DNA of 64,000 bases from contig NC_018514.1 in the NCBI RefSeq assembly GCF_000292915.1, positions 62,001-126,000 on the forward strand, read 5' to 3'. The notes beneath the pieces were generated by a model that saw nothing but the letters and a program-made list of their open reading frames with translations, made no database searches and had not been told where the DNA came from. This DNA comes from Burkholderia cepacia GG4 (lineage in GTDB: Bacteria; Pseudomonadota; Gammaproteobacteria; Burkholderiales; Burkholderiaceae). The position numbers were made by a program, and so were the translations under genes. Numbering within the stretch: position 1 is the first letter of the stretch; every line of letters starts with the position of its first letter. Positions 1 through 64,000 of the stretch are shown here, one piece after another.

Positions 1-57
1 GTTAATCGACGAAGTTATCGGTGTAAACGCTAGATCGCTGGAATTCGACTGCTTCTG

Positions 58-79
58 TACCATGGTAGATATCGATATC
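58..79. promoter_or_regulatory. Nested palindromes upstream of the GntR gene, possible operator
   Basis: TACCATGGTA (58-67) is a perfect 10-bp palindrome and runs straight into GATATCGATATC, a second perfect palindrome. They lie 20-40 bp before the GntR start, where an autoregulatory site would sit. The bases do not closely match a named FCD-type GntR consensus, so this is suggestive only. Confidence 0.3.
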
Positions 80-99
80 GAGTCGGATCAATCGCAACC

Positions 100-831
100 A
101 TGAGCGAAACGGCAGCACTGGAAGAAGAGGACGTCGTCGTCACGGCGTTGCAGGGGTTCTCGCTGGACGAGAGCCGGTCGTATACGGAGCAGGTGCATGC
201 GCTGCTGCGCCACGCGATCGTGCGCGGCGCGCTGCCGCCGCGCACCGCGCTGTCGGAGGCGGTGATCTCCACGACGATCAAGGTCAGCCGCACGCCGGTG
301 CGCGAAGCGTTCGCGCAGCTTGCCGACGAGCGGCTCGTGCAGATCATCCGGAAGGTCGGCACGCTGGTCGCGCCGATTCCGGTGTCGATCCTCGAGGAAG
401 GGCGGTTCGCGCGCAGCACGCTCGAATGCGCGAACCACGTCGAGCTCGCGCAGAAGATCACGCCGGCGCAGCTCGCGGAGCTGTCGCGGATCATCGACGC
501 GCAGCGCGAGGCCGTGGCCGCGGGCGACGTCGAAGCGTTCTTCGATCTCGACGAGGCGATGCACGGCCAGATGTTCGCGTTCGCGGGCCGGCCGCACGTG
601 TGGGAAATGCTGCAGCCGATGAAGCGCCAGTTCGACCGCGTGCGCTGGCTGCTGCTCGATCGCGTCGAGGATCACGCGCGCCGCGCGCTGCAGGAACACG
701 AGCAGATCCTTGCGCACATCGCGTCGCGCAACATGGCGCTGCTCGGCGCGTCCGTCGCGACGCACGTCGACCGGATCGGCTCGCACCTGCCCGAAGTGCG
801 CAGCCGCGCGCCCCATTACTTTGTCGACTGA
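100..831 (+). CDS. GntR-family (FCD domain) transcriptional regulator
   Basis: A 243-residue DNA-binding regulator. An N-terminal winged helix-turn-helix (about residues 25-95) carries the GntR hallmark 'SRTPVREAFAQL' in the recognition-helix region. An all-helical FCD ligand-binding domain follows, with acidic and histidine positions ('DLDEAMHGQMF', 'EHEQILAHI') typical of metal/carboxylate-binding FCD proteins. It is the first gene of a co-oriented run ending at 5702, only 21 bp upstream of the mannonate dehydratase, so it probably senses a sugar acid and controls that pathway. The ATG has only a weak ribosome-binding site. It could also act as a global FadR-like regulator, but the context favours a local role. 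Confidence 0.9.
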   Translation: MSETAALEEEDVVVTALQGFSLDESRSYTEQVHALLRHAIVRGALPPRTALSEAVISTTIKVSRTPVREAFAQLADERLVQIIRKVGTLVAPIPVSILEEGRFARSTLECANHVELAQKITPAQLAELSRIIDAQREAVAAGDVEAFFDLDEAMHGQMFAFAGRPHVWEMLQPMKRQFDRVRWLLLDRVEDHARRALQEHEQILAHIASRNMALLGASVATHVDRIGSHLPEVRSRAPHYFVD

Positions 832-852
832 ACCGCCCGCTGGAGGAGCGCA

Positions 853-2061
853 GTGAAAATCGAACGCTTGCAGACCATCGTCACGTGTCCGGGCCGGAAC
901 TTCGTGACGGTGAAGATCGTGACCGACGAAGGCGTCTACGGCCTCGGCGACGCGACGCTCAACGGCCGCGAGCTCGCGGTGCGCGCGTATCTGGAGGACC
1001 ACGTGTTCCCGTGCCTCGTCGGCCGCGACCCGCGCAACATCGAGGACATCTGGCAATACCTGTATCGCGGCGCGTACTGGCGGCGCGGACCCGTGACGAT
1101 GACGGCGATCGCCGCGATCGACATGGCGCTGTGGGACATCAAGGGCAAGCTTGCCGGCATGCCCGTCTACCAGTTGCTCGGCGGCAAGAGCCGCGACGGC
1201 CTGATGGTGTACGGCCACGCGAACGGGCGCGATCACGAGGAAGCCGTCGATGCGGTGCGCGAGCACATCGAGGCCGGCTATCGCGCGATTCGCGTGCAAT
1301 CGGGCGTGCCGGGGCTCGACAAGGTGTACGGCGTCGGCAAGACGGCTGGCGCGTACGAGCCAGCCGAGAAGGGGCTGCCGCCCGAGGAGCCGTGGGACAC
1401 CGCGCTGTACCTGCGCCACACGCCGGAACTGTTCCGCAAGGTGCGCGACGCGGTCGGCGATGCGCCGCACCTGCTGCACGACGCGCATCACCGGCTCACG
1501 CCGATCGAGGCCGCGCGGCTCGGCCGCGATCTCGAACCGCATCGCCTGTTCTGGCTCGAGGACGCGACGCCAGCGGAGAACCAGGACGCGTTCCGCCTGA
1601 TCCGCCAGCACACGACGACGCCGCTCGCGGTCGGCGAGGTATTCAACTCGATCTGGGATTGCAAGGACTTGATCCGCGACCAGCTGATCGACTACATCCG
1701 CGCGACGATCGTGCATGCCGGCGGCATCACGCACGTGCGGCGCATTGCCGACTACGCGGCGATGTACCAGGTGCGCACCGGGTTCCACGGCGCGACCGAC
1801 CTGTCGCCCGTCTGCATGGCGGCGGCCGTGAACTTCGGGCTGTGGGCGCCGAACTTCGGCATCCAGGAACTGATGCCGCACAGCGCGCTGACCGATGAAG
1901 TGTTTCCGCACAGCTACCGCTTCGACGACGGTTATCTCGTGATGGACGACGTGCCGGGCCTCGGCGTCGACATCGACGAGACGCTGGCCGCGAAGTATCC
2001 GTACGAGCGCGCCTACCTGCCGGTCGCGCGGTTGCGCGACGGCTCGATGTGGAACTGGTGA
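853..2061 (+). CDS. manD: D-mannonate dehydratase, enolase superfamily (ManD/RspA type)
   Basis: A 402-residue enolase-superfamily protein that would dehydrate D-mannonate to 2-keto-3-deoxygluconate (some family members act weakly on D-gluconate or are nearly inactive 'starvation sensing' RspA proteins). The N-terminal capping domain has the characteristic [10 protein letters not shown] segment. The barrel carries the expected metal-ligand positions: 'LLHDAHH', 'FWLEDATP' and 'AVGEVFNS' (Asp, Glu, Glu), followed by the '[11 protein letters not shown]' histidine. The start is a GTG with a strong GGAGG site. It is followed after 29 bp by an RspB-like dehydrogenase, the same RspA/RspB pairing seen in enteric bacteria. 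Exact substrate is inferred from family only. Confidence 0.88.
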
Positions 2062-2090
2062 GCGACGAAGATCCGAAGGAGAGAACCGAA

Positions 2091-3122
2091 ATGTTGAGCG
2101 TCGTTGTCGATCGTCCGAACAGCATGGGCGTGCGCGAGGTGCCGCTGCCCGCGCCCGCCGCCGGCGAAGTGCGCGTGAAGGTGCGCTATGCGGGCATCTG
2201 CGGGTCGGACCTGCACATCTTTCACGGCAAGAATCCGTTCGTGTCGTACCCGCGCATCATCGGCCATGAATTCGTCGGCTCGATCGAGTCGGTCGGCGCG
2301 GGCGTCGACGCCGCGCGGCTCGGCGAGACCGTCGCGGTCGATCCGGTGATCAGCTGCGGGCATTGCCATGCGTGCACGATCGGCCGGCGCAACGTGTGCC
2401 GGCACCTGACCGTGCTCGGCGTGCATCGCGACGGCGGCTTCAGCGAGTACACGTGCGTGCCGGCCGGCAATGCATACCGGATTCCGGACGCGATCGCCGA
2501 TACCTGCGCGGCGATCGTCGAGCCGTTCGCGGTCGCCGCGAACGCGACGTCGCGCACCGGTGTGCTGCCCGGCGATGTCGCGCTGATCTACGGCGCCGGC
2601 ACCGTCGGACTGACGATCCTGCAGGTGCTCAAGCGCGTGTACGGCATTCGCGCGTTCATCACCGACCGGCTCGACTCGCGGCTGCAGCTCGCGCGCAAGT
2701 GCGGCGCGGCGGAGGACGAGATCATCAACACGAGCGTCGAGTCGCTGCCCGCCGCGCTGGAGCAGCGCGGCGTCGACGGCGGGCCGACGCTGATCTTCGA
2801 TGCGGTCTGCCATCCGTCGATTCTCGAGGAGGCCGTGCGGATCGCCGCGCCGGCCGGCCGGATCGGCGTGCTCGGGTTTTCGTCGGAGCCGTCCGCGATC
2901 GTGCAGGCGGAGCTGACGAAGAAGGAGCTGACGCTGGCCGCATCGCGGCTCAACTGCGCGATGTTCCCGCAGGTGATCGACTGGATCGGCCGCGGGCTGA
3001 TCCAGCCCGAGCACATCGTTACGCACAAGGTGGGCTTTCGCAACGTCGCGCAGGCGTTCGAGATGGCCGAACGCAATCCCGCGGAGAGCTGCAAGATCCT
3101 GCTCGACTTCGCGGGCGGCTGA
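2091..3122 (+). CDS. Zinc-binding alcohol dehydrogenase, RspB/L-idonate dehydrogenase-like
   Basis: A medium-chain zinc dehydrogenase of 343 residues. Catalytic zinc ligands are visible in 'GICGSDLH' and 'IIGHEF'. The structural zinc lobe is 'CGHCHACTIGRRNVC', and the Rossmann segment is 'ALIYGAGTVGLTIL'. It most likely oxidises a polyol or aldonate (L-galactonate, L-idonate or similar) with NAD(P), feeding the same pathway as the mannonate dehydratase before it. The ATG at 2091 follows GAAGGAGAG. An upstream in-frame ATG at 2049 would overlap the manD end and lacks a good site, so 2091 is preferred. Confidence 0.88.
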   Translation: MLSVVVDRPNSMGVREVPLPAPAAGEVRVKVRYAGICGSDLHIFHGKNPFVSYPRIIGHEFVGSIESVGAGVDAARLGETVAVDPVISCGHCHACTIGRRNVCRHLTVLGVHRDGGFSEYTCVPAGNAYRIPDAIADTCAAIVEPFAVAANATSRTGVLPGDVALIYGAGTVGLTILQVLKRVYGIRAFITDRLDSRLQLARKCGAAEDEIINTSVESLPAALEQRGVDGGPTLIFDAVCHPSILEEAVRIAAPAGRIGVLGFSSEPSAIVQAELTKKELTLAASRLNCAMFPQVIDWIGRGLIQPEHIVTHKVGFRNVAQAFEMAERNPAESCKILLDFAGG

Positions 3123-3138
3123 TACCGGTTCGTGTCGA

Positions 3139-3179
3139 CGGCCGGGGGGGGCATCGCGCGTGTCGCGCCACCCCGGCCG
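3139..3179. other. Intercistronic GC-rich hairpin
   Basis: A 12-bp stem (CGGCCGGGGGGG against CCACCCCGGCCG, one mismatch) with a 17-base loop, sitting in the 170-bp gap between the zinc dehydrogenase and the YiaK-like gene. There is no T tract, so it looks more like an RNA-stability or attenuation element than a classical terminator. Confidence 0.35.
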
Positions 3180-3292
3180 CATGACGCGATCGCTCGCCGC
3201 CGGCGAGCCGGGGCGGCGCGAATCCCGCGCGCCGCGTCGAGGGCAGGAGCGGGATCGAACACATCGAAATCCAATATCAGGAGACAGGCATC

Positions 3293-4327
3293 GTGACCCG
3301 GATTGCCTTCGAGGAAATGCAGCGCGCGATTCAATCGGCGCTCGTGAATGCCGGCATGCGCGAACGCGACGCCGAAATCTGTGCGCGCGTGCACACCGAA
3401 TCGACCTGTGACGGCGTCAATTCACACGGCATCAATCGTGTGGCGCGATTCGTCGATTATCTCGACAAAGGGTGGGTGAACCTTGACGGAGCGCGCACGC
3501 CAGTCAAGCAGTTCGGCGCGATCGAGGTCTGCGACGGCCAGCGCGGCCCGGGCATTCTCAATGCGCTGTCCGCGACCGACCGGGCCATCGAGATCGCCGA
3601 CGCGCAAGGCGTCGGCATCGTGGCGATGCGCAACGCGACCCACTGGATGCGGGGCGGCACTTATGGCTGGCACGCGGCCGAGCGCGGCTACATCGCGATC
3701 TGCTGGACCAACACCGAATCCTGCATGCCCGCATGGGGCGGCAAGAACACGCGCGTCGGCAACAACCCGTTCGTGATGGCGGTGCCGCGCGAGCGCGGCC
3801 ATATCGTGCTCGACATGGCGATGTCGCAGTACTCGTACGGCAAGCTGCAGGCCACCCGCCTCAAGGGGAAGAACATGCCGTTTCCCGCCGGCTTCGACAG
3901 CGACGGGAAGCTAACCGCCGAGCCCGGTCCGATCGAGGCGTCGATGCGAATCCTGCCGATGGGCTACTGGAAGGGTTCGGGGTTCGCGATCATGCTCGAC
4001 GTGCTGGCGGCGGTGCTGTCCGAAGGGCTTGCGACGAACGGGATCGATGCGATTCAGCAGGGGAGCTGCACCGGGTGCTCGCAGGTCTTCATCGTGATCG
4101 ACCCGCGCAAGCTCGGCGGTGAAGCCTTCACGAACCACGTGGCCGACGGCGTGGCGGACTACGTGAACGCGTCCGAACTCGCGGAACGCAGCGACGAGGT
4201 GCTCTATCCGGGGCAGAGCGCGCTGCGCACGCGGATCGAACAGCGGCAGCACGGCATCGCCGTCGACGACGGGATCTGGGCCGACGTGCTCGCGCTCGCG
4301 GAGCGGCGGGCGTCGCCGCAGCGCTGA
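3293..4327 (+). CDS. Malate/L-lactate dehydrogenase family oxidoreductase (YiaK/Ldh_2 type)
   Basis: A 344-residue NAD(P)H-dependent keto-acid reductase of the Ldh_2/YlbC/YiaK family. The family's active-site 'SHGINR' follows 'ESTCDGVN' near residue 45, and the nucleotide-binding region includes 'GNNPFVMAVPR' and 'YWKGSGFAIMLD'. The sequence is closest by eye to 2,3-diketo-L-gulonate reductase (YiaK), suggesting reduction of a diketo or keto sugar acid. The GTG start follows CAGGAGACAGG at good spacing. It sits between the sugar-acid dehydrogenase and the permease, consistent with a catabolic module for an aldonate or uronate. Malate, lactate or ureidoglycolate substrates cannot be excluded. 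Confidence 0.87.
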   Translation: MTRIAFEEMQRAIQSALVNAGMRERDAEICARVHTESTCDGVNSHGINRVARFVDYLDKGWVNLDGARTPVKQFGAIEVCDGQRGPGILNALSATDRAIEIADAQGVGIVAMRNATHWMRGGTYGWHAAERGYIAICWTNTESCMPAWGGKNTRVGNNPFVMAVPRERGHIVLDMAMSQYSYGKLQATRLKGKNMPFPAGFDSDGKLTAEPGPIEASMRILPMGYWKGSGFAIMLDVLAAVLSEGLATNGIDAIQQGSCTGCSQVFIVIDPRKLGGEAFTNHVADGVADYVNASELAERSDEVLYPGQSALRTRIEQRQHGIAVDDGIWADVLALAERRASPQR

Positions 4328-4412
4328 CGAAACGACGGCGGGCGCGCCGGAACGGACTGACGAATCCCCCCTGTTGCTGGAAAGACGGTTGTTTTCATCT
4401 GGAGAACTGACC

Positions 4413-5702
4413 ATGAGGGTGAATGTCGCGCTTGCGCTGGACGCAGGCATCGAGGCACGGAACGAAGACGCGTTGTACCGGAAAGTGATACTGAGGATCG
4501 TCCCGCTGTTTTTCCTCGGTTTCATCATGTCGTACCTGGATCGCGTCAACATCGGCTTCGCGAAATTGCAGATGGCGGCCGATTTCGGCCTGACGAATGC
4601 ATCGTTCGCACTCGGTGCGAGCGTGTTCTTCTGGGGCTACATGCTGTTCGAGATCCCGAGCAACCTGATCCTGCGGCGGGTCGGCGCGCGGGCGTGGATC
4701 GCGCGGATCATGATCACCTGGGGGATCGTGTCGATCCTGATGGTGTTCTCGCGAAACGAAGCCGCGTTCTATTCGCTGCGGTTCCTGCTGGGCGTCTGCG
4801 AGGCCGGCTTCGTCCCGGGCGTCATGTACTACACGAACACGTGGCTGCCGGCCCGGCGCCAGAGCGGCATGTACTCGCTGTTCCTGATGGCGTTGCCGAT
4901 CGCCGTCGTGTTCGGCGCGCCGCTGTCCGGCGCGATCATGGAGACGATGGGCGGCGTCGCGGGCATCCACGGATGGCAGTGGCTGTTCCTGCTCGAAGGG
5001 CTGCCGTCGGTGGTGCTGGGCGTCGTGATCCTGATGCTGCTGCGCAACAAGCCGGCCGACGTGGACTGGCTGACGCCGCATGAGAAGCAGATCATCGAGG
5101 CGAATGTCGCGACGGAGGCGGCCTTCAAGTCGCATCGCGTGGCCGATGCATTCCGGTCGCCGAAGATCTACGCGCTGATCGTCGTGATGATCCTGTTCAA
5201 CACCGGGTTCTATGGCCTGACGTTCTGGATGCCGACGCTGTTTCACGAGGCGGGCGTCGTGAACAACCTGAACGTCGGGTTGCTGACGGCCATCCCGTTC
5301 GGCGTCGCGGCGATCTGCATGTACGTGAACGCGAAGCGCGCGGAGCAATCCGGGCGGCTGCGGCGGCACGGCGTGGTGCCCGTCGCGCTGGCCGCGATCG
5401 GCCTGTTCGTCGCGACGATGGCGCACGACAACTTCTGGCTCGCGCTGGTGATGCTGACCGTCGCGACGTCGGGCATCCTGTCGCTGATGCCGATCTACTG
5501 GACCCTGCCGGGGCGCGTGCTGTCCGGCCCGGCGGCGGCGGCCGGCTTCGCGCTGATCAACGCATGCGGGAGCCTGTCCGGCATTCTGGGCGCGATGATC
5601 ATCGGCTATGCGGGCCTCCGGGTCGGCATGACCATCCTCGCCGGCTTCCTGGTGTTGTGCAGCGTCGTGTTCTATCGGGTCTGCCCGCGCACGGCGGACT
5701 AG
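4413..5702 (+). CDS. MFS transporter, anion:cation symporter (ACS) family
   Basis: A 12-helix inner-membrane permease of about 429 residues. After a short N-terminal tail the ACS signature 'MSYLDRVNIGFAKLQM' marks the first helix, as in glucarate, galactonate and phthalate permeases. The central loop contains 'LRNKPADVDWLTPHEK', also typical of the family. It is the last gene of the sugar-acid operon and presumably imports the substrate together with protons. The ATG at 4413 follows CTGGAGAAC; the longer TTG start at 4374 lacks support. It ends 36 bp from the oppositely oriented siderophore receptor. Confidence 0.9.
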   Translation: MRVNVALALDAGIEARNEDALYRKVILRIVPLFFLGFIMSYLDRVNIGFAKLQMAADFGLTNASFALGASVFFWGYMLFEIPSNLILRRVGARAWIARIMITWGIVSILMVFSRNEAAFYSLRFLLGVCEAGFVPGVMYYTNTWLPARRQSGMYSLFLMALPIAVVFGAPLSGAIMETMGGVAGIHGWQWLFLLEGLPSVVLGVVILMLLRNKPADVDWLTPHEKQIIEANVATEAAFKSHRVADAFRSPKIYALIVVMILFNTGFYGLTFWMPTLFHEAGVVNNLNVGLLTAIPFGVAAICMYVNAKRAEQSGRLRRHGVVPVALAAIGLFVATMAHDNFWLALVMLTVATSGILSLMPIYWTLPGRVLSGPAAAAGFALINACGSLSGILGAMIIGYAGLRVGMTILAGFLVLCSVVFYRVCPRTAD

Positions 5703-5738
5703 CCGCGCGCCAGGCCGCGGCCGTCCGCACGATGGCGG

Positions 5739-7907
5739 TCAGAACGACACCGTCGTCGTCAGCGTGACGAGCCGCGGCTCGCCGACCGCGACGATCAGGT
5801 TGCTGTTGCTCGACGGGTAATAGGTCTTGTCGAGCAGGTTCTTCACGTTGAGCTGGAAGCGCGTCGGGAACTTGCCGATCGTCGTTTCGTATGCCGCGAA
5901 CGCGTCGACGGTCACGTAGCCGGGCAGCGTGAAGCTGTTCGCGGTGTCGCCGGGCCGCGCGCCGACGAGCCGTGCGCCGCCGCCGAAGCGCCAGCGTCCG
6001 GGCAGGTTCGCGAGCGTGGTGTCGTACACCGCGAAAAGGCTGCCGGTGTGGCGTGCGACGTTGACGAGCGGCGTGTTGCTGTCGCGGTCGTTCGCGTTCG
6101 TGTATGCGTAGCTGCCGATCAGGCTCAGGTGCCGGGTCAGTTGTCCGGCGACGTCGAGTTCGATCCCGCGCGAGCGCGCGGTACCGATCGTCGACGTGAG
6201 GTCGCCGACCGTGACCGCGACGTTGCGCTTGTCGATCTGGTAGGCCGCGAGCGTGCCGGTGATCCCGGGCTTCAGGCTGAACTTCAAGCCGGCTTCCAGC
6301 ACGCGGCCGAATTCCGGCGCGAGCGGCGCGGCGACGTTCGACGCGACGTTCGGCTTGAACGAACGGCTCACGTTCGCATACGCGGTCAGCGACGGCGTGA
6401 GCGCATACGCGAGCCCGAACTGCGGCAGCCACACGTTGCCGTGCGAGCGGTCGGCGAACACGAACGGCCGCCCCATCCCCGATTCCTGCTGCCAGTCCTC
6501 CCAGCGCAGCCCGCCGACCGCGGTGAGCCGGTCGGTGATCTTCACCGAGTCCTGCACGATCATCGAATAGGTGTGGACCTTCGAAAGCGAATCGCTCTGC
6601 TTCGCGCTCACCGTGCCGCCGGGCGCAAGCAGGCCGTAGACGGGATCGTAGAGATTGAAGCCCTTGGTCGCCGTGCCGCGGATCGTGTCGCCGCGGAAGC
6701 TGCGCTGCCGCTCGTATTCGCCGCCGATGTAGATCGCGTGGTTCATCCCCGCGAGCGTCACGTTGCCGAGCAGGCCGAGCGTCGCGATCTGGTCGGAATC
6801 GTTGCGGCCGAGGTTCGCGTCCGATGAGCGTGACAGCGCGCCGGTCGTGCTGTTGAAGGCGGTCGCGCGCGTGATGTACTGGTCGTAGCGGTCGCGGCCC
6901 CAGCCGTAGGTCGCGCGCACGCGCCATGCGTCGGAGAAGCGGTGCTCGATGCGCGCGCGCAGCGTTTCCTGGATCCCGCTGCTTTGCGCCCATGCTTCCT
7001 CGTAGCGGCGATAGCGCAGCGCGTCGTCGGGGCGACCGTTCACGAGCACGGTGCCGCGATCGAACGGCATCATGTAGTCGACGTACTGGTAGCTGACGTC
7101 GATCGACGTGTTCGCGTCGTGCCACGACAGCGCGGGTGCGATCAGCGCGTTGCGTTCGCGGCCGAAGCTGCGCCAGTAGCGGCTCGTGTCGTATTCGCCG
7201 GTGAGCCGGAATGCGAGCGTGCCGCCCGCGACCTGGCCCGGCTTGCCGAGCGGGCCCGTGAGATCGAACTGCGCGCTGCTGCCGCCGTGGCTCGTGCGCG
7301 ACGCGGAGATCGAGCCGCCGAACGTGTCTTCCGGCTTGCGCGTGACGAGGTTGATCACGCCGCCCGGATCCTGCATCCCGTACAGCAGCGAAGCCGGGCC
7401 CTTCAGCACTTCGACGCGGTCGATCGTCGCGAGATAGCTGTGCAGCACCGGTGTGCGCACGCCGTCGACGAGCACGGAACCGTCGTTGTTCGAACCGAAA
7501 CCGCGCTTGATGAACGCGTCGCGCGTGCCGCCGAGCGTGTTGGTCTGCGTGACGCCGCTGATGTTGCCGAGCACGTCGTCGAGCGAGCGCGCCTGCTGGT
7601 CCTGCATCACGCTGCTGCTGACCACGGCGACCGATTGCGGGATCTCCTTCAGCGAACGGTCGTCGCCGCCCGCGATGCGGGTGGTGCGCGGCTGATAGCC
7701 GACCGTCGGGTCGACGGCCGACGATGCGTTGACGCTGATCGCCGGGAGTTCTTGCCCGGCGGGCGTCGTGGGAGCCGATGCGGGAGTGACGGCTTCGGTG
7801 TTGACCGCATGCGCGCCGCTCGCGACGCACAGGGTGATCAGGGCAGGCAGGCTTGTGCGCCACGGACGCAGGGTCCGGGCACGGCGGGGCGTTCGACGGG
7901 ATGGCAT
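5739..7907 (-). CDS. TonB-dependent siderophore receptor
   Basis: A 722-residue outer-membrane receptor of the FhuA/FpvA type. An arginine-rich signal peptide ends near 'GAHA'. The plug domain shows 'IPQSVAVVSSSVMQDQQARSLDD', 'RGFGSNNDGSVLVDGVR' and 'EVLKGPASLLYGMQDPGG', all standard in siderophore receptors. The beta-barrel ends with '...LTTTVSF', an aromatic C-terminus suited to BAM insertion. There is no N-terminal STN signalling domain and no FecR/sigma gene nearby, so regulation is probably by Fur alone, consistent with the Fur box about 80 bp upstream. The siderophore bound cannot be told from sequence; no biosynthesis genes adjoin it. Confidence 0.93.
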   Translation of the reverse strand: MPSRRTPRRARTLRPWRTSLPALITLCVASGAHAVNTEAVTPASAPTTPAGQELPAISVNASSAVDPTVGYQPRTTRIAGGDDRSLKEIPQSVAVVSSSVMQDQQARSLDDVLGNISGVTQTNTLGGTRDAFIKRGFGSNNDGSVLVDGVRTPVLHSYLATIDRVEVLKGPASLLYGMQDPGGVINLVTRKPEDTFGGSISASRTSHGGSSAQFDLTGPLGKPGQVAGGTLAFRLTGEYDTSRYWRSFGRERNALIAPALSWHDANTSIDVSYQYVDYMMPFDRGTVLVNGRPDDALRYRRYEEAWAQSSGIQETLRARIEHRFSDAWRVRATYGWGRDRYDQYITRATAFNSTTGALSRSSDANLGRNDSDQIATLGLLGNVTLAGMNHAIYIGGEYERQRSFRGDTIRGTATKGFNLYDPVYGLLAPGGTVSAKQSDSLSKVHTYSMIVQDSVKITDRLTAVGGLRWEDWQQESGMGRPFVFADRSHGNVWLPQFGLAYALTPSLTAYANVSRSFKPNVASNVAAPLAPEFGRVLEAGLKFSLKPGITGTLAAYQIDKRNVAVTVGDLTSTIGTARSRGIELDVAGQLTRHLSLIGSYAYTNANDRDSNTPLVNVARHTGSLFAVYDTTLANLPGRWRFGGGARLVGARPGDTANSFTLPGYVTVDAFAAYETTIGKFPTRFQLNVKNLLDKTYYPSSNSNLIVAVGEPRLVTLTTTVSF

Positions 7908-7932
7908 GAATCTAGGCAGGATGGAGTACTAA

Positions 7933-8081
7933 GGATCGTGTCGCGGGCCGCGGCGTTTTGTTGCGGCCAAGTTGCGCATGATATCGGTAATGAGAAGCAT
8001 TTGCAATTGTAGTGGGATGATTGATCGCATATGGGCATGATGGCCGGGCCGTTATTCGTCAGCTACCTCAGCGACCAAAAC
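7933..8081. repeat. Direct repeat A, left copy (receptor promoter)
   Basis: About 149 bp resembling 9981-10128 in the same orientation. The first 84 bp are about 77% identical, including an identical 25-base run over the Fur box. A further 38-bp block (8043-8080) is about 76% identical at the same offset. The middle is diverged. Confidence 0.6.
7986..8004 (-). promoter_or_regulatory. Fur box upstream of the siderophore receptor
   Basis: GGTAATGAGAAGCATTTGC matches 14 of 19 positions of the E. coli Fur consensus GATAATGATAATCATTATC. It lies about 80-100 bp before the receptor start at 7907, in divergent position to no other gene. This predicts iron-repressed expression of the receptor. Confidence 0.7.
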
Positions 8082-8167
8082 GGCGTTGACGGGGTCATAT
8101 GTTGCCAGCGCCCGGGGGAGAGCAGGACACCTGCCTGGCCCCGACTCTGCTCGTCCTGGCCACCGTC

Positions 8168-8209
8168 GTCATATGCTCGGGTTTTGTGGATGATTTGTGT
8201 TCACCACTG
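8168..8209. repeat. Direct repeat B, left copy flanking the low-GC island
   Basis: A 42-bp stretch matching 9936-9977 at 32 of 42 positions (GTCAT, TGCTC and TTGTGTT blocks are shared). The two copies directly bracket the two-gene low-GC cargo. Confidence 0.5.
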
Positions 8210-8215
8210 TTAAGG

Positions 8216-8239
8216 AAAAGGCCCGGCTTCTAACCGGGC
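8216..8239 (-). terminator. Rho-independent terminator of the phospholipase operon
   Basis: Read on the minus strand, GCCCGG-TTAGAAG-CCGGGC (8221-8239) is followed by CTTTTCC. It lies 20 bp past the stop of the last gene of the island, so the two-gene unit appears to carry its own terminator. Confidence 0.7.
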
Positions 8240-8258
8240 TTCAATGCAACGCTATAAA

Positions 8259-9113
8259 TTAGTGTCTAACGCCAACCGAGTACACGTCTGGAAAATCGAC
8301 AGGTTTTCCAAGAAATACATTTGGGTTTGCGATTCGCATCATGTCCATTTTTGTGCCCAAATATGAAACAAACGCACGCATATCGACATTTTGTGCGTTG
8401 GCCAAGACGTTCAGTGCCCGTTGGTCACCCATGACACTGGCCAAAGCATATCCCGCATAAACGCTTTCGGGATTCTTTCCATCAATGGCGGCTCTAGCAG
8501 CGAAAATGTATCCGACGAAAGGAGAGCCACTTGCCATGACTATCTGCTCGGCATTCGAATATCTTGCGGACCATTTGCTGTCGTAGCCGCTTTTATTAAG
8601 CTTGTCTAGCAGGGTGCCGCTATTTTGCTTGTATATCTCCCGCATTAGGTAGAAATAACTAGCCTTTATGTTGCCTTGATCGACCAATTTCCCAAGATCG
8701 TCGATGCTCATTTTATATCCTGCCACCACGTCTTCCGGCATCGGATAACCATTTTTTACAAGCCAGTCATACTGCTCTGGCTTATTGAAAGCTATCGCAT
8801 CTTGATCGAATTTACTATAAAACTCATCCATTACTAGCCGATCCGATCCGCTGAACGAATTTCGCAACTCTTCTTCTGTTTTGAAATTTTCTGGCGTGGA
8901 CTTTTTTATGAATTGATATTTATTTGGAATCGCGACTTCATCGGGATTTTCACTGCTTTCATGAAGTGCCTCATTGGATTGCGTAGGTTTTTTGTCGGGT
9001 GCCGGCGCCTGCGTGGTCTCCTGAGTCGGCGCCACTTCCGTATTGATCCGATAAGCGAAATAACCAAGTATCGCCAATGTGCATAGGCCGAAAAATTTCC
9101 ATGTGTATTTCAT
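8259..9113 (-). CDS. Hypothetical membrane-anchored protein, candidate partner/immunity of the phospholipase
   Basis: A 284-residue protein with no family I recognise. One N-terminal membrane helix (about residues 6-23, 'FFGLCTLAILGYFAYRI') is followed by a Pro/Gln/Thr-rich linker and a mostly hydrophilic domain, so it should be anchored in the inner membrane with its bulk in the periplasm. It begins 9 bp after the phospholipase-like gene, with a TTGAGG site overlapping that gene's stop, so the two are co-transcribed. Base composition is clearly lower in GC than the surroundings, indicating acquisition. Position, size and topology resemble immunity proteins of secreted lipases, but this is inference; it could instead be a chaperone or regulator. 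Confidence 0.75.
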   Translation of the reverse strand: MKYTWKFFGLCTLAILGYFAYRINTEVAPTQETTQAPAPDKKPTQSNEALHESSENPDEVAIPNKYQFIKKSTPENFKTEEELRNSFSGSDRLVMDEFYSKFDQDAIAFNKPEQYDWLVKNGYPMPEDVVAGYKMSIDDLGKLVDQGNIKASYFYLMREIYKQNSGTLLDKLNKSGYDSKWSARYSNAEQIVMASGSPFVGYIFAARAAIDGKNPESVYAGYALASVMGDQRALNVLANAQNVDMRAFVSYLGTKMDMMRIANPNVFLGKPVDFPDVYSVGVRH

Positions 9114-9122
9114 AGTCGAGCC

Positions 9123-9818
9123 TCAATAGATGCACAAGCTGGCGCCGTAAAACTGGCCGACTGTATTGCGCATATAACCAAAAAGTGCACAATACCATTG
9201 ATCCACGGCTTCCTGATATGGATCGTCGCCGAATTTTCGAACGGCGTCTGCGTATCCTCGTGCCGTAGTTTGGCAAATTCCGGAACCCCCGCAAATGGCC
9301 ATCATATCTCTTTCAAAAAGATCGTCGCAGTTTCCTTTGTTGATCCTGCTGCCGTAACACACATCGTGGTTGTTGCATGCGCTTGTGAAGTCGTGGCCGA
9401 ATGGTGCATTGGGGATAACGTGCTTCAACCAGCCATTTGCAGGGCCGCAGCCATTTTGCAGGGCGCCGCGATTTGGTCTGAAATCAACTGCCTTTGTAAA
9501 CGGCTCACGCTTTCCGACTTTATTGTCAAGTCGGAACTCTCCGATATTCGGGGGATTTAGGAAGTTGCAGTTCTTCAGGTTGGATCTCAAAGCTTTCGTG
9601 AATTCACATTGTAGTCGGGGGCTAACCGGCATAAATGCGACGCCGAAAACCGATGGTCCTTTTGCAGGCGGTCCAATGTCGCCTACAAAATCAGAGGCAT
9701 AGGCATTCCATCGTGGTGACGGAGCGTTAATGTGAATTGTCGGAAGAACTTCCTGTGCGTTCGCGATATTGCTGAAAATCAACGTCTTGAAAATAGCTGT
9801 CTTTACAACCTTTTTCAT
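9123..9818 (-). CDS. Secreted phospholipase A2-like protein
   Basis: A 231-residue protein with an N-terminal signal peptide (MKKVVKTAIFKTLIFSNIANA, predicted cleavage after ANA). The C-terminal half contains a phospholipase A2 core: 'NGCGPANGW' (calcium-loop-like), then 'SACNNHDVCYG' with the catalytic His-Asp pair, then 'CDDLFERDM' and further paired cysteines ('AICGGSGIC'). This predicts a calcium-dependent, disulfide-stabilised lipase acting outside the cytoplasm. The first 90 residues match nothing I know. The start has a good AAAGGAT site. Low GC content and an adjacent membrane-anchored gene mark it as an acquired unit. It could attack host membranes or bacterial competitors; no secretion-system gene is adjacent. 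Confidence 0.8.
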   Translation of the reverse strand: MKKVVKTAIFKTLIFSNIANAQEVLPTIHINAPSPRWNAYASDFVGDIGPPAKGPSVFGVAFMPVSPRLQCEFTKALRSNLKNCNFLNPPNIGEFRLDNKVGKREPFTKAVDFRPNRGALQNGCGPANGWLKHVIPNAPFGHDFTSACNNHDVCYGSRINKGNCDDLFERDMMAICGGSGICQTTARGYADAVRKFGDDPYQEAVDQWYCALFGYMRNTVGQFYGASLCIY

Positions 9819-9935
9819 TTTAATCCTTTGTAATAAAAATTGCGAATTTAGGAAAAAATAAAATCAGCGTATGTGAACAGAAAATTCAATTGTTTTTTTG
9901 AAGTGTCGGTGTTGTCTCCGGTTTGGTTTGCTGCC

Positions 9936-9977
9936 GTCATCTGCTCTTGCTTCGTCGATGACTTGTGTTAACCGCTC
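9936..9977. repeat. Direct repeat B, right copy
   Basis: Partner of 8168-8209 (32 of 42 identical, same orientation). It abuts the right copy of repeat A, whereas the left pair is separated by about 85 bp, so the order read on the minus strand is A, B, cargo, B, A. Confidence 0.5.
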
Positions 9978-9980
9978 CAC

Positions 9981-10128
9981 GGATCGTGTCGCAGGAAACG
10001 GCGCTACGCCGCAACCAGGATGTGCATGGTATATGTAATGAGAAGCATTTGCAATTGTAATGGTGTACCCGGCAGCGCCCGGCCTCGGTTGCCGGGCCGC
10101 CGACCGTCTGCTACCGTAGCGGCCAAAA
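9981..10128. repeat. Direct repeat A, right copy
   Basis: Partner of 7933-8081. Here the Fur-box promoter faces the phospholipase gene rather than the receptor. The surrounding DNA returns to high GC, so this is the edge of the island. The whole intergenic stretch 9819-10352 otherwise holds no gene that I can support. Confidence 0.6.
10034..10052 (-). promoter_or_regulatory. Second Fur box, facing the phospholipase operon
   Basis: TGTAATGAGAAGCATTTGC matches 13 of 19 Fur consensus positions and shares an identical core with the receptor's box. It lies about 215 bp before the phospholipase start. If functional it would place the island under iron control. Confidence 0.5.
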
Positions 10129-10352
10129 TCAGACGCAGTGAAATCCAATGAGAGAGCCGGGGGCCGCACCATGTCATCTTCCTGTCACGTCGCGTTCCGC
10201 GCGGCGCCACGCACCGCGCACGACCATGCGGGTGATGAAGTGATCGCAGCCGTATTCCGTCATTCGAACGATTAAAGCAACGGAAGCGAATTCATCCGGC
10301 GTTGGGCCGGGCTTCAATCACTTCAACCACCACGCTAGACGGGAGACCACCC

Positions 10353-10799
10353 TTGAAGAAGATTTCCGCGCCGTTCGCGGCGGCCGCGCTTGCGGCTTGC
10401 ACGCTACTGGCTGGCATTCACCAGGCCGCACGCGCGGCTTCGGACGCCGAACCCGTGATCGACGCGCATTACGGCGCCGTGATCGAGGCCTATACGCAGG
10501 ACATGGCCGCCGCGAAGACGAAATACGACGGCAAGCGCCTCGTGTTCGCCGGCGCCGTGATCCGGATGGGCAGCGACCCGGGCGGCACGTACTTCGGCGC
10601 GCTGACGGCCGACGGCGAGCAGTTCGATACGCATTTCGACGTGGCCGACCAGGATGCGCTGAAGCCGAAATTCCCCGGCGGCGAGATCAAGCCGTTCGTC
10701 ACGTCGGCGGCTTTCCGCTTCAGCTGCGTGAACGAAGGCTATATCGATGCGCCCGTGTTGCCGGGCCTGAAGCTGGCGCACTGCCGTCTCGCCAACTGA
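10353..10799 (+). CDS. Small secreted protein with tRNA_anti-like (OB-fold) domain
   Basis: A protein of about 148 residues. Read from a TTG at 10353 (GGGAGA site upstream) it begins with a Sec signal peptide ending near 'ARA', followed by a short helical part ('IEAYTQDMAAAKTKYDGK') and an OB-like beta domain ('RLVFAGAVIRMGSD'). The pattern 'A...KY.GK.....G.V' is that of the tRNA_anti-like family of exported OB-fold proteins of unknown role. A longer reading from 10302 would bury the signal peptide and has no ribosome site. Two cysteines ('FSCVNE', 'LAHCRLAN') could form a disulfide in the periplasm. Function unknown; it stands alone between the island and the porin. Confidence 0.7.
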   Translation: MKKISAPFAAAALAACTLLAGIHQAARAASDAEPVIDAHYGAVIEAYTQDMAAAKTKYDGKRLVFAGAVIRMGSDPGGTYFGALTADGEQFDTHFDVADQDALKPKFPGGEIKPFVTSAAFRFSCVNEGYIDAPVLPGLKLAHCRLAN

Positions 10800-10821
10800 C
10801 CGGCGCGCGGGCGTCCGGCGT

Positions 10822-11916
10822 TCAGAACTTCTGCTGGATGCCGGCCATCACGCCGAGCTGGTTCATCCCGGTACCGACCGTTCCGCCGGCGGCGACAGCG
10901 TTTGCGGCCAGCGTGCTGTTGAACATGTAGCCCACCGACGTATAGACGGTCGTCCGCTTCGACAGGAAATAGTTCGCGCGTCCGACGAGCAGCGTGGCAT
11001 TCGTGCCGCCTTCGCTGTTTTCACGGCGTTGCAGGTAGCGGACGCCCTGAAGATCGAGCGCGAGGTAGGGCGTCGCGTAGTACGTCCCGCCGGCGAATAT
11101 GATGTCGGCCTGCAGGTGTTCGGCCGCCGCGAGGTTGCGGCGGATCCACCCGGCGCCCAGTTTCGCGGGGCCGATCTTCACGTAGCCGGCGACGATATCG
11201 CGCGTGTCGGTGTACGCCGGGTTGTTCAGCGGCGCGAGTGCGCCGCCGCCGCCGCGCATCACGTCGTGCGACGCGGCGAGCCCGAAATTGCTCGCGTCGT
11301 ACGCGAGCATCGCCGTGTATTGGCGGCAAGCGACGAAGTCGCCGGGCACCTGTCCGGCGCAGCCGGTCGCCGACGGGCCCGCCGGCCCGGCCGCGTCGCG
11401 GCCGAAGCTGTAGGTGGCGCCGAGCGTCACGCCGTGGAACGTACCCTTGTAGCCGATCGCGTTGTCGCTGCGCGCGTTCGGCAGATAGGAGTCGAAATCC
11501 GCCATGGAGTGAATCGACGGGCCGATCACGTCGGCGTTGGTCAGCACGATCATCGACATGTTCATCTGGCGGCCGAGGGTCAGCGCGCCGAACGGACTGT
11601 TCACGCCGACGTTCGCCTGTCGCCCGAACAGGCGCCCGCCGTAGTTCAGCGCGCCGGTGCCGGGCTGGAAGCCGTTCTCGAGCACGAAGAAGGCCTGATA
11701 GCCGCCGCCGAGATCCTCGGTGCCTCTCAGCCCCCAGCGTGACGGCACCTCGCCGGTCAGCGTCGGCATGCCCGTGAACGATCCGCCGTGCGCGGCGTTG
11801 TTGTAGTAGGACACGCCGGTGTCGATGATCCCGTACAGCGTGACGCTGCTTTGTGCGCAGGCCGGTCCGGCCAGCGCCATCGCCGTCGCGAGTGCGACGC
11901 CCAGTTTCGTTTTCAT
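10822..11916 (-). CDS. OmpC-family outer-membrane porin
   Basis: A 364-residue beta-barrel porin typical of Burkholderia. The signal peptide 'MKTKLGVALATAMALAGPACA' is followed by 'QSSVTLYGIIDTGVSY', the standard first strand, then 'SRWGLRGTEDLGGGYQAFF', and the chain ends '...GMNQLGVMAGIQQKF' with a C-terminal Phe. The start at 11916 has a GGAGAC site; an upstream in-frame start at 12000 is rejected because it precedes the signal peptide. It is the last gene of the minus-strand vanillate-type operon, 102 bp after the MFS transporter, and probably admits aromatic acids across the outer membrane. Confidence 0.92.
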   Translation of the reverse strand: MKTKLGVALATAMALAGPACAQSSVTLYGIIDTGVSYYNNAAHGGSFTGMPTLTGEVPSRWGLRGTEDLGGGYQAFFVLENGFQPGTGALNYGGRLFGRQANVGVNSPFGALTLGRQMNMSMIVLTNADVIGPSIHSMADFDSYLPNARSDNAIGYKGTFHGVTLGATYSFGRDAAGPAGPSATGCAGQVPGDFVACRQYTAMLAYDASNFGLAASHDVMRGGGGALAPLNNPAYTDTRDIVAGYVKIGPAKLGAGWIRRNLAAAEHLQADIIFAGGTYYATPYLALDLQGVRYLQRRENSEGGTNATLLVGRANYFLSKRTTVYTSVGYMFNSTLAANAVAAGGTVGTGMNQLGVMAGIQQKF

Positions 11917-12018
11917 GGCTGTCTCCAAACAGTATGTAGATATGCTTATCGATTTTTTTGGTGACCCGGACGTATCCGGGATGCCGACGGGTATCGGCAA
12001 GACGGCGGACGTCGCGTG

Positions 12019-13362
12019 TTACGACATCGCCGGGTCGCGTTGCCTGCGCGGTGCTGCGGCACGCGTGCCCGCCACGGCGACGGCGATCGCCGCGCCGGCC
12101 ATCGGCACGAGGAACGCGAGGTAGAGGTGCGATACGGACCAGCCGTCGTCCAGCAGCGCGCCGACCGTCATCGGCGACAGGATTGCGCCGAGGCGGCCGA
12201 TGCCGACCGCGAGGCCGATACCGGTCGTGCGGATTTCGGCGGGGTACGGCGTTGGCGACAGCGCATACATGCCGGCCACGCACGCATTGATCACGGCGCC
12301 GAGGAACACCGCGACGGTCATCCCGATGCCGAGCGAGCCGGTGTTCGCGCCGAACACGACCATCAGCGCGCCGCCGAGCAGCAGCGTCGCGCCGAGCAGG
12401 TTGCGCAGGCCGAACCGGGTCGACAGCAGGCTGAAGAGCGATGCGCCCGCAATGCCGCCGAGGTTGAGCAGGACGCCGCCGGTCACGCCCTGCGATGCCG
12501 ACAGTCCGGCCTGGACCAGCAGCTTCGGCGTCCAGCTCACGACGAAGTAGAAGCTACCCATCACGAGAAAGAACGCAACCCACAGCGCGATCGTGCGGCG
12601 TGCGAGCGGTGCGCGCAGCACGGCCGTCCAGCCCGACGCGGGGCTCGCCGTGTCGATGGACGCTGTCGTGGCCGGCAGTGCGTCGATCGGCGCGCGCTTC
12701 ATTCTCGCGAGGATGCGGTTGATGTTCTGCAGCGCATTGTCCGGACGCCGTGCCAGCAGGAAGTCGAGCGATTCCGGCAGCAGCGCGAGCACCATCGGGA
12801 TCGACAGCAAGGTCAGGATGCCGCCGAACGCGAACACGCTGCGCCATCCCCACGTCGACAGCAGGTAACCCGCAATGACGCCGCCGACGGTGGCGCCGAT
12901 CGCGTAACCGGTCGACTGCATGCCAATCGCGGCGCTGCGCCATTTGTTCGACGCGTATTCGCCGCTGATGACGGTCAGGCTCGCGAGCATGCCGCCGATG
13001 CCGAGCCCCGTATAGGCACGTGCGACCGCGAGTTGCAGCGTGCTGTGCGTGGCCGCGCAGGCGAGCATCCCGGTCGAGATCACGGCGAGGCAGAGCAGGA
13101 TGATGCGGCGGCGGCCGATCCGGTCGGCCAGCGGCGCGATCAGCACCGAGCCGATGCCCATGCCGGCCAGCCCGGCGCTCAGCAGCAGGCCGATCTCCTT
13201 GCCGCTCAGTTTCCACTCGGCCGCCAGGTGCGGCGCGGCAAACGCGATGGCCAGCACGTCGAAGCCGTCGAGCATGTTCAGCACGACGCAGGCGGTGACG
13301 GCCATCGTCTGGAACGCGCTCATCGGGGATGCGTCGATGGTATTGCGGATATTTACGCTCAC
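12019..13362 (-). CDS. MFS transporter, aromatic acid:H+ symporter (AAHS) family
   Basis: A 447-residue, 12-helix permease. The AAHS signature 'NMLDGFDVLAIAFAAPHLA' lies in helix 1, with the acidic D-G-F-D pair needed for proton-coupled aromatic acid uptake, then 'PLADRIGRRRIIL' in the 2-3 loop and 'PTPYPAEIRTTGIGLAVGIGRLG' in the second half, as in PcaK, BenK and VanK. It likely imports vanillate or a related methoxybenzoate for the oxygenases encoded just upstream. The GTG at 13362 follows a GAGG site; the longer reading from 13398 has none. The MFS start is 154 bp downstream of the second Rieske gene. Confidence 0.9.
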   Translation of the reverse strand: MSVNIRNTIDASPMSAFQTMAVTACVVLNMLDGFDVLAIAFAAPHLAAEWKLSGKEIGLLLSAGLAGMGIGSVLIAPLADRIGRRRIILLCLAVISTGMLACAATHSTLQLAVARAYTGLGIGGMLASLTVISGEYASNKWRSAAIGMQSTGYAIGATVGGVIAGYLLSTWGWRSVFAFGGILTLLSIPMVLALLPESLDFLLARRPDNALQNINRILARMKRAPIDALPATTASIDTASPASGWTAVLRAPLARRTIALWVAFFLVMGSFYFVVSWTPKLLVQAGLSASQGVTGGVLLNLGGIAGASLFSLLSTRFGLRNLLGATLLLGGALMVVFGANTGSLGIGMTVAVFLGAVINACVAGMYALSPTPYPAEIRTTGIGLAVGIGRLGAILSPMTVGALLDDGWSVSHLYLAFLVPMAGAAIAVAVAGTRAAAPRRQRDPAMS

Positions 13363-13516
13363 GTCAAAGATCCTCAATAAAATAGTATGACTAATCAAAT
13401 AGGCTGGAATCGAAGCCGGCGGTAGCGAACGGAACGAAAGCGATCGCGGGGGCGCACGCGCACCCAGGGAACACCTACCGTGCCCGGCAGGCGTCGTTCG
13501 CGCGCCGGCGCGCGGG

Positions 13517-14578
13517 TTACGCGGGTTCGGGTTGCGGCAGCAGCCGCTCGATCACGCGCCGTGCGCGATTGGGGCCCGCGTCGACATGAATGTCGATCTG
13601 GCCGCCGTCCGGGAACCGCAGCTGATTCCGGTATTGCGCTTCGATCACGGTCTTGTCTTCGTCGAACGTCGCGGCGGATTGCTCGATGACCGTTTGGGCG
13701 ACACGTTCAACGTCATGTTGCGGATTGGTCGCGACGGTCCAGAAGTAGTGTGTCGTGGTGTCCGTCTCGGGCGTGATGCCGTGGAAGCCGCGCATGTGAA
13801 AGCCGCCGCGTGCCGGATCGTGCAGGTCGCCGGTGCCGGCGTCGATCGCGCCGGTCCAGATCCGGATGTGCGACACGTGGAATTCGATTTCCTGCCAGCG
13901 ATCGACGCGGCCCGCGAACGGCCATGCGGCGGTGTAGGTCGGTGGCGGGTCGGAATCCGGCATCCGGCGGACCAGCGTCACCGTGTCGCCGTCGCTGCTG
14001 ACGCGGGTTTCCGCGCCCATGTGCAGCGAGGCGTTGCCGCCGATCGTTTTCAGATGGACATAACCGAGGTGGCTCAGGTCCATCAGGTTGTCGTGAATCA
14101 GCTGATACGGCGCGTCGTAATGGTAGTTGCCGCCGCCGAACCGATATTGCGGATCCGTGTGGAACGCATAGCGCGGCGGCGCGCAGGTCGGTTGGGCGTG
14201 CGCGTCGGTGCCGATCCAGATCCACACGATCGCGTCCTGTTCCTGCACCGGATACGACGACACGCACGCCTTCGCCGGAATCCGGTCCTGCCCGGGAATC
14301 TCCACGCACGTGCCGCCGCGGTCGAACAGCAGCCCGTGATAGCCGCAGCGCAGGCCGCGCGCTTCGAGCGAGCCGCACGACAGCGGCAGCGACTTGTGGC
14401 AGCAGCGATCCTCCAGCGCGCCGACTTCCCCGGACGGCAACCGGAACAGGACGACCGGACGGCCGAGCAGCGTGCGGGCGACGGGTTTGTCCGTCAGTTC
14501 GGACGACAGCGCGGCGACCCACCATCGGTCGACCGGGAATTTAGCGGTATTGATTGATGGCCGGGCATGATGCTCCAT
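13517..14578 (-). CDS. Second Rieske non-haem iron oxygenase, VanA-like
   Basis: A 353-residue oxygenase alpha subunit. The N-terminal Rieske [2Fe-2S] site is 'DRCCHKS' plus 'LRCGYHGL'. The mononuclear iron motif is 'DNLMDLSHLGYVH' (about residue 155-170), as in vanillate and toluate-type demethylases. It differs clearly from the VanA encoded upstream in the same operon, so it probably acts on a different substrate (for example syringate, veratrate or an isomeric methoxybenzoate), sharing the VanB reductase. It follows vanB by 48 bp. The iron ligands appear intact, so it should be active. Substrate cannot be read from sequence. Confidence 0.87.
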   Translation of the reverse strand: MEHHARPSINTAKFPVDRWWVAALSSELTDKPVARTLLGRPVVLFRLPSGEVGALEDRCCHKSLPLSCGSLEARGLRCGYHGLLFDRGGTCVEIPGQDRIPAKACVSSYPVQEQDAIVWIWIGTDAHAQPTCAPPRYAFHTDPQYRFGGGNYHYDAPYQLIHDNLMDLSHLGYVHLKTIGGNASLHMGAETRVSSDGDTVTLVRRMPDSDPPPTYTAAWPFAGRVDRWQEIEFHVSHIRIWTGAIDAGTGDLHDPARGGFHMRGFHGITPETDTTTHYFWTVATNPQHDVERVAQTVIEQSAATFDEDKTVIEAQYRNQLRFPDGGQIDIHVDAGPNRARRVIERLLPQPEPA

Positions 14579-14626
14579 TGATCGTCTCCAGTATTGGGGT
14601 TGGCCGCCGCGTGTCGGGCGGTCCGT

Positions 14627-15592
14627 CTACAGATCGAGTACCAGCAGGTCGGTTCGCGATCGCGAACAGCACGGCATGAACTGGTCGCCGGCTGCGTGTT
14701 CCGCTTCCGTCAGATACGAATCGCGATGATCGGGCTCGCCTTCGAGCACGCGCGTCACGCAGGTACCGCATACGCCTTGCTCGCACGACGTCAGCACGTC
14801 GACGCCGTTAGCCGCCAGCGCCGCGATGACCGTGCATTCGGCCGGCACGTCGATCACCTTGCCGCTGCTCGCGATCCGGACCTGGAACGCGCGATCGGTC
14901 GCAGACGATTCGACCGCGCCGCCGAAGAACTCGTAGTGCAGTCGCGCTTCAGCCCAGCCGCGCGCTCGCGCGGCGCTCAGTACCGCGTCCATGAAGCCGC
15001 GCGGGCCGCATACGTACAGGTGCGTGCCGTCGGGCGCCGTGGCGAGCACCGAGGCCAGGTCGAAGCGTTGCGCGGGGTCGCCGTCGTCGACGTGGAAGCG
15101 GGCGCGGTCATGAAATCCGGCTGTGTTGATCCGCTCGACGAAGGCCATGCGATCGGTCGAACGCGCGCAGTAGTGCATGTCGAAGGGCATGCCGGACGAG
15201 AACAATCGTTCCGCCATGCTGAGGATCGGCGTGACGCCGATCCCGCCCGCGAGCAGCAGGTGGTGCGGGGCGTCGGGCGCGAGCGGGAACTGATTGCGCG
15301 GCATGCCGATCCGCACGGAGTCGCCTTGCCGGACTTCGTCGTGAATCGCGCGCGACCCGCCGCGGCCCTCGGCATCGCGCAGCACTGCGATCTGGTAGCG
15401 ATCGCCGTGCTCAGGGTGGTTGCACAGCGAGTACTGGCGCACGAGCCCGCCCGGCAAATGCACGTCGATATGCGCGCCGGCGTCGAAGCGCGGCAACGGC
15501 GAACCGTCGTCGCTGACGAATTCGAAGCCGCAGATATCACGCGCTTCCTGCCACTTGCGGGCCACGCGGACCGTCAGCGTCGCGGTGCTCAT
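14627..15592 (-). CDS. vanB: Vanillate O-demethylase reductase subunit (ferredoxin/FMN reductase)
   Basis: A 321-residue electron-transfer subunit passing NADH electrons to the Rieske oxygenases. Domains in order are FMN/FAD-binding barrel ('RQYSLCNHPEH'), NAD domain ('LLLAGGIGVTPILSMAE', 'YVCGPRGFMDAV') and C-terminal plant-type [2Fe-2S] ferredoxin ('SCEQGVCGTCVTRV' with a later 'PCCSRS'). The order matches class IA reductases such as VanB. Its ATG overlaps the vanA stop codon (ATGA), indicating translational coupling. A longer reading to 15736 runs over vanA in another frame and is rejected. Confidence 0.92.
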   Translation of the reverse strand: MSTATLTVRVARKWQEARDICGFEFVSDDGSPLPRFDAGAHIDVHLPGGLVRQYSLCNHPEHGDRYQIAVLRDAEGRGGSRAIHDEVRQGDSVRIGMPRNQFPLAPDAPHHLLLAGGIGVTPILSMAERLFSSGMPFDMHYCARSTDRMAFVERINTAGFHDRARFHVDDGDPAQRFDLASVLATAPDGTHLYVCGPRGFMDAVLSAARARGWAEARLHYEFFGGAVESSATDRAFQVRIASSGKVIDVPAECTVIAALAANGVDVLTSCEQGVCGTCVTRVLEGEPDHRDSYLTEAEHAAGDQFMPCCSRSRTDLLVLDL

Positions 15593-16668
15593 GACGCCTC
15601 CTTGACTTGCGCGACCGGAATCACGGGCCGCTGCGGGCTTGCCGCGTTTTCGTCGGCGAGCAGCCGCTCGATCACCTTGCGCGACAGCACGCCGCCGGCG
15701 TCGATGTTGAGCTTGAGCAGCTTGCGGTCCGGCCACTGCTCGAGGTTGAGCTGCTGGCGCTCGAGCATCTCGAGGTCTTCGGCGAAGATCTTGCCCTGGC
15801 CTTCGCGGATCTCGGCGGTCAGCGCGTGATCGTCGGGCCGGAAGTTGCGCGCCATCCCCCAGAAGTACCAGATCGAGGTGTCGGTCTCGGGCGTGATGAA
15901 GTCGACCACGATCGACGACGCCTTCAGCTCGGCCGGCGCGTCGTAGCCACCGTGGCCGGCATGCGCGACACCCACTTCGATCATCACGTGGCTCGGCGGC
16001 GTGAAGCGGCAGATCTGCCAGCGGTCGACCGGCACGTCGTCGGCCAGCCCGTTGCCGCGCAGCGCCATCCGCCAGAACGGCGGCGGCATCACGTTCTCCA
16101 TGAAGCGGCTCGTGACGACTTCGTCGCCGTTGCCGGTCGTCTTCGGCGGCGCTTCGTCGATTTCCTTCTGGCCGATGCTCGTCGCATGCACATAGGTCTC
16201 GTGCGTGAGGTCCATCAGGTTGTCGATCATCAGCCGGTAGTCGCAGCGGATGTGATACAGGCCGCCGCCGTGCGCCCAGGCCGGATCTTCAGCCCACTGC
16301 AGTGCGGGCAGCCTGGCGGGATCGGCTTCGGACGCGTCGCCCGGCCAGACCCAGACGAATCCGTACCGCTCGACCACCGGAAAGCTGCGAATCGGCGGGA
16401 AGCCGCCGACGCGCTGGCCCGGCATGCCGGCCGCCTTGCCGTTGCAGCCCATTTCCAGCCCGTGATAGCCGCACACGAGCACGCCGTCGCGCACGAACCC
16501 CAGCGACAGCGGCGCGCCGCGGTGCGGGCAGAAATCCTCGAGCGCGGCGACCTGGCCGTCCGCCGCGCGGTAGAACACCATCGATTCGTTGCAGATCTTG
16601 CGGCCCAGCGGCTTGCCGTCGATTTCATCGGGCGTGCACGCCACATACCAAGCGTTCTTGAGAAACAC
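15589..16668 (-). CDS. vanA: Vanillate O-demethylase oxygenase subunit
   Basis: A 359-residue Rieske oxygenase that would convert vanillate to protocatechuate and formaldehyde. Rieske ligands are 'FCPHRGAP' and 'VCGYHGLEM'; the catalytic iron motif is 'DNLMDLTHETYVHATSIG'. The N-terminus 'FLKNAWYVACTPDEI' is the normal start of VanA proteins. I chose the GTG at 16668 because it has an AAGGAG site nine bases upstream; a TTG at 16710 gives 14 extra residues that do not fit the family. It is the first gene of a five-gene minus-strand operon (vanA, vanB, second oxygenase, transporter, porin) divergent from a MarR regulator. Confidence 0.92.
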   Translation of the reverse strand: MFLKNAWYVACTPDEIDGKPLGRKICNESMVFYRAADGQVAALEDFCPHRGAPLSLGFVRDGVLVCGYHGLEMGCNGKAAGMPGQRVGGFPPIRSFPVVERYGFVWVWPGDASEADPARLPALQWAEDPAWAHGGGLYHIRCDYRLMIDNLMDLTHETYVHATSIGQKEIDEAPPKTTGNGDEVVTSRFMENVMPPPFWRMALRGNGLADDVPVDRWQICRFTPPSHVMIEVGVAHAGHGGYDAPAELKASSIVVDFITPETDTSIWYFWGMARNFRPDDHALTAEIREGQGKIFAEDLEMLERQQLNLEQWPDRKLLKLNIDAGGVLSRKVIERLLADENAASPQRPVIPVAQVKEAS

Positions 16669-16725
16669 GTTGTTCGTCTCCTTCAGGGCGGTGCCGCCGG
16701 TACGCGGCAACTCGTCATTCCGTGT

Positions 16726-16751
16726 ACTGAATGAGATTCAGTGTACTCATT
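16726..16751. promoter_or_regulatory. Overlapping inverted repeats, candidate MarR operator
   Basis: ACTGAAT-GAG-ATTCAGT (16726-16742) is a perfect 7-3-7 inverted repeat, overlapped by AATGAG-N10-CTCATT (16730-16751). The site lies in the divergent region between vanA and the MarR gene, 58 bp before the vanA start, as expected for a repressor site relieved by an aromatic acid. Confidence 0.6.
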
Positions 16752-16866
16752 GAAATTGGCTGGAGCAAGCCGAGCGGTATACTGGTTTTCCCGGGAACTG
16801 GCGCGAGGCAGCGCCATGCCGTCGGCGCACGCAACGGCGTGCGCCGCCTACGTCATCGACTCATTC

Positions 16867-17355
16867 ATGGAAAAAACGAATCCCGCCGACGCGCCCGCTT
16901 TCCCGCTCGACCTGTACGACGAACCCGGGCACCTGATCCGGCGCGCGCACCAGATCGCGGTCGCGATGTTCTACGAGAAGCTGGGCCGGGACGTGACGCC
17001 GGTGCAGTACGCGGTCCTGCGGATGCTCTACGAGTGCCCGGGGCTCGATCAGGTGACGCTTGCGCAGCGAGTGGCGCTCGACACGTCGACGACCGCGGAC
17101 CTCGCGGTCCGGCTCGAGGCGAAAGGATTGATCGTCCGCGAAGTGCTGCCGCGGCGTCAGCGGCGCCTGCTGCTGACGCCGGCGGGCGTCGAACTGCTCA
17201 CGCACCTGATTCCGTCGGTGAAGGAGTTGCGTGCCGGCCTGTTCGACGGCATGGGAGAGGACGACTCGCGGGAACTGGTGCGCCTGTTGCGCAAGTTCGT
17301 CCATTTGAACAACGAGCAGAGCCGCGCGCCGCTGCGGGTCGGCGAGGAATCGTAG
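16867..17355 (+). CDS. MarR-family transcriptional regulator of the van operon
   Basis: A 162-residue winged-helix regulator. After a short tail, helix 1 ('PGHLIRRAHQIAVAMFYEKL') forms the dimer interface. The HTH is 'TLAQRVALDTSTTADLAVRLEAKGLI' and the wing contains 'LPRRQRRLLLTPAG'. It is divergent from the aromatic demethylation genes and therefore likely their ligand-responsive repressor. In pseudomonads vanAB is controlled by a GntR-type VanR, so a MarR-type regulator here is a lineage difference. The ATG at 16867 gives the usual family length; the upstream in-frame start at 16741 would run through the inverted-repeat operator region. Confidence 0.88.
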   Translation: MEKTNPADAPAFPLDLYDEPGHLIRRAHQIAVAMFYEKLGRDVTPVQYAVLRMLYECPGLDQVTLAQRVALDTSTTADLAVRLEAKGLIVREVLPRRQRRLLLTPAGVELLTHLIPSVKELRAGLFDGMGEDDSRELVRLLRKFVHLNNEQSRAPLRVGEES

Positions 17356-17423
17356 CGACTGAATCCCCTGCGATGGCGGAGGCGGTGCGGCAACGCGGCA
17401 GGCGCTTCGCGCCGCTGGCTGCG

Positions 17424-18170
17424 TCACGGGCGTGACGCTTCCCCTTCCAGCCGCCGCACCGCTTCCGCCACTTCGTTCCTGAAGCGCACCAGCGCCGCCT
17501 GCTCCGGCGCGGGCGGCTGCACGGCGGCCCACAGCATGTCGATCAGCTGCGTGGCCGTCGTTTCCGTATCGAGCTTGCGGTGCCCGAGGATCGCATCCCA
17601 CAGCACGTGCTCGATCGGCCCGAACACCATCGAGCGCAGCAGGCTCAGTGGCATGTCGTTGCGCACCTGCCCGGCCGCCTGGCCGCGTGCGAGCACGTCC
17701 ATCAGCGGCGCCGTGTAGCGGCGCTGCAGCGCGGTAAGCTCGTCGCTCAGCGCATGCTGCTTCGCACGCCCCTCCGACAGCACCAGCGCGCACAGCCCCG
17801 TGCCGTTCACCAGCATCAGCCGCAGGTGCGTGCGCACGATGAACGCGAACTGCTGTTGCACCGATGCCTCCTGCGGCATCCCGAGCTCGAACGCGGCGAT
17901 GATTTCGTCATACCAGTCGGCGATCACGCGTGCGCACAGCTCGCGCTTGCCACGGAAGTAACTGAACACCGTCGCCTCCGACACGCCGACGCGCTGCGCG
18001 ATCTCGGCGGCCGTCGCATGCTCGTACCCCTTTTCGGCGAACACGTCACGACCGGCGCGCAGGATGTCCTGCACGCGCTGCTGGGATTTGCGCCCGGCGG
18101 GTGCGCGCGAGGTGTCGGCGCGGTCGGCTTTGACGGTGGCGGTCATGGTGTCGGCGGTAGCGGCTGTCAT
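17424..18170 (-). CDS. TetR-family transcriptional regulator, likely controller of the liu operon
   Basis: A 248-residue repressor. The N-terminal HTH reads 'GYEHATAAEIAQRVGVSEATVFSYFRGKREL'; the rest is a helical ligand domain with a polar, Ala-rich C-terminus. It is divergent from liuA, and a TetR-type regulator (called LiuQ) is known to control branched-chain acyl-CoA degradation in betaproteobacteria, so an acyl-CoA-responsive repressor of liuABCD is the best guess. The ATG at 18170 is chosen over a GTG at 18194, which lies inside the presumed operator. It converges with the MarR gene, 68 bp apart. Confidence 0.87.
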   Translation of the reverse strand: MTAATADTMTATVKADRADTSRAPAGRKSQQRVQDILRAGRDVFAEKGYEHATAAEIAQRVGVSEATVFSYFRGKRELCARVIADWYDEIIAAFELGMPQEASVQQQFAFIVRTHLRLMLVNGTGLCALVLSEGRAKQHALSDELTALQRRYTAPLMDVLARGQAAGQVRNDMPLSLLRSMVFGPIEHVLWDAILGHRKLDTETTATQLIDMLWAAVQPPAPEQAALVRFRNEVAEAVRRLEGEASRP

Positions 18171-18184
18171 GTTGCAATGATATC

Positions 18185-18197
18185 TGAGTGTCACTCA
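18185..18197. promoter_or_regulatory. Palindrome between the TetR gene and liuA, candidate operator
   Basis: TGAGTG-T-CACTCA is a perfect 6-1-6 inverted repeat located 15 bp before the TetR start and about 145 bp before liuA. The size and placement suit an autoregulatory TetR-family site. Confidence 0.55.
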
Positions 18198-18341
18198 AAA
18201 AACTATTGACGCCAAGCCCGACGAGGCGCGAAACTGTGCAAAATTTCCGCTGTATTGGCTTAATGAATCGACGCATTGATCCGATTTGAGCGAAACTCAG
18301 AAATCGGTGCATGCGACCCACTTTCTGGAGACGGAGGAGAC

Positions 18342-19523
18342 ATGATCAACCTGCCCGGTGTGCAATTCATGCTCGGTGAAGACATCGAGATGCTGCGCGA
18401 CGCCGTCGCGACGTTTGCGGCGAAGGAAATCACGCCGCGCGCGGCGGAGGTCGACCGCACCGACCAGTTTCCGATGGACCTGTGGAAGAAGTTCGGCGAT
18501 CTCGGCGTGCTCGGGATGACGGTCGCCGAGGAGTACGGCGGCGCGAACATGGGCTACACCGCGCACATGGTCGCGATGGAGGAGATTTCGCGCGCATCGG
18601 CGTCGATCGGCCTGTCGTACGGCGCGCACTCGAACCTGTGCGTGAACCAGATCCACCGCAACGGCACCGAGGCCCAGAAGCAGAAATACCTGCCGAAGCT
18701 GGTGTCGGGCGAACACATCGGCGCGCTCGCGATGAGCGAGCCGAACGCGGGCTCCGACGTCGTCAGCATGAAGCTGCGCGCGGACAAGCGCGGCGATCGC
18801 TACGTGCTGAACGGCACGAAGATGTGGATCACCAACGGCCCCGATTGCGACACGCTCGTCGTCTACGCGAAGACGGACGTCGAAGCCAACGCGCGCGGCA
18901 TCACCGCGTTCATCGTCGAGAAGGGGATGAAGGGCTTCTCGGTCGCGCAGAAGCTCGACAAGCTCGGCATGCGCGGGTCGCACACCGGCGAGCTCGTGTT
19001 CCAGGACGTCGAGGTGCCGGAAGAGAACATCCTCGGCCAGCTCAACGGCGGCGTGAAGGTACTGATGAGCGGCCTCGACTACGAACGCGCGGTGTTGTCG
19101 GGCGGCCCGACGGGCATCATGGCCGCGTGTCTCGACGCGGTGGTTCCGTATATCCACGACCGCAAGCAGTTCGGCCAGTCGATCGGCGAATTCCAGCTGA
19201 TCCAGGGCAAGATCGCCGACATGTACACCACGTTCCAGGCGTGCCGCGCATACCTGTACGCAGTCGGCCGCCATCTCGACTCGGCGGGCAGCGACCATAT
19301 TCGCCAGGTGCGCAAGGACTGCGCGGGCGTGATTCTCTACACGGCCGAGAAGGCGACGTGGATGGCCGGCGAGGCGATCCAGATCCTCGGCGGCAACGGC
19401 TACATCAACGAATATCCGGTCGGCCGTCTGTGGCGCGATGCGAAGCTGTACGAGATCGGCGCCGGCACGAGCGAGATCCGCCGGATGCTGATCGGCCGCG
19501 AGCTGTTCGCGGAAACGATGTAA
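18342..19523 (+). CDS. liuA: Isovaleryl-CoA dehydrogenase
   Basis: A 393-residue flavoprotein oxidising isovaleryl-CoA to 3-methylcrotonyl-CoA in leucine degradation. Acyl-CoA dehydrogenase signatures '[13 protein letters not shown]' and '[33 protein letters not shown]' region are intact. The active-site Glu lies at the isovaleryl-CoA dehydrogenase-specific position in '[13 protein letters not shown]', not at the position used by short/medium-chain enzymes. The ATG at 18342 follows GGAGGAGAC; an upstream start at 18276 is unnecessary. It is the first gene of liuABCD, with 31 bp to liuB. Confidence 0.95.
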
Positions 19524-19554
19524 CGCCCCACGTCACGCGAACGGAGCCCCGTCG

Positions 19555-21162
19555 ATGCCGATCATCGAATCGAAACTGAACCCGCGTTCGGAAGAATTCC
19601 GCGCGAACGCCGCGGCGCTGGAGGCGGTCGTCGCCGACCTGCGCGCGAAGATTGAACAACTCGCGCAAGGCGGCGGCCAGGCCGCGCGCGACAAGCACCT
19701 GTCGCGCGGCAAGCTGCTGCCGCGCGACCGGATCGCGCAATTGCTCGATCCCGGCGCGCCGTTCCTCGAGCTGTCGCAGCTCGCGGCGAACGGCATGTAC
19801 AACGACGACGCGCCGGGCGCGGGCGTGATCACCGGGATCGGCCGCATCGCGGGCCGCGAGTGCATGATCGTGTGCAACGACGCGACGGTCAAGGGCGGCA
19901 CCTACTACCCGGTGACCGTGAAGAAGCACCTGCGCGCGCAGGAAATCGCCGCGGAAAACCGGCTGCCGTGCGTGTATCTCGTCGATTCGGGCGGCGCGAA
20001 CCTGCCGAACCAGGACGAAGTGTTTCCCGATCGTGACCACTTCGGCCGCATCTTCTTCAACCAGGCGACCATGTCGGCCGCGGGGATCGCGCAGATCGCA
20101 GTCGTGATGGGTTCGTGCACGGCGGGCGGCGCGTATGTGCCGGCGATGAGCGACGAGTCGATCATCGTGAAGAACCAGGGCACGATTTTCCTCGGCGGCC
20201 CGCCGCTCGTGAAGGCCGCGACCGGCGAGGAAGTGAGCGCCGAGGATCTCGGCGGCGGCGACGTGCACACGCGACTGTCGGGGGTTGTCGATCATCTCGC
20301 GCAGAACGACGCGCATGCGCTGTCGATCGCGCGCAACATCGTCGATCATCTCGCGCCGAAGATCGCGTCGCCGGTGGCGCTGCGCGAACCGAAGCCGCCG
20401 CGTTACGACCCGAAGGGCCTGTACGGCGCGATTCCGGTCGATACGCGCAAGCCGTTCGACGTGCGCGAGGTGATCGCGCGCATCGTCGACGACTCCGAGT
20501 TCGACGAATTCAAGGCGCGCTTCGGCACGACGCTCGTCACGGGCTTCGCGCACATCTGGGGCCATCCGGTCGGGATCATCGCGAACAACGGCATCCTGTT
20601 TTCCGAATCCGCCGTGAAGGGCGCGCATTTCATCGAGCTGTGCTGCCAGCGCAAGATTCCGCTCGTGTTCCTGCAGAACATCACGGGCTTCATGGTCGGC
20701 CGCAAGTACGAGAACGAAGGCATCGCGCGCCATGGCGCGAAGATGGTGACGGCCGTGTCGAACGCGAAGGTGCCGAAGTTCACGGTGATCATCGGCGGCT
20801 CGTTCGGCGCCGGCAACTACGGGATGTGCGGCCGCGCGTTCGGGGCACGCTTCCTGTGGATGTGGCCGAACGCGCGGATCTCGGTGATGGGCGGCGAGCA
20901 GGCCGCGTCGGTGCTCGCGACGGTGCGCCGCGACGGCATCGAGGCGAAGGGCGGCACCTGGTCGGCCGACGAGGAAGATGCATTCAAGCAGCCGATCCGC
21001 GACCAGTACGAGCGCCAGGGGCATCCGTACTACGCGAGCGCGCGGCTGTGGGACGACGGCGTGATCGACCCCGCGCAGACGCGCGACGTGCTCGGCCTCG
21101 GCCTCGCCGCGTCGATGAACGCGCCGATCGACGACACACGCTTCGGCGTGTTCCGCATGTAA
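19555..21162 (+). CDS. liuB: 3-methylcrotonyl-CoA carboxylase, carboxyltransferase (beta) subunit
   Basis: A 535-residue biotin-dependent carboxyltransferase that transfers CO2 from carboxybiotin to 3-methylcrotonyl-CoA. Family landmarks are '[25 protein letters not shown]', here in part, '[16 protein letters not shown]', '[16 protein letters not shown]' and '[16 protein letters not shown]', the two oxyanion regions. The length is normal for the subunit. It forms the holoenzyme with the LiuD biotin subunit encoded two genes downstream. Spacing to liuC is 19 bp, with GGGAGG in the gap. Confidence 0.95.
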
Positions 21163-21181
21163 CGCCCGGGAGGACTGACCG

Positions 21182-21967
21182 ATGCGATACGAAACGATCA
21201 AGGTAAGCGAAGCCGGCCGCGTGGCGACCGTCACGCTCGCGCGGCCCGACGTGCGCAATGCGTTCAACGAGACGACGATCGCCGAGCTGACCACCGCGTT
21301 CGAGTGGCTCGATGCACACGCAGGCGTGCGCGCGATCGTGCTCGCGGCGGAAGGCGCGGCGTTCTGCGCGGGCGCGGACCTGAACTGGATGAAGAAGATG
21401 GCCGGTTACTCGGACGACGAGAACCGCGCCGATGCGCGCAAGCTCGCGCGCATGCTCGAGGCGATCCATCGCTGCGGCAAGCCGGTGATCGCGCGCGTGC
21501 ACGGCGACGCGTATGCGGGCGGCGTGGGCCTCGTCGCGGCGGCGGACATCGCGATCGCCGCCGATGGCGTGAAGTTCTGCCTGTCCGAAGCGCGGCTCGG
21601 GCTGATTCCCGCGACGATCGCGCCGTACGTCGTGCGCGCGATGGGCGAGCGCGCGGCGCGCCGCTACTTCACGACGGCCGAGGTGTTCGACAGCGCGCGC
21701 GCCGCGTCGCTCGGCTTCATCCATGACGCGGTGCCGGCCGACGCACTCGACGAAACGGTTGCGAAGCTGGCCGCGACGCTCGTCGCGAACGGCCCCGACG
21801 CGGTGCAGGCGTGCAAGCGGCTCGTCGCCGACGTGGCCGGCCGGCCGCTCGATGCGACGCTGATCGAGCAGACCGCCGACTGGATCGCGCGGACCCGCGC
21901 CGGCGCGGAAGCGCGCGAAGGGATCGCGTCCTTCCTCGAGAAACGCACGCCGTCGTGGCGTGAATGA
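21182..21967 (+). CDS. liuC: Methylglutaconyl-CoA hydratase (enoyl-CoA hydratase family)
   Basis: A 261-residue crotonase-fold enzyme hydrating 3-methylglutaconyl-CoA to HMG-CoA. The first oxyanion loop is 'GAAFCAGADLNWMKKM' and the second is 'GDAYAGGVGLVAAADI'; the substrate-region 'SEARLGLIPATIAPYVVRAMGE' is typical of LiuC/AUH-like hydratases. It sits between the two carboxylase subunit genes, the standard liu order, 36 bp before liuD. Confidence 0.93.
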   Translation: MRYETIKVSEAGRVATVTLARPDVRNAFNETTIAELTTAFEWLDAHAGVRAIVLAAEGAAFCAGADLNWMKKMAGYSDDENRADARKLARMLEAIHRCGKPVIARVHGDAYAGGVGLVAAADIAIAADGVKFCLSEARLGLIPATIAPYVVRAMGERAARRYFTTAEVFDSARAASLGFIHDAVPADALDETVAKLAATLVANGPDAVQACKRLVADVAGRPLDATLIEQTADWIARTRAGAEAREGIASFLEKRTPSWRE

Positions 21968-22003
21968 ACGCGTGACCCACACTTTCCGGACGACACCGAA
22001 GCC

Positions 22004-24004
22004 ATGTTCGACAAGATTCTGATCGCCAACCGCGGCGAAATCGCCTGCCGCGTCGCCGCGACGTGCAAACGTCTCGGGATCGCGAGCGTCGCCGTCTATT
22101 CCGACGCGGACGCGAACGCCAAGCATGTCGCCGCGTGCGACGAAGCCGTGCATATCGGCGGCTCGGCGGCCGCGGACAGCTACCTGCGCATCGAGCGCAT
22201 CATCGAGGCCGCGCGCGCGACCGGCGCGCAGGCCATTCACCCGGGCTACGGCTTCCTGTCGGAGAACGAGGATTTCGCGCACGCCTGCGAAGCGGCTGGC
22301 ATCGCGTTCATCGGGCCGCCGGTCGACGCGATCGCGGCGATGGGCTCGAAGGCGGCTGCGAAGGCGCTGATGCACGCGGCCGCGGTGCCGCTCGTGCCGG
22401 GCTATCACGGCGACGACCAGGACGCGGCCAACCTGCATCGCGAAGCCGACGAGATCGGCTACCCGGTGTTGCTGAAGGCGAGCGCGGGCGGCGGCGGCAA
22501 GGGGATGCGCGTGGTCGAGCGCTCCGACGATTTCCCGGCGGCGCTCGCGTCGTGCCAGCGCGAGGCCGCGAGCAGTTTCGGCAACGACCGCGTGCTGATC
22601 GAGAAATACCTGACGCGCCCGCGTCACGTCGAGGTGCAGGTGTTCGGCGACACGCACGGCAATACCGTCTACCTGTTCGACCGCGACTGCTCGGTGCAGC
22701 GCCGTCACCAGAAGGTGCTCGAGGAAGCGCCTGCGCCGGGCCTGCACGACGACGTGCGCCGCGCGATGGGCGAAGCGGCCGTCGCGGCCGCGCGCGCGGT
22801 CGGCTACGTCGGCGCGGGCACCGTCGAATTCATCATGACGGGCGAAGCGTTCTATTTCATGGAAATGAACACGCGCCTGCAGGTCGAGCATCCGGTCACC
22901 GAGATGGTCACGGGGCTCGACCTCGTCGAATGGCAGTTGCGTGTCGCAGCGGGCGAGCCGCTGCCGCTGAAGCAGGACGCGCTGCGCGTGCAGGGCCACG
23001 CGATCGAGGCGCGTCTCTATGCGGAGAATCCGGCGCGCGGCTTCCTGCCGTCCACCGGCACGCTGAAGCACCTGCGGCTGCCGGACGGTGTCGAGTTCGA
23101 CATCGGCGCGCCGGTGCGCGTCGACAGCGGCGTGCGCGAAGGCGACGCGATCACGCCGTTCTACGATCCGATGATCGCGAAGCTGATCGTGCATGGCGCG
23201 GATCGCGCGGAAGCGCTCGGCCGGATGCTGCGCGCGCTGCGCGCGTGCGAGGTGGTCGGCCTGCACACGAACGCCGCGTTCCTGCAGCGGATCGTTGCGT
23301 GCGAACCGTTCGCGATCGCCGATCTCGACACCGGCCTGATCGAGCGCAACCACGATGCGCTGTTCGCGCCGCAACAGCCGCCGCGTGCGACGCTCGCGCT
23401 GGCCTGCGCGGCGCTGCTCGCCGGCGAACGCGATGCGGCCGCACGGGAAGGCGCATCGCCGTGGCGGGCGCTGCCGGACTGGCGGCTGAACGGCGGCTAT
23501 CGCCGCACGCTCGAATGGCATGCGCCCGAACGCGAAGCGGACGTGACGGTTGCCTACGAGGACGACGGCGGCGGCACGCGCATCGCCACCGGCGACGCAG
23601 CCGCGCAGCCGTTCGCGTGGTCGCGCGGCGCGACGCCGCTCGACTTCGACGTGACGCTCGGCGGCGTGCGCAGCAGCGGCCGCGTGTACGCGGACGGCGA
23701 CAGCTTCCACGTGTTCACGCAGGGTGTCGCCGAGACGTTTGAATGGCGCAACGTGCTCGCGCACGCGGGCGATGCCGAGCACGGCGGCGGCCGCCTGACC
23801 GCGCCGATGCCGGGCAAGGTGATCGCGGTGCTGGTCGAGCCGGGCCAGAAGGTCGAAGCCGGCACGCCGCTGATCGTGATGGAAGCGATGAAGATGGAGC
23901 ACACGATCGGCGCGCCGGGCGCGGGCGTGGTCGCGGAAGTGCTGTACGGCGTCGGCGACCAGGTCGCGGATGGCGCGCAGCTGCTGATGATGGCGGAAGG
24001 CTAA
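22004..24004 (+). CDS. liuD: 3-methylcrotonyl-CoA carboxylase, biotin carboxylase (alpha) subunit
   Basis: A 666-residue subunit carrying biotin carboxylase and biotin carrier domains. The ATP-grasp loop is 'KASAGGGGKGMRVV', and further landmarks are 'RDCSVQRRHQKVLEE' and 'EMNTRLQVEHPVTEMVTG'. The C-terminal biotinyl site is 'VMEAMKMEHT', with the lysine about 43 residues from the end. It completes the carboxylase with LiuB. A strong hairpin follows the stop codon, and no HMG-CoA lyase gene (liuE) follows, so that enzyme must be encoded elsewhere. Confidence 0.95.
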   Translation: MFDKILIANRGEIACRVAATCKRLGIASVAVYSDADANAKHVAACDEAVHIGGSAAADSYLRIERIIEAARATGAQAIHPGYGFLSENEDFAHACEAAGIAFIGPPVDAIAAMGSKAAAKALMHAAAVPLVPGYHGDDQDAANLHREADEIGYPVLLKASAGGGGKGMRVVERSDDFPAALASCQREAASSFGNDRVLIEKYLTRPRHVEVQVFGDTHGNTVYLFDRDCSVQRRHQKVLEEAPAPGLHDDVRRAMGEAAVAAARAVGYVGAGTVEFIMTGEAFYFMEMNTRLQVEHPVTEMVTGLDLVEWQLRVAAGEPLPLKQDALRVQGHAIEARLYAENPARGFLPSTGTLKHLRLPDGVEFDIGAPVRVDSGVREGDAITPFYDPMIAKLIVHGADRAEALGRMLRALRACEVVGLHTNAAFLQRIVACEPFAIADLDTGLIERNHDALFAPQQPPRATLALACAALLAGERDAAAREGASPWRALPDWRLNGGYRRTLEWHAPEREADVTVAYEDDGGGTRIATGDAAAQPFAWSRGATPLDFDVTLGGVRSSGRVYADGDSFHVFTQGVAETFEWRNVLAHAGDAEHGGGRLTAPMPGKVIAVLVEPGQKVEAGTPLIVMEAMKMEHTIGAPGAGVVAEVLYGVGDQVADGAQLLMMAEG

Positions 24005-24025
24005 GCCGGGTGTTCGCCGCGCACG

Positions 24026-24059
24026 GGCCGGCGTAGCGTCTCGCGACGCGACGCCGGCC
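24026..24059 (+). terminator. Hairpin ending the liu operon
   Basis: GGCCGGCGT and ACGCCGGCC form a perfect 9-bp outer stem enclosing an inner GCGTC/GACGC stem, 22 bp after the liuD stop. The following bases (TTGTC) are only weakly T-rich, so termination strength is uncertain. Confidence 0.55.
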
Positions 24060-24212
24060 TTGTCGCATCTGGCCGTCGTCGTGCGCCGTCGTCGGCGCGT
24101 ATGACGATGCATGACAGTCTGACGGCCGGCGGTCCGTTAGACTGGCGGATGGCGCGCGTGGCCGCGTGCCGCGCGCTACACTGCGTCCATTCAATCCCCC
24201 ACCCCGCCGACG

Positions 24213-25355
24213 ATGACGTCTCCTGTCCTGAACGGCCTGCGCATCGGTATCACGATCGGACTGCGCACTCCCGACGAAAGCCTGTGGATCAACGGCATCA
24301 AGCAGAATGCGCTGTTCCTCGCGAAGCTGCTGATGGCGTCGCCGCACGGCTACCGCGTGACGCTGGTCAACACGACCGACGTGCCGCTCACCGATACGCT
24401 GCCGTGGGATCGCAACGTGTACGACACGCGCGCGTTCGCCGACATGAAGGATGCGCTCGACGTCGTGATCGAGCTCGGCGGGCAGATCGACGGCGCGCAG
24501 ACGGCCTACCTGAAGGCGCGCGGCGTGAAGATCGTCAGCTATTGCTGCGGCGTCGAGTACATCAACGCGATGGAAGCGATGCTGTTCGGCCGCCGGCTGT
24601 GGGATTCGCTGTTCATCAACCGCGGCTACGACGAGGTGTGGGCGATTCCGCAGATCGCGCCGTCGTCGCTACCGTTCCTGCAGTCGCTGCGCCGCTGCCC
24701 GGGGCGTGTCGTGCCGTTCGTGTGGGATCCGATGTTCCTGACCGCGCGCGCGCAATCGCTGCCCGAGCACGGCGAATACCGGCCGCGCAGCGAGCCGGGC
24801 AAGCGGCTCACGGTGATGGAGCCGAACCACAACGTCGTGAAGTTCTGCGTGTACCCGATGCTGATCATCGACGAAGCGTATCGGCGCGATCCCGATGCGA
24901 TCTGCTTCACGCACGTGACGAACGCCGATCGCCTCGCGCACGACAGCCCCGAATTCGTGATGCTGATGAACTACCTGGACATCGTGCGCGCGGGCAAGGC
25001 GAGCTTCGTCGGGCGCTTCGACACGCCGCTGTTCCTGGCAGACCTGACCGACGTCGTCGTGTCCCATCAATGGTCGAATCCGCTCAACTACTTCTATTTC
25101 GACGTGTGCTGGCAGGGCTATCCGCTCGTGCACAACGCGAGCCTCGCGCCCGATCTCGGCTACTACTATCCGGACAACGACGTGCAGAAGGGCGCGGATG
25201 CGCTGCTGCACGTGCTGCACACGCACGACGACGACTGGGAAGGGTACACGCGGCGCCAGCGCGAGATCCTCGGCCGCTATACGTCCGCGAACCCCGCGCT
25301 CGTCGCCGAATACGACACGTTGCTCGCGAACCTGGTCGGTGCGACGGCCGCGTGA
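24213..25355 (+). CDS. DUF2827 family protein (copy 1), predicted glycosyltransferase-like
   Basis: A 380-residue soluble protein of the Burkholderia-type DUF2827 family, function not established. Landmarks shared with three other proteins in this window are an N-terminal 'SLWINGIKQN' motif, a central 'TVMEPNHNVVKFCVYPMLI' and a C-terminal 'VVSHQWSNPLNYFYFD' followed by 'YPLVHN' and 'LGYYYPDN'. The Rossmann-like start ('LRIGITIGLRT') and the C-terminal pattern recall the two-domain GT-B fold, which I infer to mean a sugar transferase. This copy is the most diverged (HQWSN instead of HHWEN) and alone on the plus strand, with its own terminator. It lies about 16 kb from the adhesin start. Confidence 0.75.
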   Translation: MTSPVLNGLRIGITIGLRTPDESLWINGIKQNALFLAKLLMASPHGYRVTLVNTTDVPLTDTLPWDRNVYDTRAFADMKDALDVVIELGGQIDGAQTAYLKARGVKIVSYCCGVEYINAMEAMLFGRRLWDSLFINRGYDEVWAIPQIAPSSLPFLQSLRRCPGRVVPFVWDPMFLTARAQSLPEHGEYRPRSEPGKRLTVMEPNHNVVKFCVYPMLIIDEAYRRDPDAICFTHVTNADRLAHDSPEFVMLMNYLDIVRAGKASFVGRFDTPLFLADLTDVVVSHQWSNPLNYFYFDVCWQGYPLVHNASLAPDLGYYYPDNDVQKGADALLHVLHTHDDDWEGYTRRQREILGRYTSANPALVAEYDTLLANLVGATAA

Positions 25356-25408
25356 TGCCATCCGGGTTGTCCCGGGTTAATGTCTGAAGAATTGCTGCCG
25401 CAAAAAAG

Positions 25409-25439
25409 AAACCGTCGAGCCGGGGAGATTCGACGGTTT
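25409..25439. terminator. Bidirectional terminator after DUF2827 copy 1
   Basis: AAACCGTCGA and TCGACGGTTT form a 10-bp stem with an 11-base loop. Runs follow on both sides (A-rich CAAAAAAG to the left, TTTT to the right), so it can end transcription on the plus strand and act from the minus strand too. Confidence 0.75.
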
Positions 25440-26082
25440 TGAAGGCACGAAATTGACGGCTCCGAGGGAAGTCCGTCGAAAATCATTTTAGAGGTTAACA
25501 AGCTGGAAAGATTGTTAAACATCTTGTAATCGATAAATGTCATATAATTCAGCTCGATATTTTGGATTTGATATTGATCGATTGTGTTTCAAGTATTCGC
25601 AATATCGTTTGAAACGGGAAAATTGAGTGCCGTGATGATCGAATGGCCGATGGCGCCGGCTGGCGCTGTGATCCGCAGGTCGTATCGACGGGGTCCGGCA
25701 GCGGTTGCGGGCATGGTTTCATGGGCGCCAATTCATCATATAAAATGGCGGGCACCCGATTTTTGAAACACGCGTCGCGGTAAATCGATTTGCGCCAAAG
25801 TGTTCCGGGAAGGCCGGAAGATGACGCAGATTGAAATTCGTCGGCGGTTTTGTGTAACCTGTCGCACCGATTTCGTGATGCGTGTGTGGTGTATTTTCCG
25901 TGTTTGAATATCGTTGACAATATCGGATTTGACGGCGCGCCGAAATGAAAAGTACGCTCCCGGAAAAGATCGAAACAAGAGGATGGGCCGGGTAAGCGGT
26001 GGAGCGTGTCGTGGTCGGCTCGCTCCGCATGTATCGTGAGCGCGGGCCGTCGTCGGCGGCCCGACATTTGCCGGAGCGCCGG
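25440..26082. other. Intergenic, partly AT-rich region without a supported gene
   Basis: From about 25460 to 25970 the base composition is distinctly lower in GC than the flanks. It contains short imperfect repeats (for example TTTCAA-N16-TTGAAA near 25588-25616). No convincing gene or RNA structure was seen. It likely holds the promoter of the EAL-domain gene. Confidence 0.5.
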
Positions 26083-26886
26083 ATGGATGCGGTCGAACCT
26101 CGCCTGGAGGCGAACAGGGTAGCGAATCGGGACGAGATCGATCTCGTGTTCGGCGCCCGCGACGATCACCCCGACCTTGCGTCGGTACGCAGTTTCGTTG
26201 AAAGCCGGCTCGGGTTTGCGCGCGAGCCGGTATGCCGGGCCGACCTGTCGGGCGGCGTGCTGTATCACGAATGCCTCGCGCGGTTGCGCTGGGGATCGGA
26301 CGATGCATTGCTGCCGCTTGCGTTCCTGCCGCGCCTCGAGTCGCTCGGGCTGATGCGCTGGTTCGACCGGCTTGTGGTCGGCCGGACGATCGACGAGCTG
26401 CGCGCCGATCCGAAGGCGGTGTACGGCTGCAACGTGGCGGCGGCGAGCGCGGTTGTCGACGACGCGTGGCTCGCAATCTTCCGGCGGCTAGAGCGCGAGC
26501 CGTCGGTCGCCGCGCGGCTGGTCGTCGAGATTACCGAGACGGGGCCGCTGAACCCCGTCGCGGGGCGGTCGTTCGTGAATCGGCTCCGCCAGGCCGGGTG
26601 CCGTGTCGCGATCGACGATTTCGGCGTTGGCTTCAGCGCGCTGAACAGCCTGGTGGTCGGCAACCCCGATATCGTGAAGCTCGACAGGTCGGTCCTGTCG
26701 CTGATCAAGCGCAACGCGATCGGGCGCTACCAGTTTCGCCGGCTGATCGCGTTCGCGCACGAAAGCGCGCGGCACGTCGTCGTCGAGGGCGTGGAGAGCG
26801 AGATCGACCGGCAGATCATTGTGGATTCCGGCGTCGCGTGGGCGCAGGGCATCCGCTTTTCGTGGCGGTCGCCGGCCGCCGCATGA
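26083..26886 (+). CDS. Stand-alone EAL-domain protein, probable c-di-GMP phosphodiesterase
   Basis: About 267 residues that are almost entirely one EAL domain, with no GGDEF, PAS or membrane segment. Key catalytic positions are recognisable though divergent: 'HECLARL' (for EALLR), 'CNVAAAS' (Asn), 'VEITETG' (Glu), 'AIDDFGVGFS' (Asp-Asp, with Val where Thr is usual), 'DIVKLDRS' (Lys), 'VVEGVES' (Glu) and 'AQGIRFS' (Gln). Activity is therefore plausible. The ATG at 26083 has GGAG seven bases upstream; a GTG at 25999 would add 28 residues of no clear homology. Low c-di-GMP generally reduces adhesion, so a link with the neighbouring adhesin cluster is attractive but inferred. Confidence 0.8.
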   Translation: MDAVEPRLEANRVANRDEIDLVFGARDDHPDLASVRSFVESRLGFAREPVCRADLSGGVLYHECLARLRWGSDDALLPLAFLPRLESLGLMRWFDRLVVGRTIDELRADPKAVYGCNVAAASAVVDDAWLAIFRRLEREPSVAARLVVEITETGPLNPVAGRSFVNRLRQAGCRVAIDDFGVGFSALNSLVVGNPDIVKLDRSVLSLIKRNAIGRYQFRRLIAFAHESARHVVVEGVESEIDRQIIVDSGVAWAQGIRFSWRSPAAA

Positions 26887-26947
26887 TGCCGCGGCGCGTG
26901 CGTTGCGCGCAGGTATCGGGTAACGACGGATCGCAAAGGGGGCGGGC

Positions 26948-27388
26948 ATGGCGGCGACGAAGGGGAAGGCCGGGCACGGAACCGACACGCAGGCGGCCGA
27001 TGCGCGCGCGCTCGTCGCGCTCGCCGAGCTTGCCGACATGCTGTGCCAGCTCGGTGCCGAAGCAATCGAAGCAATCGAAGCAACCGAGGCGCCGGTCGAC
27101 GTCGCGCCGTATCTCGACGGCCTCAAGGCCGTCGAGCAGCATATTCACCGGATGAATCCGCTCGATGCCGACGGCCGCGAGCGCGCGGCGCGGCACTATT
27201 ACGCCGGTGTGTTCGCAGGCGCTTGCGGCGACGATTCGGCGATCGCGCGCGGCGTAGCGGGCAGCCTGGCGCGGCAGGCCGGCGGTGTCAGCCATGCGGC
27301 GGCCCGCTGTTTCGCGACGCTCGCGCGCATCGGCCGGCGACATGGCCGTGTGTTTGCCGCGCGGCGCGGCCATCGCGTGCCGGCTTAG
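26948..27388 (+). CDS. Hypothetical protein, 146 residues
   Basis: Not recognised. A soluble, Ala-rich, mainly helical protein with no signal peptide or membrane segment. A tract of 9-bp tandem repeats near 27058-27086 encodes 'EAIEAIEATEA', which could vary in copy number. It starts 61 bp after the EAL-domain gene on the same strand with an AAAGGGGG site, so the two may be co-transcribed. The C-terminus is Arg-rich ('IGRRHGRVFAARRGHR'). Confidence 0.55.
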   Translation: MAATKGKAGHGTDTQAADARALVALAELADMLCQLGAEAIEAIEATEAPVDVAPYLDGLKAVEQHIHRMNPLDADGRERAARHYYAGVFAGACGDDSAIARGVAGSLARQAGGVSHAAARCFATLARIGRRHGRVFAARRGHRVPA

Positions 27389-27430
27389 CGCGGGTTCGCG
27401 CGTCACGTCCGAGTCATGCCCGAGTCATGC

Positions 27431-27699
27431 CCGTGTCACGCAGATAACGGGCTTCGACGTCCGGCAACGTAATCGACAATCCTTGCCGGAACCGCCGAGC
27501 ACGCACGTCAGCGTGCAGTCGACCGCACGATCACCGGCAAGGATCGCGTCGAACTCGCCCTGGATATGCGCCAGCCCGTCTTGATCAGCGCCCCGGCCTG
27601 CCGCGCGTAGAGCCGGTTAATGACGAACGGGCCGTGGATCGAGTCGATCTCGACGAAGTGGCGAACGGCCGGGTTCCTGGACGGCGTATGCGAAGGAAG
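27431..27699 (-). pseudogene. Possible gene remnant in the gap before the DUF2827 operon end
   Basis: The 311-bp gap 27389-27699 has no intact gene. Read on the minus strand it gives a protein-like stretch ('HFVEIDSIHGPFVINRLYAR') that continues in a different frame ('GEFDAILAGDRAVDCTL'). This looks like a frameshifted coding remnant. I cannot name the parent; chance GC-rich reading is the alternative. An 11-bp tandem duplication (CGAGTCATGCC) lies at its outer edge near 27410-27430. Confidence 0.22.
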
Positions 27700-28836
27700 T
27701 CAGCCGAGCAGGCGGTCCGCGAACAGGTGTCGGATCTGTTCGGAATACGTACGGATGTTGTGCTCGGCGAGCGTGTCGACCTGCTGCAGGCAGCGGCGGG
27801 CCGCGGCCGCGTAATCGTCGAGCCGTGCGTCGTGCGTCTGCGCGGCGGTCGCGATCGCGCGCGCCGCATCGAAGATCTCGAAGTCAGGGTAGTAATAGCC
27901 GACGTCGCGCAGGAACGGCGAGTTGTGCACGAGCGGGTAGTTGCCGTACAGCGCGTCGTACAGCAGATAGTTCAGGCCGTTTTCCCAGTGGTGCGACACG
28001 ACGATGTCGGTGTGATGCGCGGCCCACGCGACGAACGGCGCGCGCACGTCGGCCGTCGCCTTGCCGTCGCGCACCATCTCGAGCCCGAGCGCGAGGTGCT
28101 TGAAGGCGACGTTTTCCTTCTTGTCGAACGTGTTGGTCATGTACACGTGCTCGACGAGTTCCGGGTGTTCGACGTAGCACGCATTCACAGCGAGCATCGG
28201 CACGATCGAGCTCTTCACGACGTTCAGGTTCGGCTCGAAGAACGCGATGCGCTTGGCGGGGCTGTGATTGCGGTAGCCGAAGCGCGCCTTCAGCTCGGGA
28301 TCGGCGTCGAGGCTGCGTTCGATGAAGTACGGCGACCAGATGTGCGGCAGCTCGATCACCGGCGCGCGATAGACGGCCTGGAAGTAGGCCGCGCACGTGT
28401 GCATGTGCTGCGGGTTGGTCCAGATCTCGTCGAACTGCACGCGGTTCGGGTTCGGCCGCCAGTTGTTCTTCTCGAAGGTGATCGTCTCGACCGCGATCAC
28501 GTAGTCGTTGCCGAAGCGGTACGACACGCACTTGCCGCCACGCCGGCGCACGGCGTCCGTGTGCGACGGGTCGATGAACGCGTTCATCTCGATCAGCAGG
28601 TCGGTCTGGTGGACGATCGCCGACAGCGGCCGCAGCGCGTCGCCGAACGCGTCCATCATCAGCGCCTGCGGGTAGTCGGTGATGCCGTCGTCGTGCGCGA
28701 GCCACACCTCGCCGATCAGCGGCGAGCTTTTCAGCAGCATGTACAGGTACACGCAATGCTGGTTCGCGCCGTTGTACCAGATCGACTGCGTCGCGTCGCG
28801 CTGCACGTTCATCGTAATCGCGACATTGATTTTCAT
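27700..28836 (-). CDS. DUF2827 family protein (copy 2), predicted glycosyltransferase-like
   Basis: A 378-residue protein, last gene of the four-gene minus-strand operon. It begins 'MKINVAITMNVQR' and carries the family landmarks 'SIWYNGANQH', 'AFFEPNLNVVKSSIVPML', 'VVSHHWENGLNYLLYD', 'YPLVHNS' and 'VGYYYPDF'. The conserved HHWEN-x2-NY segment and following Tyr-Pro-Leu-hydrophobic-His-Asn form the most invariant part of all four copies and are probably the active or donor-binding site. A GGAG site lies just upstream of the ATG. No signal peptide: it should act in the cytoplasm, before export of any protein substrate. Function inferred, not established. Confidence 0.78.
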   Translation of the reverse strand: MKINVAITMNVQRDATQSIWYNGANQHCVYLYMLLKSSPLIGEVWLAHDDGITDYPQALMMDAFGDALRPLSAIVHQTDLLIEMNAFIDPSHTDAVRRRGGKCVSYRFGNDYVIAVETITFEKNNWRPNPNRVQFDEIWTNPQHMHTCAAYFQAVYRAPVIELPHIWSPYFIERSLDADPELKARFGYRNHSPAKRIAFFEPNLNVVKSSIVPMLAVNACYVEHPELVEHVYMTNTFDKKENVAFKHLALGLEMVRDGKATADVRAPFVAWAAHHTDIVVSHHWENGLNYLLYDALYGNYPLVHNSPFLRDVGYYYPDFEIFDAARAIATAAQTHDARLDDYAAAARRCLQQVDTLAEHNIRTYSEQIRHLFADRLLG

Positions 28837-28864
28837 CGGCGGCTCCGGGCAGGTGGTGCGCGGC

Positions 28865-29341
28865 TTACGGCGCGTAGTTCTGCGACTGGCGCGGCACGTA
28901 GCCGGTCAGGTGCCAGCGGCCGTCGTCGTCGAGGCGGAAGCTCAGCTTTTCGTACACGGTCGCACCGCTCGTCAGCGTCGTCGCGTAGTCGAGGTTCGCG
29001 TAAAGGCCGTCGGGCATCGCCGATGCGTTCTGGTAGCGAATGCGCGTGATCTGCGCCCAGCCGCGATGGCTGACCGTGCCGACCGACTGGCGTGCGCGCT
29101 GCATGTCCGATGCGAACTGGTCCGGCTTGATACGCACCTTCACGAACGCGGCGGAATCGGCCCATACCGCGCCGTACTGGCCGGCGTCGAGTTGCTTGAA
29201 CACCGCGTCGGCGTCGCGCAGCAGCGTGTCCGCCGACTCGTCGCCGGATTGCGCGTGCGCACCGATCGCCAGCGACGCAATGGTGCAGCCGATCAGCCAT
29301 TTCAGCGATTTCGCCCGGGAGGGATTCAGCAGTGCGTTCAT
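28865..29341 (-). CDS. DUF4019 family exported protein
   Basis: A 158-residue protein with an N-terminal signal peptide ('LIGCTIASLAIGAHA') and a DUF4019-type domain: 'FKQLDAGQYGAVWADSAAFVKVRI', 'ARQSVGTVSHRGWAQITRIRYQ', and a closing beta part ('VYEKLSFRLDDDGRWHLTGYV'). The fold is thought to be SnoaL/cystatin-like; its role is unknown. It lies between DUF2827 copies 3 and 2 with gaps of only 25 and 28 bp, so it is co-expressed with them and may assist the same envelope process from the periplasm. The ATG at 29341 gives a clean signal peptide; the longer reading to 29476 overlaps copy 3 in another frame. Confidence 0.8.
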   Translation of the reverse strand: MNALLNPSRAKSLKWLIGCTIASLAIGAHAQSGDESADTLLRDADAVFKQLDAGQYGAVWADSAAFVKVRIKPDQFASDMQRARQSVGTVSHRGWAQITRIRYQNASAMPDGLYANLDYATTLTSGATVYEKLSFRLDDDGRWHLTGYVPRQSQNYAP

Positions 29342-29366
29342 GTCGGAGTCCGGGGAGGGCGGCGCG

Positions 29367-30521
29367 TCATGCGTCGCGATACAGTGACGCGATCGCGTTG
29401 GAATACGCGGCGACGTTGTCGGGGTTGTAGATGCTGACCGAGTCGAGCACATGCTTCGATTGCGCGCGGTACGCATCGAGGTTCGCGTCGTGCTGGTCGA
29501 ACGCTTGCAGCAGCGCGCGGCCGCCGGCCTGGCAGTCGAAGTCCGGATAGAAATACCCGGCCTTGCCGAGGAACGGCGAGTTGTGGATCAGCGGATAGTC
29601 GCCGTACAGCAGTTCGTAGTACAGGTAGTTCTGCGCGTTTTCCCATGTGTGCGACACCACCGCGTCGCCGTAGGCCGCCATGAACTCGTAGACGGCGTAG
29701 CGGCTTTCGAACGTCGTGATCCCGTGGTTCACGATGTCGAGGCTCTTCGCGAAGTGGACGAACGTCGCGTGTTCCTTCAGGTGCAGCGTGTTGCACACGC
29801 GCACGAATTCGATGAACCCGGGCTTCGCGCGATAGGCCTCCTCGGTCACCAGCATCGGGATGATGCTGGTCTTCACCATGCAGATGTTCGGCTCGAACAT
29901 CGTCACGCGCCAGCGCGGCTTGCCGGGCCGATAGCCGAACGACAAGCCGGCGCCGAGCGTCGCGCGGGCCTTGTCGAACAGCATCGGGTGCCAGATGTGC
30001 GGGACGATCGTCACCGGCGCGCGCAGGCCCGTCTCGTAATAGTGCAGGCACGAGCGCTCGAATTCCGGAATCGTCCACACCGCGTCGTACGGCGCGCCCG
30101 AGAACAGGAAGCCCGACGGCTTGTTGAACATCGCGCGTTCGATGTCGATCACGTAGTCGTTGCCGACCCGCATCGTAACGACCTTGCCGCCGCGGTCGCG
30201 GAACGCGCGCAGGTAGTCCGCGCCGAACTGCGCGCTCATTTCGATCAGCACGTCGCAGCGCTGCAGCGCTTCGTCCATCGACAGCAGCGGCACGTCCCAT
30301 TCGCCGAGCATCATCTGCGGATCGGCGATCTGTTCGCCGCCGTTCACCATCACGGCTTCCGCGACGAGCGGCGACTGGCGCAGCAGCAGGATCAGCAGCA
30401 GGCAGTTCTGGAAGATCCCGTTTTCCCACAGCGACTGGCCGGTGCCGCGTACGTACAGCGACACGCCGACGACGAGACGCTTGCCGTCGCCGGGCGCTTG
30501 ACGGGCATTGGAGTCCGACAT
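29367..30521 (-). CDS. DUF2827 family protein (copy 3), predicted glycosyltransferase-like
   Basis: A 384-residue paralogue. Landmarks: 'SLWENGIFQNCLLLILLL', 'MFEPNICMVKTSIIPML', 'VVSHTWENAQNYLYYELLYG', 'YPLIHNSPFLGKAGYFYPDF'. It follows copy 4 by 14 bp and has its own CCGGAG ribosome site. It is closer to copy 4 than to copies 1 and 2 ('FGYRPGKPRWRVTMFEPN' versus 'FGYRPGRRPWRLATLEPN'). An apparent 668-residue open frame extending to 31373 arises from reading copy 4 out of frame and is not a fusion protein. Confidence 0.78.
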   Translation of the reverse strand: MSDSNARQAPGDGKRLVVGVSLYVRGTGQSLWENGIFQNCLLLILLLRQSPLVAEAVMVNGGEQIADPQMMLGEWDVPLLSMDEALQRCDVLIEMSAQFGADYLRAFRDRGGKVVTMRVGNDYVIDIERAMFNKPSGFLFSGAPYDAVWTIPEFERSCLHYYETGLRAPVTIVPHIWHPMLFDKARATLGAGLSFGYRPGKPRWRVTMFEPNICMVKTSIIPMLVTEEAYRAKPGFIEFVRVCNTLHLKEHATFVHFAKSLDIVNHGITTFESRYAVYEFMAAYGDAVVSHTWENAQNYLYYELLYGDYPLIHNSPFLGKAGYFYPDFDCQAGGRALLQAFDQHDANLDAYRAQSKHVLDSVSIYNPDNVAAYSNAIASLYRDA

Positions 30522-30535
30522 GCGTATGCTCCGGT

Positions 30536-31681
30536 TCAGGCGACCAGGCGCGCGACGAACGCGTCCAGGTTCGCGGGGTTGTCGATCGAGACCGACTGCA
30601 GCAGCCGGCCGGCCTTCGCGCGATAGTCGTCGAGCCGCTCGTCGTGATGCTGCCACGCATCGAACAACGCGCGGCCGCCCGCGACCGAATCGAAATCCGG
30701 GTAGTAGTAGCCGGCGTCGCCGAGCAGCATCGAGTTGTGGATCAGCGGATAGCCGCCGTACAGCACGTCGTAGTACAGGTAGTTCTGCGGATTTTCCCAG
30801 TGGTGCGACACGACGGCGTCCGCATGGCGCGCCATGAAGCCCGGCAGGTCGATGCGCGGCTCGAAGGTCGCCTTGTGCTGGCGCACGAGGTCGAGGCTGT
30901 TCGCGAAGTGCACGAAGGTCGGATGTGCCTTCATGTGCATCGAGTTGACGACGAACAGGTGCTGCACCGCGTCCGGGTGCGCGCGATAGAACTCGTCGCA
31001 CGCGAGCATCGGGTAATGGCAGGACTTCACCACCGAGATGTTCGGTTCGAGCGTCGCGAGACGCCACGGGCGGCGGCCGGGCCGATAGCCGAACGTTACG
31101 CCTTCGCTCGCCAGTGCGGCGATGCGGCGATCGAGGAAGTACGGCGACCACAGATGCGGAATCGTGTAGACCGGCGCGCGCGTGAGCGTGCGCAGCAACG
31201 GCACGTCGATCGTGTGCGACTTCTCGAGGACCCACACTTCGTCGAACTGCGTGCCGTTGAAGACGTGTCCCGACGGCTTCTCGAAGATCGGTGTTTCGGC
31301 CAGACCGCTGTAGGTGTGGCCGACGTAGCAGGCGACGAGCTTCGTGCCGAGCGCCTTCACGTGCCTGAGCCATTCGACCGGCAACTGGGCGCCCATCTCG
31401 ATCACGACGTCGAGGTCGTGCGTGACGTCGGCGGGCTTCACGAGCGGTACGTCGAGGCCGTCGAGTTCGAGGCCGGTGGGCAGCGCGTTCGCGTCGCCGC
31501 CGTTCAGGAAGTAGACCGGGCCGACGCGGTCCGAGCGCTTGAGCATCATCGCGAGGTACGCGATGTTCTGGTGAATGCCGTTTTCCCAGATCGCCTGGCC
31601 GTCCCGTGCAAACAGCGAGATGCCGACGGCCGGCCGTTGCTTGCGGGTGCCGCCCGAGGCGGCTTGATTGATGTCCGTCAC
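30536..31681 (-). CDS. DUF2827 family protein (copy 4), predicted glycosyltransferase-like
   Basis: A 381-residue protein, first gene of the operon 31681 to 27700. Landmarks: 'AIWENGIHQNIAYLAMML', 'LEPNISVVKSCHYPML', 'VVSHHWENPQNYLYYDVLYGG', 'YPLIHNSMLLGDAGYYYPDF'. The GTG at 31681 follows a GAGGAAA site; upstream residues of the longer reading are Arg-rich and not coding-like. With copies 2 and 3 it makes three family members in one transcript downstream of the Ser/Thr-rich adhesin and its OmpA-like lipoprotein. Confidence 0.78.
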   Translation of the reverse strand: MTDINQAASGGTRKQRPAVGISLFARDGQAIWENGIHQNIAYLAMMLKRSDRVGPVYFLNGGDANALPTGLELDGLDVPLVKPADVTHDLDVVIEMGAQLPVEWLRHVKALGTKLVACYVGHTYSGLAETPIFEKPSGHVFNGTQFDEVWVLEKSHTIDVPLLRTLTRAPVYTIPHLWSPYFLDRRIAALASEGVTFGYRPGRRPWRLATLEPNISVVKSCHYPMLACDEFYRAHPDAVQHLFVVNSMHMKAHPTFVHFANSLDLVRQHKATFEPRIDLPGFMARHADAVVSHHWENPQNYLYYDVLYGGYPLIHNSMLLGDAGYYYPDFDSVAGGRALFDAWQHHDERLDDYRAKAGRLLQSVSIDNPANLDAFVARLVA

Positions 31682-32086
31682 CGGTTGGTTTCCTCTGCGG
31701 CGTCGTGTGTCCGGCCGTGGCGTCGAGCGCCTGGCCTCGAAACGGCGCGCCGTGGATTGTCGTGGTTGCATTTGCGCCGGCGCGTGCCGGAAAGCGAGTC
31801 GGGCGACGCGGATCGCGGGGCGGCGGCCGGATCCCGGTGTGTCGTCGCGCGGGACCGGCACGGCGCGGGACGCGGGCGGAACGCGCAGGCAGCTGTCTGC
31901 GGCGATTGTGGCACGGAAGTCGCCGGTCTGTGGCGGGACATGACGAACTTTGACATAGCCACCGGTGACGGGGCCGAGGCCGCCGCGAAGCGGTGTCTGG
32001 AGAGGCCCGGCGGTCTGCCGGCGAGGCTCCGGTCCCGTGCCGGATCGGGCCGTCGAGTGCGGGCGCGGGCCGCGCCGGCCGGCTGC
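31682..32086. other. Intergenic region upstream of the DUF2827 operon
   Basis: 405 bp with no supported gene. It separates the OmpA-like lipoprotein stop from the first DUF2827 gene and is long enough to hold an independent promoter. I found no convincing operator or terminator here. Confidence 0.5.
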
Positions 32087-32752
32087 TCAGGGCTGCAACG
32101 AGATCTCGACGCGGCGGTTGCTCGCGCGGCCTTCGGCCGTCGCGTTGGACGCGACCGGATCGGCGCTGCCGCGGCCCGTGACCGACACGGCTTGCGCTTT
32201 CAGCCCGTGCGCCTTCAGGTAGCCCGCGACGGCTGCCGCGCGGCGCTTCGACAGCGCAAGGTTCGATGCGTCGCTACCGACCGAATCCGTATGGCCGGTG
32301 ACTGTCACCTGCGCGTACGTGCGGTTTTCGCGATCGCCCAGCAGCGTGTCGAGCGATGCGCGTGCGGCCGGCGTGAGCGTGGCCAGGCCGGTCGCGAACA
32401 GCGCGTCGCCCGCGAGGTTCACGTGTTCGACCGCGGCGGGCGCGGGTGCCGGTTCGGTGGCCGACGCCGCTTGCGCCGGCGCGGCGCACTGGAAGACCAG
32501 CGTCGCGGGATCCGAGCCGTCGCGCAGCGCGCGGGCCGAATCGACCGGGTGCACCGGCTGGTCGCCGCAGATCTTGCGGGCGGCCTTCATGCAAGTCTGC
32601 GGGCCCGACAGCAGGCCGTGGCAATCGACCTGGAACGTGCGCACGCCGTCGCGCGGCTGCAGTTCGGATGCGCTGAAGGTCGGGCCGGATGCGGTCGTGC
32701 ACGCGGCGAGTGCCATCGCGGAAAGGGCGAGTGCAAGAGCGAGTTTGTTCAC
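32087..32752 (-). CDS. OmpA-family lipoprotein, possible TAA accessory protein
   Basis: A 221-residue protein with a lipoprotein signal peptide (lipobox 'LAAC', Cys about residue 18). A middle region has paired cysteines ('VDCHGLLSGPQTC', 'ICGDQP'). The C-terminal OmpA-like peptidoglycan-binding domain contains 'TVTGHTDSVGSDASNLALSKRRAAAVAGYL' region residues and 'GRASNRRVEI'. The GTG start follows a GAGG site. It is encoded 124 bp after the giant adhesin on the same strand. In Acinetobacter Tol 5 the OmpA-like TpgA is encoded with and stabilises the trimeric autotransporter AtaA; an analogous cell-wall tether is a reasonable inference here. Confidence 0.85.
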   Translation of the reverse strand: MNKLALALALSAMALAACTTASGPTFSASELQPRDGVRTFQVDCHGLLSGPQTCMKAARKICGDQPVHPVDSARALRDGSDPATLVFQCAAPAQAASATEPAPAPAAVEHVNLAGDALFATGLATLTPAARASLDTLLGDRENRTYAQVTVTGHTDSVGSDASNLALSKRRAAAVAGYLKAHGLKAQAVSVTGRGSADPVASNATAEGRASNRRVEISLQP

Positions 32753-32783
32753 CGTTACGTCCTCAAAGCTTGGGTTGACTGAA

Positions 32784-32808
32784 GCCCGCCGCGGGGGGCG
32801 CGGCGGGC
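32784..32808 (-). terminator. Strong hairpin between the adhesin and the OmpA-like lipoprotein
   Basis: GCCCGCCGCG and CGCGGCGGGC form a perfect 10-bp stem with a five-base loop. The T content after it on the minus strand is modest, so it may be an attenuator that lowers downstream expression rather than a full stop. Confidence 0.45.
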
Positions 32809-32876
32809 TCGTCCTGCCGTCGTGGCCGCCGTGTGCCGGCCGGCTGGCGCGCCGGGCGGCGTGGCGGCGTGACGGG

Positions 32877-35800
32877 TTACTTCCACTGGTACAGCATGCC
32901 GGCGCCGATCACCTTCTGACCGCCGCTGAAGCCGCCGTTGATCGATGCCTTCAGGTTCTCCGTGATGCGCGCCTGCATGTTGACCGCCATCGCCTTCTGG
33001 CCGAGGAAGGTCGACGTGCCGACACCCATCCCGAAGTTGGCGTCGCGGTCGAGCTGCGGGATCGACGCCATCGCGCCGACGGCCGCGATACCCTGCTTCG
33101 CCATCTGGTCGGTCTGCTGCAGCTGCGAGCCCAGCGAGTTGATCTGCCCTTGCTGGTTCGACAGTGCCGTTGACAGCGTCGTCTGCACCTGCGTCAGCTG
33201 GTTCACGTTCACCGCGTCGGTGCCTTGCGTACCCGGCGCGACGTTCGTGATCTGGCGCTGCTGCGTGTCGCTGCCGACCGACACCACGTTCGAACGGCCG
33301 CCGTCATTCGAATTCGCGCCGATCGCCACCGAGTTCGAGCCGGCGGTCACGGTCGGGCGGTCAGTGCCGGTGCCGTTCATGTCCGCCGCGATGGCGTTGT
33401 TGTTCGCCGAGCGCGCCTGGCTCTGGTTGATCGTCGTCGTCAGTTGCGACACCTGGTCACCGAGGTTCGTCACGCCGGTCGACAACGAAGCCACCGTGCT
33501 GTTCGTCGAGCTCAGGCCGGTCGACAGCGAGCCGATGCCGGTCGAGGTCGACGTGGACAGAGACGTGAGGTTGCTGTTGGTCGAGCTGAGGCCCGTCGAC
33601 AGCGAGTTGATCGCCGTTGAGGTCGACGTGGACAGAGACGTGAGGTTGCTGTTGGTCGAGCTGAGACCCGTGGACAGCGAACCGATGCCGGTCGACAGCG
33701 ACGAGATGTTCGACGCGGTTGACGTCGACAGGCTGGTGATCGCCTGGTTCGTCGCGTTGAGCTGGCTGCCGTTGATCGCGTCCGTGCTGGTGGCCGACAC
33801 CTGGCCTGCGGCGACGTTCGTGATCTGGCGTTCCTGCCCCGGCTGGCCGACGCTGACCACGCCCACCGGCGAACTGCCCGCGAAGAAGTACGTGACGCCG
33901 CCGATCGTGGCGCTCGAGGTGCCGACTGCCGTACCCGTGACCGAGTTCGCGCCGAGGGCGACCGAGTTCGCGACGTTGGCCGTGGCGTTCGTGCCGAAGG
34001 CGAGCGCATCCGCGGCGGTTGCCGATGCACCCGAGCCGTAGGCCTGGGCACCGGTCGCACTCGCGACCGCCTTGTTGCCGAGGGCGATCGTGTTGTCTGC
34101 GGTGGCCTGGTTCGAGCTGCCGAGGGCGAGCGCGCTGTCGCCGGTTGCGGTGTTGGCGTTGCCGAGCGCCACTGCGCCGCTGCCGGTCGCCGTGTCGTTT
34201 GCGCCCATTGCCACGGCGCCGGTGCCCGTTGCGACGCTCGGATCGCCGATCGCGACCGCGCCGTCGCCGCTCGCGGTGTTGCCGGAGCCGATCGACACCG
34301 CCTTGCCGCCGGTGGCCGATGCGTTCTGGCCGATTGCAACCGCGCCGGTCGATGCTGCGTTCGAGCCGTCGCCGACCGCGACGCTGCTGGCGCCTGCTGC
34401 GCTGGCGTTCACGCCGGCTGCGAGTGAGTTGATGCCGGTCGCGCCGTTGTTGGCGTAGTTGCCTTGCTGCGTACCGTTGTCGTTGACGCTGTAGTAGTGC
34501 GTCTTCGCAGCTTCGATCGCCGTCGAGGTCGAGGTGGACAGCGACGTGATCGAGCTGGTGGCCGACGACAGACCGGTCGAGGTCGAGGTGGACAGCGACA
34601 GGATCGTGCTGGTGGCCGTCGACAGACCAGTCGAGGTCGATGTCGACAACGAGTTGATCGAGCTGGTGGCCGACGACAGACCGGTCGAGGTCGACGTGGA
34701 CAGCGAGCTGATCGAGCTGGTGGCCGATGAGAGGCCGGTCGACGTGGAGGTCGACAGCGAAGCGACCGAACTGTCGGTCGAGCTCAGGCCCGTGGACAAC
34801 GACGTGACGCTGCTCGCGGTCGACGTGGACAGCGATGTGAGCGAGCTGTTGGTCGAGGACAGGCCGGTGGACAGCGAACCGATCGAGCTGGTGGCCGACG
34901 ACAGGCCCGTGGAGGTCGAAGTCGACAGCGACGAGATCGAGCTGGTTGCCGACGAGAGGCCAGTCGACGTGGAGGTCGACAGCGAAGCGACGGAGCTATC
35001 GGTTGAGCTCAAACCGGTGGACAGCGAGGTGATGCCGGTCGAGGTCGATGTGGACAGCGAACTGATCGAGCTGGTTGACGATGAGAGGCCAGTCGACGTG
35101 GACGTCGACAGCGAAGCGACCGAACTGTCGGTCGAGCTGAGGCCGGTGGACAACGAGTTGATACCGGTCGAGGTCGAAGTCGACAGCGAACTGATCGAGC
35201 TGGTGGCTGACGAGAGGCCAGTCGACGTGGAAGTCGACAGCGAAGCGACGGAGCTATCGGTCGAGCTGAGGCCGGTGGACAACGAGTTGATACCGGTCGA
35301 GGTCGACGTGGACAGCGAGCTGATCGAGCTGGTTGCCGACGAGAGACCCGTCGACGTGGAAGTCGAGAGCGACATCACCGTGCTGTCGGTCGAGCTCAGG
35401 CCGGTGGACAGCGAGTTGATGCCGGTCGAAGTCGAGGTGGACAGCGAGCTGATCGAACTGGTTGCCGATGACAGGCCAGTCGACGTGGAAGTCGACAGCG
35501 AAGCGACGGAGCTATCGGTTGAACTCAGGCCGGTCGACAGCGAATTGATGCCAGTCGAGGTCGAGGTGGACAGCGAGTTGATGCCGGTCGAGGTCGAAGT
35601 CGACAGCGAGCTGATCGAGCTGGTGGCCGACGAGAGGCCAGTCGACGTGGAAGTCGACAGCGACGTCACCGAACTATCGGTCGAGCTGAGGCCGGTGGAC
35701 AGCGAGTTGATCCCGGTCGAGGTCGAGGTGGACAGCGACGTGATCGAGCTGGTTGCCGACGAGAGCCCCGTCGACGTGGAGGTCGACAGCGACGTCACCG

Positions 35801-38800
35801 TGCTATCGGTCGAGCTGAGGCCCGTCGACAACGAGTTGATACCGGTCGAGGTCGACGTGGAGAGCGACGAGATCGAGCTGGTCGCCGATGACAGGCCGGT
35901 CGATGCGGAGGTCGAGAGCGAAGCGACCGAACTGTCGGTCGAGCTGAGGCCGGTCGACAGCGAGTTGATACCCGTCGAAGTCGACGTGGAGAGCGACGAG
36001 ATCGAGCTGGTTGCCGACGAGAGGCCAGTCGACGTGGAGGTCGAAAGCGATGTCACCGTGCTGTCGGTCGAGCTGAGGCCGGTGGACAGCGAGTTGATGC
36101 CGGTCGAAGTCGAGGTGGACAGCGAGCTGATCGAACTGGTTGCCGATGACAGGCCGGTCGACGTGGAAGTCGACAGGGAAGCCACCGAACTATCGGTCGA
36201 GCTGAGGCCCGTCGACAGCGAGTTAATACCGCTCGAGGTCGAGGTGGACAGTGAGCTGATCGAGCTGGTTGCCGACGAGAGGCCAGTCGACGTGGAGGTC
36301 GACAGCGACGTCACCGAACTATCGGTCGAGCTGAGGCCGGTCGACAGCGAGTTGATACCGGTCGAGGTCGACGTGGACAGCGACGTGATCGAGCTGGTTG
36401 CCGACGAGAGGCCAGTCGACGTGGAAGTCGACAGCGAAGCGACGGAGCTATCGGTCGAGCTCAGGCCGGTGGACAACGAGTTGATACCGGTCGAGGTTGA
36501 TGTGGATAGCGAAATGATCGAACTGGTTGCCGACGAGAGGCCAGTCGACGTGGAAGTCGACAGCGAAGCGACGGAGCTATCGGTCGAGCTGAGGCCCGTC
36601 GACAGCGAGTTGATACCGGTCGAGGTCGACGTGGACAGTGAGCTGATCGAGCTGGTTGACGATGAGAGGCCAGTCGACGTGGACGTCGACAGCGAAGCGA
36701 CCGAACTGTCGGTCGAACTGAGGCCGGTCGACAGCGAGTTGATGCCGGTCGAGGTCGAAGTCGACAGCGAGCTGATTGAGCTGGTTGCTGACGAGAGGCC
36801 AGTCGACGTGGAAGTCGACAGCGAAGCGACGGAGCTATCGGTCGAGCTGAGGCCGGTGGACAACGAGTTGATACCGGTCGAGGTCGACGTGGACAGCGAG
36901 CTGATCGAGCTGGTTGCCGACGAGAGACCCGTCGACGTGGAAGTCGAGAGCGACATCACCGTGCTGTCGGTCGAGCTCAGGCCGGTGGACAGCGAGCTGA
37001 TCGAACTGGTTGCCGATGACAGGCCAGTCGACGTGGACGTCGACAGCGAAGCGACGGAGCTATCGGTTGAACTCAGGCCGGTCGACAGCGAATTGATGCC
37101 AGTCGAGGTCGAGGTGGACAGCGAGTTGATGCCGGTCGAGGTCGAAGTCGACAGCGAGCTGATCGAGCTGGTGGCCGACGACAGGCCGGTCGACGTGGAA
37201 GTCGACAGCGAAGCGACGGAGCTATCGGTCGAGCTGAGGCCGGTGGACAACGAGTTGATACCGGTCGAGGTCGACGTGGAGAGCGACGAGATCGAGCTGG
37301 TTGCCGACGAGAGGCCAGTCGACGTGGAGGTCGACAGCGACGTCACCGAACTATCGGTCGAGCTGAGGCCCGTCGACAGCGAGTTGATACCGGTCGAGGT
37401 CGACGTGGAGAGCGACGTGATCGAGCTGGTTGCCGACGAGAGGCCAGTCGACGTGGAGGTCGAGAGCGACGTCACCGAACTATCGGTCGAGCTGAGGCCG
37501 GTCGACAGCGAGTTGATACCGGTCGAGGTCGACGTGGACAGCGAGCTAATCGAGCTGTTGGCCGACGAAAGGCCGGTCGACGTGGAGGTCGACAGCGAAG
37601 CGACCGAACTGTCGGTCGAGCTGAGGCCCGTCGACAGCGAGTTGATACCGGTCGAAGTCGACGTGGACAGCGAGGAGATCGAGCTATTTGCCGACGACAA
37701 ACCCGTCGACGTGGAAGTCGAGAGGGAAGCGACGGAGCTGTTCGTCGAGCTAAGGCCAGTCGAAGTGGACGTGGACAGCGACGAGATTGAGCTATTCGCT
37801 GACGACAGACCGGTCGATGTGGACGACGAAAGCGAAGCAACCGAGCTGTTGGTCGAGCTCAGGCCCGTGGACAGCGAGTTGATGCCGGTCGAAGTGGACG
37901 TGGACAGCGACGAAATCGAGCTGGTTGCCGACGACAGACCGGTCGACGTCGAAGTCGACAGCGAAGCGACCGAACTATCGGTGGAACTCAGGCCCGTCGA
38001 CAACGAAGTGATGCCGGTCGACAGCGACGCGATTGCGCTACTGGACGACGACACCGTCGTCGACAGCGAATCCACGACCGAATTGGTCGCGAAGAGCTGG
38101 GAGCCGTTGATCGCGTCGGTGCTGGTGGCCGTGATTTGCCCCGCCGCGACGTTGGTGATCTGGCGCGAGGTGTTCGTGCTTGCGTCGCCGACACTGACGA
38201 CGCTGCTCGGATTGCCGCCCGCGAATGTGCTCGTCACGCCGCCGACGGTACCGGTCGGCGTAGGGTTCGGGGTTCCGGTGACGGAGCCGCTGCCGAGCGC
38301 GACATCGCCGGTGTTGTTGGCGACCGCATTCGGACCGATCGCGACCGAGTCGGTGCCGAGTGCCTTGCTGTCCGTGCCCGTCGAATTTGCGTGGAAGTAC
38401 TTGATGCCCTGGTTGTTGATGCTGTCGATTGCCGAGCCAACGCTGTTGGCGGTCGACGTCGTGCCGTTCGAGTTGTACGTGGTGTACGACGGAGCGGAGA
38501 CCGTACCGGTTGCCGGGTTGTAGCTGGCACCGCCGCCGAGTGCTGCGGCGGTGCTGGTGCCGAGATTGTCGGTCTTGGTCGCGACCGTGCTGAGGCCGGT
38601 GGACAGCGAACCGATCGAGCTGTTAGCCGACGAGAGGCCGGTCGACGTGGACGTGGACAACGAAAGGACGGTGCTGTTGGTCGAGCTGAGGCCGGTAGAC
38701 AGCGAACCGATCGAACTATTGGCCGACGAGAGACCGGTCGACGTAGACGACGAAAGCGACGCAACCGAGCTATTGGTCGAACTCAGTCCCGTGGACAGCG

Positions 38801-41423
38801 AGTTGATACCCGTCGACGTCGAGGTGGAGAGCGACGTGATCGAGCTGGTGGCGGAGGAGAGACCGGTCGACGTGGACGACGAAAGCGAACTAACCGAGCT
38901 ATTGGTCGAACTCAGTCCCGTGGACAGCGAGTTGATACCGGTCGAAGTCGACGTGGACAACGACGTGATCGAGCTATTCGCCGACGAGAGACCGGTCGAC
39001 GTGGAAGACGAAAGCGAAGTAACCGAGCTGTTGGTCGCACTCAGGCCCGTCGACAGTGAGTTGATGCCAGTCGAGGTCGAGGTGGAGAGCGACGTGATCG
39101 AGCTGTTAGCCGACGACAGGCCCGTCGACGTGGACGACGAAAGCGACGTCACCGAACTATTGGTCGAACTCAGTCCCGTGGACAGCGAGTTGATACCCGT
39201 CGAGGTCGAGGTGGACAACGACGTGATCGAGCTGTTTGCCGACGAGAGACCGGTCGACGTGGAAGACGAAAGCGAAGTAACCGAGCTGTTGGTCGCACTC
39301 AGGCCGGTGGACAGCGAGTTGATACCGGTCGAGGTCGAGGTGGAGAGCGACGTGATCGAGCTGTTAGCCGAAGACAGACCCGTCGAAGTCGAGGTGGACA
39401 ACGACGTGATCGAGCTGTTTGCCGACGAGAGACCGGTCGACGTGGACGACGAAAGCGAAGTAACCGAGCTGTTGGTCGAGCTCAGGCCCGTCGACAGCGA
39501 GTTGATGCCCGTCGAAGTCGAGGTGGACAGCGACGCGATCGAGCTATTAGCCGACGAGAGACCGGTCGACGTAGACGACGAAAGCGACGTCACGGAGCTG
39601 TTTGTCGAGCTCAGGCCCGTCGACAGCGAGTTGATGCCCGTCGAAGTCGAGGTCGACAGCGACGTGATCGAGCTGTTGGCCGAGGAGAGACCGGTCGACG
39701 TGGAAGACGAGAGCGAAGTAACCGAGCTGTTGGTCGCACTCAGGCCCGTCGACAGCGAGTTGATGCCAGTCGAAGTCGAGGTGGAGAGCGACGTGATTGA
39801 ACTGTTAGCAGATGACAGACCCGTCGAAGTCGAGGTGGACAACGACGTGATCGAGCTATTCGTCGACGACAGACCGGTCGATGTGGACGACGAAAGCGAC
39901 GTCACCGAGCTGTTGGTCGAGCTGAGGCCGGTCGACAGCGAGTTGATACCGGTCGAGGTCGAGGTGGAAAGCGACGTGATCGAGCTGTTCGCCGACGAGA
40001 GACCCGTCGACGTAGACGACGAAAGCGACGTAACCGAGCTGTTGGTCGCACTCAGGCCGGTCGACAGCGAGTTGATGCCCGTCGAAGTCGAGGTGGAAAG
40101 CGACGTGATCGAGCTGTTCGCCGACGAGAGACCGGTCGACGTGGAAGACGAAAGCGAAGTTAACGAACTCTTGGTCGCGCTCAGGCCCGTCGACAGGGAG
40201 CTGATACCCGTCGAAGTCGAGGTGGAGAGCGACGCAACCGAGCTGTTGGTCGAACTCAGGCCGGTGGACAGCGAGTTGATGCCGGTTGAAGCGGACGTGG
40301 ACAGCGACGTGATCGAGCTATTCGCCGACGAGAGCCCCGTCGACGTGGAGGACGACAGCGAAGTAACTGCGCTGTTGGTTGAGCTCAGACCCGTCGAAAG
40401 CGAGCTGATACCGGTCGAGGTCGACGTGGACAGCGACGTGATCGCGCTATTCGCCGACGAAAGCCCCGTCGACGCCGACGACGACAGGCTGCTGATCGCG
40501 CTCGTCGTCACGCTCATGCCGGTGCTGAGCTGGGACACGGTGACGGCGTCCTGCGGTGCCGACCCGTCGGCGACGTTCGTGATGCGACGCAGCGCCGTCG
40601 AACTGCCGACCGACACTTCCGACAGCGGCGCGGTGCTGCCCGTCAGGTAGCCCGTGCCCGTCGGTGCTGCCGTGCCGGTTACGCTGCCCGCGCCGATTGC
40701 GACGCTGGATGCATAGTTGGCCGTGCCGCCGAGCGCCAGCGCATTGGTGCCCGTTGCCGTCGCGCCGTTGCCGATGGCGGATGCGCCAGAGCCGGCTGCG
40801 GTGGCAGCCGAACCGAGCGCCGTACCGTTGGTACCTGCCGCCGTGACGGTTGCGTTCGCGCCGATCGCGATACCCGAGGTGGTCGCCGCGTTGACGTTCG
40901 AGTACCGGCCTACCGCGATCGCGTTGGTGCCTGCCGCTACGGCGCCACCCAGCCCGGAACTGTTGCCTCCGCCGAGTGCGACCGAACTGCTGCCCGATGC
41001 CGTGGTGTCGTTGCCGACCGCCGTAGCGCCGATATTGAGCGCATTCGAGCCGGAGCCGATGCCGATCGCGCTCGACCCGGTCGCCACGGAACGCTGGCCG
41101 AACGCCTGTGAATAGCTGCCCGATGCGGTCGCGTTTGCGCCGATCGCGATCGACGTTGCGCCGCTGGCCGTCGTCGTGCTGCCCGAGTTGCCGCCGATGG
41201 CGATCGCTTGAGCGCCCGAGGCCACGACGGAGCCACCAGCGCCGCCCGTGCTGTATTGCGCGTGCGCGACGTTGCCGACGGTCGCCCCCGCTACGAGCGC
41301 AACGGTTGCCACGGCCTTTACGACGGCGGACTTGTTCGGCTTGCCCCGTGCCGAATCGTGTTCGGATGCCGCGACCCAGGCGCCAAGGGCTTCGTTCCAG
41401 ATCGAGCGGTACGTGCGGTTCAT
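32877..41423 (-). CDS. Giant trimeric autotransporter adhesin (YadA-like, type Vc)
   Basis: A 2848-residue surface adhesin. It has an ESPR extended signal (MNRTYRSIWNEALGAWV..., cleavage near residue 55). Head 1 (about 60-290) has YadA-type 'SxAIGxxA' repeats. A neck ('RRITNVADGS') precedes stalk 1 (about 300-945). Head and neck 2 span about 950-1130, and stalk 2 about 1130-2300. Head 3 spans about 2300-2545 and a short stalk 3 follows. The C-terminal anchor is 'FGMGVGTSTFLGQKAMAV...GMLYQWK'. Stalks are built of a 43-residue unit of 18+11+14 residues, about 65% Ser+Thr and nearly without charge, fitting a trimeric coiled coil with 7- and 11-residue periods. GGAGG precedes the ATG. Ligand unknown; adhesion or biofilm role by family. 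Confidence 0.95.
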   Translation of the reverse strand: MNRTYRSIWNEALGAWVAASEHDSARGKPNKSAVVKAVATVALVAGATVGNVAHAQYSTGGAGGSVVASGAQAIAIGGNSGSTTTASGATSIAIGANATASGSYSQAFGQRSVATGSSAIGIGSGSNALNIGATAVGNDTTASGSSSVALGGGNSSGLGGAVAAGTNAIAVGRYSNVNAATTSGIAIGANATVTAAGTNGTALGSAATAAGSGASAIGNGATATGTNALALGGTANYASSVAIGAGSVTGTAAPTGTGYLTGSTAPLSEVSVGSSTALRRITNVADGSAPQDAVTVSQLSTGMSVTTSAISSLSSSASTGLSSANSAITSLSTSTSTGISSLSTGLSSTNSAVTSLSSSTSTGLSSANSSITSLSTSASTGINSLSTGLSSTNSSVASLSTSTSTGISSLSTGLSATKSSLTSLSSSTSTGLSSANSSITSLSTSTSTGINSLSTGLSATNSSVTSLSSSTSTGLSSANSSITSLSTSTSTGINSLSTGLSSTNSSVTSLSSSTSTGLSSTNSSITSLSTSTSTGLSSANSSITSLSTSTSTGINSLSTGLSATNSSVTSLSSSTSTGLSSANSSITSLSTSTSTGINSLSTGLSSTNSSVTSLSSSTSTGLSSANSSIASLSTSTSTGINSLSTGLSSTNSSVTSLSSSTSTGLSSANSSITSLSTSTSTGLSSANSSITSLSTSTSTGINSLSTGLSATNSSVTSLSSSTSTGLSSANSSITSLSTSTSTGINSLSTGLSSTNSSVTSLSSSTSTGLSSANSSITSLSTSTSTGINSLSTGLSATNSSVTSLSSSTSTGLSSANSSITSLSTSTSTGINSLSTGLSSTNSSVSSLSSSTSTGLSSATSSITSLSTSTSTGINSLSTGLSSTNSSVASLSSSTSTGLSSANSSIGSLSTGLSSTNSTVLSLSTSTSTGLSSANSSIGSLSTGLSTVATKTDNLGTSTAAALGGGASYNPATGTVSAPSYTTYNSNGTTSTANSVGSAIDSINNQGIKYFHANSTGTDSKALGTDSVAIGPNAVANNTGDVALGSGSVTGTPNPTPTGTVGGVTSTFAGGNPSSVVSVGDASTNTSRQITNVAAGQITATSTDAINGSQLFATNSVVDSLSTTVSSSSSAIASLSTGITSLSTGLSSTDSSVASLSTSTSTGLSSATSSISSLSTSTSTGINSLSTGLSSTNSSVASLSSSTSTGLSSANSSISSLSTSTSTGLSSTNSSVASLSTSTSTGLSSANSSISSLSTSTSTGINSLSTGLSSTDSSVASLSTSTSTGLSSANSSISSLSTSTSTGINSLSTGLSSTDSSVTSLSTSTSTGLSSATSSITSLSTSTSTGINSLSTGLSSTDSSVTSLSTSTSTGLSSATSSISSLSTSTSTGINSLSTGLSSTDSSVASLSTSTSTGLSSATSSISSLSTSTSTGINSLSTSTSTGINSLSTGLSSTDSSVASLSTSTSTGLSSATSSISSLSTGLSSTDSTVMSLSTSTSTGLSSATSSISSLSTSTSTGINSLSTGLSSTDSSVASLSTSTSTGLSSATSSISSLSTSTSTGINSLSTGLSSTDSSVASLSTSTSTGLSSSTSSISSLSTSTSTGINSLSTGLSSTDSSVASLSTSTSTGLSSATSSIISLSTSTSTGINSLSTGLSSTDSSVASLSTSTSTGLSSATSSITSLSTSTSTGINSLSTGLSSTDSSVTSLSTSTSTGLSSATSSISSLSTSTSSGINSLSTGLSSTDSSVASLSTSTSTGLSSATSSISSLSTSTSTGINSLSTGLSSTDSTVTSLSTSTSTGLSSATSSISSLSTSTSTGINSLSTGLSSTDSSVASLSTSASTGLSSATSSISSLSTSTSTGINSLSTGLSSTDSTVTSLSTSTSTGLSSATSSITSLSTSTSTGINSLSTGLSSTDSSVTSLSTSTSTGLSSATSSISSLSTSTSTGINSLSTSTSTGINSLSTGLSSTDSSVASLSTSTSTGLSSATSSISSLSTSTSTGINSLSTGLSSTDSTVMSLSTSTSTGLSSATSSISSLSTSTSTGINSLSTGLSSTDSSVASLSTSTSTGLSSATSSISSLSTSTSTGINSLSTGLSSTDSSVASLSTSTSTGLSSSTSSISSLSTSTSTGITSLSTGLSSTDSSVASLSTSTSTGLSSATSSISSLSTSTSTGLSSATSSIGSLSTGLSSTNSSLTSLSTSTASSVTSLSTGLSSTDSSVASLSTSTSTGLSSATSSISSLSTSTSTGLSSATSSINSLSTSTSTGLSTATSTILSLSTSTSTGLSSATSSITSLSTSTSTAIEAAKTHYYSVNDNGTQQGNYANNGATGINSLAAGVNASAAGASSVAVGDGSNAASTGAVAIGQNASATGGKAVSIGSGNTASGDGAVAIGDPSVATGTGAVAMGANDTATGSGAVALGNANTATGDSALALGSSNQATADNTIALGNKAVASATGAQAYGSGASATAADALAFGTNATANVANSVALGANSVTGTAVGTSSATIGGVTYFFAGSSPVGVVSVGQPGQERQITNVAAGQVSATSTDAINGSQLNATNQAITSLSTSTASNISSLSTGIGSLSTGLSSTNSNLTSLSTSTSTAINSLSTGLSSTNSNLTSLSTSTSTGIGSLSTGLSSTNSTVASLSTGVTNLGDQVSQLTTTINQSQARSANNNAIAADMNGTGTDRPTVTAGSNSVAIGANSNDGGRSNVVSVGSDTQQRQITNVAPGTQGTDAVNVNQLTQVQTTLSTALSNQQGQINSLGSQLQQTDQMAKQGIAAVGAMASIPQLDRDANFGMGVGTSTFLGQKAMAVNMQARITENLKASINGGFSGGQKVIGAGMLYQWK
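34520..38030 (-). repeat. 129-bp tandem array encoding stalk 2 (Asp-type units)
   Basis: Tandem units spaced 129 bp (e.g. matching GTCGAC blocks at 35221 and 35350), roughly 27 copies with a few shortened or duplicated sub-units. Units here encode SLSTGLSSTDSSVA and SLSTSTSTGLSSATSSIS, so they carry Asp and Ala-Thr where stalk 1 has Asn. The opposite strand is open for 1329 codons through this array purely because of the repeat. Confidence 0.85.
38590..40500 (-). repeat. 129-bp tandem array encoding stalk 1 (Asn-type units)
   Basis: Same 129-bp period (e.g. GTCGAC at 38995 and 39124), roughly 15 copies. Units encode SLSTGLSSTNSSVTS and GLSSANSSI, an Asn-rich variant distinct from stalk 2. 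Near-identical long repeats make both arrays candidates for copy-number change by recombination and for assembly collapse. Confidence 0.85.
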
Positions 41424-41768
41424 GTCCTGCTACCTCCAAATAAGCACGCAACACACTGGTCTATTTCGTTAGATGAATGTGCCGTGCGCTCGCGCGAATC
41501 TTAAAATTGATGGGCGGAGTTTATTGGAGGAGGTTTTGGGAGACTGACAAACAGTGAAAAATGAGATGATTTGAAAGTTAAAAGATAGTTAATACATCGT
41601 GTCTTGATGTATTTGCTTGTAATTAGTATGAAAAAAATAAGAATGCTAAGTGTATGATTGTGTGTGGTGCGAGCGAAGAGAATTAAATGTATAAAAATCA
41701 ATGTGTTGCGTGTGTTTTGTGTGGCGGGCCACATATCTAGAATCTTAAAAAGTAAGACAAATGAAATT

Positions 41769-41780
41769 GCAAACGTTTGC
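41769..41780. promoter_or_regulatory. LacI-family-type operator palindrome 1
   Basis: GCAAACGTTTGC is a perfect 12-bp palindrome with the AACGTT centre of LacI/PurR-family sites. It lies about 350 bp upstream of the adhesin start. The cognate regulator is not encoded in the window. Confidence 0.5.
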
Positions 41781-41851
41781 GCGCACGCTCAAACTTTCAC
41801 CATTGTAATATTTCGGATGCCGCTAATTCGGATGTGCTTGGCTGGCTCGTT

Positions 41852-41882
41852 AATTTGTTAATTTTGGATTTATTAACAAATT
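41852..41882. promoter_or_regulatory. Perfect 11-9-11 inverted repeat upstream of the adhesin
   Basis: AATTTGTTAAT and ATTAACAAATT are perfect inverted arms of 11 bp around a 9-bp spacer. It is about 430 bp before the adhesin start, in the AT-rich leader. It could be a regulator site or a transcribed hairpin. Confidence 0.55.
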
Positions 41883-42050
41883 TTATTTTGATTTTATGAT
41901 TCAGAATGAAATCAAATAAACGCGAAAAGACGTTCTTTGGGCTATGCCGATTTGCGCATCTGGGTTGCCGTATTCGCCCGTGGGGCGGGCGTCTCGCGGC
42001 GGCCCGCTTCATGAAATTGTAAAAAAGTGAAACAGAGTCGCCGGCCTTTC

Positions 42051-42063
42051 TGTAAACGTTTCA
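42051..42063. promoter_or_regulatory. LacI-family-type operator-like site 2
   Basis: TGTAAACGTTTCA has a perfect AAACGTTT core with outer TG/CA bases, resembling catabolite-type LacI-family operators. It lies 270 bp from the first palindrome, at the high-GC edge of the AT-rich leader. Confidence 0.4.
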
Positions 42064-42408
42064 TTTCCGAATCCGTCCTATTGACGAGATTTCGGATGGT
42101 GGATTGGGGGCGAATTAGACGCGGGAGTCAGACGGCCCCCGCGAGCCAGGCTCGCAATCGCAGCCGTGGCGGTGCGTACGATCGCCCGTCGCAGCGGTCG
42201 GCGCGCAATCGCGAACGCCGGCGGGCGTGCCGGAAATGTCAGATCGCGGGTGCGACGACGTGTCCCGGTCCGCGGGGAGGCGGGCAGGCGTGCCGGAAGA
42301 CGAGGGGAAAGGGGATCGGTTGAAAGGCGACGCGCACCGCTCCGGATGCGCGGTCGGAGCGCTGCCGTGCGCTCCAGCCCGCGCAACCTCTTGCCAGGTG
42401 CCGCGACG

Positions 42409-43311
42409 TTATTTCCGCAGGAATCGCAGCGCGAGGCGCGCGATGCGCGGCACGAACATTGGGCGCAGCAGCCGTTTGTCGTATCCCGCCATGCGTCGGT
42501 CGTTCTCGCTGAGGCACAGCTCGATCAGTTCGCGCGGGTTCAGCGCATCGCCAATGTCCGCGGTGCTCGACGCGGGAAAGTTCGCGTCGTGCGCGACGCC
42601 GTCGGCGTCGATGCCGCGCGCGATCCTGATGCGCTCCCGGATCAGGACCGTCCACACGGCCGCGACGCGTGCGAAGAACCACGGCCGCCGCCACCACGGC
42701 AAATTGCGCCAGTACCACGCGTACCAGTTCACGAAGAACAGGATGTGCCGGCCTTCTTCCTGGATCACGGGCTCGAAGGTGTCGACGAGTTCGGGCGGGA
42801 AATAGCCGGAGCGCTGCGCGGAGCGGAACAGGCCGAACGCGAAGAAGCTGTCGATGCATTCGCTGAAGCCGGTCATCATCCACGACCACTCGGGGTCCGT
42901 CGGTGCCGGATAGGCTGGTTCGGGGGCGAGCTTGATGCCGTATGCGTTGACCAGCTTCGACAGCACGACCTTGTGACGTGCCTCCTCGCCGCCGTCCATC
43001 TCGAGCGCGCTGCGCAGCAGCGGATCGTCGACGGTGGCCGCGAAGGTGGCGACGCGGATCGACGCGCGGCCTTCGGTTTGCACGGCGATGTCCCAGATCG
43101 GCAGCGACGTGAGTCGCTTGAGCTCGTCAGGCTTGAGCGGTGGCCAGTCGATGACGGCCGGCTTGTACGGGTTGTGTGTATCGAGCAGCATGCGGCAGAA
43201 CATCTGCCTGTGCGCATCGGAACCGATCCTGACCGGACCTCGGCTCTCGAAGGTCCAGTTGCGCATGGCGTGATCTGCCGCTGCATGGTCTTCCTGCAGC
43301 GTGTCGGACAT
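42409..43311 (-). CDS. Ferritin-like diiron protein, putative oxygenase
   Basis: A 300-residue helical protein with diiron-type motifs spaced as in ferritin-like oxygenases: 'QTEGRASIRVA' (Glu), 'GGEEARHKVVLSK' (Glu-x2-His), 'FSECIDSFFAFGLF' (Glu) and 'IQEEGRHILFFVNW' (Glu-x2-His). A Trp- and Arg-rich segment ('WYWRNLPWWRRPWFFARV') suggests membrane association. Substrate unknown; similar proteins are annotated as ferritin-like or AurF-type. It is on the same strand as the adhesin but 985 bp upstream, so probably not co-transcribed. No electron-transfer partner is adjacent. Confidence 0.75.
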   Translation of the reverse strand: MSDTLQEDHAAADHAMRNWTFESRGPVRIGSDAHRQMFCRMLLDTHNPYKPAVIDWPPLKPDELKRLTSLPIWDIAVQTEGRASIRVATFAATVDDPLLRSALEMDGGEEARHKVVLSKLVNAYGIKLAPEPAYPAPTDPEWSWMMTGFSECIDSFFAFGLFRSAQRSGYFPPELVDTFEPVIQEEGRHILFFVNWYAWYWRNLPWWRRPWFFARVAAVWTVLIRERIRIARGIDADGVAHDANFPASSTADIGDALNPRELIELCLSENDRRMAGYDKRLLRPMFVPRIARLALRFLRK

Positions 43312-43403
43312 GGCTGTTGTTATGCGATTACGAGATGAAAGATTCTTGCATAGCTCGCGTAATCGCGTATTTTCGTGCGGCCCCGTACAGCCGCACCCTG
43401 CAC

Positions 43404-43622
43404 TCAGGCCTGGGTGTCGACCCAGAGGCGCCCCCAGCGGGACGCATAGGCGAGCGCGTGTTCCTCTTCAAAGAAGAAATCGATCGCGTCGAACGACACG
43501 GCGTGCGGCGACGGGCCGCCGCTCGCCTTCTCGATCGTCAGGTTGGCGGCGAACAGCCCGTTCGGCAGCCGGGCAGCAGCGGGGGCGACTTCATAGCCCT
43601 TGTAGCGGATCGTGCGGTTCAT
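43404..43622 (-). CDS. Small conserved-type hypothetical protein, 72 residues
   Basis: A compact soluble protein: 'TIRYKGYEVAPAAARLPNGLFAANLTI' followed by 'FDAIDFFFEEEHALAYASRWGRLWVDTQ'. The alternating beta/alpha pattern and acidic FFFEEE patch look like a genuine folded domain, and coding bias is good. I cannot assign a function. It lies 92 bp upstream of the diiron gene on the same strand. The ribosome site is weak. Confidence 0.6.
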   Translation of the reverse strand: MNRTIRYKGYEVAPAAARLPNGLFAANLTIEKASGGPSPHAVSFDAIDFFFEEEHALAYASRWGRLWVDTQA

Positions 43623-43851
43623 GGCGTGCGCGCAGAGGGTTCGGGCTTTCAGCGTACGAAAACGCGCGGCCCGCGTGAACCAATCTTTCGGCCAATGCTA
43701 ATCACGTGACGAGCCGTATCGTTATCGGCGCGGGACGGCGGGCATGGAACGGGATGGATGCGTGAGCGCGATTCGCGCCGGACCTGCGGACACGCGCCGC
43801 CCGCGCGCGGCGAACGTCGTCGACCGGGCGCGGGTGGCGGGAAGGCTGGGG

Positions 43852-44505
43852 TTACGTGTGGTTGGCGATCTTCAGCACGGGCGCGAGCGCGTCGACCGAT
43901 GCGGCATGCGTGGCCGCGCGATGCGATGCGAACGCGAGCGCGAATTCGGCCGCCTGCGAGCCGACGGTCTCGAGCTGTGCGACGACCTTCGGATCCGAGC
44001 AGCTGTCGGCGCTGTCGAAGCGCGTTTCGAGCGTGTTCACGGTGGCGCCGAACGGGGTCGGCCAGCCGCGCAGGGCGTGGACGATCGAGCGCAGCGACGT
44101 CAGCACGGTGCCGGCCGCTTGCCAGCCGTACGCCGTGACGATCAGGCCGACCGCGCGACCGTCGAGATACGGGCGCTCGTCGGCGCGCAGTTCCTCGAGC
44201 GTGTCGAGCGCGTTCTTCACGAGGCCGGACACGCCGCCGTGGTAGCCGGGCGTCGCGATGATGATCGCGTCGGCTTCGCGCACGGTGTCGATCAGCTCGC
44301 GCTGCGCGTCGGTCAGTGTTTTGTGTTCGGGCGCGTAGTGCGGCAGCGTATGCAGGAACGGGCCGTCGAACAGGCGCGTGCGTGCGCCGGCGGCTTGCGC
44401 GCCGCGCAGCGCGAACGACAGCGCGCGCTCGGTCGACGACGCGGCTCGGGTGGTGCCGCCGATGCCGACAACGAACGGTCGGCGGTGTTGATCGAATGCA
44501 GTCAA
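43852..44505 (-). CDS. NADPH-dependent FMN reductase (flavodoxin-fold)
   Basis: A 217-residue flavodoxin-like reductase. 'FVVGIGGTTRAASSTERAL' forms the FMN phosphate loop, 'ADAIIIATPGYHGGVSGLVKNALDTL' is the classic second FMN segment, and 'YLDGRAVGLIVTAYG' follows. It would reduce free FMN, azo compounds or quinones using NAD(P)H, as in SsuE-, ArsH- or ChrR-like proteins; the physiological role is open. I chose the TTG at 44505, which has a GAGGAGC site; the longer frame to 44712 crosses the candidate small RNA region and is not coding-like. Confidence 0.85.
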   Translation of the reverse strand: MTAFDQHRRPFVVGIGGTTRAASSTERALSFALRGAQAAGARTRLFDGPFLHTLPHYAPEHKTLTDAQRELIDTVREADAIIIATPGYHGGVSGLVKNALDTLEELRADERPYLDGRAVGLIVTAYGWQAAGTVLTSLRSIVHALRGWPTPFGATVNTLETRFDSADSCSDPKVVAQLETVGSQAAEFALAFASHRAATHAASVDALAPVLKIANHT

Positions 44506-44666
44506 GGGGCGCTCCTCGGAATGGCTTGCCCGGCTAAGCACAGGCTTAAAACCAAATGGTAACGACCCCGCCGCCACTCTGAAAACGACTTTTCGTTCTA
44601 TCGATATGCCGTGCGCGAGGGGCAATCGTGCGAGCGGTGACGCAGATGGATAGCAGAATTGCTTGG

Positions 44667-44695
44667 TTGGGACGGCCTGCCGTGCTCGATAAGAT
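44667..44695 (+). promoter_or_regulatory. Sigma70-type promoter of a candidate small RNA
   Basis: TTGGGA (44667-44672), 17 bp, TAAGAT (44690-44695), with four of six matches in each element and ideal spacing. No plus-strand gene follows before the terminator at 44739-44772. Confidence 0.45.
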
Positions 44696-44701
44696 GGGCC
44701 C

Positions 44702-44772
44702 GTCTCCTCCATGATGTTGTCTCTACTGACATGGGTTGGCCCCGCCGCGCGGATGCAGGCGGGGCTTTTTTT
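44702..44772 (+). ncRNA. Candidate small RNA (about 70 nt)
   Basis: Predicted transcript from about 44702 to the T run. It contains a CCATG/CATGG stem (44709-44735), an exposed C/U-rich TCTCCTCC segment near its start that could pair with Shine-Dalgarno sequences, and ends in an 8-bp GC stem with seven Ts. Both flanking genes are on the minus strand, so neither explains a plus-strand terminator. Hfq-type base-pairing regulation is inference. Confidence 0.5.
44739..44772 (+). terminator. Rho-independent terminator on the plus strand
   Basis: GCCCCGCC and GGCGGGGC (8-bp perfect stem, 11-base loop) followed by TTTTTTT. Oriented for plus-strand transcription only; it is the strongest terminator in the window. 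Confidence 0.8.
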
Positions 44773-44847
44773 CGTCCGGCGCAGAAAAGAGGGCGCGATG
44801 CATGGCGCGCGCCGCGCCGCGCTCGCCCGCCCGTCCGGCCCGGTGCG

Positions 44848-45153
44848 TCAGCCGAACACCGGCCGGAAGAAGCTGCGTTCGTAGCTGACGATGCAGCGCG
44901 TTTCCTCCGCGTAGCGGAACGCGGCCTGGCAGGCCGGATCGTCCTTCGAGCGTTCGCGGTAGCGCTCGTATTCGGCGAGGCTCGGGAACGAGAACATCGC
45001 GAGCGCAATGTCGTTCGCGCCTTCGGACGGCAGGAAGTAGCCGTGATGCGTGCCGCCGAATTGCTCGACGAGCGGGATCCACATCTTGCCGTAGATTTCG
45101 AACTGCTCGAGTTTGTACGGATCGATGACGTAGCGAAGGAAGCAGGTGACCAT
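44848..45153 (-). CDS. NIPSNAP family protein
   Basis: A 101-residue ferredoxin-like (dimeric alpha-beta barrel) protein. 'VTCFLRYVIDPYKLEQFEIYGKMW' is the family's N-terminal pattern and 'HHGYFLPSEGAND' matches the NIPSNAP core, with 'IALAMFSFPSLAEYERYRE' following. Cellular role of bacterial members is unknown. Full length for a single-domain NIPSNAP. It is divergent from the GNAT gene across a 280-bp gap. Confidence 0.85.
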   Translation of the reverse strand: MVTCFLRYVIDPYKLEQFEIYGKMWIPLVEQFGGTHHGYFLPSEGANDIALAMFSFPSLAEYERYRERSKDDPACQAAFRYAEETRCIVSYERSFFRPVFG

Positions 45154-45433
45154 GGTCGCTCGCGGTGCGGTGAAGGATCAGCGAGTCTGGATCGCGTCGC
45201 CGAGCGTGTCAACGACGCAGCAGCGGCACGCGTGCTGAAGACGCGCCGCGCATTGCTTGCGTGAACAACGATCGGTGTTTTCAGGCGCAGCGACGAAGCC
45301 AGGGATGGCGCAAACATGCTTGCCATCGCTGCGTCGTGCCGCTTCGATACCGCGCGATTTTTACGACATTTTTTCTTGCGACGCCCGCCGGCGCGCTCCT
45401 AGACTTCGGTCATCCTGACCACGGAGCGCTGCC

Positions 45434-46219
45434 ATGTCGATATCCCGGAACACGATCGCCGAACGTTCACCCGCCGCGCCGCCTTTCGTGCGCGCCGACC
45501 GGGTCGTCGTGCGGCGCTTCGATCCGGCGTTCGACAGTTACGCGCGGCTCACCGCGCTGCTGCATCGCGCGTTCGCGCGGCTCGGTGCGATGGGGCTCAA
45601 CTGCACGTGCGTCGACCAGGACGAGGGCGTCACGCGGCGCCGCGCGGAAGCGGGCGAGTGTTATGTCGCGGTGTCCGGCGGCCGCGTGGTCGGCACGATG
45701 ACGCTCTACGCCACGGATTCGTCGTCGGCGTGCTCGCTGTACCGTCACGACGGCGTCGCGAGCGTGCGGCAGGTGGCCGTCGATCCCGACTGGCAAGGCG
45801 GCGGGATCGGCGCGACGCTGCTGGCGTTTGCCGGGCAGTGGGCCGCGTTGCGCGGCTATTCGTTGCTCGCACTCGATACGCCGCATCCCGCGTCGCATCT
45901 GCTGGCGTTCTATCGGGCCCAAGGCTTCGACGTCGTCGATATCGTGCGTTTCGCCGGCAAGCGCTACGACAGCGCGATCCTGTGCAAGCGCCCGGTCGTA
46001 TTGCTCGCGCGTTGCATGTCGCCGGGATCGCGGCTGATCGTGCGGCATGTCGCGATCGCGCATGCGCGGGCGCCGCGTGCCGTCGCGCGGGCCCGGGCTC
46101 GCGCCGATGGGCGCTTGCGCCGAAGCGTGCGTGCCGCGGCAATGGGCGCGGCCGGTGCGGCCAGCTGCCGGTCGTCGCCGTGGCGGGCGCGTCAGCACGG
46201 TCGCGTCGCGGCCCGATAG
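45434..46219 (+). CDS. GNAT-family N-acetyltransferase
   Basis: A 261-residue acyltransferase. The acetyl-CoA motif A is 'VRQVAVDPDWQGGGIGATLL' (Q/RxxGxG/A), and 'HLLAFYRAQGFDVVD' is motif B. Substrate unknown. The domain ends near residue 190 ('SAILCKRPVVLL'). The remaining 65 or so residues are an Arg/Ala-rich tail unlike GNAT proteins, possibly the result of a recent loss of the original stop or a frameshift. A GGAG site precedes the ATG. Confidence 0.82.
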   Translation: MSISRNTIAERSPAAPPFVRADRVVVRRFDPAFDSYARLTALLHRAFARLGAMGLNCTCVDQDEGVTRRRAEAGECYVAVSGGRVVGTMTLYATDSSSACSLYRHDGVASVRQVAVDPDWQGGGIGATLLAFAGQWAALRGYSLLALDTPHPASHLLAFYRAQGFDVVDIVRFAGKRYDSAILCKRPVVLLARCMSPGSRLIVRHVAIAHARAPRAVARARARADGRLRRSVRAAAMGAAGAASCRSSPWRARQHGRVAAR

Positions 46220-46266
46220 GCGCGCGGCACCGAGGCGTTTCGTGGTGCCCACCTTGCGGCACGACT

Positions 46267-47619
46267 TCACTCGTCGCGCTTGACCGTATCGCCGCCGCCG
46301 CGCGCGAGGCGCCACGCAATCGTCCCGAGCACGCCGACCGCCACCACCAGCGCGCCCCACAGCACGTAGCGGCGGGTCGCGTCCGTATCGGTGGTGGCAG
46401 ACGGCGGGTGTGCCGACGCCGGCAACGCCGCGCCGACGCGCGCGGGCCGTACTTCCGGCGCCATCCCGACCAGCAGCGCATCGCGGCTCACGGCCGACGA
46501 CGGCAGCGACGCATTGCCGACGCCGAGCGTAAACGGCGGCATGCCGCGCGCGACGAAGGTGAGCGCGGCCGGATGCCAGCCGACCGCGACGGTCGGCTGC
46601 CCGCCGCCGAGCCCGCCGTTGCGCATGTCGACGACGATCCGCCACGCGCGATCCGGATTTGGCGCAAATGCCAGTGGCGGATTGCGCTGCTCGCCGCCCT
46701 TGCCCTGCAGCCGGAACAGCACGGCGCCGGCGACGTCGCGCCAGGGTGTTTGTGCGTCGGGCCGGCTTTGAAGCGTTGCGCGCGCAACCGTATTCGGCTG
46801 CGGCAGGTCGATCCGCACGCGGTCGACCGGATACGGGCCGTCGGTGTCGAACAGGTATTCGCCGGGCGCGCTGCCGGCGCGTGCGTGCGCGGCGTCGCGC
46901 CATTGACGCGGCACGGTCGCGGTGTCCGTCGAGCGCGCATCGCGCGGATGCGTTTCGATGTCGATCGACGCGATCGCCGGCGTGCCGTCGAGCCAGTCGA
47001 GCCGCAGGTAGCGCGGCCCCGTGCCTTCGAGCGCGATGCGCTCCTGGACCAGCATGTCGTCGCCGCGCCCGACCTTCAGCAGTTGCGTGCTGCCGAGCGA
47101 GCGCCAGTTGCGCAGGTCGTCGCTCGCTTCGACGGCGACGCGCCCCTGGTAGCTGTCGTCGCTCACATGCACGAGCAGCGCGTCGACCTCGCCGTCCGCA
47201 TGCGACACATCGACGAGATCGGCCGTGTGCTTCGTGCGAGCCGGCGCGGTGACGGCCGCGCGCAGCGAGCCGTCCGGCGCGACCGATACGCCGAGCGGCG
47301 CGTGACCGTCGTCGCTGCGGGCCGGCGGCAGCGGGAACCAGTGCACCGACGTGCGCAACGGTGGCACGGCCGCCGCCGCGGGCGCATCGAGCGAATATGG
47401 CACGGGTTCGCCGGCGCCGTTGAAAATCCGCAGGTCGCCGAGATCGTCGCGCCGGCTTGCCGCATACACGGCCTGCGGCACGGTGAGCTGGTAATACGCG
47501 GCGCTGCCGTCGAGATCGAGCGCGAAGCGCTGGGCGACGCGTTCGGCGCCGGGCGTGCCGTCGGCCGCCGCGAACGACGCCAGCAGGCTCAGGCCCAGCA
47601 GGGCGGCGAGTCGTTTCAT
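46267..47619 (-). CDS. DUF3999 family envelope protein
   Basis: A 450-residue exported protein: signal peptide ('LAALLGLSLLASFAAA'), a long beta-rich periplasmic part ('YYQLTVPQAVYAASRRDDLGDLRIFNGAGE' region at the start), and one C-terminal membrane helix ('VLWGALVVAVGVLGTIAWRL') followed by a short cytoplasmic tail. DUF3999 proteins are commonly encoded with DUF2339 membrane proteins, as here. Its ATG overlaps the stop of the DUF2339 gene (ATGA), so the two are translationally coupled and likely act together. Function unknown. Confidence 0.87.
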   Translation of the reverse strand: MKRLAALLGLSLLASFAAADGTPGAERVAQRFALDLDGSAAYYQLTVPQAVYAASRRDDLGDLRIFNGAGEPVPYSLDAPAAAAVPPLRTSVHWFPLPPARSDDGHAPLGVSVAPDGSLRAAVTAPARTKHTADLVDVSHADGEVDALLVHVSDDSYQGRVAVEASDDLRNWRSLGSTQLLKVGRGDDMLVQERIALEGTGPRYLRLDWLDGTPAIASIDIETHPRDARSTDTATVPRQWRDAAHARAGSAPGEYLFDTDGPYPVDRVRIDLPQPNTVARATLQSRPDAQTPWRDVAGAVLFRLQGKGGEQRNPPLAFAPNPDRAWRIVVDMRNGGLGGGQPTVAVGWHPAALTFVARGMPPFTLGVGNASLPSSAVSRDALLVGMAPEVRPARVGAALPASAHPPSATTDTDATRRYVLWGALVVAVGVLGTIAWRLARGGGDTVKRDE

Positions 47620-50600
47620 TGCGGGTCGTCCCGTTGGGTCGCGGCCTTCGGCGGCAGCGGCGAGAAATAACCGATCAACAGCAGCAGCACGCCGATGCCG
47701 ATGAACGACACGATGCGTTCGATGCCGGTGACGTGCGACAGGTCGAACAGGAACAGCTTGATCACCGTGAGCGCGAGCAGCGCGGCGCCGACGAACCACA
47801 GCGGACGCAACCCGCGCCGCGTGGCCCAGATCATCGTCGCGAGCGCGCAGAGCGTCCAGTACACGGAGACCGACGCCTGCACGAGCGTCGATTCCGCCAT
47901 CGCGTCGAATGCGTACGGCACGCCGGTCCAGTGATACAGCGTGCGCAGCAGGATCGCGTTCAGCCACAGGAAGGCGGTCGCGCCGGCCGCGCCCAGCAGT
48001 TCGACGCGATAGTTGCCGAACGACCAGCCGAGCTTGCGCGCGCGCACGAACCACGACGCGGCGAGCGCATAGACGACCACGAGCACCAGGTCGAGCGGAT
48101 TGAGCAGCGGGATGCGTGCCCAGTTACCGCCATCCTGCGTGAAGTTCGCGTAGAAGGTCCAACCCCACATCACGACGATCAGCGGCAGCGACGCGAGCGC
48201 GCATACGCGCGCGATGGCGTCGCGGCGCGTCAGCCACATGCCGGCGAAGGCGAACAGGCTCCAGCCGACCATGAACACCTGCTGGATGCCGAACGACGAC
48301 AGCACGGTGTCGATGTCGTAGCCCTGGTGGAAACGGTGATGCAGCGTGCGCAGCAGCAGCGCGTTGAACCACAGGAACACGGTCGCGAGCGCGGCAAGGT
48401 CGGCCGCGAGCGGATGCCACGTGACGCCCAGCGTCTTCAGGCGGCGCAGCCACGTGGCGAACGCGACGAAGATCAGCAGTTGCGCGACATCGAGCGGATT
48501 GACGAGCGGCAGCCAGAACAGCGGCGAGGCGTCGCCGTCGCTCGTCACGCTGGCGATGCTCCACAGCCACAGCAGCGCGGCGAGCGGCGCGGCGCCCCAC
48601 ACCTGGTACGCACGCGGGAACGCGGCGACCGGCCAGCGCAGGCGCGCGCCGGGGCCCGACACCAGCAGGAGCAGCGCGCCGAAGCCGTATGCCCACGCGC
48701 TCCAGCTCCAGGCGCCTTCCGGGACGAACGCGCGCAGGCGCCAGAAACCTTCGAGCGAGAACAGCCCGCACAGCGTCCAGAACATCAGCGTGTGCAGCGG
48801 CGCGATTACGCGGGCGGGGAGGGCCGCCGCGTCGGCGGATGCGCTGGCCGGCGTGCCGGTCGCCGTGTCGGCGGCCGCGGCGCCGCGCGACTGGCGCAGC
48901 AGCAGCGCATAGCAGGCGATGACGGCGATCGGCCACGCGAACGCGCCCATGCCCGACAGCGGCGCCTCATGTGCGTCGAACGCGCGCACCGCGAGCAGCG
49001 CGAGCGCGGGCGTCAGCGCGAGTGCCGGCCATTCCGCGATCGGCCAGGCGAGCTTGCGGCGCGCGAGGTGCGCGAGCCAGGCGGTGCCGGCCGCGAACAG
49101 CGCGGTCGCGTCGATGACGAAGCGGTCCGCATGGAGATCGACGTGACGGCTCGCGTAGACGAGGATCTCGTGCAGCCCGCCACTCAGCCACCACAGCAGC
49201 CCCCAGGCCGCGGCCGCCGCACCGAGGTCCGGCATCCACGCATGCCACGCGCGCGCTTCGTCGCGCCCGTGCAGCCACCAGCCCGTGAACAACCCGGCGA
49301 CTGCGATCAGCAGCATCGCGATATACGGGCTGTTGAGCACCGGCAGCGAGGTCGTGTCGGCCGGCCCGAGCAGGCTCGTGAAGAACGCACCGGCCGCGGC
49401 GACCTGCATCAGCAGGCCGAAGCCGAATGGCGCGAGACGCTTCTCGCGCACGCCGACCCACACGATCGCCGCGCCTTCGATCGCCCACGCGGCGCTCGTC
49501 GTCGGGCCCGAGAACGCGAGCGGCACCGCGAGCGTCGCGAAGATCACCGCGAGCGCGAGCATCGCTTCGAACAGCAGCGCGAGGCGCGTGCGGCGCCGCG
49601 CGAGCCACGCGGCGATCGCGACATAGAACGCCGACAGCGCGACCGCGCTCCACGCGAGCCCGAACGGCATGTCCTTCACGAGCGACGCCTGCAGCGCGGT
49701 CGCGACGATCGGCGTGCCGAACACGAGCGTGCCGTCCACGTAGTGGCGCAGCGCCAGTTCGCGTTTCACCGCGTACAGCAGCGCGATGCCGACATACATC
49801 AGGAAAAACAGGATCAGGAACGGCTCGGTGCTCGCGAACAGTGCAGGACGATACGCGGTCACACCCCACGCCGAGCCGATCGTGAACGTGAAGACGAAGC
49901 CGAGCAGGTTCAGCGGGCGCCAGGCCTTGAACCACGCGATCGCGAAAATGCCTGCGTTCAGCAATGCGTAGTAGCTGAACAGCGCGACGTGGCTGCCGTG
50001 GCCGGTCGACAACAGCACCGGCGCGAGAAAGCCGCCCGCGCTGCCCATGAAGGCGAGCGGCAGCGCGTTCTGCTTCACCGCGAGGAACGCGCTCAGCGCA
50101 CACACCGCGACCATCAGCGGGAACGCCGCGCCGACCGGCAGCAGCGCGTAGAGCTTGGTCGCCGCGAAGATCGTCAGGTACAGGATGCCGATGCCGCCGC
50201 CCTGCAACACGAGGCCGTAGGCCGCGCGGCGCGCCCGCACGCGCCAGCCGATCGCGAGCAGCGCGGCCGCGGCGAGCGCCGTGCCCGCCAGGCGGAATTC
50301 GATCGGCAGCAGGTTGTTGTCGGCCGCGTACTTGAGCAGGAACGCGACGCCGAAGAACAGCACGATGATCCCGACGCGCACGACCGTGTTGCCGCCGAGC
50401 AGCCAGTCGCGCGCGGCGCGGAATGCACGTTCGGCGAGGTCGGGTTCGCGCGGCGCAGGCGGGAGGGGCGGAGCAGGCGGAACAGGGCGGGCGGGCGCCG
50501 CAGGCGCATGCGCCGGTGCGCCGGAGGCAGTACCCGGAGCGGCGGGCGTCGCCGCGCTCGTCCGGGTGGCGATAACGGGTGCCGGAACCGGCGTGGCCGT

Positions 50601-51035
50601 CGACGACGGCGTGCTCGCGACGGCCGGCTGCACTGATGGCCGCAGCGGTGTCGCGGCGGGGGGCGGGATGACGGAAGCGGGCGTCGCCGACGGCGCCTGC
50701 GTGGCGCTGCTGGCCGCCGTGGCACCGGCCTTCGCGCCGGCGAGCTGGCCGCGCAGCACATCGAGTTCGCGTGTGAGCGTGTCGACCGTCGCTTCGAGAC
50801 GCGCGACGCGATCGGCGAGCGTCGCGGGCGGCTGTTGCGGCGTCGCCGGCGTCCCGGGTATCGCGAACGCGTCGGGGGCTGCGTTGCTGTTTTTGCGCTT
50901 GTGTTGCTGCAGCGCGTGGCCGATACAGAACCCGATCGCCGCGCCGAGCAGCGCGCCGTTGGCGGCGGAGAAATCCCCGATCAATGCGGCGATACCGCCC
51001 ACGATGAAACCGATTGCGGCCAAAGCCCAATTCAT
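47616..51035 (-). CDS. DUF2339 family polytopic membrane protein
   Basis: A 1139-residue inner-membrane protein. It starts with a glycine-rich hairpin of helices ('AAIGFIVGGIAALIGDFSAANGALLGAAIG'), then a predicted coiled coil ('LADRVARLEATVDTLTRELDVLRGQL'), a long Pro/Ala linker (about residues 110-200), and more than 20 hydrophobic helices to the C-terminus. Role unknown; large size and the DUF3999 partner suggest an envelope function. A GGAG site precedes the ATG. Confidence 0.88.
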   Translation of the reverse strand: MNWALAAIGFIVGGIAALIGDFSAANGALLGAAIGFCIGHALQQHKRKNSNAAPDAFAIPGTPATPQQPPATLADRVARLEATVDTLTRELDVLRGQLAGAKAGATAASSATQAPSATPASVIPPPAATPLRPSVQPAVASTPSSTATPVPAPVIATRTSAATPAAPGTASGAPAHAPAAPARPVPPAPPLPPAPREPDLAERAFRAARDWLLGGNTVVRVGIIVLFFGVAFLLKYAADNNLLPIEFRLAGTALAAAALLAIGWRVRARRAAYGLVLQGGGIGILYLTIFAATKLYALLPVGAAFPLMVAVCALSAFLAVKQNALPLAFMGSAGGFLAPVLLSTGHGSHVALFSYYALLNAGIFAIAWFKAWRPLNLLGFVFTFTIGSAWGVTAYRPALFASTEPFLILFFLMYVGIALLYAVKRELALRHYVDGTLVFGTPIVATALQASLVKDMPFGLAWSAVALSAFYVAIAAWLARRRTRLALLFEAMLALAVIFATLAVPLAFSGPTTSAAWAIEGAAIVWVGVREKRLAPFGFGLLMQVAAAGAFFTSLLGPADTTSLPVLNSPYIAMLLIAVAGLFTGWWLHGRDEARAWHAWMPDLGAAAAAWGLLWWLSGGLHEILVYASRHVDLHADRFVIDATALFAAGTAWLAHLARRKLAWPIAEWPALALTPALALLAVRAFDAHEAPLSGMGAFAWPIAVIACYALLLRQSRGAAAADTATGTPASASADAAALPARVIAPLHTLMFWTLCGLFSLEGFWRLRAFVPEGAWSWSAWAYGFGALLLLVSGPGARLRWPVAAFPRAYQVWGAAPLAALLWLWSIASVTSDGDASPLFWLPLVNPLDVAQLLIFVAFATWLRRLKTLGVTWHPLAADLAALATVFLWFNALLLRTLHHRFHQGYDIDTVLSSFGIQQVFMVGWSLFAFAGMWLTRRDAIARVCALASLPLIVVMWGWTFYANFTQDGGNWARIPLLNPLDLVLVVVYALAASWFVRARKLGWSFGNYRVELLGAAGATAFLWLNAILLRTLYHWTGVPYAFDAMAESTLVQASVSVYWTLCALATMIWATRRGLRPLWFVGAALLALTVIKLFLFDLSHVTGIERIVSFIGIGVLLLLIGYFSPLPPKAATQRDDPQ

Positions 51036-51635
51036 CGCCCAGCTCCCTCTCTTATTTCGTTATCGTCCTTCGATCGGCGCGTGGCTCGATCGAGGCTGTT
51101 TCGGCATGTCCGGCAGGCGAACCGGCATGCGCGCACCGCCGGCGCCGCGTGGTGCGCCCGGCGCGCCGCGACGTCGCGATCAGTGTGGTTGACGGCAATG
51201 TATCACAGCGGCCATGCGGGATTTTCTGGGTTGCGGGCGGGGCGCGAAACGTGGCTGTCGCGCGTTCGCGCGGGCGGATTTTCGTACGGTCATGCTTTTA
51301 CGGCGGGTCATGCCCGGCGACACAGTCCGATCGGACGTGAAATTGTCGCAAAGCGACCAGGGCCCGATGCGCATAAGTGCAAAAAGTCGCCGTTCGCGCG
51401 TCACGCTGCTACGCACAAGTCCGGCACGCGATGCCCGTCGTTGCTGGCCGTGCGCGTATTGCGTCGCCGCAATCGGGTGTTGCCGCGTGCCGCAGCCCGC
51501 GTGGCGGGGCCGGAGGGTGTGTCGTATTTGCGCAAGCGTTTGTCGTAATTCGTCGGCAGGTCGGGGTTTTTTCTGGCAACTATGTAGGCACGCTATGAGA
51601 CGCGTGAGTCCCCGCTACACGAGGAGAAGGTTTCG
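51036..51635. other. Intergenic region upstream of the choline uptake genes
   Basis: 600 bp between divergent genes with no supported coding region. It should hold promoters for DUF2339 (minus) and choV (plus). I could not identify a specific activator or operator site with confidence. Confidence 0.5.
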
Positions 51636-52805
51636 ATGGATGCCCCCAAGGTCGTGGTCGAAGGTCTGTGCAAGGTGTTTGGAAGCAATCCGCAACAGGC
51701 GCTCGACATGCTCGCCGCTGGCGCGACGAAAGACGATGTGCTCAAGCGTACCGGTCAGGTCGTCGGCGTGCACAACGTATCGTTCGACGTGCAGGAAGGC
51801 GAAATATTCGTGCTGATGGGCCTGTCCGGCTCCGGCAAGTCCACATTGATCCGCCTCGTGAACCGGCTGGTCGAGCCGAGCGCCGGCAAGGTGCTGATCG
51901 ACGGGCTCGATGTCGCGTCGGCACGCCGCTCCGCGCTGACCGCGCTGCGCCGCAAGGACATGAGCATGGTGTTTCAGTCGTTCGCGCTGATGCCGCATCG
52001 CTCCGTGGTGTCCAATGCCGCGTTCGGCCTCGAGGTCGCGGGCGTCGGCAAGAAGGAGCGCGAGCGCCGTGCGATGGAAGTGCTCGAGCAGGTCGGTCTC
52101 GCGCCGTTCGCGCACAAGCTGCCGTCCGAGCTGTCGGGCGGGATGCAGCAGCGCGTCGGCCTTGCCCGCGCGCTGGCCGTGAACCCGTCGCTGATGATCA
52201 TGGACGAGGCGTTCTCCGCGCTCGATCCGCTCAAGCGCCGGGAAATGCAGGACGTGCTGCTGCAACTGCAGAAGGAACAGCGCCGCACGATCATGTTCGT
52301 GTCGCACGATCTGGAGGAGGCACTGCGCATCGGCAACCGCATCGCGATCATGGAAGGCGGCCGGCTCGTGCAGGTCGGCACGCCGCAGGACATCATCGCG
52401 AACCCGGCCGACGACTACGTGCGCGCGTTCTTCGACGGGATCGACACCAGCCGCTACCTCACTGCCGGCGACCTGATGCAGACGGGCGCCGTGCCGATCG
52501 TATCGAAGTGCGATGCCGCGAACGTCGCGGCGACGCTGAACGGCAGTGCCGAATACGCATTCGTGCTCGACGCCCAACGCAAGCTTCGCGGTTTCGTCAC
52601 GCGCGATGCGATCGGTCAGGCCACGCCGTCCGTGCGGCCGATCGAAAGCATCCGGCGCGACGCGTCGCTCGAACATGTCGTCGCGCGCGTGGTCGCGAGC
52701 CCGAATGCGCTGCCCGTGGTCGACGACGACGGCTGCTACTGCGGCTCGGTCGACCGCGCACTTATCCTGAAGGCCATCACGCGTTCGCGAGGCTCCCATG
52801 TCTGA
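51636..52805 (+). CDS. choV: Choline/glycine betaine ABC transporter, ATP-binding subunit
   Basis: A 389-residue ATPase of the ProV/OpuAA type. Walker A 'GLSGSGKST' (about 62-70), Q-loop 'FQSFALMPHRSV', signature 'LSGGMQQRVGLARAL', Walker B 'LMIMDEAFSALDP' and the switch 'FVSHDLEEAL' are all intact. Two CBS-like segments follow ('GAVPIVSKCDAANVAATL', 'LPVVDDDGCYCGSV'), which in this family sense ionic strength or nucleotides. It overlaps choW by 8 bp. The ChoX-like binding protein nearby makes choline the likely main substrate. Confidence 0.9.
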   Translation: MDAPKVVVEGLCKVFGSNPQQALDMLAAGATKDDVLKRTGQVVGVHNVSFDVQEGEIFVLMGLSGSGKSTLIRLVNRLVEPSAGKVLIDGLDVASARRSALTALRRKDMSMVFQSFALMPHRSVVSNAAFGLEVAGVGKKERERRAMEVLEQVGLAPFAHKLPSELSGGMQQRVGLARALAVNPSLMIMDEAFSALDPLKRREMQDVLLQLQKEQRRTIMFVSHDLEEALRIGNRIAIMEGGRLVQVGTPQDIIANPADDYVRAFFDGIDTSRYLTAGDLMQTGAVPIVSKCDAANVAATLNGSAEYAFVLDAQRKLRGFVTRDAIGQATPSVRPIESIRRDASLEHVVARVVASPNALPVVDDDGCYCGSVDRALILKAITRSRGSHV

Positions 52806-53694
52806 AATGATTCCGCTCGGTACCTGGGTCGACCAGTCCGTTCACTACCTGCTCGACCATGACGCGGCGACGTTCGATACGATCGGCCGCGCGATCGAGG
52901 GTCTCGCCGCATTCGTCGAGCACAGCCTGCAGGCGATCCCGATGTGGCTGATGATGGCGATCTTCATCGGCGTCGGACTGTGGCGCGTGGGCTGGCGCTT
53001 CGCGCTGTTCACGACCGCATCGCTGCTGCTGATCTTCGCGACGGGCTTCTGGGACCAGACGGTCATCACGCTCGGCCTCACGCTGTCGTCGACGATCATC
53101 AGCCTCGTGCTCGGCATTCCGCTCGGCATCTGGGCCGCGAAGAGCAAATGGGTGGCCGCGACCGTGCGCCCGATCCTCGACCTGATGCAGACGATGCCCG
53201 CATTCGTCTACCTGATTCCGGCCGCGATGCTGTTCGGTCTCGGCCGCGTGCCGGGGATCCTGTCGACGGTGATCTTCGCGATGCCGCCGGCCGTGCGCCT
53301 GACGAGCCTCGGTATCCGTCACGTGAACCGCGAGATCGTCGAAGCCGGCCAGGCATTCGGTTGCACGCCGTGGCAGCTGCTGTACAAGGTGCAGTTCCCG
53401 AATGCGTTGCCGTCGATCATGCAGGGCGTGAACCAGACGATCATGATGGCGCTGTCGATGGTGATCATCGCGTCGATGGTCGGCGCGGGCGGTCTCGGCA
53501 ACGATGTGCTGGCGAGTATCCAGCGTCTCGACATCGGCCTCGGCTTCGAGAGCGGTTTGTCGGTGGTGTTGCTGGCGATCATTCTCGACCGCATCACCGA
53601 AAGCTTCGGCCGCGCGCCGGGCACCGCGAAGGCACCGCTGTTCTCGGGCCTGAAGCAACTGTTCCGCGCGAAGGCAGCACCCCTGCAGGCCTGA
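52798..53694 (+). CDS. choW: Choline/glycine betaine ABC transporter, permease subunit
   Basis: A 298-residue permease of the ProW/ChoW type, with an N-terminal helix before the core and the binding-protein-dependent transport domain containing the ATPase-coupling loop 'EAGQAFGCTPWQLLYKVQFPNALPSIMQG'-type segment (EAG...G.........P). Several helices of typical length are visible. Start overlaps choV, indicating translational coupling. It forms the membrane pore with ChoV and receives substrate from ChoX. Confidence 0.9.
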   Translation: MSEMIPLGTWVDQSVHYLLDHDAATFDTIGRAIEGLAAFVEHSLQAIPMWLMMAIFIGVGLWRVGWRFALFTTASLLLIFATGFWDQTVITLGLTLSSTIISLVLGIPLGIWAAKSKWVAATVRPILDLMQTMPAFVYLIPAAMLFGLGRVPGILSTVIFAMPPAVRLTSLGIRHVNREIVEAGQAFGCTPWQLLYKVQFPNALPSIMQGVNQTIMMALSMVIIASMVGAGGLGNDVLASIQRLDIGLGFESGLSVVLLAIILDRITESFGRAPGTAKAPLFSGLKQLFRAKAAPLQA

Positions 53695-53803
53695 CCCGCT
53701 GGCGGCCGGTTCGTCTTCCGGCCGCCTTCCCTGATTCGATCACGGCCTCCGCGGCGTTTGCCGCGGGGCTGGCCCCCTGCAACCCGTTCGTCTGGAGCCC
53801 GAT

Positions 53804-54802
53804 GTGACGTCCGCCGCCGCTGTCGCGCCCGCCGCTTGCGTTTCACCGGTTTCGTCCCTCGCCCATTTCGGCTTCCTGACGCTGCCGAATTTCTCGATGA
53901 TCGCGTTCTCGAGCGCGGTAGAAGTGCTTCGGATGGCGAACTACGTCGGCCGAGCCGACCATTACCAGTGGTCGATCTACTCGCTCGACGGTGCCCCCGT
54001 GCATGCCAGCAACGGCATCGCGGTGCGGCCGACCCAGGCGCTCGATTACACGAACCTGCCGGACGTGATGATCGTGTGCGGCGGGATTCGGATCCGCGAC
54101 GTGGTCGACGACGGCGCGCGCGACACGCTCGCGGCGCTCGCCGAACGCGGGATGCCGCTCGGCGGCATCTGCACGGGCGCGTATGCGCTGATGTCGGGCG
54201 GGCTGCTCGACGGCTATCGCTGCACCGTGCACTGGGAGAACCTGTCCGCGCTGCATGCGGAGTTTCCGCAAGTGGGGTTCGCCGACGAACTGTTCGTCGT
54301 CGATCGCGACCGGCTCACCTGCACCGGCGGCACCGCGCCGCTCGACCTGATGCTGAACCTCGTCGGCATGCGTTTCGGCCAGCAGCTCGCCGCGCAGGTG
54401 TCCGAGCAGTTCATCCTCGAGCGCATCCGCAGCTCGACCGACACGCAGCCGATTCCGGTCGATGCACGCGTCGGCTTCTCGCGCGCGGAGCTGATCGAAG
54501 TCGTACGGCTGATGGAGGCGAACATCGAGGAGCCGCTGTCGCTCGAGGAGCTCGCGCGGCTCGTGCGCCTGTCGCAGCGGCATTTGCAGCGGATGTTCAA
54601 GGTGTACCTGAACGTGTCGCCGACCCACTATTACCTGACGCTGCGGCTGAAACGCGCGCGCGACCTGCTGCGCACGACCGACGCGTCGATCGCGCGCGTG
54701 ACGGCCACATGCGGGTTCCATTCGCCGTGTCACTTCAGCAAGGCGTACCGCGCGCAGTTCGGTCATGCGCCGAGCTACGAGCGCCGGCTGCCGGGGCGCT
54801 GA
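53804..54802 (+). CDS. GlxA/GbdR-type AraC-family regulator
   Basis: A 332-residue regulator with an N-terminal DJ-1/PfpI amidotransferase-like sensor ('FGFLTLPNFSMIAFSSAVEVLRMAN', 'GGICTGAYALMSGGLLDGY') and a C-terminal AraC HTH pair ('SLEELARLVRLSQRHLQRMF', 'SIARVTATCGFHSPCHFSKAY'). This architecture is that of GbdR and CdhR, which activate choline, glycine betaine and carnitine genes in Pseudomonas. Location between choW and choX supports the same role. The GTG start follows a TGGAG site. Confidence 0.88.
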   Translation: MTSAAAVAPAACVSPVSSLAHFGFLTLPNFSMIAFSSAVEVLRMANYVGRADHYQWSIYSLDGAPVHASNGIAVRPTQALDYTNLPDVMIVCGGIRIRDVVDDGARDTLAALAERGMPLGGICTGAYALMSGGLLDGYRCTVHWENLSALHAEFPQVGFADELFVVDRDRLTCTGGTAPLDLMLNLVGMRFGQQLAAQVSEQFILERIRSSTDTQPIPVDARVGFSRAELIEVVRLMEANIEEPLSLEELARLVRLSQRHLQRMFKVYLNVSPTHYYLTLRLKRARDLLRTTDASIARVTATCGFHSPCHFSKAYRAQFGHAPSYERRLPGR

Positions 54803-54911
54803 CGCGGGTAACACGAACCATTCGGTCCGCGACGCCGCCGGGATCGCGGCGCGCGGCTTCAACCATCGATCCCGCACCCATGAAAACGACGTCACTTTGA
54901 GGAGAAGACAG

Positions 54912-55859
54912 ATGAAGCGCCTATTGATCGCAGCGGTATGCGGGATCGGGATAGCCGCGCCGATGTCGGCGGTTTATGCGGCCGACCCGCCCGTGTGCAA
55001 GAACGTGCGCTTCGCGGACGTCGGCTGGTCCGACATCGCGGCCACCACCGGCCTCGCATCGACGATGCTGCAGGGGCTCGGCTATGCGCCGACCAAGACG
55101 ATCGCGTCGGTGCCGATCACGTTCGCCGGCATCAAGAGCAAGCAGATCGACGTGTTCCTCGGCTACTGGTCGCCGACGATGGATCCGATCATCCAGCCGT
55201 TCCAGAAGGCCGGCACGATCAAGGTGCTCGCGACGCCTAACCTGACCGGCGCGAAATACACGCTCGCGGTGCCCGACTACGTGTACCAGGGCGGTCTGAA
55301 GTCGTTCGCCGACATCCAGAAGTTCGCGGACAAGCTCAACGGCAAGATCTACGGGATCGAGCCGGGCAACGACGGCAATGCGCTGATCAAGAAGATGATC
55401 GACGCCAACCAGTTCGGCCTGGGCAAGTTCAAGCTCGTCGAGTCGAGCGAGGCGGGGATGCTGGTCGAAGTGAATCGCGCGGCTCGCGACAAGCAGTGGA
55501 TCGTGTTCCTCGGCTGGGAACCGCATCCGATGAACGTGCAGATGAAGATCGACTACCTGACCGGCGGCGACGACGTGTTCGGCCCGAACTATGGCGAAGC
55601 GAAGGTGCTGACGGCCACGCCGCCGGACTACGCGCAGCGCTGCCCGAACGTTGCGAAGTTCGTGTCGAACCTGCAGTTCACGACGTCGATCGAAAACCAC
55701 GTGATGGTGCCGATCATGAACAAGGAAGACCCGAACAAGGCCGCCGCCGAGTGGCTGAAGGCGAACCCGCAATCGCTCGACAAGTGGCTGGCCGGCGTGA
55801 CGACGATCGACGGCAAGCCGGGCCTGCCGGCGGTGAAGGCGTATCTCGGCGTGCATTGA
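54912..55859 (+). CDS. choX: Choline ABC transporter, periplasmic substrate-binding protein
   Basis: A 315-residue binding protein with signal peptide 'MKRLLIAAVCGIGIAAPMSA...YA'. Aromatic and acidic residues expected for the choline cage of ChoX are in place: 'ADVGWSD' (Trp and Asp), 'GYWSPTMDP' (Trp), 'VPDYVY' (Tyr) and 'FLGWEPHPM' (Trp). This makes choline uptake more likely than proline/glycine betaine. The ATG at 54912 follows GAGGAGAAG; earlier in-frame starts precede the signal peptide. It delivers choline to ChoW/ChoV and sits after the regulator rather than with choVW. Confidence 0.9.
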   Translation: MKRLLIAAVCGIGIAAPMSAVYAADPPVCKNVRFADVGWSDIAATTGLASTMLQGLGYAPTKTIASVPITFAGIKSKQIDVFLGYWSPTMDPIIQPFQKAGTIKVLATPNLTGAKYTLAVPDYVYQGGLKSFADIQKFADKLNGKIYGIEPGNDGNALIKKMIDANQFGLGKFKLVESSEAGMLVEVNRAARDKQWIVFLGWEPHPMNVQMKIDYLTGGDDVFGPNYGEAKVLTATPPDYAQRCPNVAKFVSNLQFTTSIENHVMVPIMNKEDPNKAAAEWLKANPQSLDKWLAGVTTIDGKPGLPAVKAYLGVH

Positions 55860-55914
55860 GCGGCGAGACGAACGGCGCGCCGACCGAAGCACGTGGCGTG
55901 CCGGCGTGACGAAA

Positions 55915-55947
55915 CGCGGCCCTCCCGCATCGTGCGGGCGGGCCGCG
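55915..55947 (+). terminator. Hairpin terminating the choline uptake cluster
   Basis: GCGGCCC-T-CCCGCA and TGCGGG-C-GGGCCGC form a long stem with a single internal mismatch and a three-base loop, about 55 bp after the choX stop. The downstream run is short (CGCTTT). Confidence 0.6.
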
Positions 55948-55981
55948 TCGCTTTGAGGGGACTGCTTGCGGGCACAAGCCG

Positions 55982-56407
55982 TCACGACCCCTTCGTCGCC
56001 GCCGGCACGTCGAACACGCGATCGAACGCCCACTGGAACACGAACGCGTAGCAGAAGAAGAACGCGAACAAGCCGATATCGACGACGAACGCGTCGAACC
56101 ACGAGATGTCGAGCCACCACGACACGACCGGCACCAGGATGAAGATCAGCCCGCCCTCGAACCCGGTCGCATGCAGGATCCGCCTGCCGGGCGTACGCTT
56201 CGGCTGCCGGCGCGACGCTTCCCAGCGCTCGAACAGCGCATTGAAGATCATGTTCCACAGCATCGCGATCGCCGACATCGTCGCCGACAGCGCGCCCGAA
56301 ACCACCAGGTCCTGCTTGAAGAGCGCCGCGATCACGGGCGAGATGCACGAAATGGCGATCGCTTCGTAGAGCACCGCCTGCGTGATCCTGCGCGGTAGGC
56401 CTTGCAC
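55982..56407 (-). CDS. PACE-family efflux transporter (chlorhexidine/biocide type)
   Basis: A 141-residue membrane protein made of two 'bacterial transmembrane pair' units, four helices in all. Family residues are visible: 'LYEAIAISCISP' with the membrane Glu, 'MSAIAMLWNMIFNALFERWE' and 'RILHATGFEGGLIFILVPVVSWWL'. PACE proteins such as AceI export chlorhexidine and short diamines by proton exchange. The GTG at 56407 has a GGAG site seven bases away and gives the family's length; a longer frame to 56581 crosses the LysR promoter. Divergent LysR gene is the usual arrangement. Confidence 0.88.
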   Translation of the reverse strand: MQGLPRRITQAVLYEAIAISCISPVIAALFKQDLVVSGALSATMSAIAMLWNMIFNALFERWEASRRQPKRTPGRRILHATGFEGGLIFILVPVVSWWLDISWFDAFVVDIGLFAFFFCYAFVFQWAFDRVFDVPAATKGS

Positions 56408-56511
56408 GTTGTTTCTCCGGATTGACGGTTGCCGCCGCGGCCCCGTGCCGCGACGTCCCGCAAGGCTACCCGCGTTGCACACCCGCTTCAATTCACCTAA
56501 TCTCACCCGGA

Positions 56512-56526
56512 TTGAATCGAATTCAA
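56512..56526. promoter_or_regulatory. LysR-type operator between the PACE pump and LysR gene
   Basis: TTGAAT-CGA-ATTCAA is a perfect 6-3-6 inverted repeat containing a T-N11-A LysR box, 28 bp before the LysR start and about 105 bp before the pump gene. Confidence 0.6.
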
Positions 56527-56553
56527 CCCGGCCGCACCGGCCCGTGAGGCCCC

Positions 56554-57477
56554 GTGTTCTCGAAAATTCCCCTGACCGCATTGCGTGTATTCGAGTCGTC
56601 CGCGCGGCTGCGCACGTTCAAGGCGGCCGCCGACGAGCTGTCGGTGACGCCGGCCGCCGTATCGCACCAGATCAAGTCGCTCGAAACGCGGCTCGGCGTG
56701 CTGCTGTTCGAGCGCGGCGCGAGCGGCGTGCGGTTGACGGAAGAGGGCGAGCACCTGTTTCGCGCGTGCCACGACGCGTTGCTTGCGTTGAGCCGCGGGC
56801 TCGACGCGGTGCGGCCCGCCGCGACCGATGCGCGCACGCTGGTGTTGACCACCACGCCCGCCTTCGCCGCGATGTGGCTGATTCCGCGGCTCGGCCGGTT
56901 TCGCCGTGTCGATCCGCAACTGCACATCAAGGTCGAGACCGGCAACGCGCTCGTCGATCTCGAACGCGATGCGCGGATCGATCTCGCGATTCGCGCGACG
57001 TCGCGCACGTTCCCCGCGCTGCACGAGATCGCGCTGATCGACGAGTTTTTCGGCGCGTATGCGGCGTGCGACGTCGGTGCGCTTCGTCTGGAAAAGCGCC
57101 TCGAACTGATCGAGACCGCGTGGGATACGCCGCTGCCCGTGTCGGTCGACTGGGCTTCGTGGTGTCGTGCCGCCGACCGCGACGCGTGGCTCGAGCGTGC
57201 GGTGTTCCGCCATTACGACGACGAGCATTACGCGCTGCAGGCCGTGCTGCACGGGCAGGGTATCGGGCTGCTCAGCTCCGTGCTGGTCGCGGAGCACGTC
57301 GAGCGCGGCACGCTGGCGCCGATCGAACCGTCGGTGCGGCTCGCCGGCGCGCGTTTCGTCGCGCTGTGCCGGCCCGGCAGGGAACGCGAGCCGCAGGTGC
57401 GGCGGTTTCTCGACTGGCTCGAAGCGGAAATCGCACAGACGCGTGTGGCGGTCGAGCGGATCACGTCGGGCGCGTGA
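56554..57477 (+). CDS. LysR-family transcriptional regulator (GcvA-like)
   Basis: A 307-residue LTTR. The N-terminal HTH 'TALRVFESSARLRTFKAAADELSVTPAAVSHQIKSLE' is close to the GcvA branch ('AVSHQIK'), followed by a periplasmic-binding-like effector domain ('TTTPAFAAMWLIPRLGRFRR'). Divergent from the PACE pump, so likely its polyamine- or biocide-responsive activator. The GTG start follows GAGG. Confidence 0.9.
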   Translation: MFSKIPLTALRVFESSARLRTFKAAADELSVTPAAVSHQIKSLETRLGVLLFERGASGVRLTEEGEHLFRACHDALLALSRGLDAVRPAATDARTLVLTTTPAFAAMWLIPRLGRFRRVDPQLHIKVETGNALVDLERDARIDLAIRATSRTFPALHEIALIDEFFGAYAACDVGALRLEKRLELIETAWDTPLPVSVDWASWCRAADRDAWLERAVFRHYDDEHYALQAVLHGQGIGLLSSVLVAEHVERGTLAPIEPSVRLAGARFVALCRPGREREPQVRRFLDWLEAEIAQTRVAVERITSGA

Positions 57478-57522
57478 CGCAAAGGTCCGGCGCGTGCATT
57501 GCGCTGCGGTGCACGCGCGTCG

Positions 57523-58671
57523 TTACCCGAAACGCACGCAATACACCGGCGGCAAATGCGCGGACACCTGCCGCCAGTTCTCGCCGCCGTCATTGGAGGT
57601 CCATAACCCGCCCGTCGTCGACGCCATCGCGAGACGCGTGCCGGAATCGTCCACCGCGAGCCCGTGCCGATACACGAGGTCATAGACCGGCGCGGGCGGC
57701 AGGCCGTTCGACAGCGACTCGAAACTGCGGCCGCCATCGAGCGTGCGCGTGACGACGAACCGGCCGTTCACCGGAATCCGGCACGCATCCTTCACGGCCG
57801 GCACGAACCAGGCCGTATCCGGTTCCTTCGGATGCACGGCGACCGCGAAACCGAAGCTCGAAGGCTGCGCTTCGATCCGCCGCCAGTGCGCGGCGCCGTC
57901 GGTCGAGCGGAAGATCGCGCAGTGATGCTGGGCCCACAGCACGTCCGGGTTGGCCGCGCACTGGACGACACGATGCGGGTCCTGCACGTTGGGCTCGCCG
58001 CGCCGCTCGGGCGGCATGTAGTCGGCTTCCATGCCGTCGGCGCTGACGCGCCAGGTCGTGCCGCCGTCGACAGTCTGCCAGACGCCGCCGCACGAAACGC
58101 CGATCGTCACGTGTCGGCTGTCGCGCGGATCGACCATCACCGAGTGGATGCCCGGAGCGTCGTAGCCGCCGCCGAACCACTCGGGGCGCTCCGGGCGGTC
58201 CCACAGTGCGCGGTTGAGTACCCACGAATCGCCGCCGTCGTCGGAGCGGAACAGGCCGCCGGGTATCGTGCCGGCCCACAGTACGCCCGGCTGGTCGGCG
58301 CCGCCGGCTTCGAGCGACCAGATCTGCTGAAGCGTCCAGGGCGGGCGGGGTGGCGCGGGCGCTGCGTCGTCCGCGCCGCCCGCGCCGGCATGGGCGCTGG
58401 CGTCGGCGCGCGGTGTGTCGGCAGGCTGCGGCGGATAGACCGGCACCGGGCATTCTTCCCATGCGGCGGCAGTGGCGTGCCGGCGATGCAGCTTGACGCC
58501 GAAATGGCCGAGATTGAGCGCCGCATACAGCGTGCCATCGCGCGGGTCGGCCAGCGCCATGCTGACCGGTTCGCCGATGAAGTGCGGCTCGCCGAGCGAC
58601 CAGCCGCCGTTGCCGTCGGGTTGCAGCACGAACAGGCCCTTGCGGGTCGCGACGAGCAGTCGGTCGTTCAT
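57523..58671 (-). CDS. BNR/WD40-like repeat protein ('exo-alpha-sialidase'-type beta propeller)
   Basis: A 382-residue beta-propeller with several Asp-box/BNR motifs: 'GLFRSDDGGDSWVLN', 'VWQTVDGGTTWRVS', 'IFRSTDGAAHWRR', 'TRTLDGGRSFESL', 'LWTSNDGGENWRQVS'. It lacks a signal peptide and the arginine triad of true sialidases is not evident, so the sialidase name should not be taken as function. It is immediately downstream of a MoaD-like gene (63 bp), a pairing that suggests a joint, uncharacterised role. Confidence 0.82.
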   Translation of the reverse strand: MNDRLLVATRKGLFVLQPDGNGGWSLGEPHFIGEPVSMALADPRDGTLYAALNLGHFGVKLHRRHATAAAWEECPVPVYPPQPADTPRADASAHAGAGGADDAAPAPPRPPWTLQQIWSLEAGGADQPGVLWAGTIPGGLFRSDDGGDSWVLNRALWDRPERPEWFGGGYDAPGIHSVMVDPRDSRHVTIGVSCGGVWQTVDGGTTWRVSADGMEADYMPPERRGEPNVQDPHRVVQCAANPDVLWAQHHCAIFRSTDGAAHWRRIEAQPSSFGFAVAVHPKEPDTAWFVPAVKDACRIPVNGRFVVTRTLDGGRSFESLSNGLPPAPVYDLVYRHGLAVDDSGTRLAMASTTGGLWTSNDGGENWRQVSAHLPPVYCVRFG

Positions 58672-58734
58672 GTCGGATGTCTCCAGTAGGCGCCGTGCTC
58701 CGTTGCGCGCCTGCGTCGGTGCGGATACGTCCCC

Positions 58735-59004
58735 TTATCCGCCCGACAAGGCCTGCACGACATACACGCGGCTGGCGTCGCCGAGCGCATCGGACAGGTG
58801 TTGCCGGTCGCGTACCGGCTGGCCGTCGATGAATACCGACAGGTGCTTTCTCAGCGCGCCCTGATCGTCGACGATATAGCCGCGCAGCCGCGGCTGCTCG
58901 CCGAAGACGGTTTCGAGCGCTTCGCCGAGCGTCCGTGCGTCGATGTCGCGCTCGGGCGTTTCGATGTGCCGCTGGATCGAAGCGGCGAAGAAGAGATGCG
59001 CCAT
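58735..59004 (-). CDS. MoaD/ThiS-family ubiquitin-like protein
   Basis: An 89-residue beta-grasp protein ending in the diagnostic Gly-Gly ('VVQALSGG'), as needed for adenylation and thiocarboxylation by an E1-like enzyme. 'LGEALETVFGEQPRLRGYIVDDQG' and 'LSVFIDGQPV' match the fold. No molybdopterin, thiamine or E1-like gene is adjacent, so it may serve a special sulfur-transfer or conjugation role with the BNR protein encoded next. Confidence 0.85.
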   Translation of the reverse strand: MAHLFFAASIQRHIETPERDIDARTLGEALETVFGEQPRLRGYIVDDQGALRKHLSVFIDGQPVRDRQHLSDALGDASRVYVVQALSGG

Positions 59005-59062
59005 GACAGGGGCGGGCAGGCGCCGCGCGGAGGGGACGGTCTGTAGTGTAGGCGACGGTTTG

Positions 59063-59752
59063 CTAAACCGGAATCGAGCGCCCCCGCACCCGGATCCCGA
59101 GCCGCACGACGCCGATCACCGCATTCGACAGCCACGTCAGCAAACGCGGCATGTCGCGCCGGCGGATATCGAGCAGCAGCACGATCCGCACTTCGTCGCT
59201 GTCGTTCCACACCTCGTGCACAAAGGTGTCGTCCCACAGCAGGAAGCGGCCTTCGTCGAGCCGGTATTCGCGGCCGTCGATCTTCAGCACCGCGGCCGGC
59301 GTGCCGTCCGCGCGCTTCGGCATCGACAGCACCAGATAGCCGCGCAGGATGCCGCGGAACGGCCCGCGATGCGGCGGGATGTGCTTGGCCGGCGCGAGGA
59401 ACGACAGCGATGCGGACAGCACGTCCGGCGACGCTGCGACGATCGATGCGACGGTCGGGCAGCGCGACAGGTTGCGCGGGAACGGCTGGCCGTAAGCCTG
59501 CATGATGAACATGCGCCAGTCGCGCGCATCGTTGGCCGAGATGTCGTGCTGCTCGCGCATGATTTCGTGAAAGCGCGGGATGCGCGGCAGGTCGCGCGCA
59601 ACGGCAAGCGCCTCCGCTCGGATCGCGGGCCACGCACGGACGAAGCGCGCGGCATCGGGGAACGTGGCCGGGTCGAGCACCGCGCCACCGTCGATATGGC
59701 GGTCGTACAGCGTGCGAAGCAGGCCGGCTGCGTAGTCGTAAGCGACGGACAT
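59063..59752 (-). CDS. Aspartyl/asparaginyl beta-hydroxylase family protein
   Basis: A 229-residue Fe(II)/2-oxoglutarate-type dioxygenase. The iron ligands and 2-oxoglutarate arginine lie in 'IPPHRGPFRGILRGYLVLSMP' region and 'FLLWDDTFVHEVWND'. LpxO, which hydroxylates lipid A acyl chains, belongs to this family and is a possible function; protein or small-molecule hydroxylation is also possible. The ATG at 59752 is preferred over a TTG at 59773 that lacks a ribosome site. 58 bp upstream of the MoaD-like gene on the same strand. Confidence 0.82.
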   Translation of the reverse strand: MSVAYDYAAGLLRTLYDRHIDGGAVLDPATFPDAARFVRAWPAIRAEALAVARDLPRIPRFHEIMREQHDISANDARDWRMFIMQAYGQPFPRNLSRCPTVASIVAASPDVLSASLSFLAPAKHIPPHRGPFRGILRGYLVLSMPKRADGTPAAVLKIDGREYRLDEGRFLLWDDTFVHEVWNDSDEVRIVLLLDIRRRDMPRLLTWLSNAVIGVVRLGIRVRGRSIPV

Positions 59753-60017
59753 GATCGATAGGGCGATCCACAAGGTGTCGTCAAGTCTGCCCCACGCGCG
59801 GCGGGGCCTGCGTTACGTCAGGTTACGCCGGCTGACGAACGAATGACAGCGGGATGAACGGATGGCGCCGGCACGCCGGAAAAACGGGGAGGCACCGTGC
59901 CCGGCAGCGCGACGCGCGCGGACCTGCGATGGCAAACGAGAGCGGGAATAAACGCACACCTTGCGTCGTCATACGGGATGTAGCACGTCGTCTCGTTGAC
60001 TTCTGAAGGAGTGAAAC

Positions 60018-60362
60018 ATGAACACGCATTGGCTGGTGGCCGCCGCAGTGGCGGCGATGTCCGTCGCGGGTGCCGCGACGCAAGCGTCGGCACAGGAACT
60101 GACGCGCGCGCAGGTCAGGCAGGAACTGATCGACGCGGAAAATCACGGGCTGCGCTTCGTGACCGATACGTCGTATCCGGACGTGAGCCCGCTATTCCAG
60201 CGGCAGGTCGAACAGATGCAGCTGCATCAGGCGGAGACCGCGGTCGGCAGCGATCCGGCAGCGTCTTCCGATGCGGGAAGGCCGGCGGTACTGCCGCCGC
60301 ACCCGCGTTCAGCCGCGTGCGTGGGCCCCGAAAGCTTCTGCACGCCCTATTTCGGCAGTTGA
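60018..60362 (+). CDS. DUF4148 family exported protein
   Basis: A 114-residue secreted protein with a signal peptide ending 'ASA' and the DUF4148 hallmark 'LTRAQVRQELIDAENHGLRF'. Such small proteins are abundant in Burkholderia; function unknown. Two C-terminal cysteines could form a disulfide. AAGGAG lies close upstream. The next gene encodes a second family member. Confidence 0.85.
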   Translation: MNTHWLVAAAVAAMSVAGAATQASAQELTRAQVRQELIDAENHGLRFVTDTSYPDVSPLFQRQVEQMQLHQAETAVGSDPAASSDAGRPAVLPPHPRSAACVGPESFCTPYFGS

Positions 60363-60435
60363 CGTAGCGGCCCGCTGCGACGGGTTCGAGATTCACCACG
60401 GTTGATCGACACGGAACACATTGAAGGAGTTCATC

Positions 60436-60714
60436 ATGAAAACTTATATCGCACTACTGATGATTGTCGGCGCGCTGGCCGGTCAGTCTGCATTCGCGCA
60501 ATCGACCGCGCCGCTGACGCGTGCGCAGGTCCGCGAGGAATTGATTCGTCTGGAAGCGGCCGGGTACGATCCGTCGAAGGGCGACGACGGCGAATATCCG
60601 GCGGACATTCAGGCCGCGCAAGCGAAGCTCGCCGAGCAGGATCGGGCGAGGATGGCGGCTTCGGCTGCCGCGCATGCGCCGGCCCCCGGTATGCCGGCAC
60701 AACTCGGCAATTAG
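60436..60714 (+). CDS. DUF4148 family exported protein (second copy)
   Basis: A 92-residue exported protein: signal peptide 'MKTYIALLMIVGALAGQSAFA', then 'LTRAQVREELIRLEAAGYDPSKGDDGEYPADIQ' type motif. It pairs with the preceding DUF4148 gene, 73 bp upstream, and is nearly all N-terminal domain. A strong AAGGAG site supports the ATG at 60436 over 60421. Confidence 0.85.
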   Translation: MKTYIALLMIVGALAGQSAFAQSTAPLTRAQVREELIRLEAAGYDPSKGDDGEYPADIQAAQAKLAEQDRARMAASAAAHAPAPGMPAQLGN

Positions 60715-60981
60715 GTGCCGATATGACCGTGTGCATTTTCAGGTCGTCGTGTTCGCGATACGGCAATACGCATGCCGTTCGCGGCACGCGACCTGGTCGA
60801 ACCGCACGGACGGCCATGCCGTCGATCGCGCGCCGCTTCGCGCGGCGCCGGGATCATCTCGTTGCCCGAATCCGATGGGCGGGCAGGTCGATCGCAGGAT
60901 GAGCCGCGATGCAGGCGAGATCGCGATCCGCCATTGCCGGACGCCTGCCCGCGATGGGGTTCCCGGATGCGGGTGGCGGGA

Positions 60982-61509
60982 TTACCAGGGCATCATCCGT
61001 TGCATGACCTGGTCGCGCAGGACGAAACGATGCGCGACCGCGGCCGCGACGTGAAGGCAGATGCCGCCGAACAGGACCCACGCGAGGATGCCGTGCACGT
61101 CGCCCATTGCGTGCCCGAAGCCCGATCCGGCCGCCGACAGCGCCGGCAGCGGGACGATACCGAACAGCGTCACGGCCCATGCACGCGACGACGCATTGAT
61201 CCAGCCGAGCAACGGCACTGCGATCAGCAGTGCGTAGAGTGCGACATGCGTTGCGCCGGACACGGTGCGCATCACGGGCGACAGTGCGTCGGCGGGCGGA
61301 CGATGCGTCACGCGCCAGAGCACGCGACAAGCCATCGCGGCAAGCAGCGCGGTACCCACGATCAGGTGCGCGGCGATCAGGCCGACCGGTTGCGTATCGC
61401 GATGAACATCGGGCATCGTCCAGCCGATCACATACTGCGTGACGACAAGCGCCACGATCAACCAGTGAAGAAGGCGGGCGACTGCGTCATATCGGGCGGG
61501 TTTAGACAT
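60982..61509 (-). CDS. Cytochrome b561
   Basis: A 175-residue four-helix cytochrome b. Haem-ligand histidines occur in 'ARLLHWLIVAL', 'GLIAAHLIVGTALL', 'DVHGILAWVLFGGICLHVAAAVAH', as in CybB-type proteins that pass electrons between quinol and superoxide or other partners. Conserved 'RYDAVARLLHW' start. Convergent with the DUF4148 pair, 267 bp apart. Confidence 0.9.
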   Translation of the reverse strand: MSKPARYDAVARLLHWLIVALVVTQYVIGWTMPDVHRDTQPVGLIAAHLIVGTALLAAMACRVLWRVTHRPPADALSPVMRTVSGATHVALYALLIAVPLLGWINASSRAWAVTLFGIVPLPALSAAGSGFGHAMGDVHGILAWVLFGGICLHVAAAVAHRFVLRDQVMQRMMPW

Positions 61510-62187
61510 GCGAGCTCCTGGCGAGCGGTGGGGATCGTATCTTCCGGTGGATTCTACGGCCGGTTTCTTAACGAAACGTTAAGCACGCGGCCGCGCATCG
61601 GGTTCGTCAGGTCATGCGCCGTGCGCCATCGCTCCGGGCGGGTAGCGCACCACACGAGCACCTGCCAACGCGCGAACGGTTTCGCAGGATGGTTGTTCGC
61701 GCCGCCGGCATCCCGTCTACCATCGGCCACGACATTTCATCTGCATTCTCCGTTCCCCTTCAATTCGGTTTCAGATCGATCAGCGCGGCTCGCACGGGAG
61801 GTGCTTCGCCATGGCACCGGCGACGATCGAGCGCTGCCCTGCAGCTTCATTCAATGCGTCGTACTCGTGTCGTTGCCCGCATTGCGCGTGCCCGCAGCGT
61901 TTTTCACCACGATGGTGTTTCCCGTCCGAACCTTCGTTGCGTTCGGGGCCGCCATTCTTTCGGCCCGTAAGCCGGCCAGCGTGGAAGTCGCGGCGGCGGT
62001 CGTGTGCGGACCCGCGCGCGTGACCGGAATCGATCGCCGCATGGTAGTTGTGTCATCTGATTGCGCGTACCGTCTGCTGGTCGCCCTTCACATCCGGTTC
62101 GACGGAAATCGATTCGATCGCGTGTCCGTATGAGCGCGTCTGTTGGTCCCGGTGCCGAGATCGCGGGGGCAATCACGAGGGGAAAGC
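61510..62187. other. Intergenic region between cytochrome b561 and hpnI
   Basis: 678 bp with divergent promoters presumed. A short minus-strand frame (61851-62042, 63 codons) has coding-like composition but no ribosome site or recognisable domain. No terminator or RNA structure was convincing. Confidence 0.45.
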
Positions 62188-63357
62188 ATGGTTTTGCTGC
62201 ATGTGCTGCACGGGTTGGGCTGGGCAATGTCGATCGCCTGCGGGACGGGCGCGCTGCTGGGCATTGCCTACACTGTCGCGGCGAGTGTGTTGATCGGCAG
62301 GTTTTTTTCCCGGGCGGCGGCAGCGCCGCGCGACTATCCGGGGGTCACCGTTGCGAAGCCGCTGCACGGCGACGAGTGGCATCTGGTAGAGCATCTCGAA
62401 AGTTTCTTCGTGCAGGATTATCCTGGGCCGGTTCAGCACCTGTTCGGCGTGCACGATGCGAGCGACGCCGCGCTCGCGGCCGTCGACGCGCTGCGCGCAC
62501 GCTATCCGCACGCGAACATCAAGGCTGTCGCGGACGCGCGGCTTTATGGGCCGAACCGCAAGATCGCCAATCTCGTCAACATGCTCGAACACGCGGAATA
62601 TTCAGTGCTCTGTCTTGCCGACAGCGACGTGCTGGTCGAGCCCGATTATTTGCGCGCCGTCGTCGGCGCACTACAGCAGACGAATGTCGGGATCGTGACG
62701 AGCGTGTATCGCGGCGTCGCATCGCCGGGCTTCTGGCCCGGCGTCGCGGCTGCGATGACGAATTTCCACTTCCTGCCCGGGGTCGTCACGGGGCTCTCGA
62801 TCGGGCGCGCGCGGCCGTGTTTTGGCCAGACGATTGCGATCACGCGCGCGACGCTCGAGCGCATCGGCGGGCTCACGCGCTTCGCGCATCACCTGGCCGA
62901 GGATCACGCGCTCGGCGAGGCGGTGCGGGAGCGGGGCGCTCATGTCGCGATCCCGCCGTTCGTCGTCGGGCATGCGTGCGTGGAGGAAACGTTCGCGTCG
63001 CTGTACGCGCATGAGTTGCGCTGGAGCCGCACCATCCGCGCGGCCGACCGGCCCGGTCACGCCGGCTCGGTGCTGATGCATCCGGTGCCGCTCGCGCTGC
63101 TGGCGGTGCTGCTGTCTGGCGGCGTGCCCGCCGCCTGCTGGCTGACGGCTGCGGCGCTCGCCGCGCGGGCGTGGCTGGTGCTCAGGACGAACCGTGCCAC
63201 CGGCACCGGCATGCGCGGCGCAATCTGGCTGCCGTTCGTGGATATCCTGCAGTTCGTGATCTTCGTGTCGAGCTTTTTTTCGTCGCATGTCGTCTGGCGC
63301 GGCACGCGCTTTCGCGTCGACCGCGCGGGCATGCTGTCGCCGGTGGGCGAATCATGA
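62188..63357 (+). CDS. hpnI: Hopanoid-associated glycosyltransferase HpnI
   Basis: A 389-residue membrane glycosyltransferase of the GT2/GT21 ceramide-glucosyltransferase type. N-terminal helix 'MSIACGTGALLGIAYTVAASVLI', then 'YPGVTVAKPLHGDEWHLVEHLESFFVQDYPGP', 'LADSDVLVEPDYL' (DxD), 'HLAEDHALGEAV' and 'LRWSRTIR' (Q/RxxRW-like), with C-terminal helices. HpnI transfers N-acetylglucosamine in the cyclitol head-group pathway of bacteriohopanetetrol cyclitol ether. ATG at 62188 follows GAGGGGA. Its stop overlaps the next gene. Confidence 0.85.
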   Translation: MVLLHVLHGLGWAMSIACGTGALLGIAYTVAASVLIGRFFSRAAAAPRDYPGVTVAKPLHGDEWHLVEHLESFFVQDYPGPVQHLFGVHDASDAALAAVDALRARYPHANIKAVADARLYGPNRKIANLVNMLEHAEYSVLCLADSDVLVEPDYLRAVVGALQQTNVGIVTSVYRGVASPGFWPGVAAAMTNFHFLPGVVTGLSIGRARPCFGQTIAITRATLERIGGLTRFAHHLAEDHALGEAVRERGAHVAIPPFVVGHACVEETFASLYAHELRWSRTIRAADRPGHAGSVLMHPVPLALLAVLLSGGVPAACWLTAAALAARAWLVLRTNRATGTGMRGAIWLPFVDILQFVIFVSSFFSSHVVWRGTRFRVDRAGMLSPVGES

Positions 63358-64000
63358 CGCAACGGACCCCGAACCCGGGCGACACGCGCGCGGAGCAGCC
63401 GCCCGCGCGCGGGGATGCGCGGCTCCGGCATGCGGCGCGCGCGGCTGCGCTGATCGGGTTGGCCATTGCGGTATGGCTGATCTGGCGCGAGCATCCGCTG
63501 ACCGTCCTGCATCGCCTGCAGGCGGCCGGCGCCGGGCTGGTGATCGCCGCACTGGTTCATGTCCTGCCGATGCTCGCGAATGCATGGGACTGGCGGATGC
63601 TGATCCTCGGCCGGCGCCGGCCGTCCTTCGCCGCGATGCTGAAGCTCGTCTGGATTCGCGAGTCGATCAACGGGCTGTTGCCGGTCGCGCGGATCGGCGG
63701 CGAACTCGTGTCGTTCAGCTTGCTGCGGCAGGCGGGTGTGCGGCCGGCGACCATCGTGGCGAGCCTCGTCGCCGACATGCAGTTGACGCTGATCAGCCAG
63801 CTGGTATTCGCGTTGATCGCGATCGGCTATGTGCTCGAGCGGGTCTCGTCCGATGCCGCGCGGGTGGCCGCGCATCTCGCGATCGCCATGGCGGCGCTGG
63901 TGCCGGTGCTGCTGCTGTTCGCGCTGGTGCAGCATGCGCGGCCGTTCGAGCGGGCGATGCGTGCGCTCAACCGCATCACGAGCGGGAAGGTGGTGGCGCT
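63354..64000 (+). CDS. hpnL: HpnL-like flippase-type membrane protein (partial)
   Basis: The first 215 codons of a gene that runs off the window; no stop codon is reached. The ATG at 63354 overlaps the hpnI stop (ATGA). The translation has membrane helices ('AALIGLAIAVWLI', 'GLVIAALVHVLPML') and the family segment 'WIRESINGLLPVARIGGELV', typical of the lysylphosphatidylglycerol synthase-like/flippase family TIGR group used for HpnL. It probably supports hopanoid transport or maturation with HpnI. Confidence 0.78.
   Translation, partial: MTQRTPNPGDTRAEQPPARGDARLRHAARAAALIGLAIAVWLIWREHPLTVLHRLQAAGAGLVIAALVHVLPMLANAWDWRMLILGRRRPSFAAMLKLVWIRESINGLLPVARIGGELVSFSLLRQAGVRPATIVASLVADMQLTLISQLVFALIAIGYVLERVSSDAARVAAHLAIAMAALVPVLLLFALVQHARPFERAMRALNRITSGKVVA

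Follow-up and report, generated by a model that had tools for sequence, protein, structure and literature searches.

In Gram-positive bacteria, the serine-rich repeat systems (GtfA/GtfB and accessory Gtfs) and SdgA/SdgB use cytoplasmic GT-B enzymes that are encoded beside a Ser-rich adhesin. The hallmarks of the serine-rich repeat systems are a GtfA-family sequence, an accessory SecA2/SecY2 and a cell-wall anchor. Enzymes of the HMW1C/NGT type carry out N-linked transfer at N-X-S/T, PglL oligosaccharyltransferases are multi-pass membrane proteins, and BAHT heptosyltransferases are characterized by an iron site and a dodecameric assembly. The BAHT heptosyltransferases AAH and TibC O-glycosylate their cognate passengers AIDA-I and TibA (PMC8498110), and HMW1C-type N-glucosylation is described for the trimeric autotransporter adhesins (TAAs) Knh and EmaA, for which adhesion depends on glycosylation (PMC9592894, PMC8498110). 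Within Burkholderia, PglL/OGC O-glycosylates exported proteins on Ser (PMC8423747), and O-glycosylation has been speculated for B. cenocepacia BCAM2418, a 2775-aa TAA with Ser/Thr-enriched repeats (PMC7142374). Titles and abstract openings of the open-licence literature on TAA glycosylation, BpaC and the BCAM loci report no DUF2827-type system, and the passages of PMC6127331 consulted contain nothing on TAA glycosylation. The original prediction knew of no described role for DUF2827, and none was found in the open-licence literature, where the sole mention is unrelated, judging by its title.

Here, we examine a locus of Burkholderia cepacia GG4, lying in a 64,000-nucleotide stretch of DNA (the window), in which DUF2827 genes reside next to a giant TAA gene. 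With a probability of roughly 0.77, we propose that soluble DUF2827 glycosyltransferases of GT-B fold put sugars on the Ser/Thr residues of the neighboring TAA stalk in the cytoplasm, before Sec export. The features of the locus are as follows.

32877..41423, minus strand: TAA, 2848 aa, with ESPR, YadA_stalk and YadA_anchor (Pfam); predicted substrate
32087..32752, minus strand: OmpA-family lipoprotein, 221 aa (PF00691, 6e-22)
30536..31681, minus strand: DUF2827-a (PF10933, 523.8 bits)
29367..30521, minus strand: DUF2827-b (PF10933); modeled, GT-B fold
28865..29341, minus strand: DUF4019 protein, 158 aa (PF13211, 8e-24)
27700..28836, minus strand: DUF2827-c (PF10933, 368.5 bits)
25999..26886, plus strand: EAL-domain protein between d and c (PF00563, 4e-38)
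24213..25355, plus strand, opposite to a to c: DUF2827-d (PF10933); modeled, GT-B fold

All four DUF2827 genes that had been predicted near the TAA exceed the PF10933 gathering score by a wide margin (368 to 524 bits versus 25), and a genome-wide profile search (6.47 Mb, two contigs) returned these four only. On the minus strand, the order runs from the TAA through the OmpA lipoprotein, DUF2827-a, b and DUF4019 to c, with gaps between ORF coordinates of 124 bp (TAA to OmpA), 405 bp (OmpA to a), 14 bp (a to b), 25 bp (b to DUF4019) and 28 bp (DUF4019 to c); the ORF of a opens at 31861, and we chose a GTG start. The close spacing of a to c is compatible, as far as ORF coordinates can suggest, with the single operon first proposed, and the locus includes two intervening genes beyond that account, encoding the OmpA lipoprotein (between the TAA and a) and the DUF4019 protein (between b and c). 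The DUF4019 gene occupies the same position in many Burkholderia loci. The lipoprotein is a probable peptidoglycan-binding companion; 29 of 80 loci, Burkholderia throughout, have an OmpA gene ahead of DUF2827 (phmmer; the best 80 of 223 relatives). We rejected it as a DUF2827-specific partner, as it also adjoins 4 Ser/Thr-rich TAAs without adjacent DUF2827 (4 of 10 neighbors scanned). An acyl-CoA dehydrogenase/carboxylase operon of the methylcrotonyl-CoA carboxylase type (Pfam) precedes DUF2827-d, and the EAL protein is probably not part of the proposed system. Two ORFs were discarded, one (26816-27406, minus strand) that has no family and whose base composition by codon position does not surpass that of antisense frames, and the other (29338-30660, minus strand) a wrong frame overlapping DUF2827-b. 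Rfam at gathering scores gave no match across the whole window, and promoter- or terminator-like sites between 24000 and 43400 were not above chance. Among the best 80 of 223 relatives, the operon DNA is closest to that of Burkholderia sp. Bp9142 (L046, 92.8%), followed by Bp9143 (L040, 92.1%).

The locus resembles the serine-rich repeat systems in that DUF2827 genes lie beside a Ser-rich adhesin, as seen in 33 of 36 clusters and in the Ser/Thr contrast described below. DUF2827 shows no Pfam-level sequence relation to GtfA and SdgB, and its putative substrate is a Gram-negative TAA with a YadA anchor; no Pfam match to the GtfA family, SecA2/SecY2 or a cell-wall anchor occurs among the 20 ORFs around the locus, which carry a YadA anchor instead. 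BAHT systems likewise pair a cognate enzyme with an autotransporter, but AIDA-I and TibA are type Va, and the four DUF2827 proteins do not match a curated heptosyltransferase model at E<=0.1 in NCBIfam, which we take to include a BAHT model. HMW1C also acts on trimeric autotransporters, but it is N-linked and of another protein family, whereas Ser/Thr is enriched here; no match to the HMW1C/NGT family was found for the four paralogs (NCBIfam) or for 100 DUF2827 members (Pfam). PglL is a periplasmic oligosaccharyltransferase acting on many proteins, whereas DUF2827 is tied to one locus and, unlike the multi-pass PglL, is predicted to be soluble. Hydropathy maxima of the paralogs are 0.8 to 1.9 over 19 residues, the highest falling at residues 41 to 59 of b, which cover a helix and a strand predicted within the first Rossmann domain. 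The proposed DUF2827 system would work like the serine-rich repeat and BAHT adhesin systems, yet it belongs to neither. BCAM2418, likened here by description, is Ser/Thr-rich like the window TAA, and the relevant passages of PMC7142374 name no enzyme for it. The surfome data, in the portion of PMC11054960 that covers BCAM2418, include only residues 205 to 282 of 2775. We set this gap aside as evidence of modification because residues 282 to 2672 of the window TAA have just 10 Lys/Arg, so trypsin would miss them anyway.

The adhesin itself is as first described: a giant Ser/Thr-rich TAA of 2848 aa in which ESPR, YadA_stalk and YadA_anchor all exceed their cut-offs, and in which the reported 43-residue units with 28 Ser/Thr are recovered as 26 units of exactly 43 aa with 27 to 29 Ser/Thr apiece. 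Ser (33.0%) and Thr (18.3%) together make up 51% of the protein, with Ser/Thr-rich stretches at residues 282 to 963, 1097 to 2323 and 2542 to 2672. The description of the stalk as nearly uncharged holds in that charge is low and falls short in that it is not zero (3.2% D/E/K/R, calculated for the whole TAA). The gene contains a 129-bp tandem array (window 34905-40516, Tandem Repeats Finder) that is long and imperfect, which could allow strains to differ in how many stalk units they have. One other YadA_anchor gene is present in the genome, at a distance, and its product (L203) has 19% Ser/Thr.

We regard DUF2827 as very probably a family of glycosyltransferases. The GT-B-like fold proposed for it was recovered for the two of four paralogs that were modeled, b and d, whose high-confidence models have two Rossmann domains and superpose full-length on known GT-B enzymes; a and c have the same conserved residues as b and d. 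The models match structures of GtfA and SdgB, and Foldseek TM-scores reach 0.55 to 0.64 for BshA and 0.38 to 0.43 for UDP-GlcNAc 2-epimerases, with some transferases equally low. At the sequence level, none of 100 DUF2827 members matches a glycosyltransferase family in Pfam at E<=1, PF00534 and PF13692 included; the PDB, searched by sequence and by DUF2827 profile, gave no glycosyltransferase; and the four paralogs have no family match in NCBIfam at E<=0.1. An hhalign comparison with nine PF00534 (GT4) proteins of the same genome returned nothing, a result of little weight given the small, ragged alignment. DUF2827 thus shows no GT4 sequence similarity. Retaining GT4 enzymes carry an E-x7-E motif; by eye, from conserved columns, its equivalent in DUF2827 seems to be N295-x7-[DE]303, with N295 replacing the first E. 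We favor the view that DUF2827 is a glycosyltransferase family of its own with GT4-like architecture.

We compared 245 DUF2827 sequences (4 from the window and 241 from named loci; residue numbers are those of b), taking into the tree matches of about 330 residues or longer and leaving out shorter ones. E210, N212, K217, R274, H291, N298, H313 and N314 are 98 to 100% conserved in the a, b, c and d clades, so no paralog appears decayed. N-domain positions 33, 121, 122 and 175 vary between clades, the last in d alone. GT-B enzymes bind the donor with the C-terminal domain and the acceptor with the N-terminal domain. Taken together, this conservation pattern suggests that a to d may be four working enzymes that share one donor chemistry and differ in their acceptors.

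Fusions and neighbors point to the same activity. When the GT25 part of one fusion was used as the query, 111 proteins were returned, 11 of which carry DUF2827 and Glyco_transf_25 by precomputed labels; on rescanning 7 of the 11, both domains exceeded their cut-offs at separate positions in 7 of 7. One of these 7, P0251, retains DUF2827 only as its C-terminal half, and three (P0293, P0301 and P0304) combine a remote DUF2827 match (58 to 72 bits) with GT10 and GT47/RXYLT1-type regions. They are about 1130 to 1150 aa long, with remote DUF2827, GT10, GT25 and GT47/RXYLT1-type regions placed consecutively, and one lies on a 433-kb contig; given a viral structure match, they may come from large viruses. 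Loci without a TAA have among their neighbors GT25 (L015), GT34-like and methyltransferase genes (L026) or GT2 and FkbM (L020); at L020, an RTX-repeat protein is encoded directly upstream. DUF2827 genes recur without a TAA at L017, L018 and L026, and the last of these, which also encodes methyltransferases, a GT34-like protein and several ~500-aa proteins that resemble one another at the C-terminus, is perhaps part of a larger glycan cluster. In Collimonas (L007-L009, L012-L014), a protein of ~220 to 250 aa, without a Pfam match where scanned (L007), is followed by three DUF2827 genes with no adjacent TAA; a similar C-terminus precedes DUF2827 at L016, next to a divergent TAA.

The predicted genomic association of DUF2827 with TAAs is pronounced. 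Within the genus, 58 of the 61 genomes sampled contain PF10933 and 59 contain YadA_anchor. Both are absent from G046 and G055, G042 has three TAAs but lacks DUF2827, and G039 shows only a weak trace of each. Full listings of 23 near-complete genomes contained 147 anchors and 111 DUF2827 matches, the latter forming 36 clusters, of which 33 lie directly 3' of a TAA, starting 39 to 1263 bp downstream of the anchor match on the same strand, where random placement expects 0.083. Among the 33, the cluster in G033 consists of a short and remote match; the 3 remaining clusters comprise two single genes and a short remnant interrupted by stops. A second full DUF2827 cluster sits at another TAA in nine of the 23 genomes. 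In a draw of 300 genomes from the order, DUF2827 was found in 6 and anchors in 29, all 6 being among the 29, and DUF2827 adjoins an anchor in 5 of the 6 (the exception is G067). A draw from the phylum yielded DUF2827 in 6 of 398 genomes, two of them new, with an anchor 98 bp (G710) or 160 bp (G691) away. Among the 80 named loci, which are the best 80 of 223 relatives and not representative of the whole family, every locus has at least 2 DUF2827 matches; the TAA lies 5' on the same strand in 56, 3' in 4, is divergent in 2 and is not adjacent in 18. A contig end occurs within about 1 kb in four of these 18 and at 2.7 kb in L058; the others are real exceptions, including the six Collimonas loci with three DUF2827 genes. 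P0038, a homolog that looks frame-shifted, was included in A1 and omitted from A2, A3 and A6.

The linked TAAs are also biased in composition. All 33 linked anchor ORFs were set against a random sample of 60 unlinked ones, taken from 110 of 114 after omission of four shorter than 300 aa. Median Ser+Thr is 0.466 for linked versus 0.194 for unlinked ORFs (Mann-Whitney p 1.8e-12, a value that overstates significance because of the dependence among orthologous loci: just two anchor groups and four head groups account for the 32 readable linked TAAs), and charged residues account for 0.032 versus 0.122. A Ser/Thr fraction of at least 0.40 is reached by 28 of 33 linked and 3 of 60 unlinked ORFs; L152 (linked) and L207 (unlinked), both in a wrong frame, are kept in these counts and dropped from the within-genome and grouping comparisons. 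Within genomes, linked TAAs average more Ser/Thr than the sampled unlinked ones in all 23, and in 22 of 23 even the lowest linked value lies above the highest unlinked one, the exception being G047 with its 14 anchors.

Outside the genus, where we examined 6 of 7 TAAs in G067, 4 of 6 in G691, 4 of 5 in G710 (one unreadable) and 6 of 6 in G315, the 5 linked TAAs have 0.33 to 0.43 Ser/Thr and 10 readable unlinked TAAs from three of those genomes have 0.09 to 0.24. In G067, where DUF2827 is not adjacent, 2 of the 6 examined are Ser/Thr-rich (0.52 and 0.42). Genomes without DUF2827 were represented by 18 hand-picked, mostly long TAAs from 14 of 23 genomes and all 3 of G042; the 20 of 21 that are readable do not exceed 0.273 Ser/Thr overall, or 0.33 within any stretch of 200 residues. 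L250 and L276, in a wrong frame, were left out. The linked TAA of G691, from another order, has a Ser/Ala/Thr repeat unlike the Burkholderia repeat. Linked TAAs have their composition in common and not the sequence of a repeat, a pattern that a partner enzyme in need of hydroxyl groups would be expected to produce.

Ten of the 60 unlinked TAAs reach at least 0.30 Ser/Thr, and all ten come from genomes that carry DUF2827 at another place, from which it could act on them in trans. One neighbor of each was scanned with Pfam: four are OmpA, and the others are an EAL protein, a histidine kinase, a LysR regulator, a phage integrase, a phosphoesterase and a remote DUF2827-like protein (L218), the last being the only match to the DUF2827 profile among all called ORFs 8 to 10 kb on each side of the ten. 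This 392-aa protein (L218:54-1232, plus strand; E 1.7e-7 over the C-terminal part) is encoded directly downstream of a Ser/Thr-rich TAA and, from its sequence, possibly represents a second, diverged enzyme family.

The observations comprise the predicted fold of two paralogs, the conserved C-domain residues, the glycosyltransferase fusions and clustering, the tight same-strand linkage and the Ser/Thr bias; catalysis, stalk modification, its sugar and a stabilizing role are predictions. Two outcomes that would have counted against the original prediction, a fold unlike that of glycosyltransferases (examined for b and d) and a lack of genomic association with TAAs, were not observed. The original prediction that DUF2827 modifies the stalk is well supported, and Ser/Thr-rich TAA stalks are probably what DUF2827 acts on. 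In the mechanism that we envisage, DUF2827 would glycosylate many stalk Ser/Thr side chains through an O-linkage, in the cytoplasm ahead of Sec export, using a nucleotide sugar that, by analogy with the closest structures, may be UDP-hexose or UDP-HexNAc. The recurrent tandem pair a and b would serve as a priming and extending core, and c and d would add further sugars or sites. The likely benefit would be a hydrated sheath that stiffens and protects the almost uncharged coiled-coil stalk. With somewhat less assurance, we favor the broader view that DUF2827 is a new protein O-glycosyltransferase family whose tandem pair and add-on paralogs build an oligosaccharide coat on TAA stalks, that this is the first dedicated, locus-encoded O-glycosylation for TAAs, and that it explains why such stalks can exist, as none was seen in sampled genomes without DUF2827.

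DUF2827 glycosyltransferases could instead build a polysaccharide or lipid-linked glycan, with the TAA a neighbor and not a substrate. The Hydromonas-like loci L017, L018 and L026, which lack a TAA (L026 amid its GT34-like and methyltransferase genes), and the six Collimonas loci without an adjacent TAA would fit such a role. We consider it unlikely, however, given that 33 of 36 clusters in 23 genomes are TAA-linked, with a second TAA locus in nine, and that Ser/Thr-rich TAAs are the ones favored. G067, which resembles the Collimonas loci in carrying three DUF2827 genes that no TAA adjoins, does encode Ser/Thr-rich TAAs at other places (2 of the 6 examined out of 7), and a scan of 20 ORFs surrounding the locus revealed no flippase or polymerase gene.

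Less probable still is that the general periplasmic PglL/OGC system glycosylates the stalk and that DUF2827 is otherwise employed, for example as an export chaperone of glycosyltransferase-like fold. GtfB of the serine-rich repeat systems, a co-factor of glycosyltransferase fold, lends this idea a precedent. Burkholderia PglL prefers Ser and is active genus-wide (PMC8423747). Its sites, however, are described as lying mostly in disordered Ala/Pro-rich regions (PMC8423747), unlike the stalk of the window TAA, and neither "autotransporter" nor "adhesin" occurs in the main texts of PMC8423747 and PMC11237607. Moreover, Ser/Thr-rich TAAs track DUF2827, and the C-domain residues are kept in all four clades, with none apparently decayed. 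Most improbable is a nontransferase GT-B enzyme, such as a UDP-sugar 2-epimerase making a precursor. UDP-GlcNAc 2-epimerases do have a GT-B fold and occur among the Foldseek matches, but they score below BshA in the same lists (as do some transferases); DUF2827 is found fused with transferases, and two to four paralogs per locus suit transferases better than a single precursor step. With stalk glycosylation, a likely function and a likely substrate would be assigned to DUF2827, a family that 58 of the 61 genomes sampled in the genus contain. If true, dedicated O-glycosylation, familiar from the Ser-rich adhesins of Gram-positives, would also be a feature of Gram-negative trimeric autotransporters, and stalk fragments made in E. 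coli would be chemically unlike the native protein.

Elsewhere in the window, positions 8000-10200 form a low-GC island (47% versus about 67%). It encodes, on the minus strand, a small protein (9123-9818) with a prokaryotic phospholipase A2 match barely over the cut-off (PF09056) and a partner ORF (8259-9113) without an assigned family.
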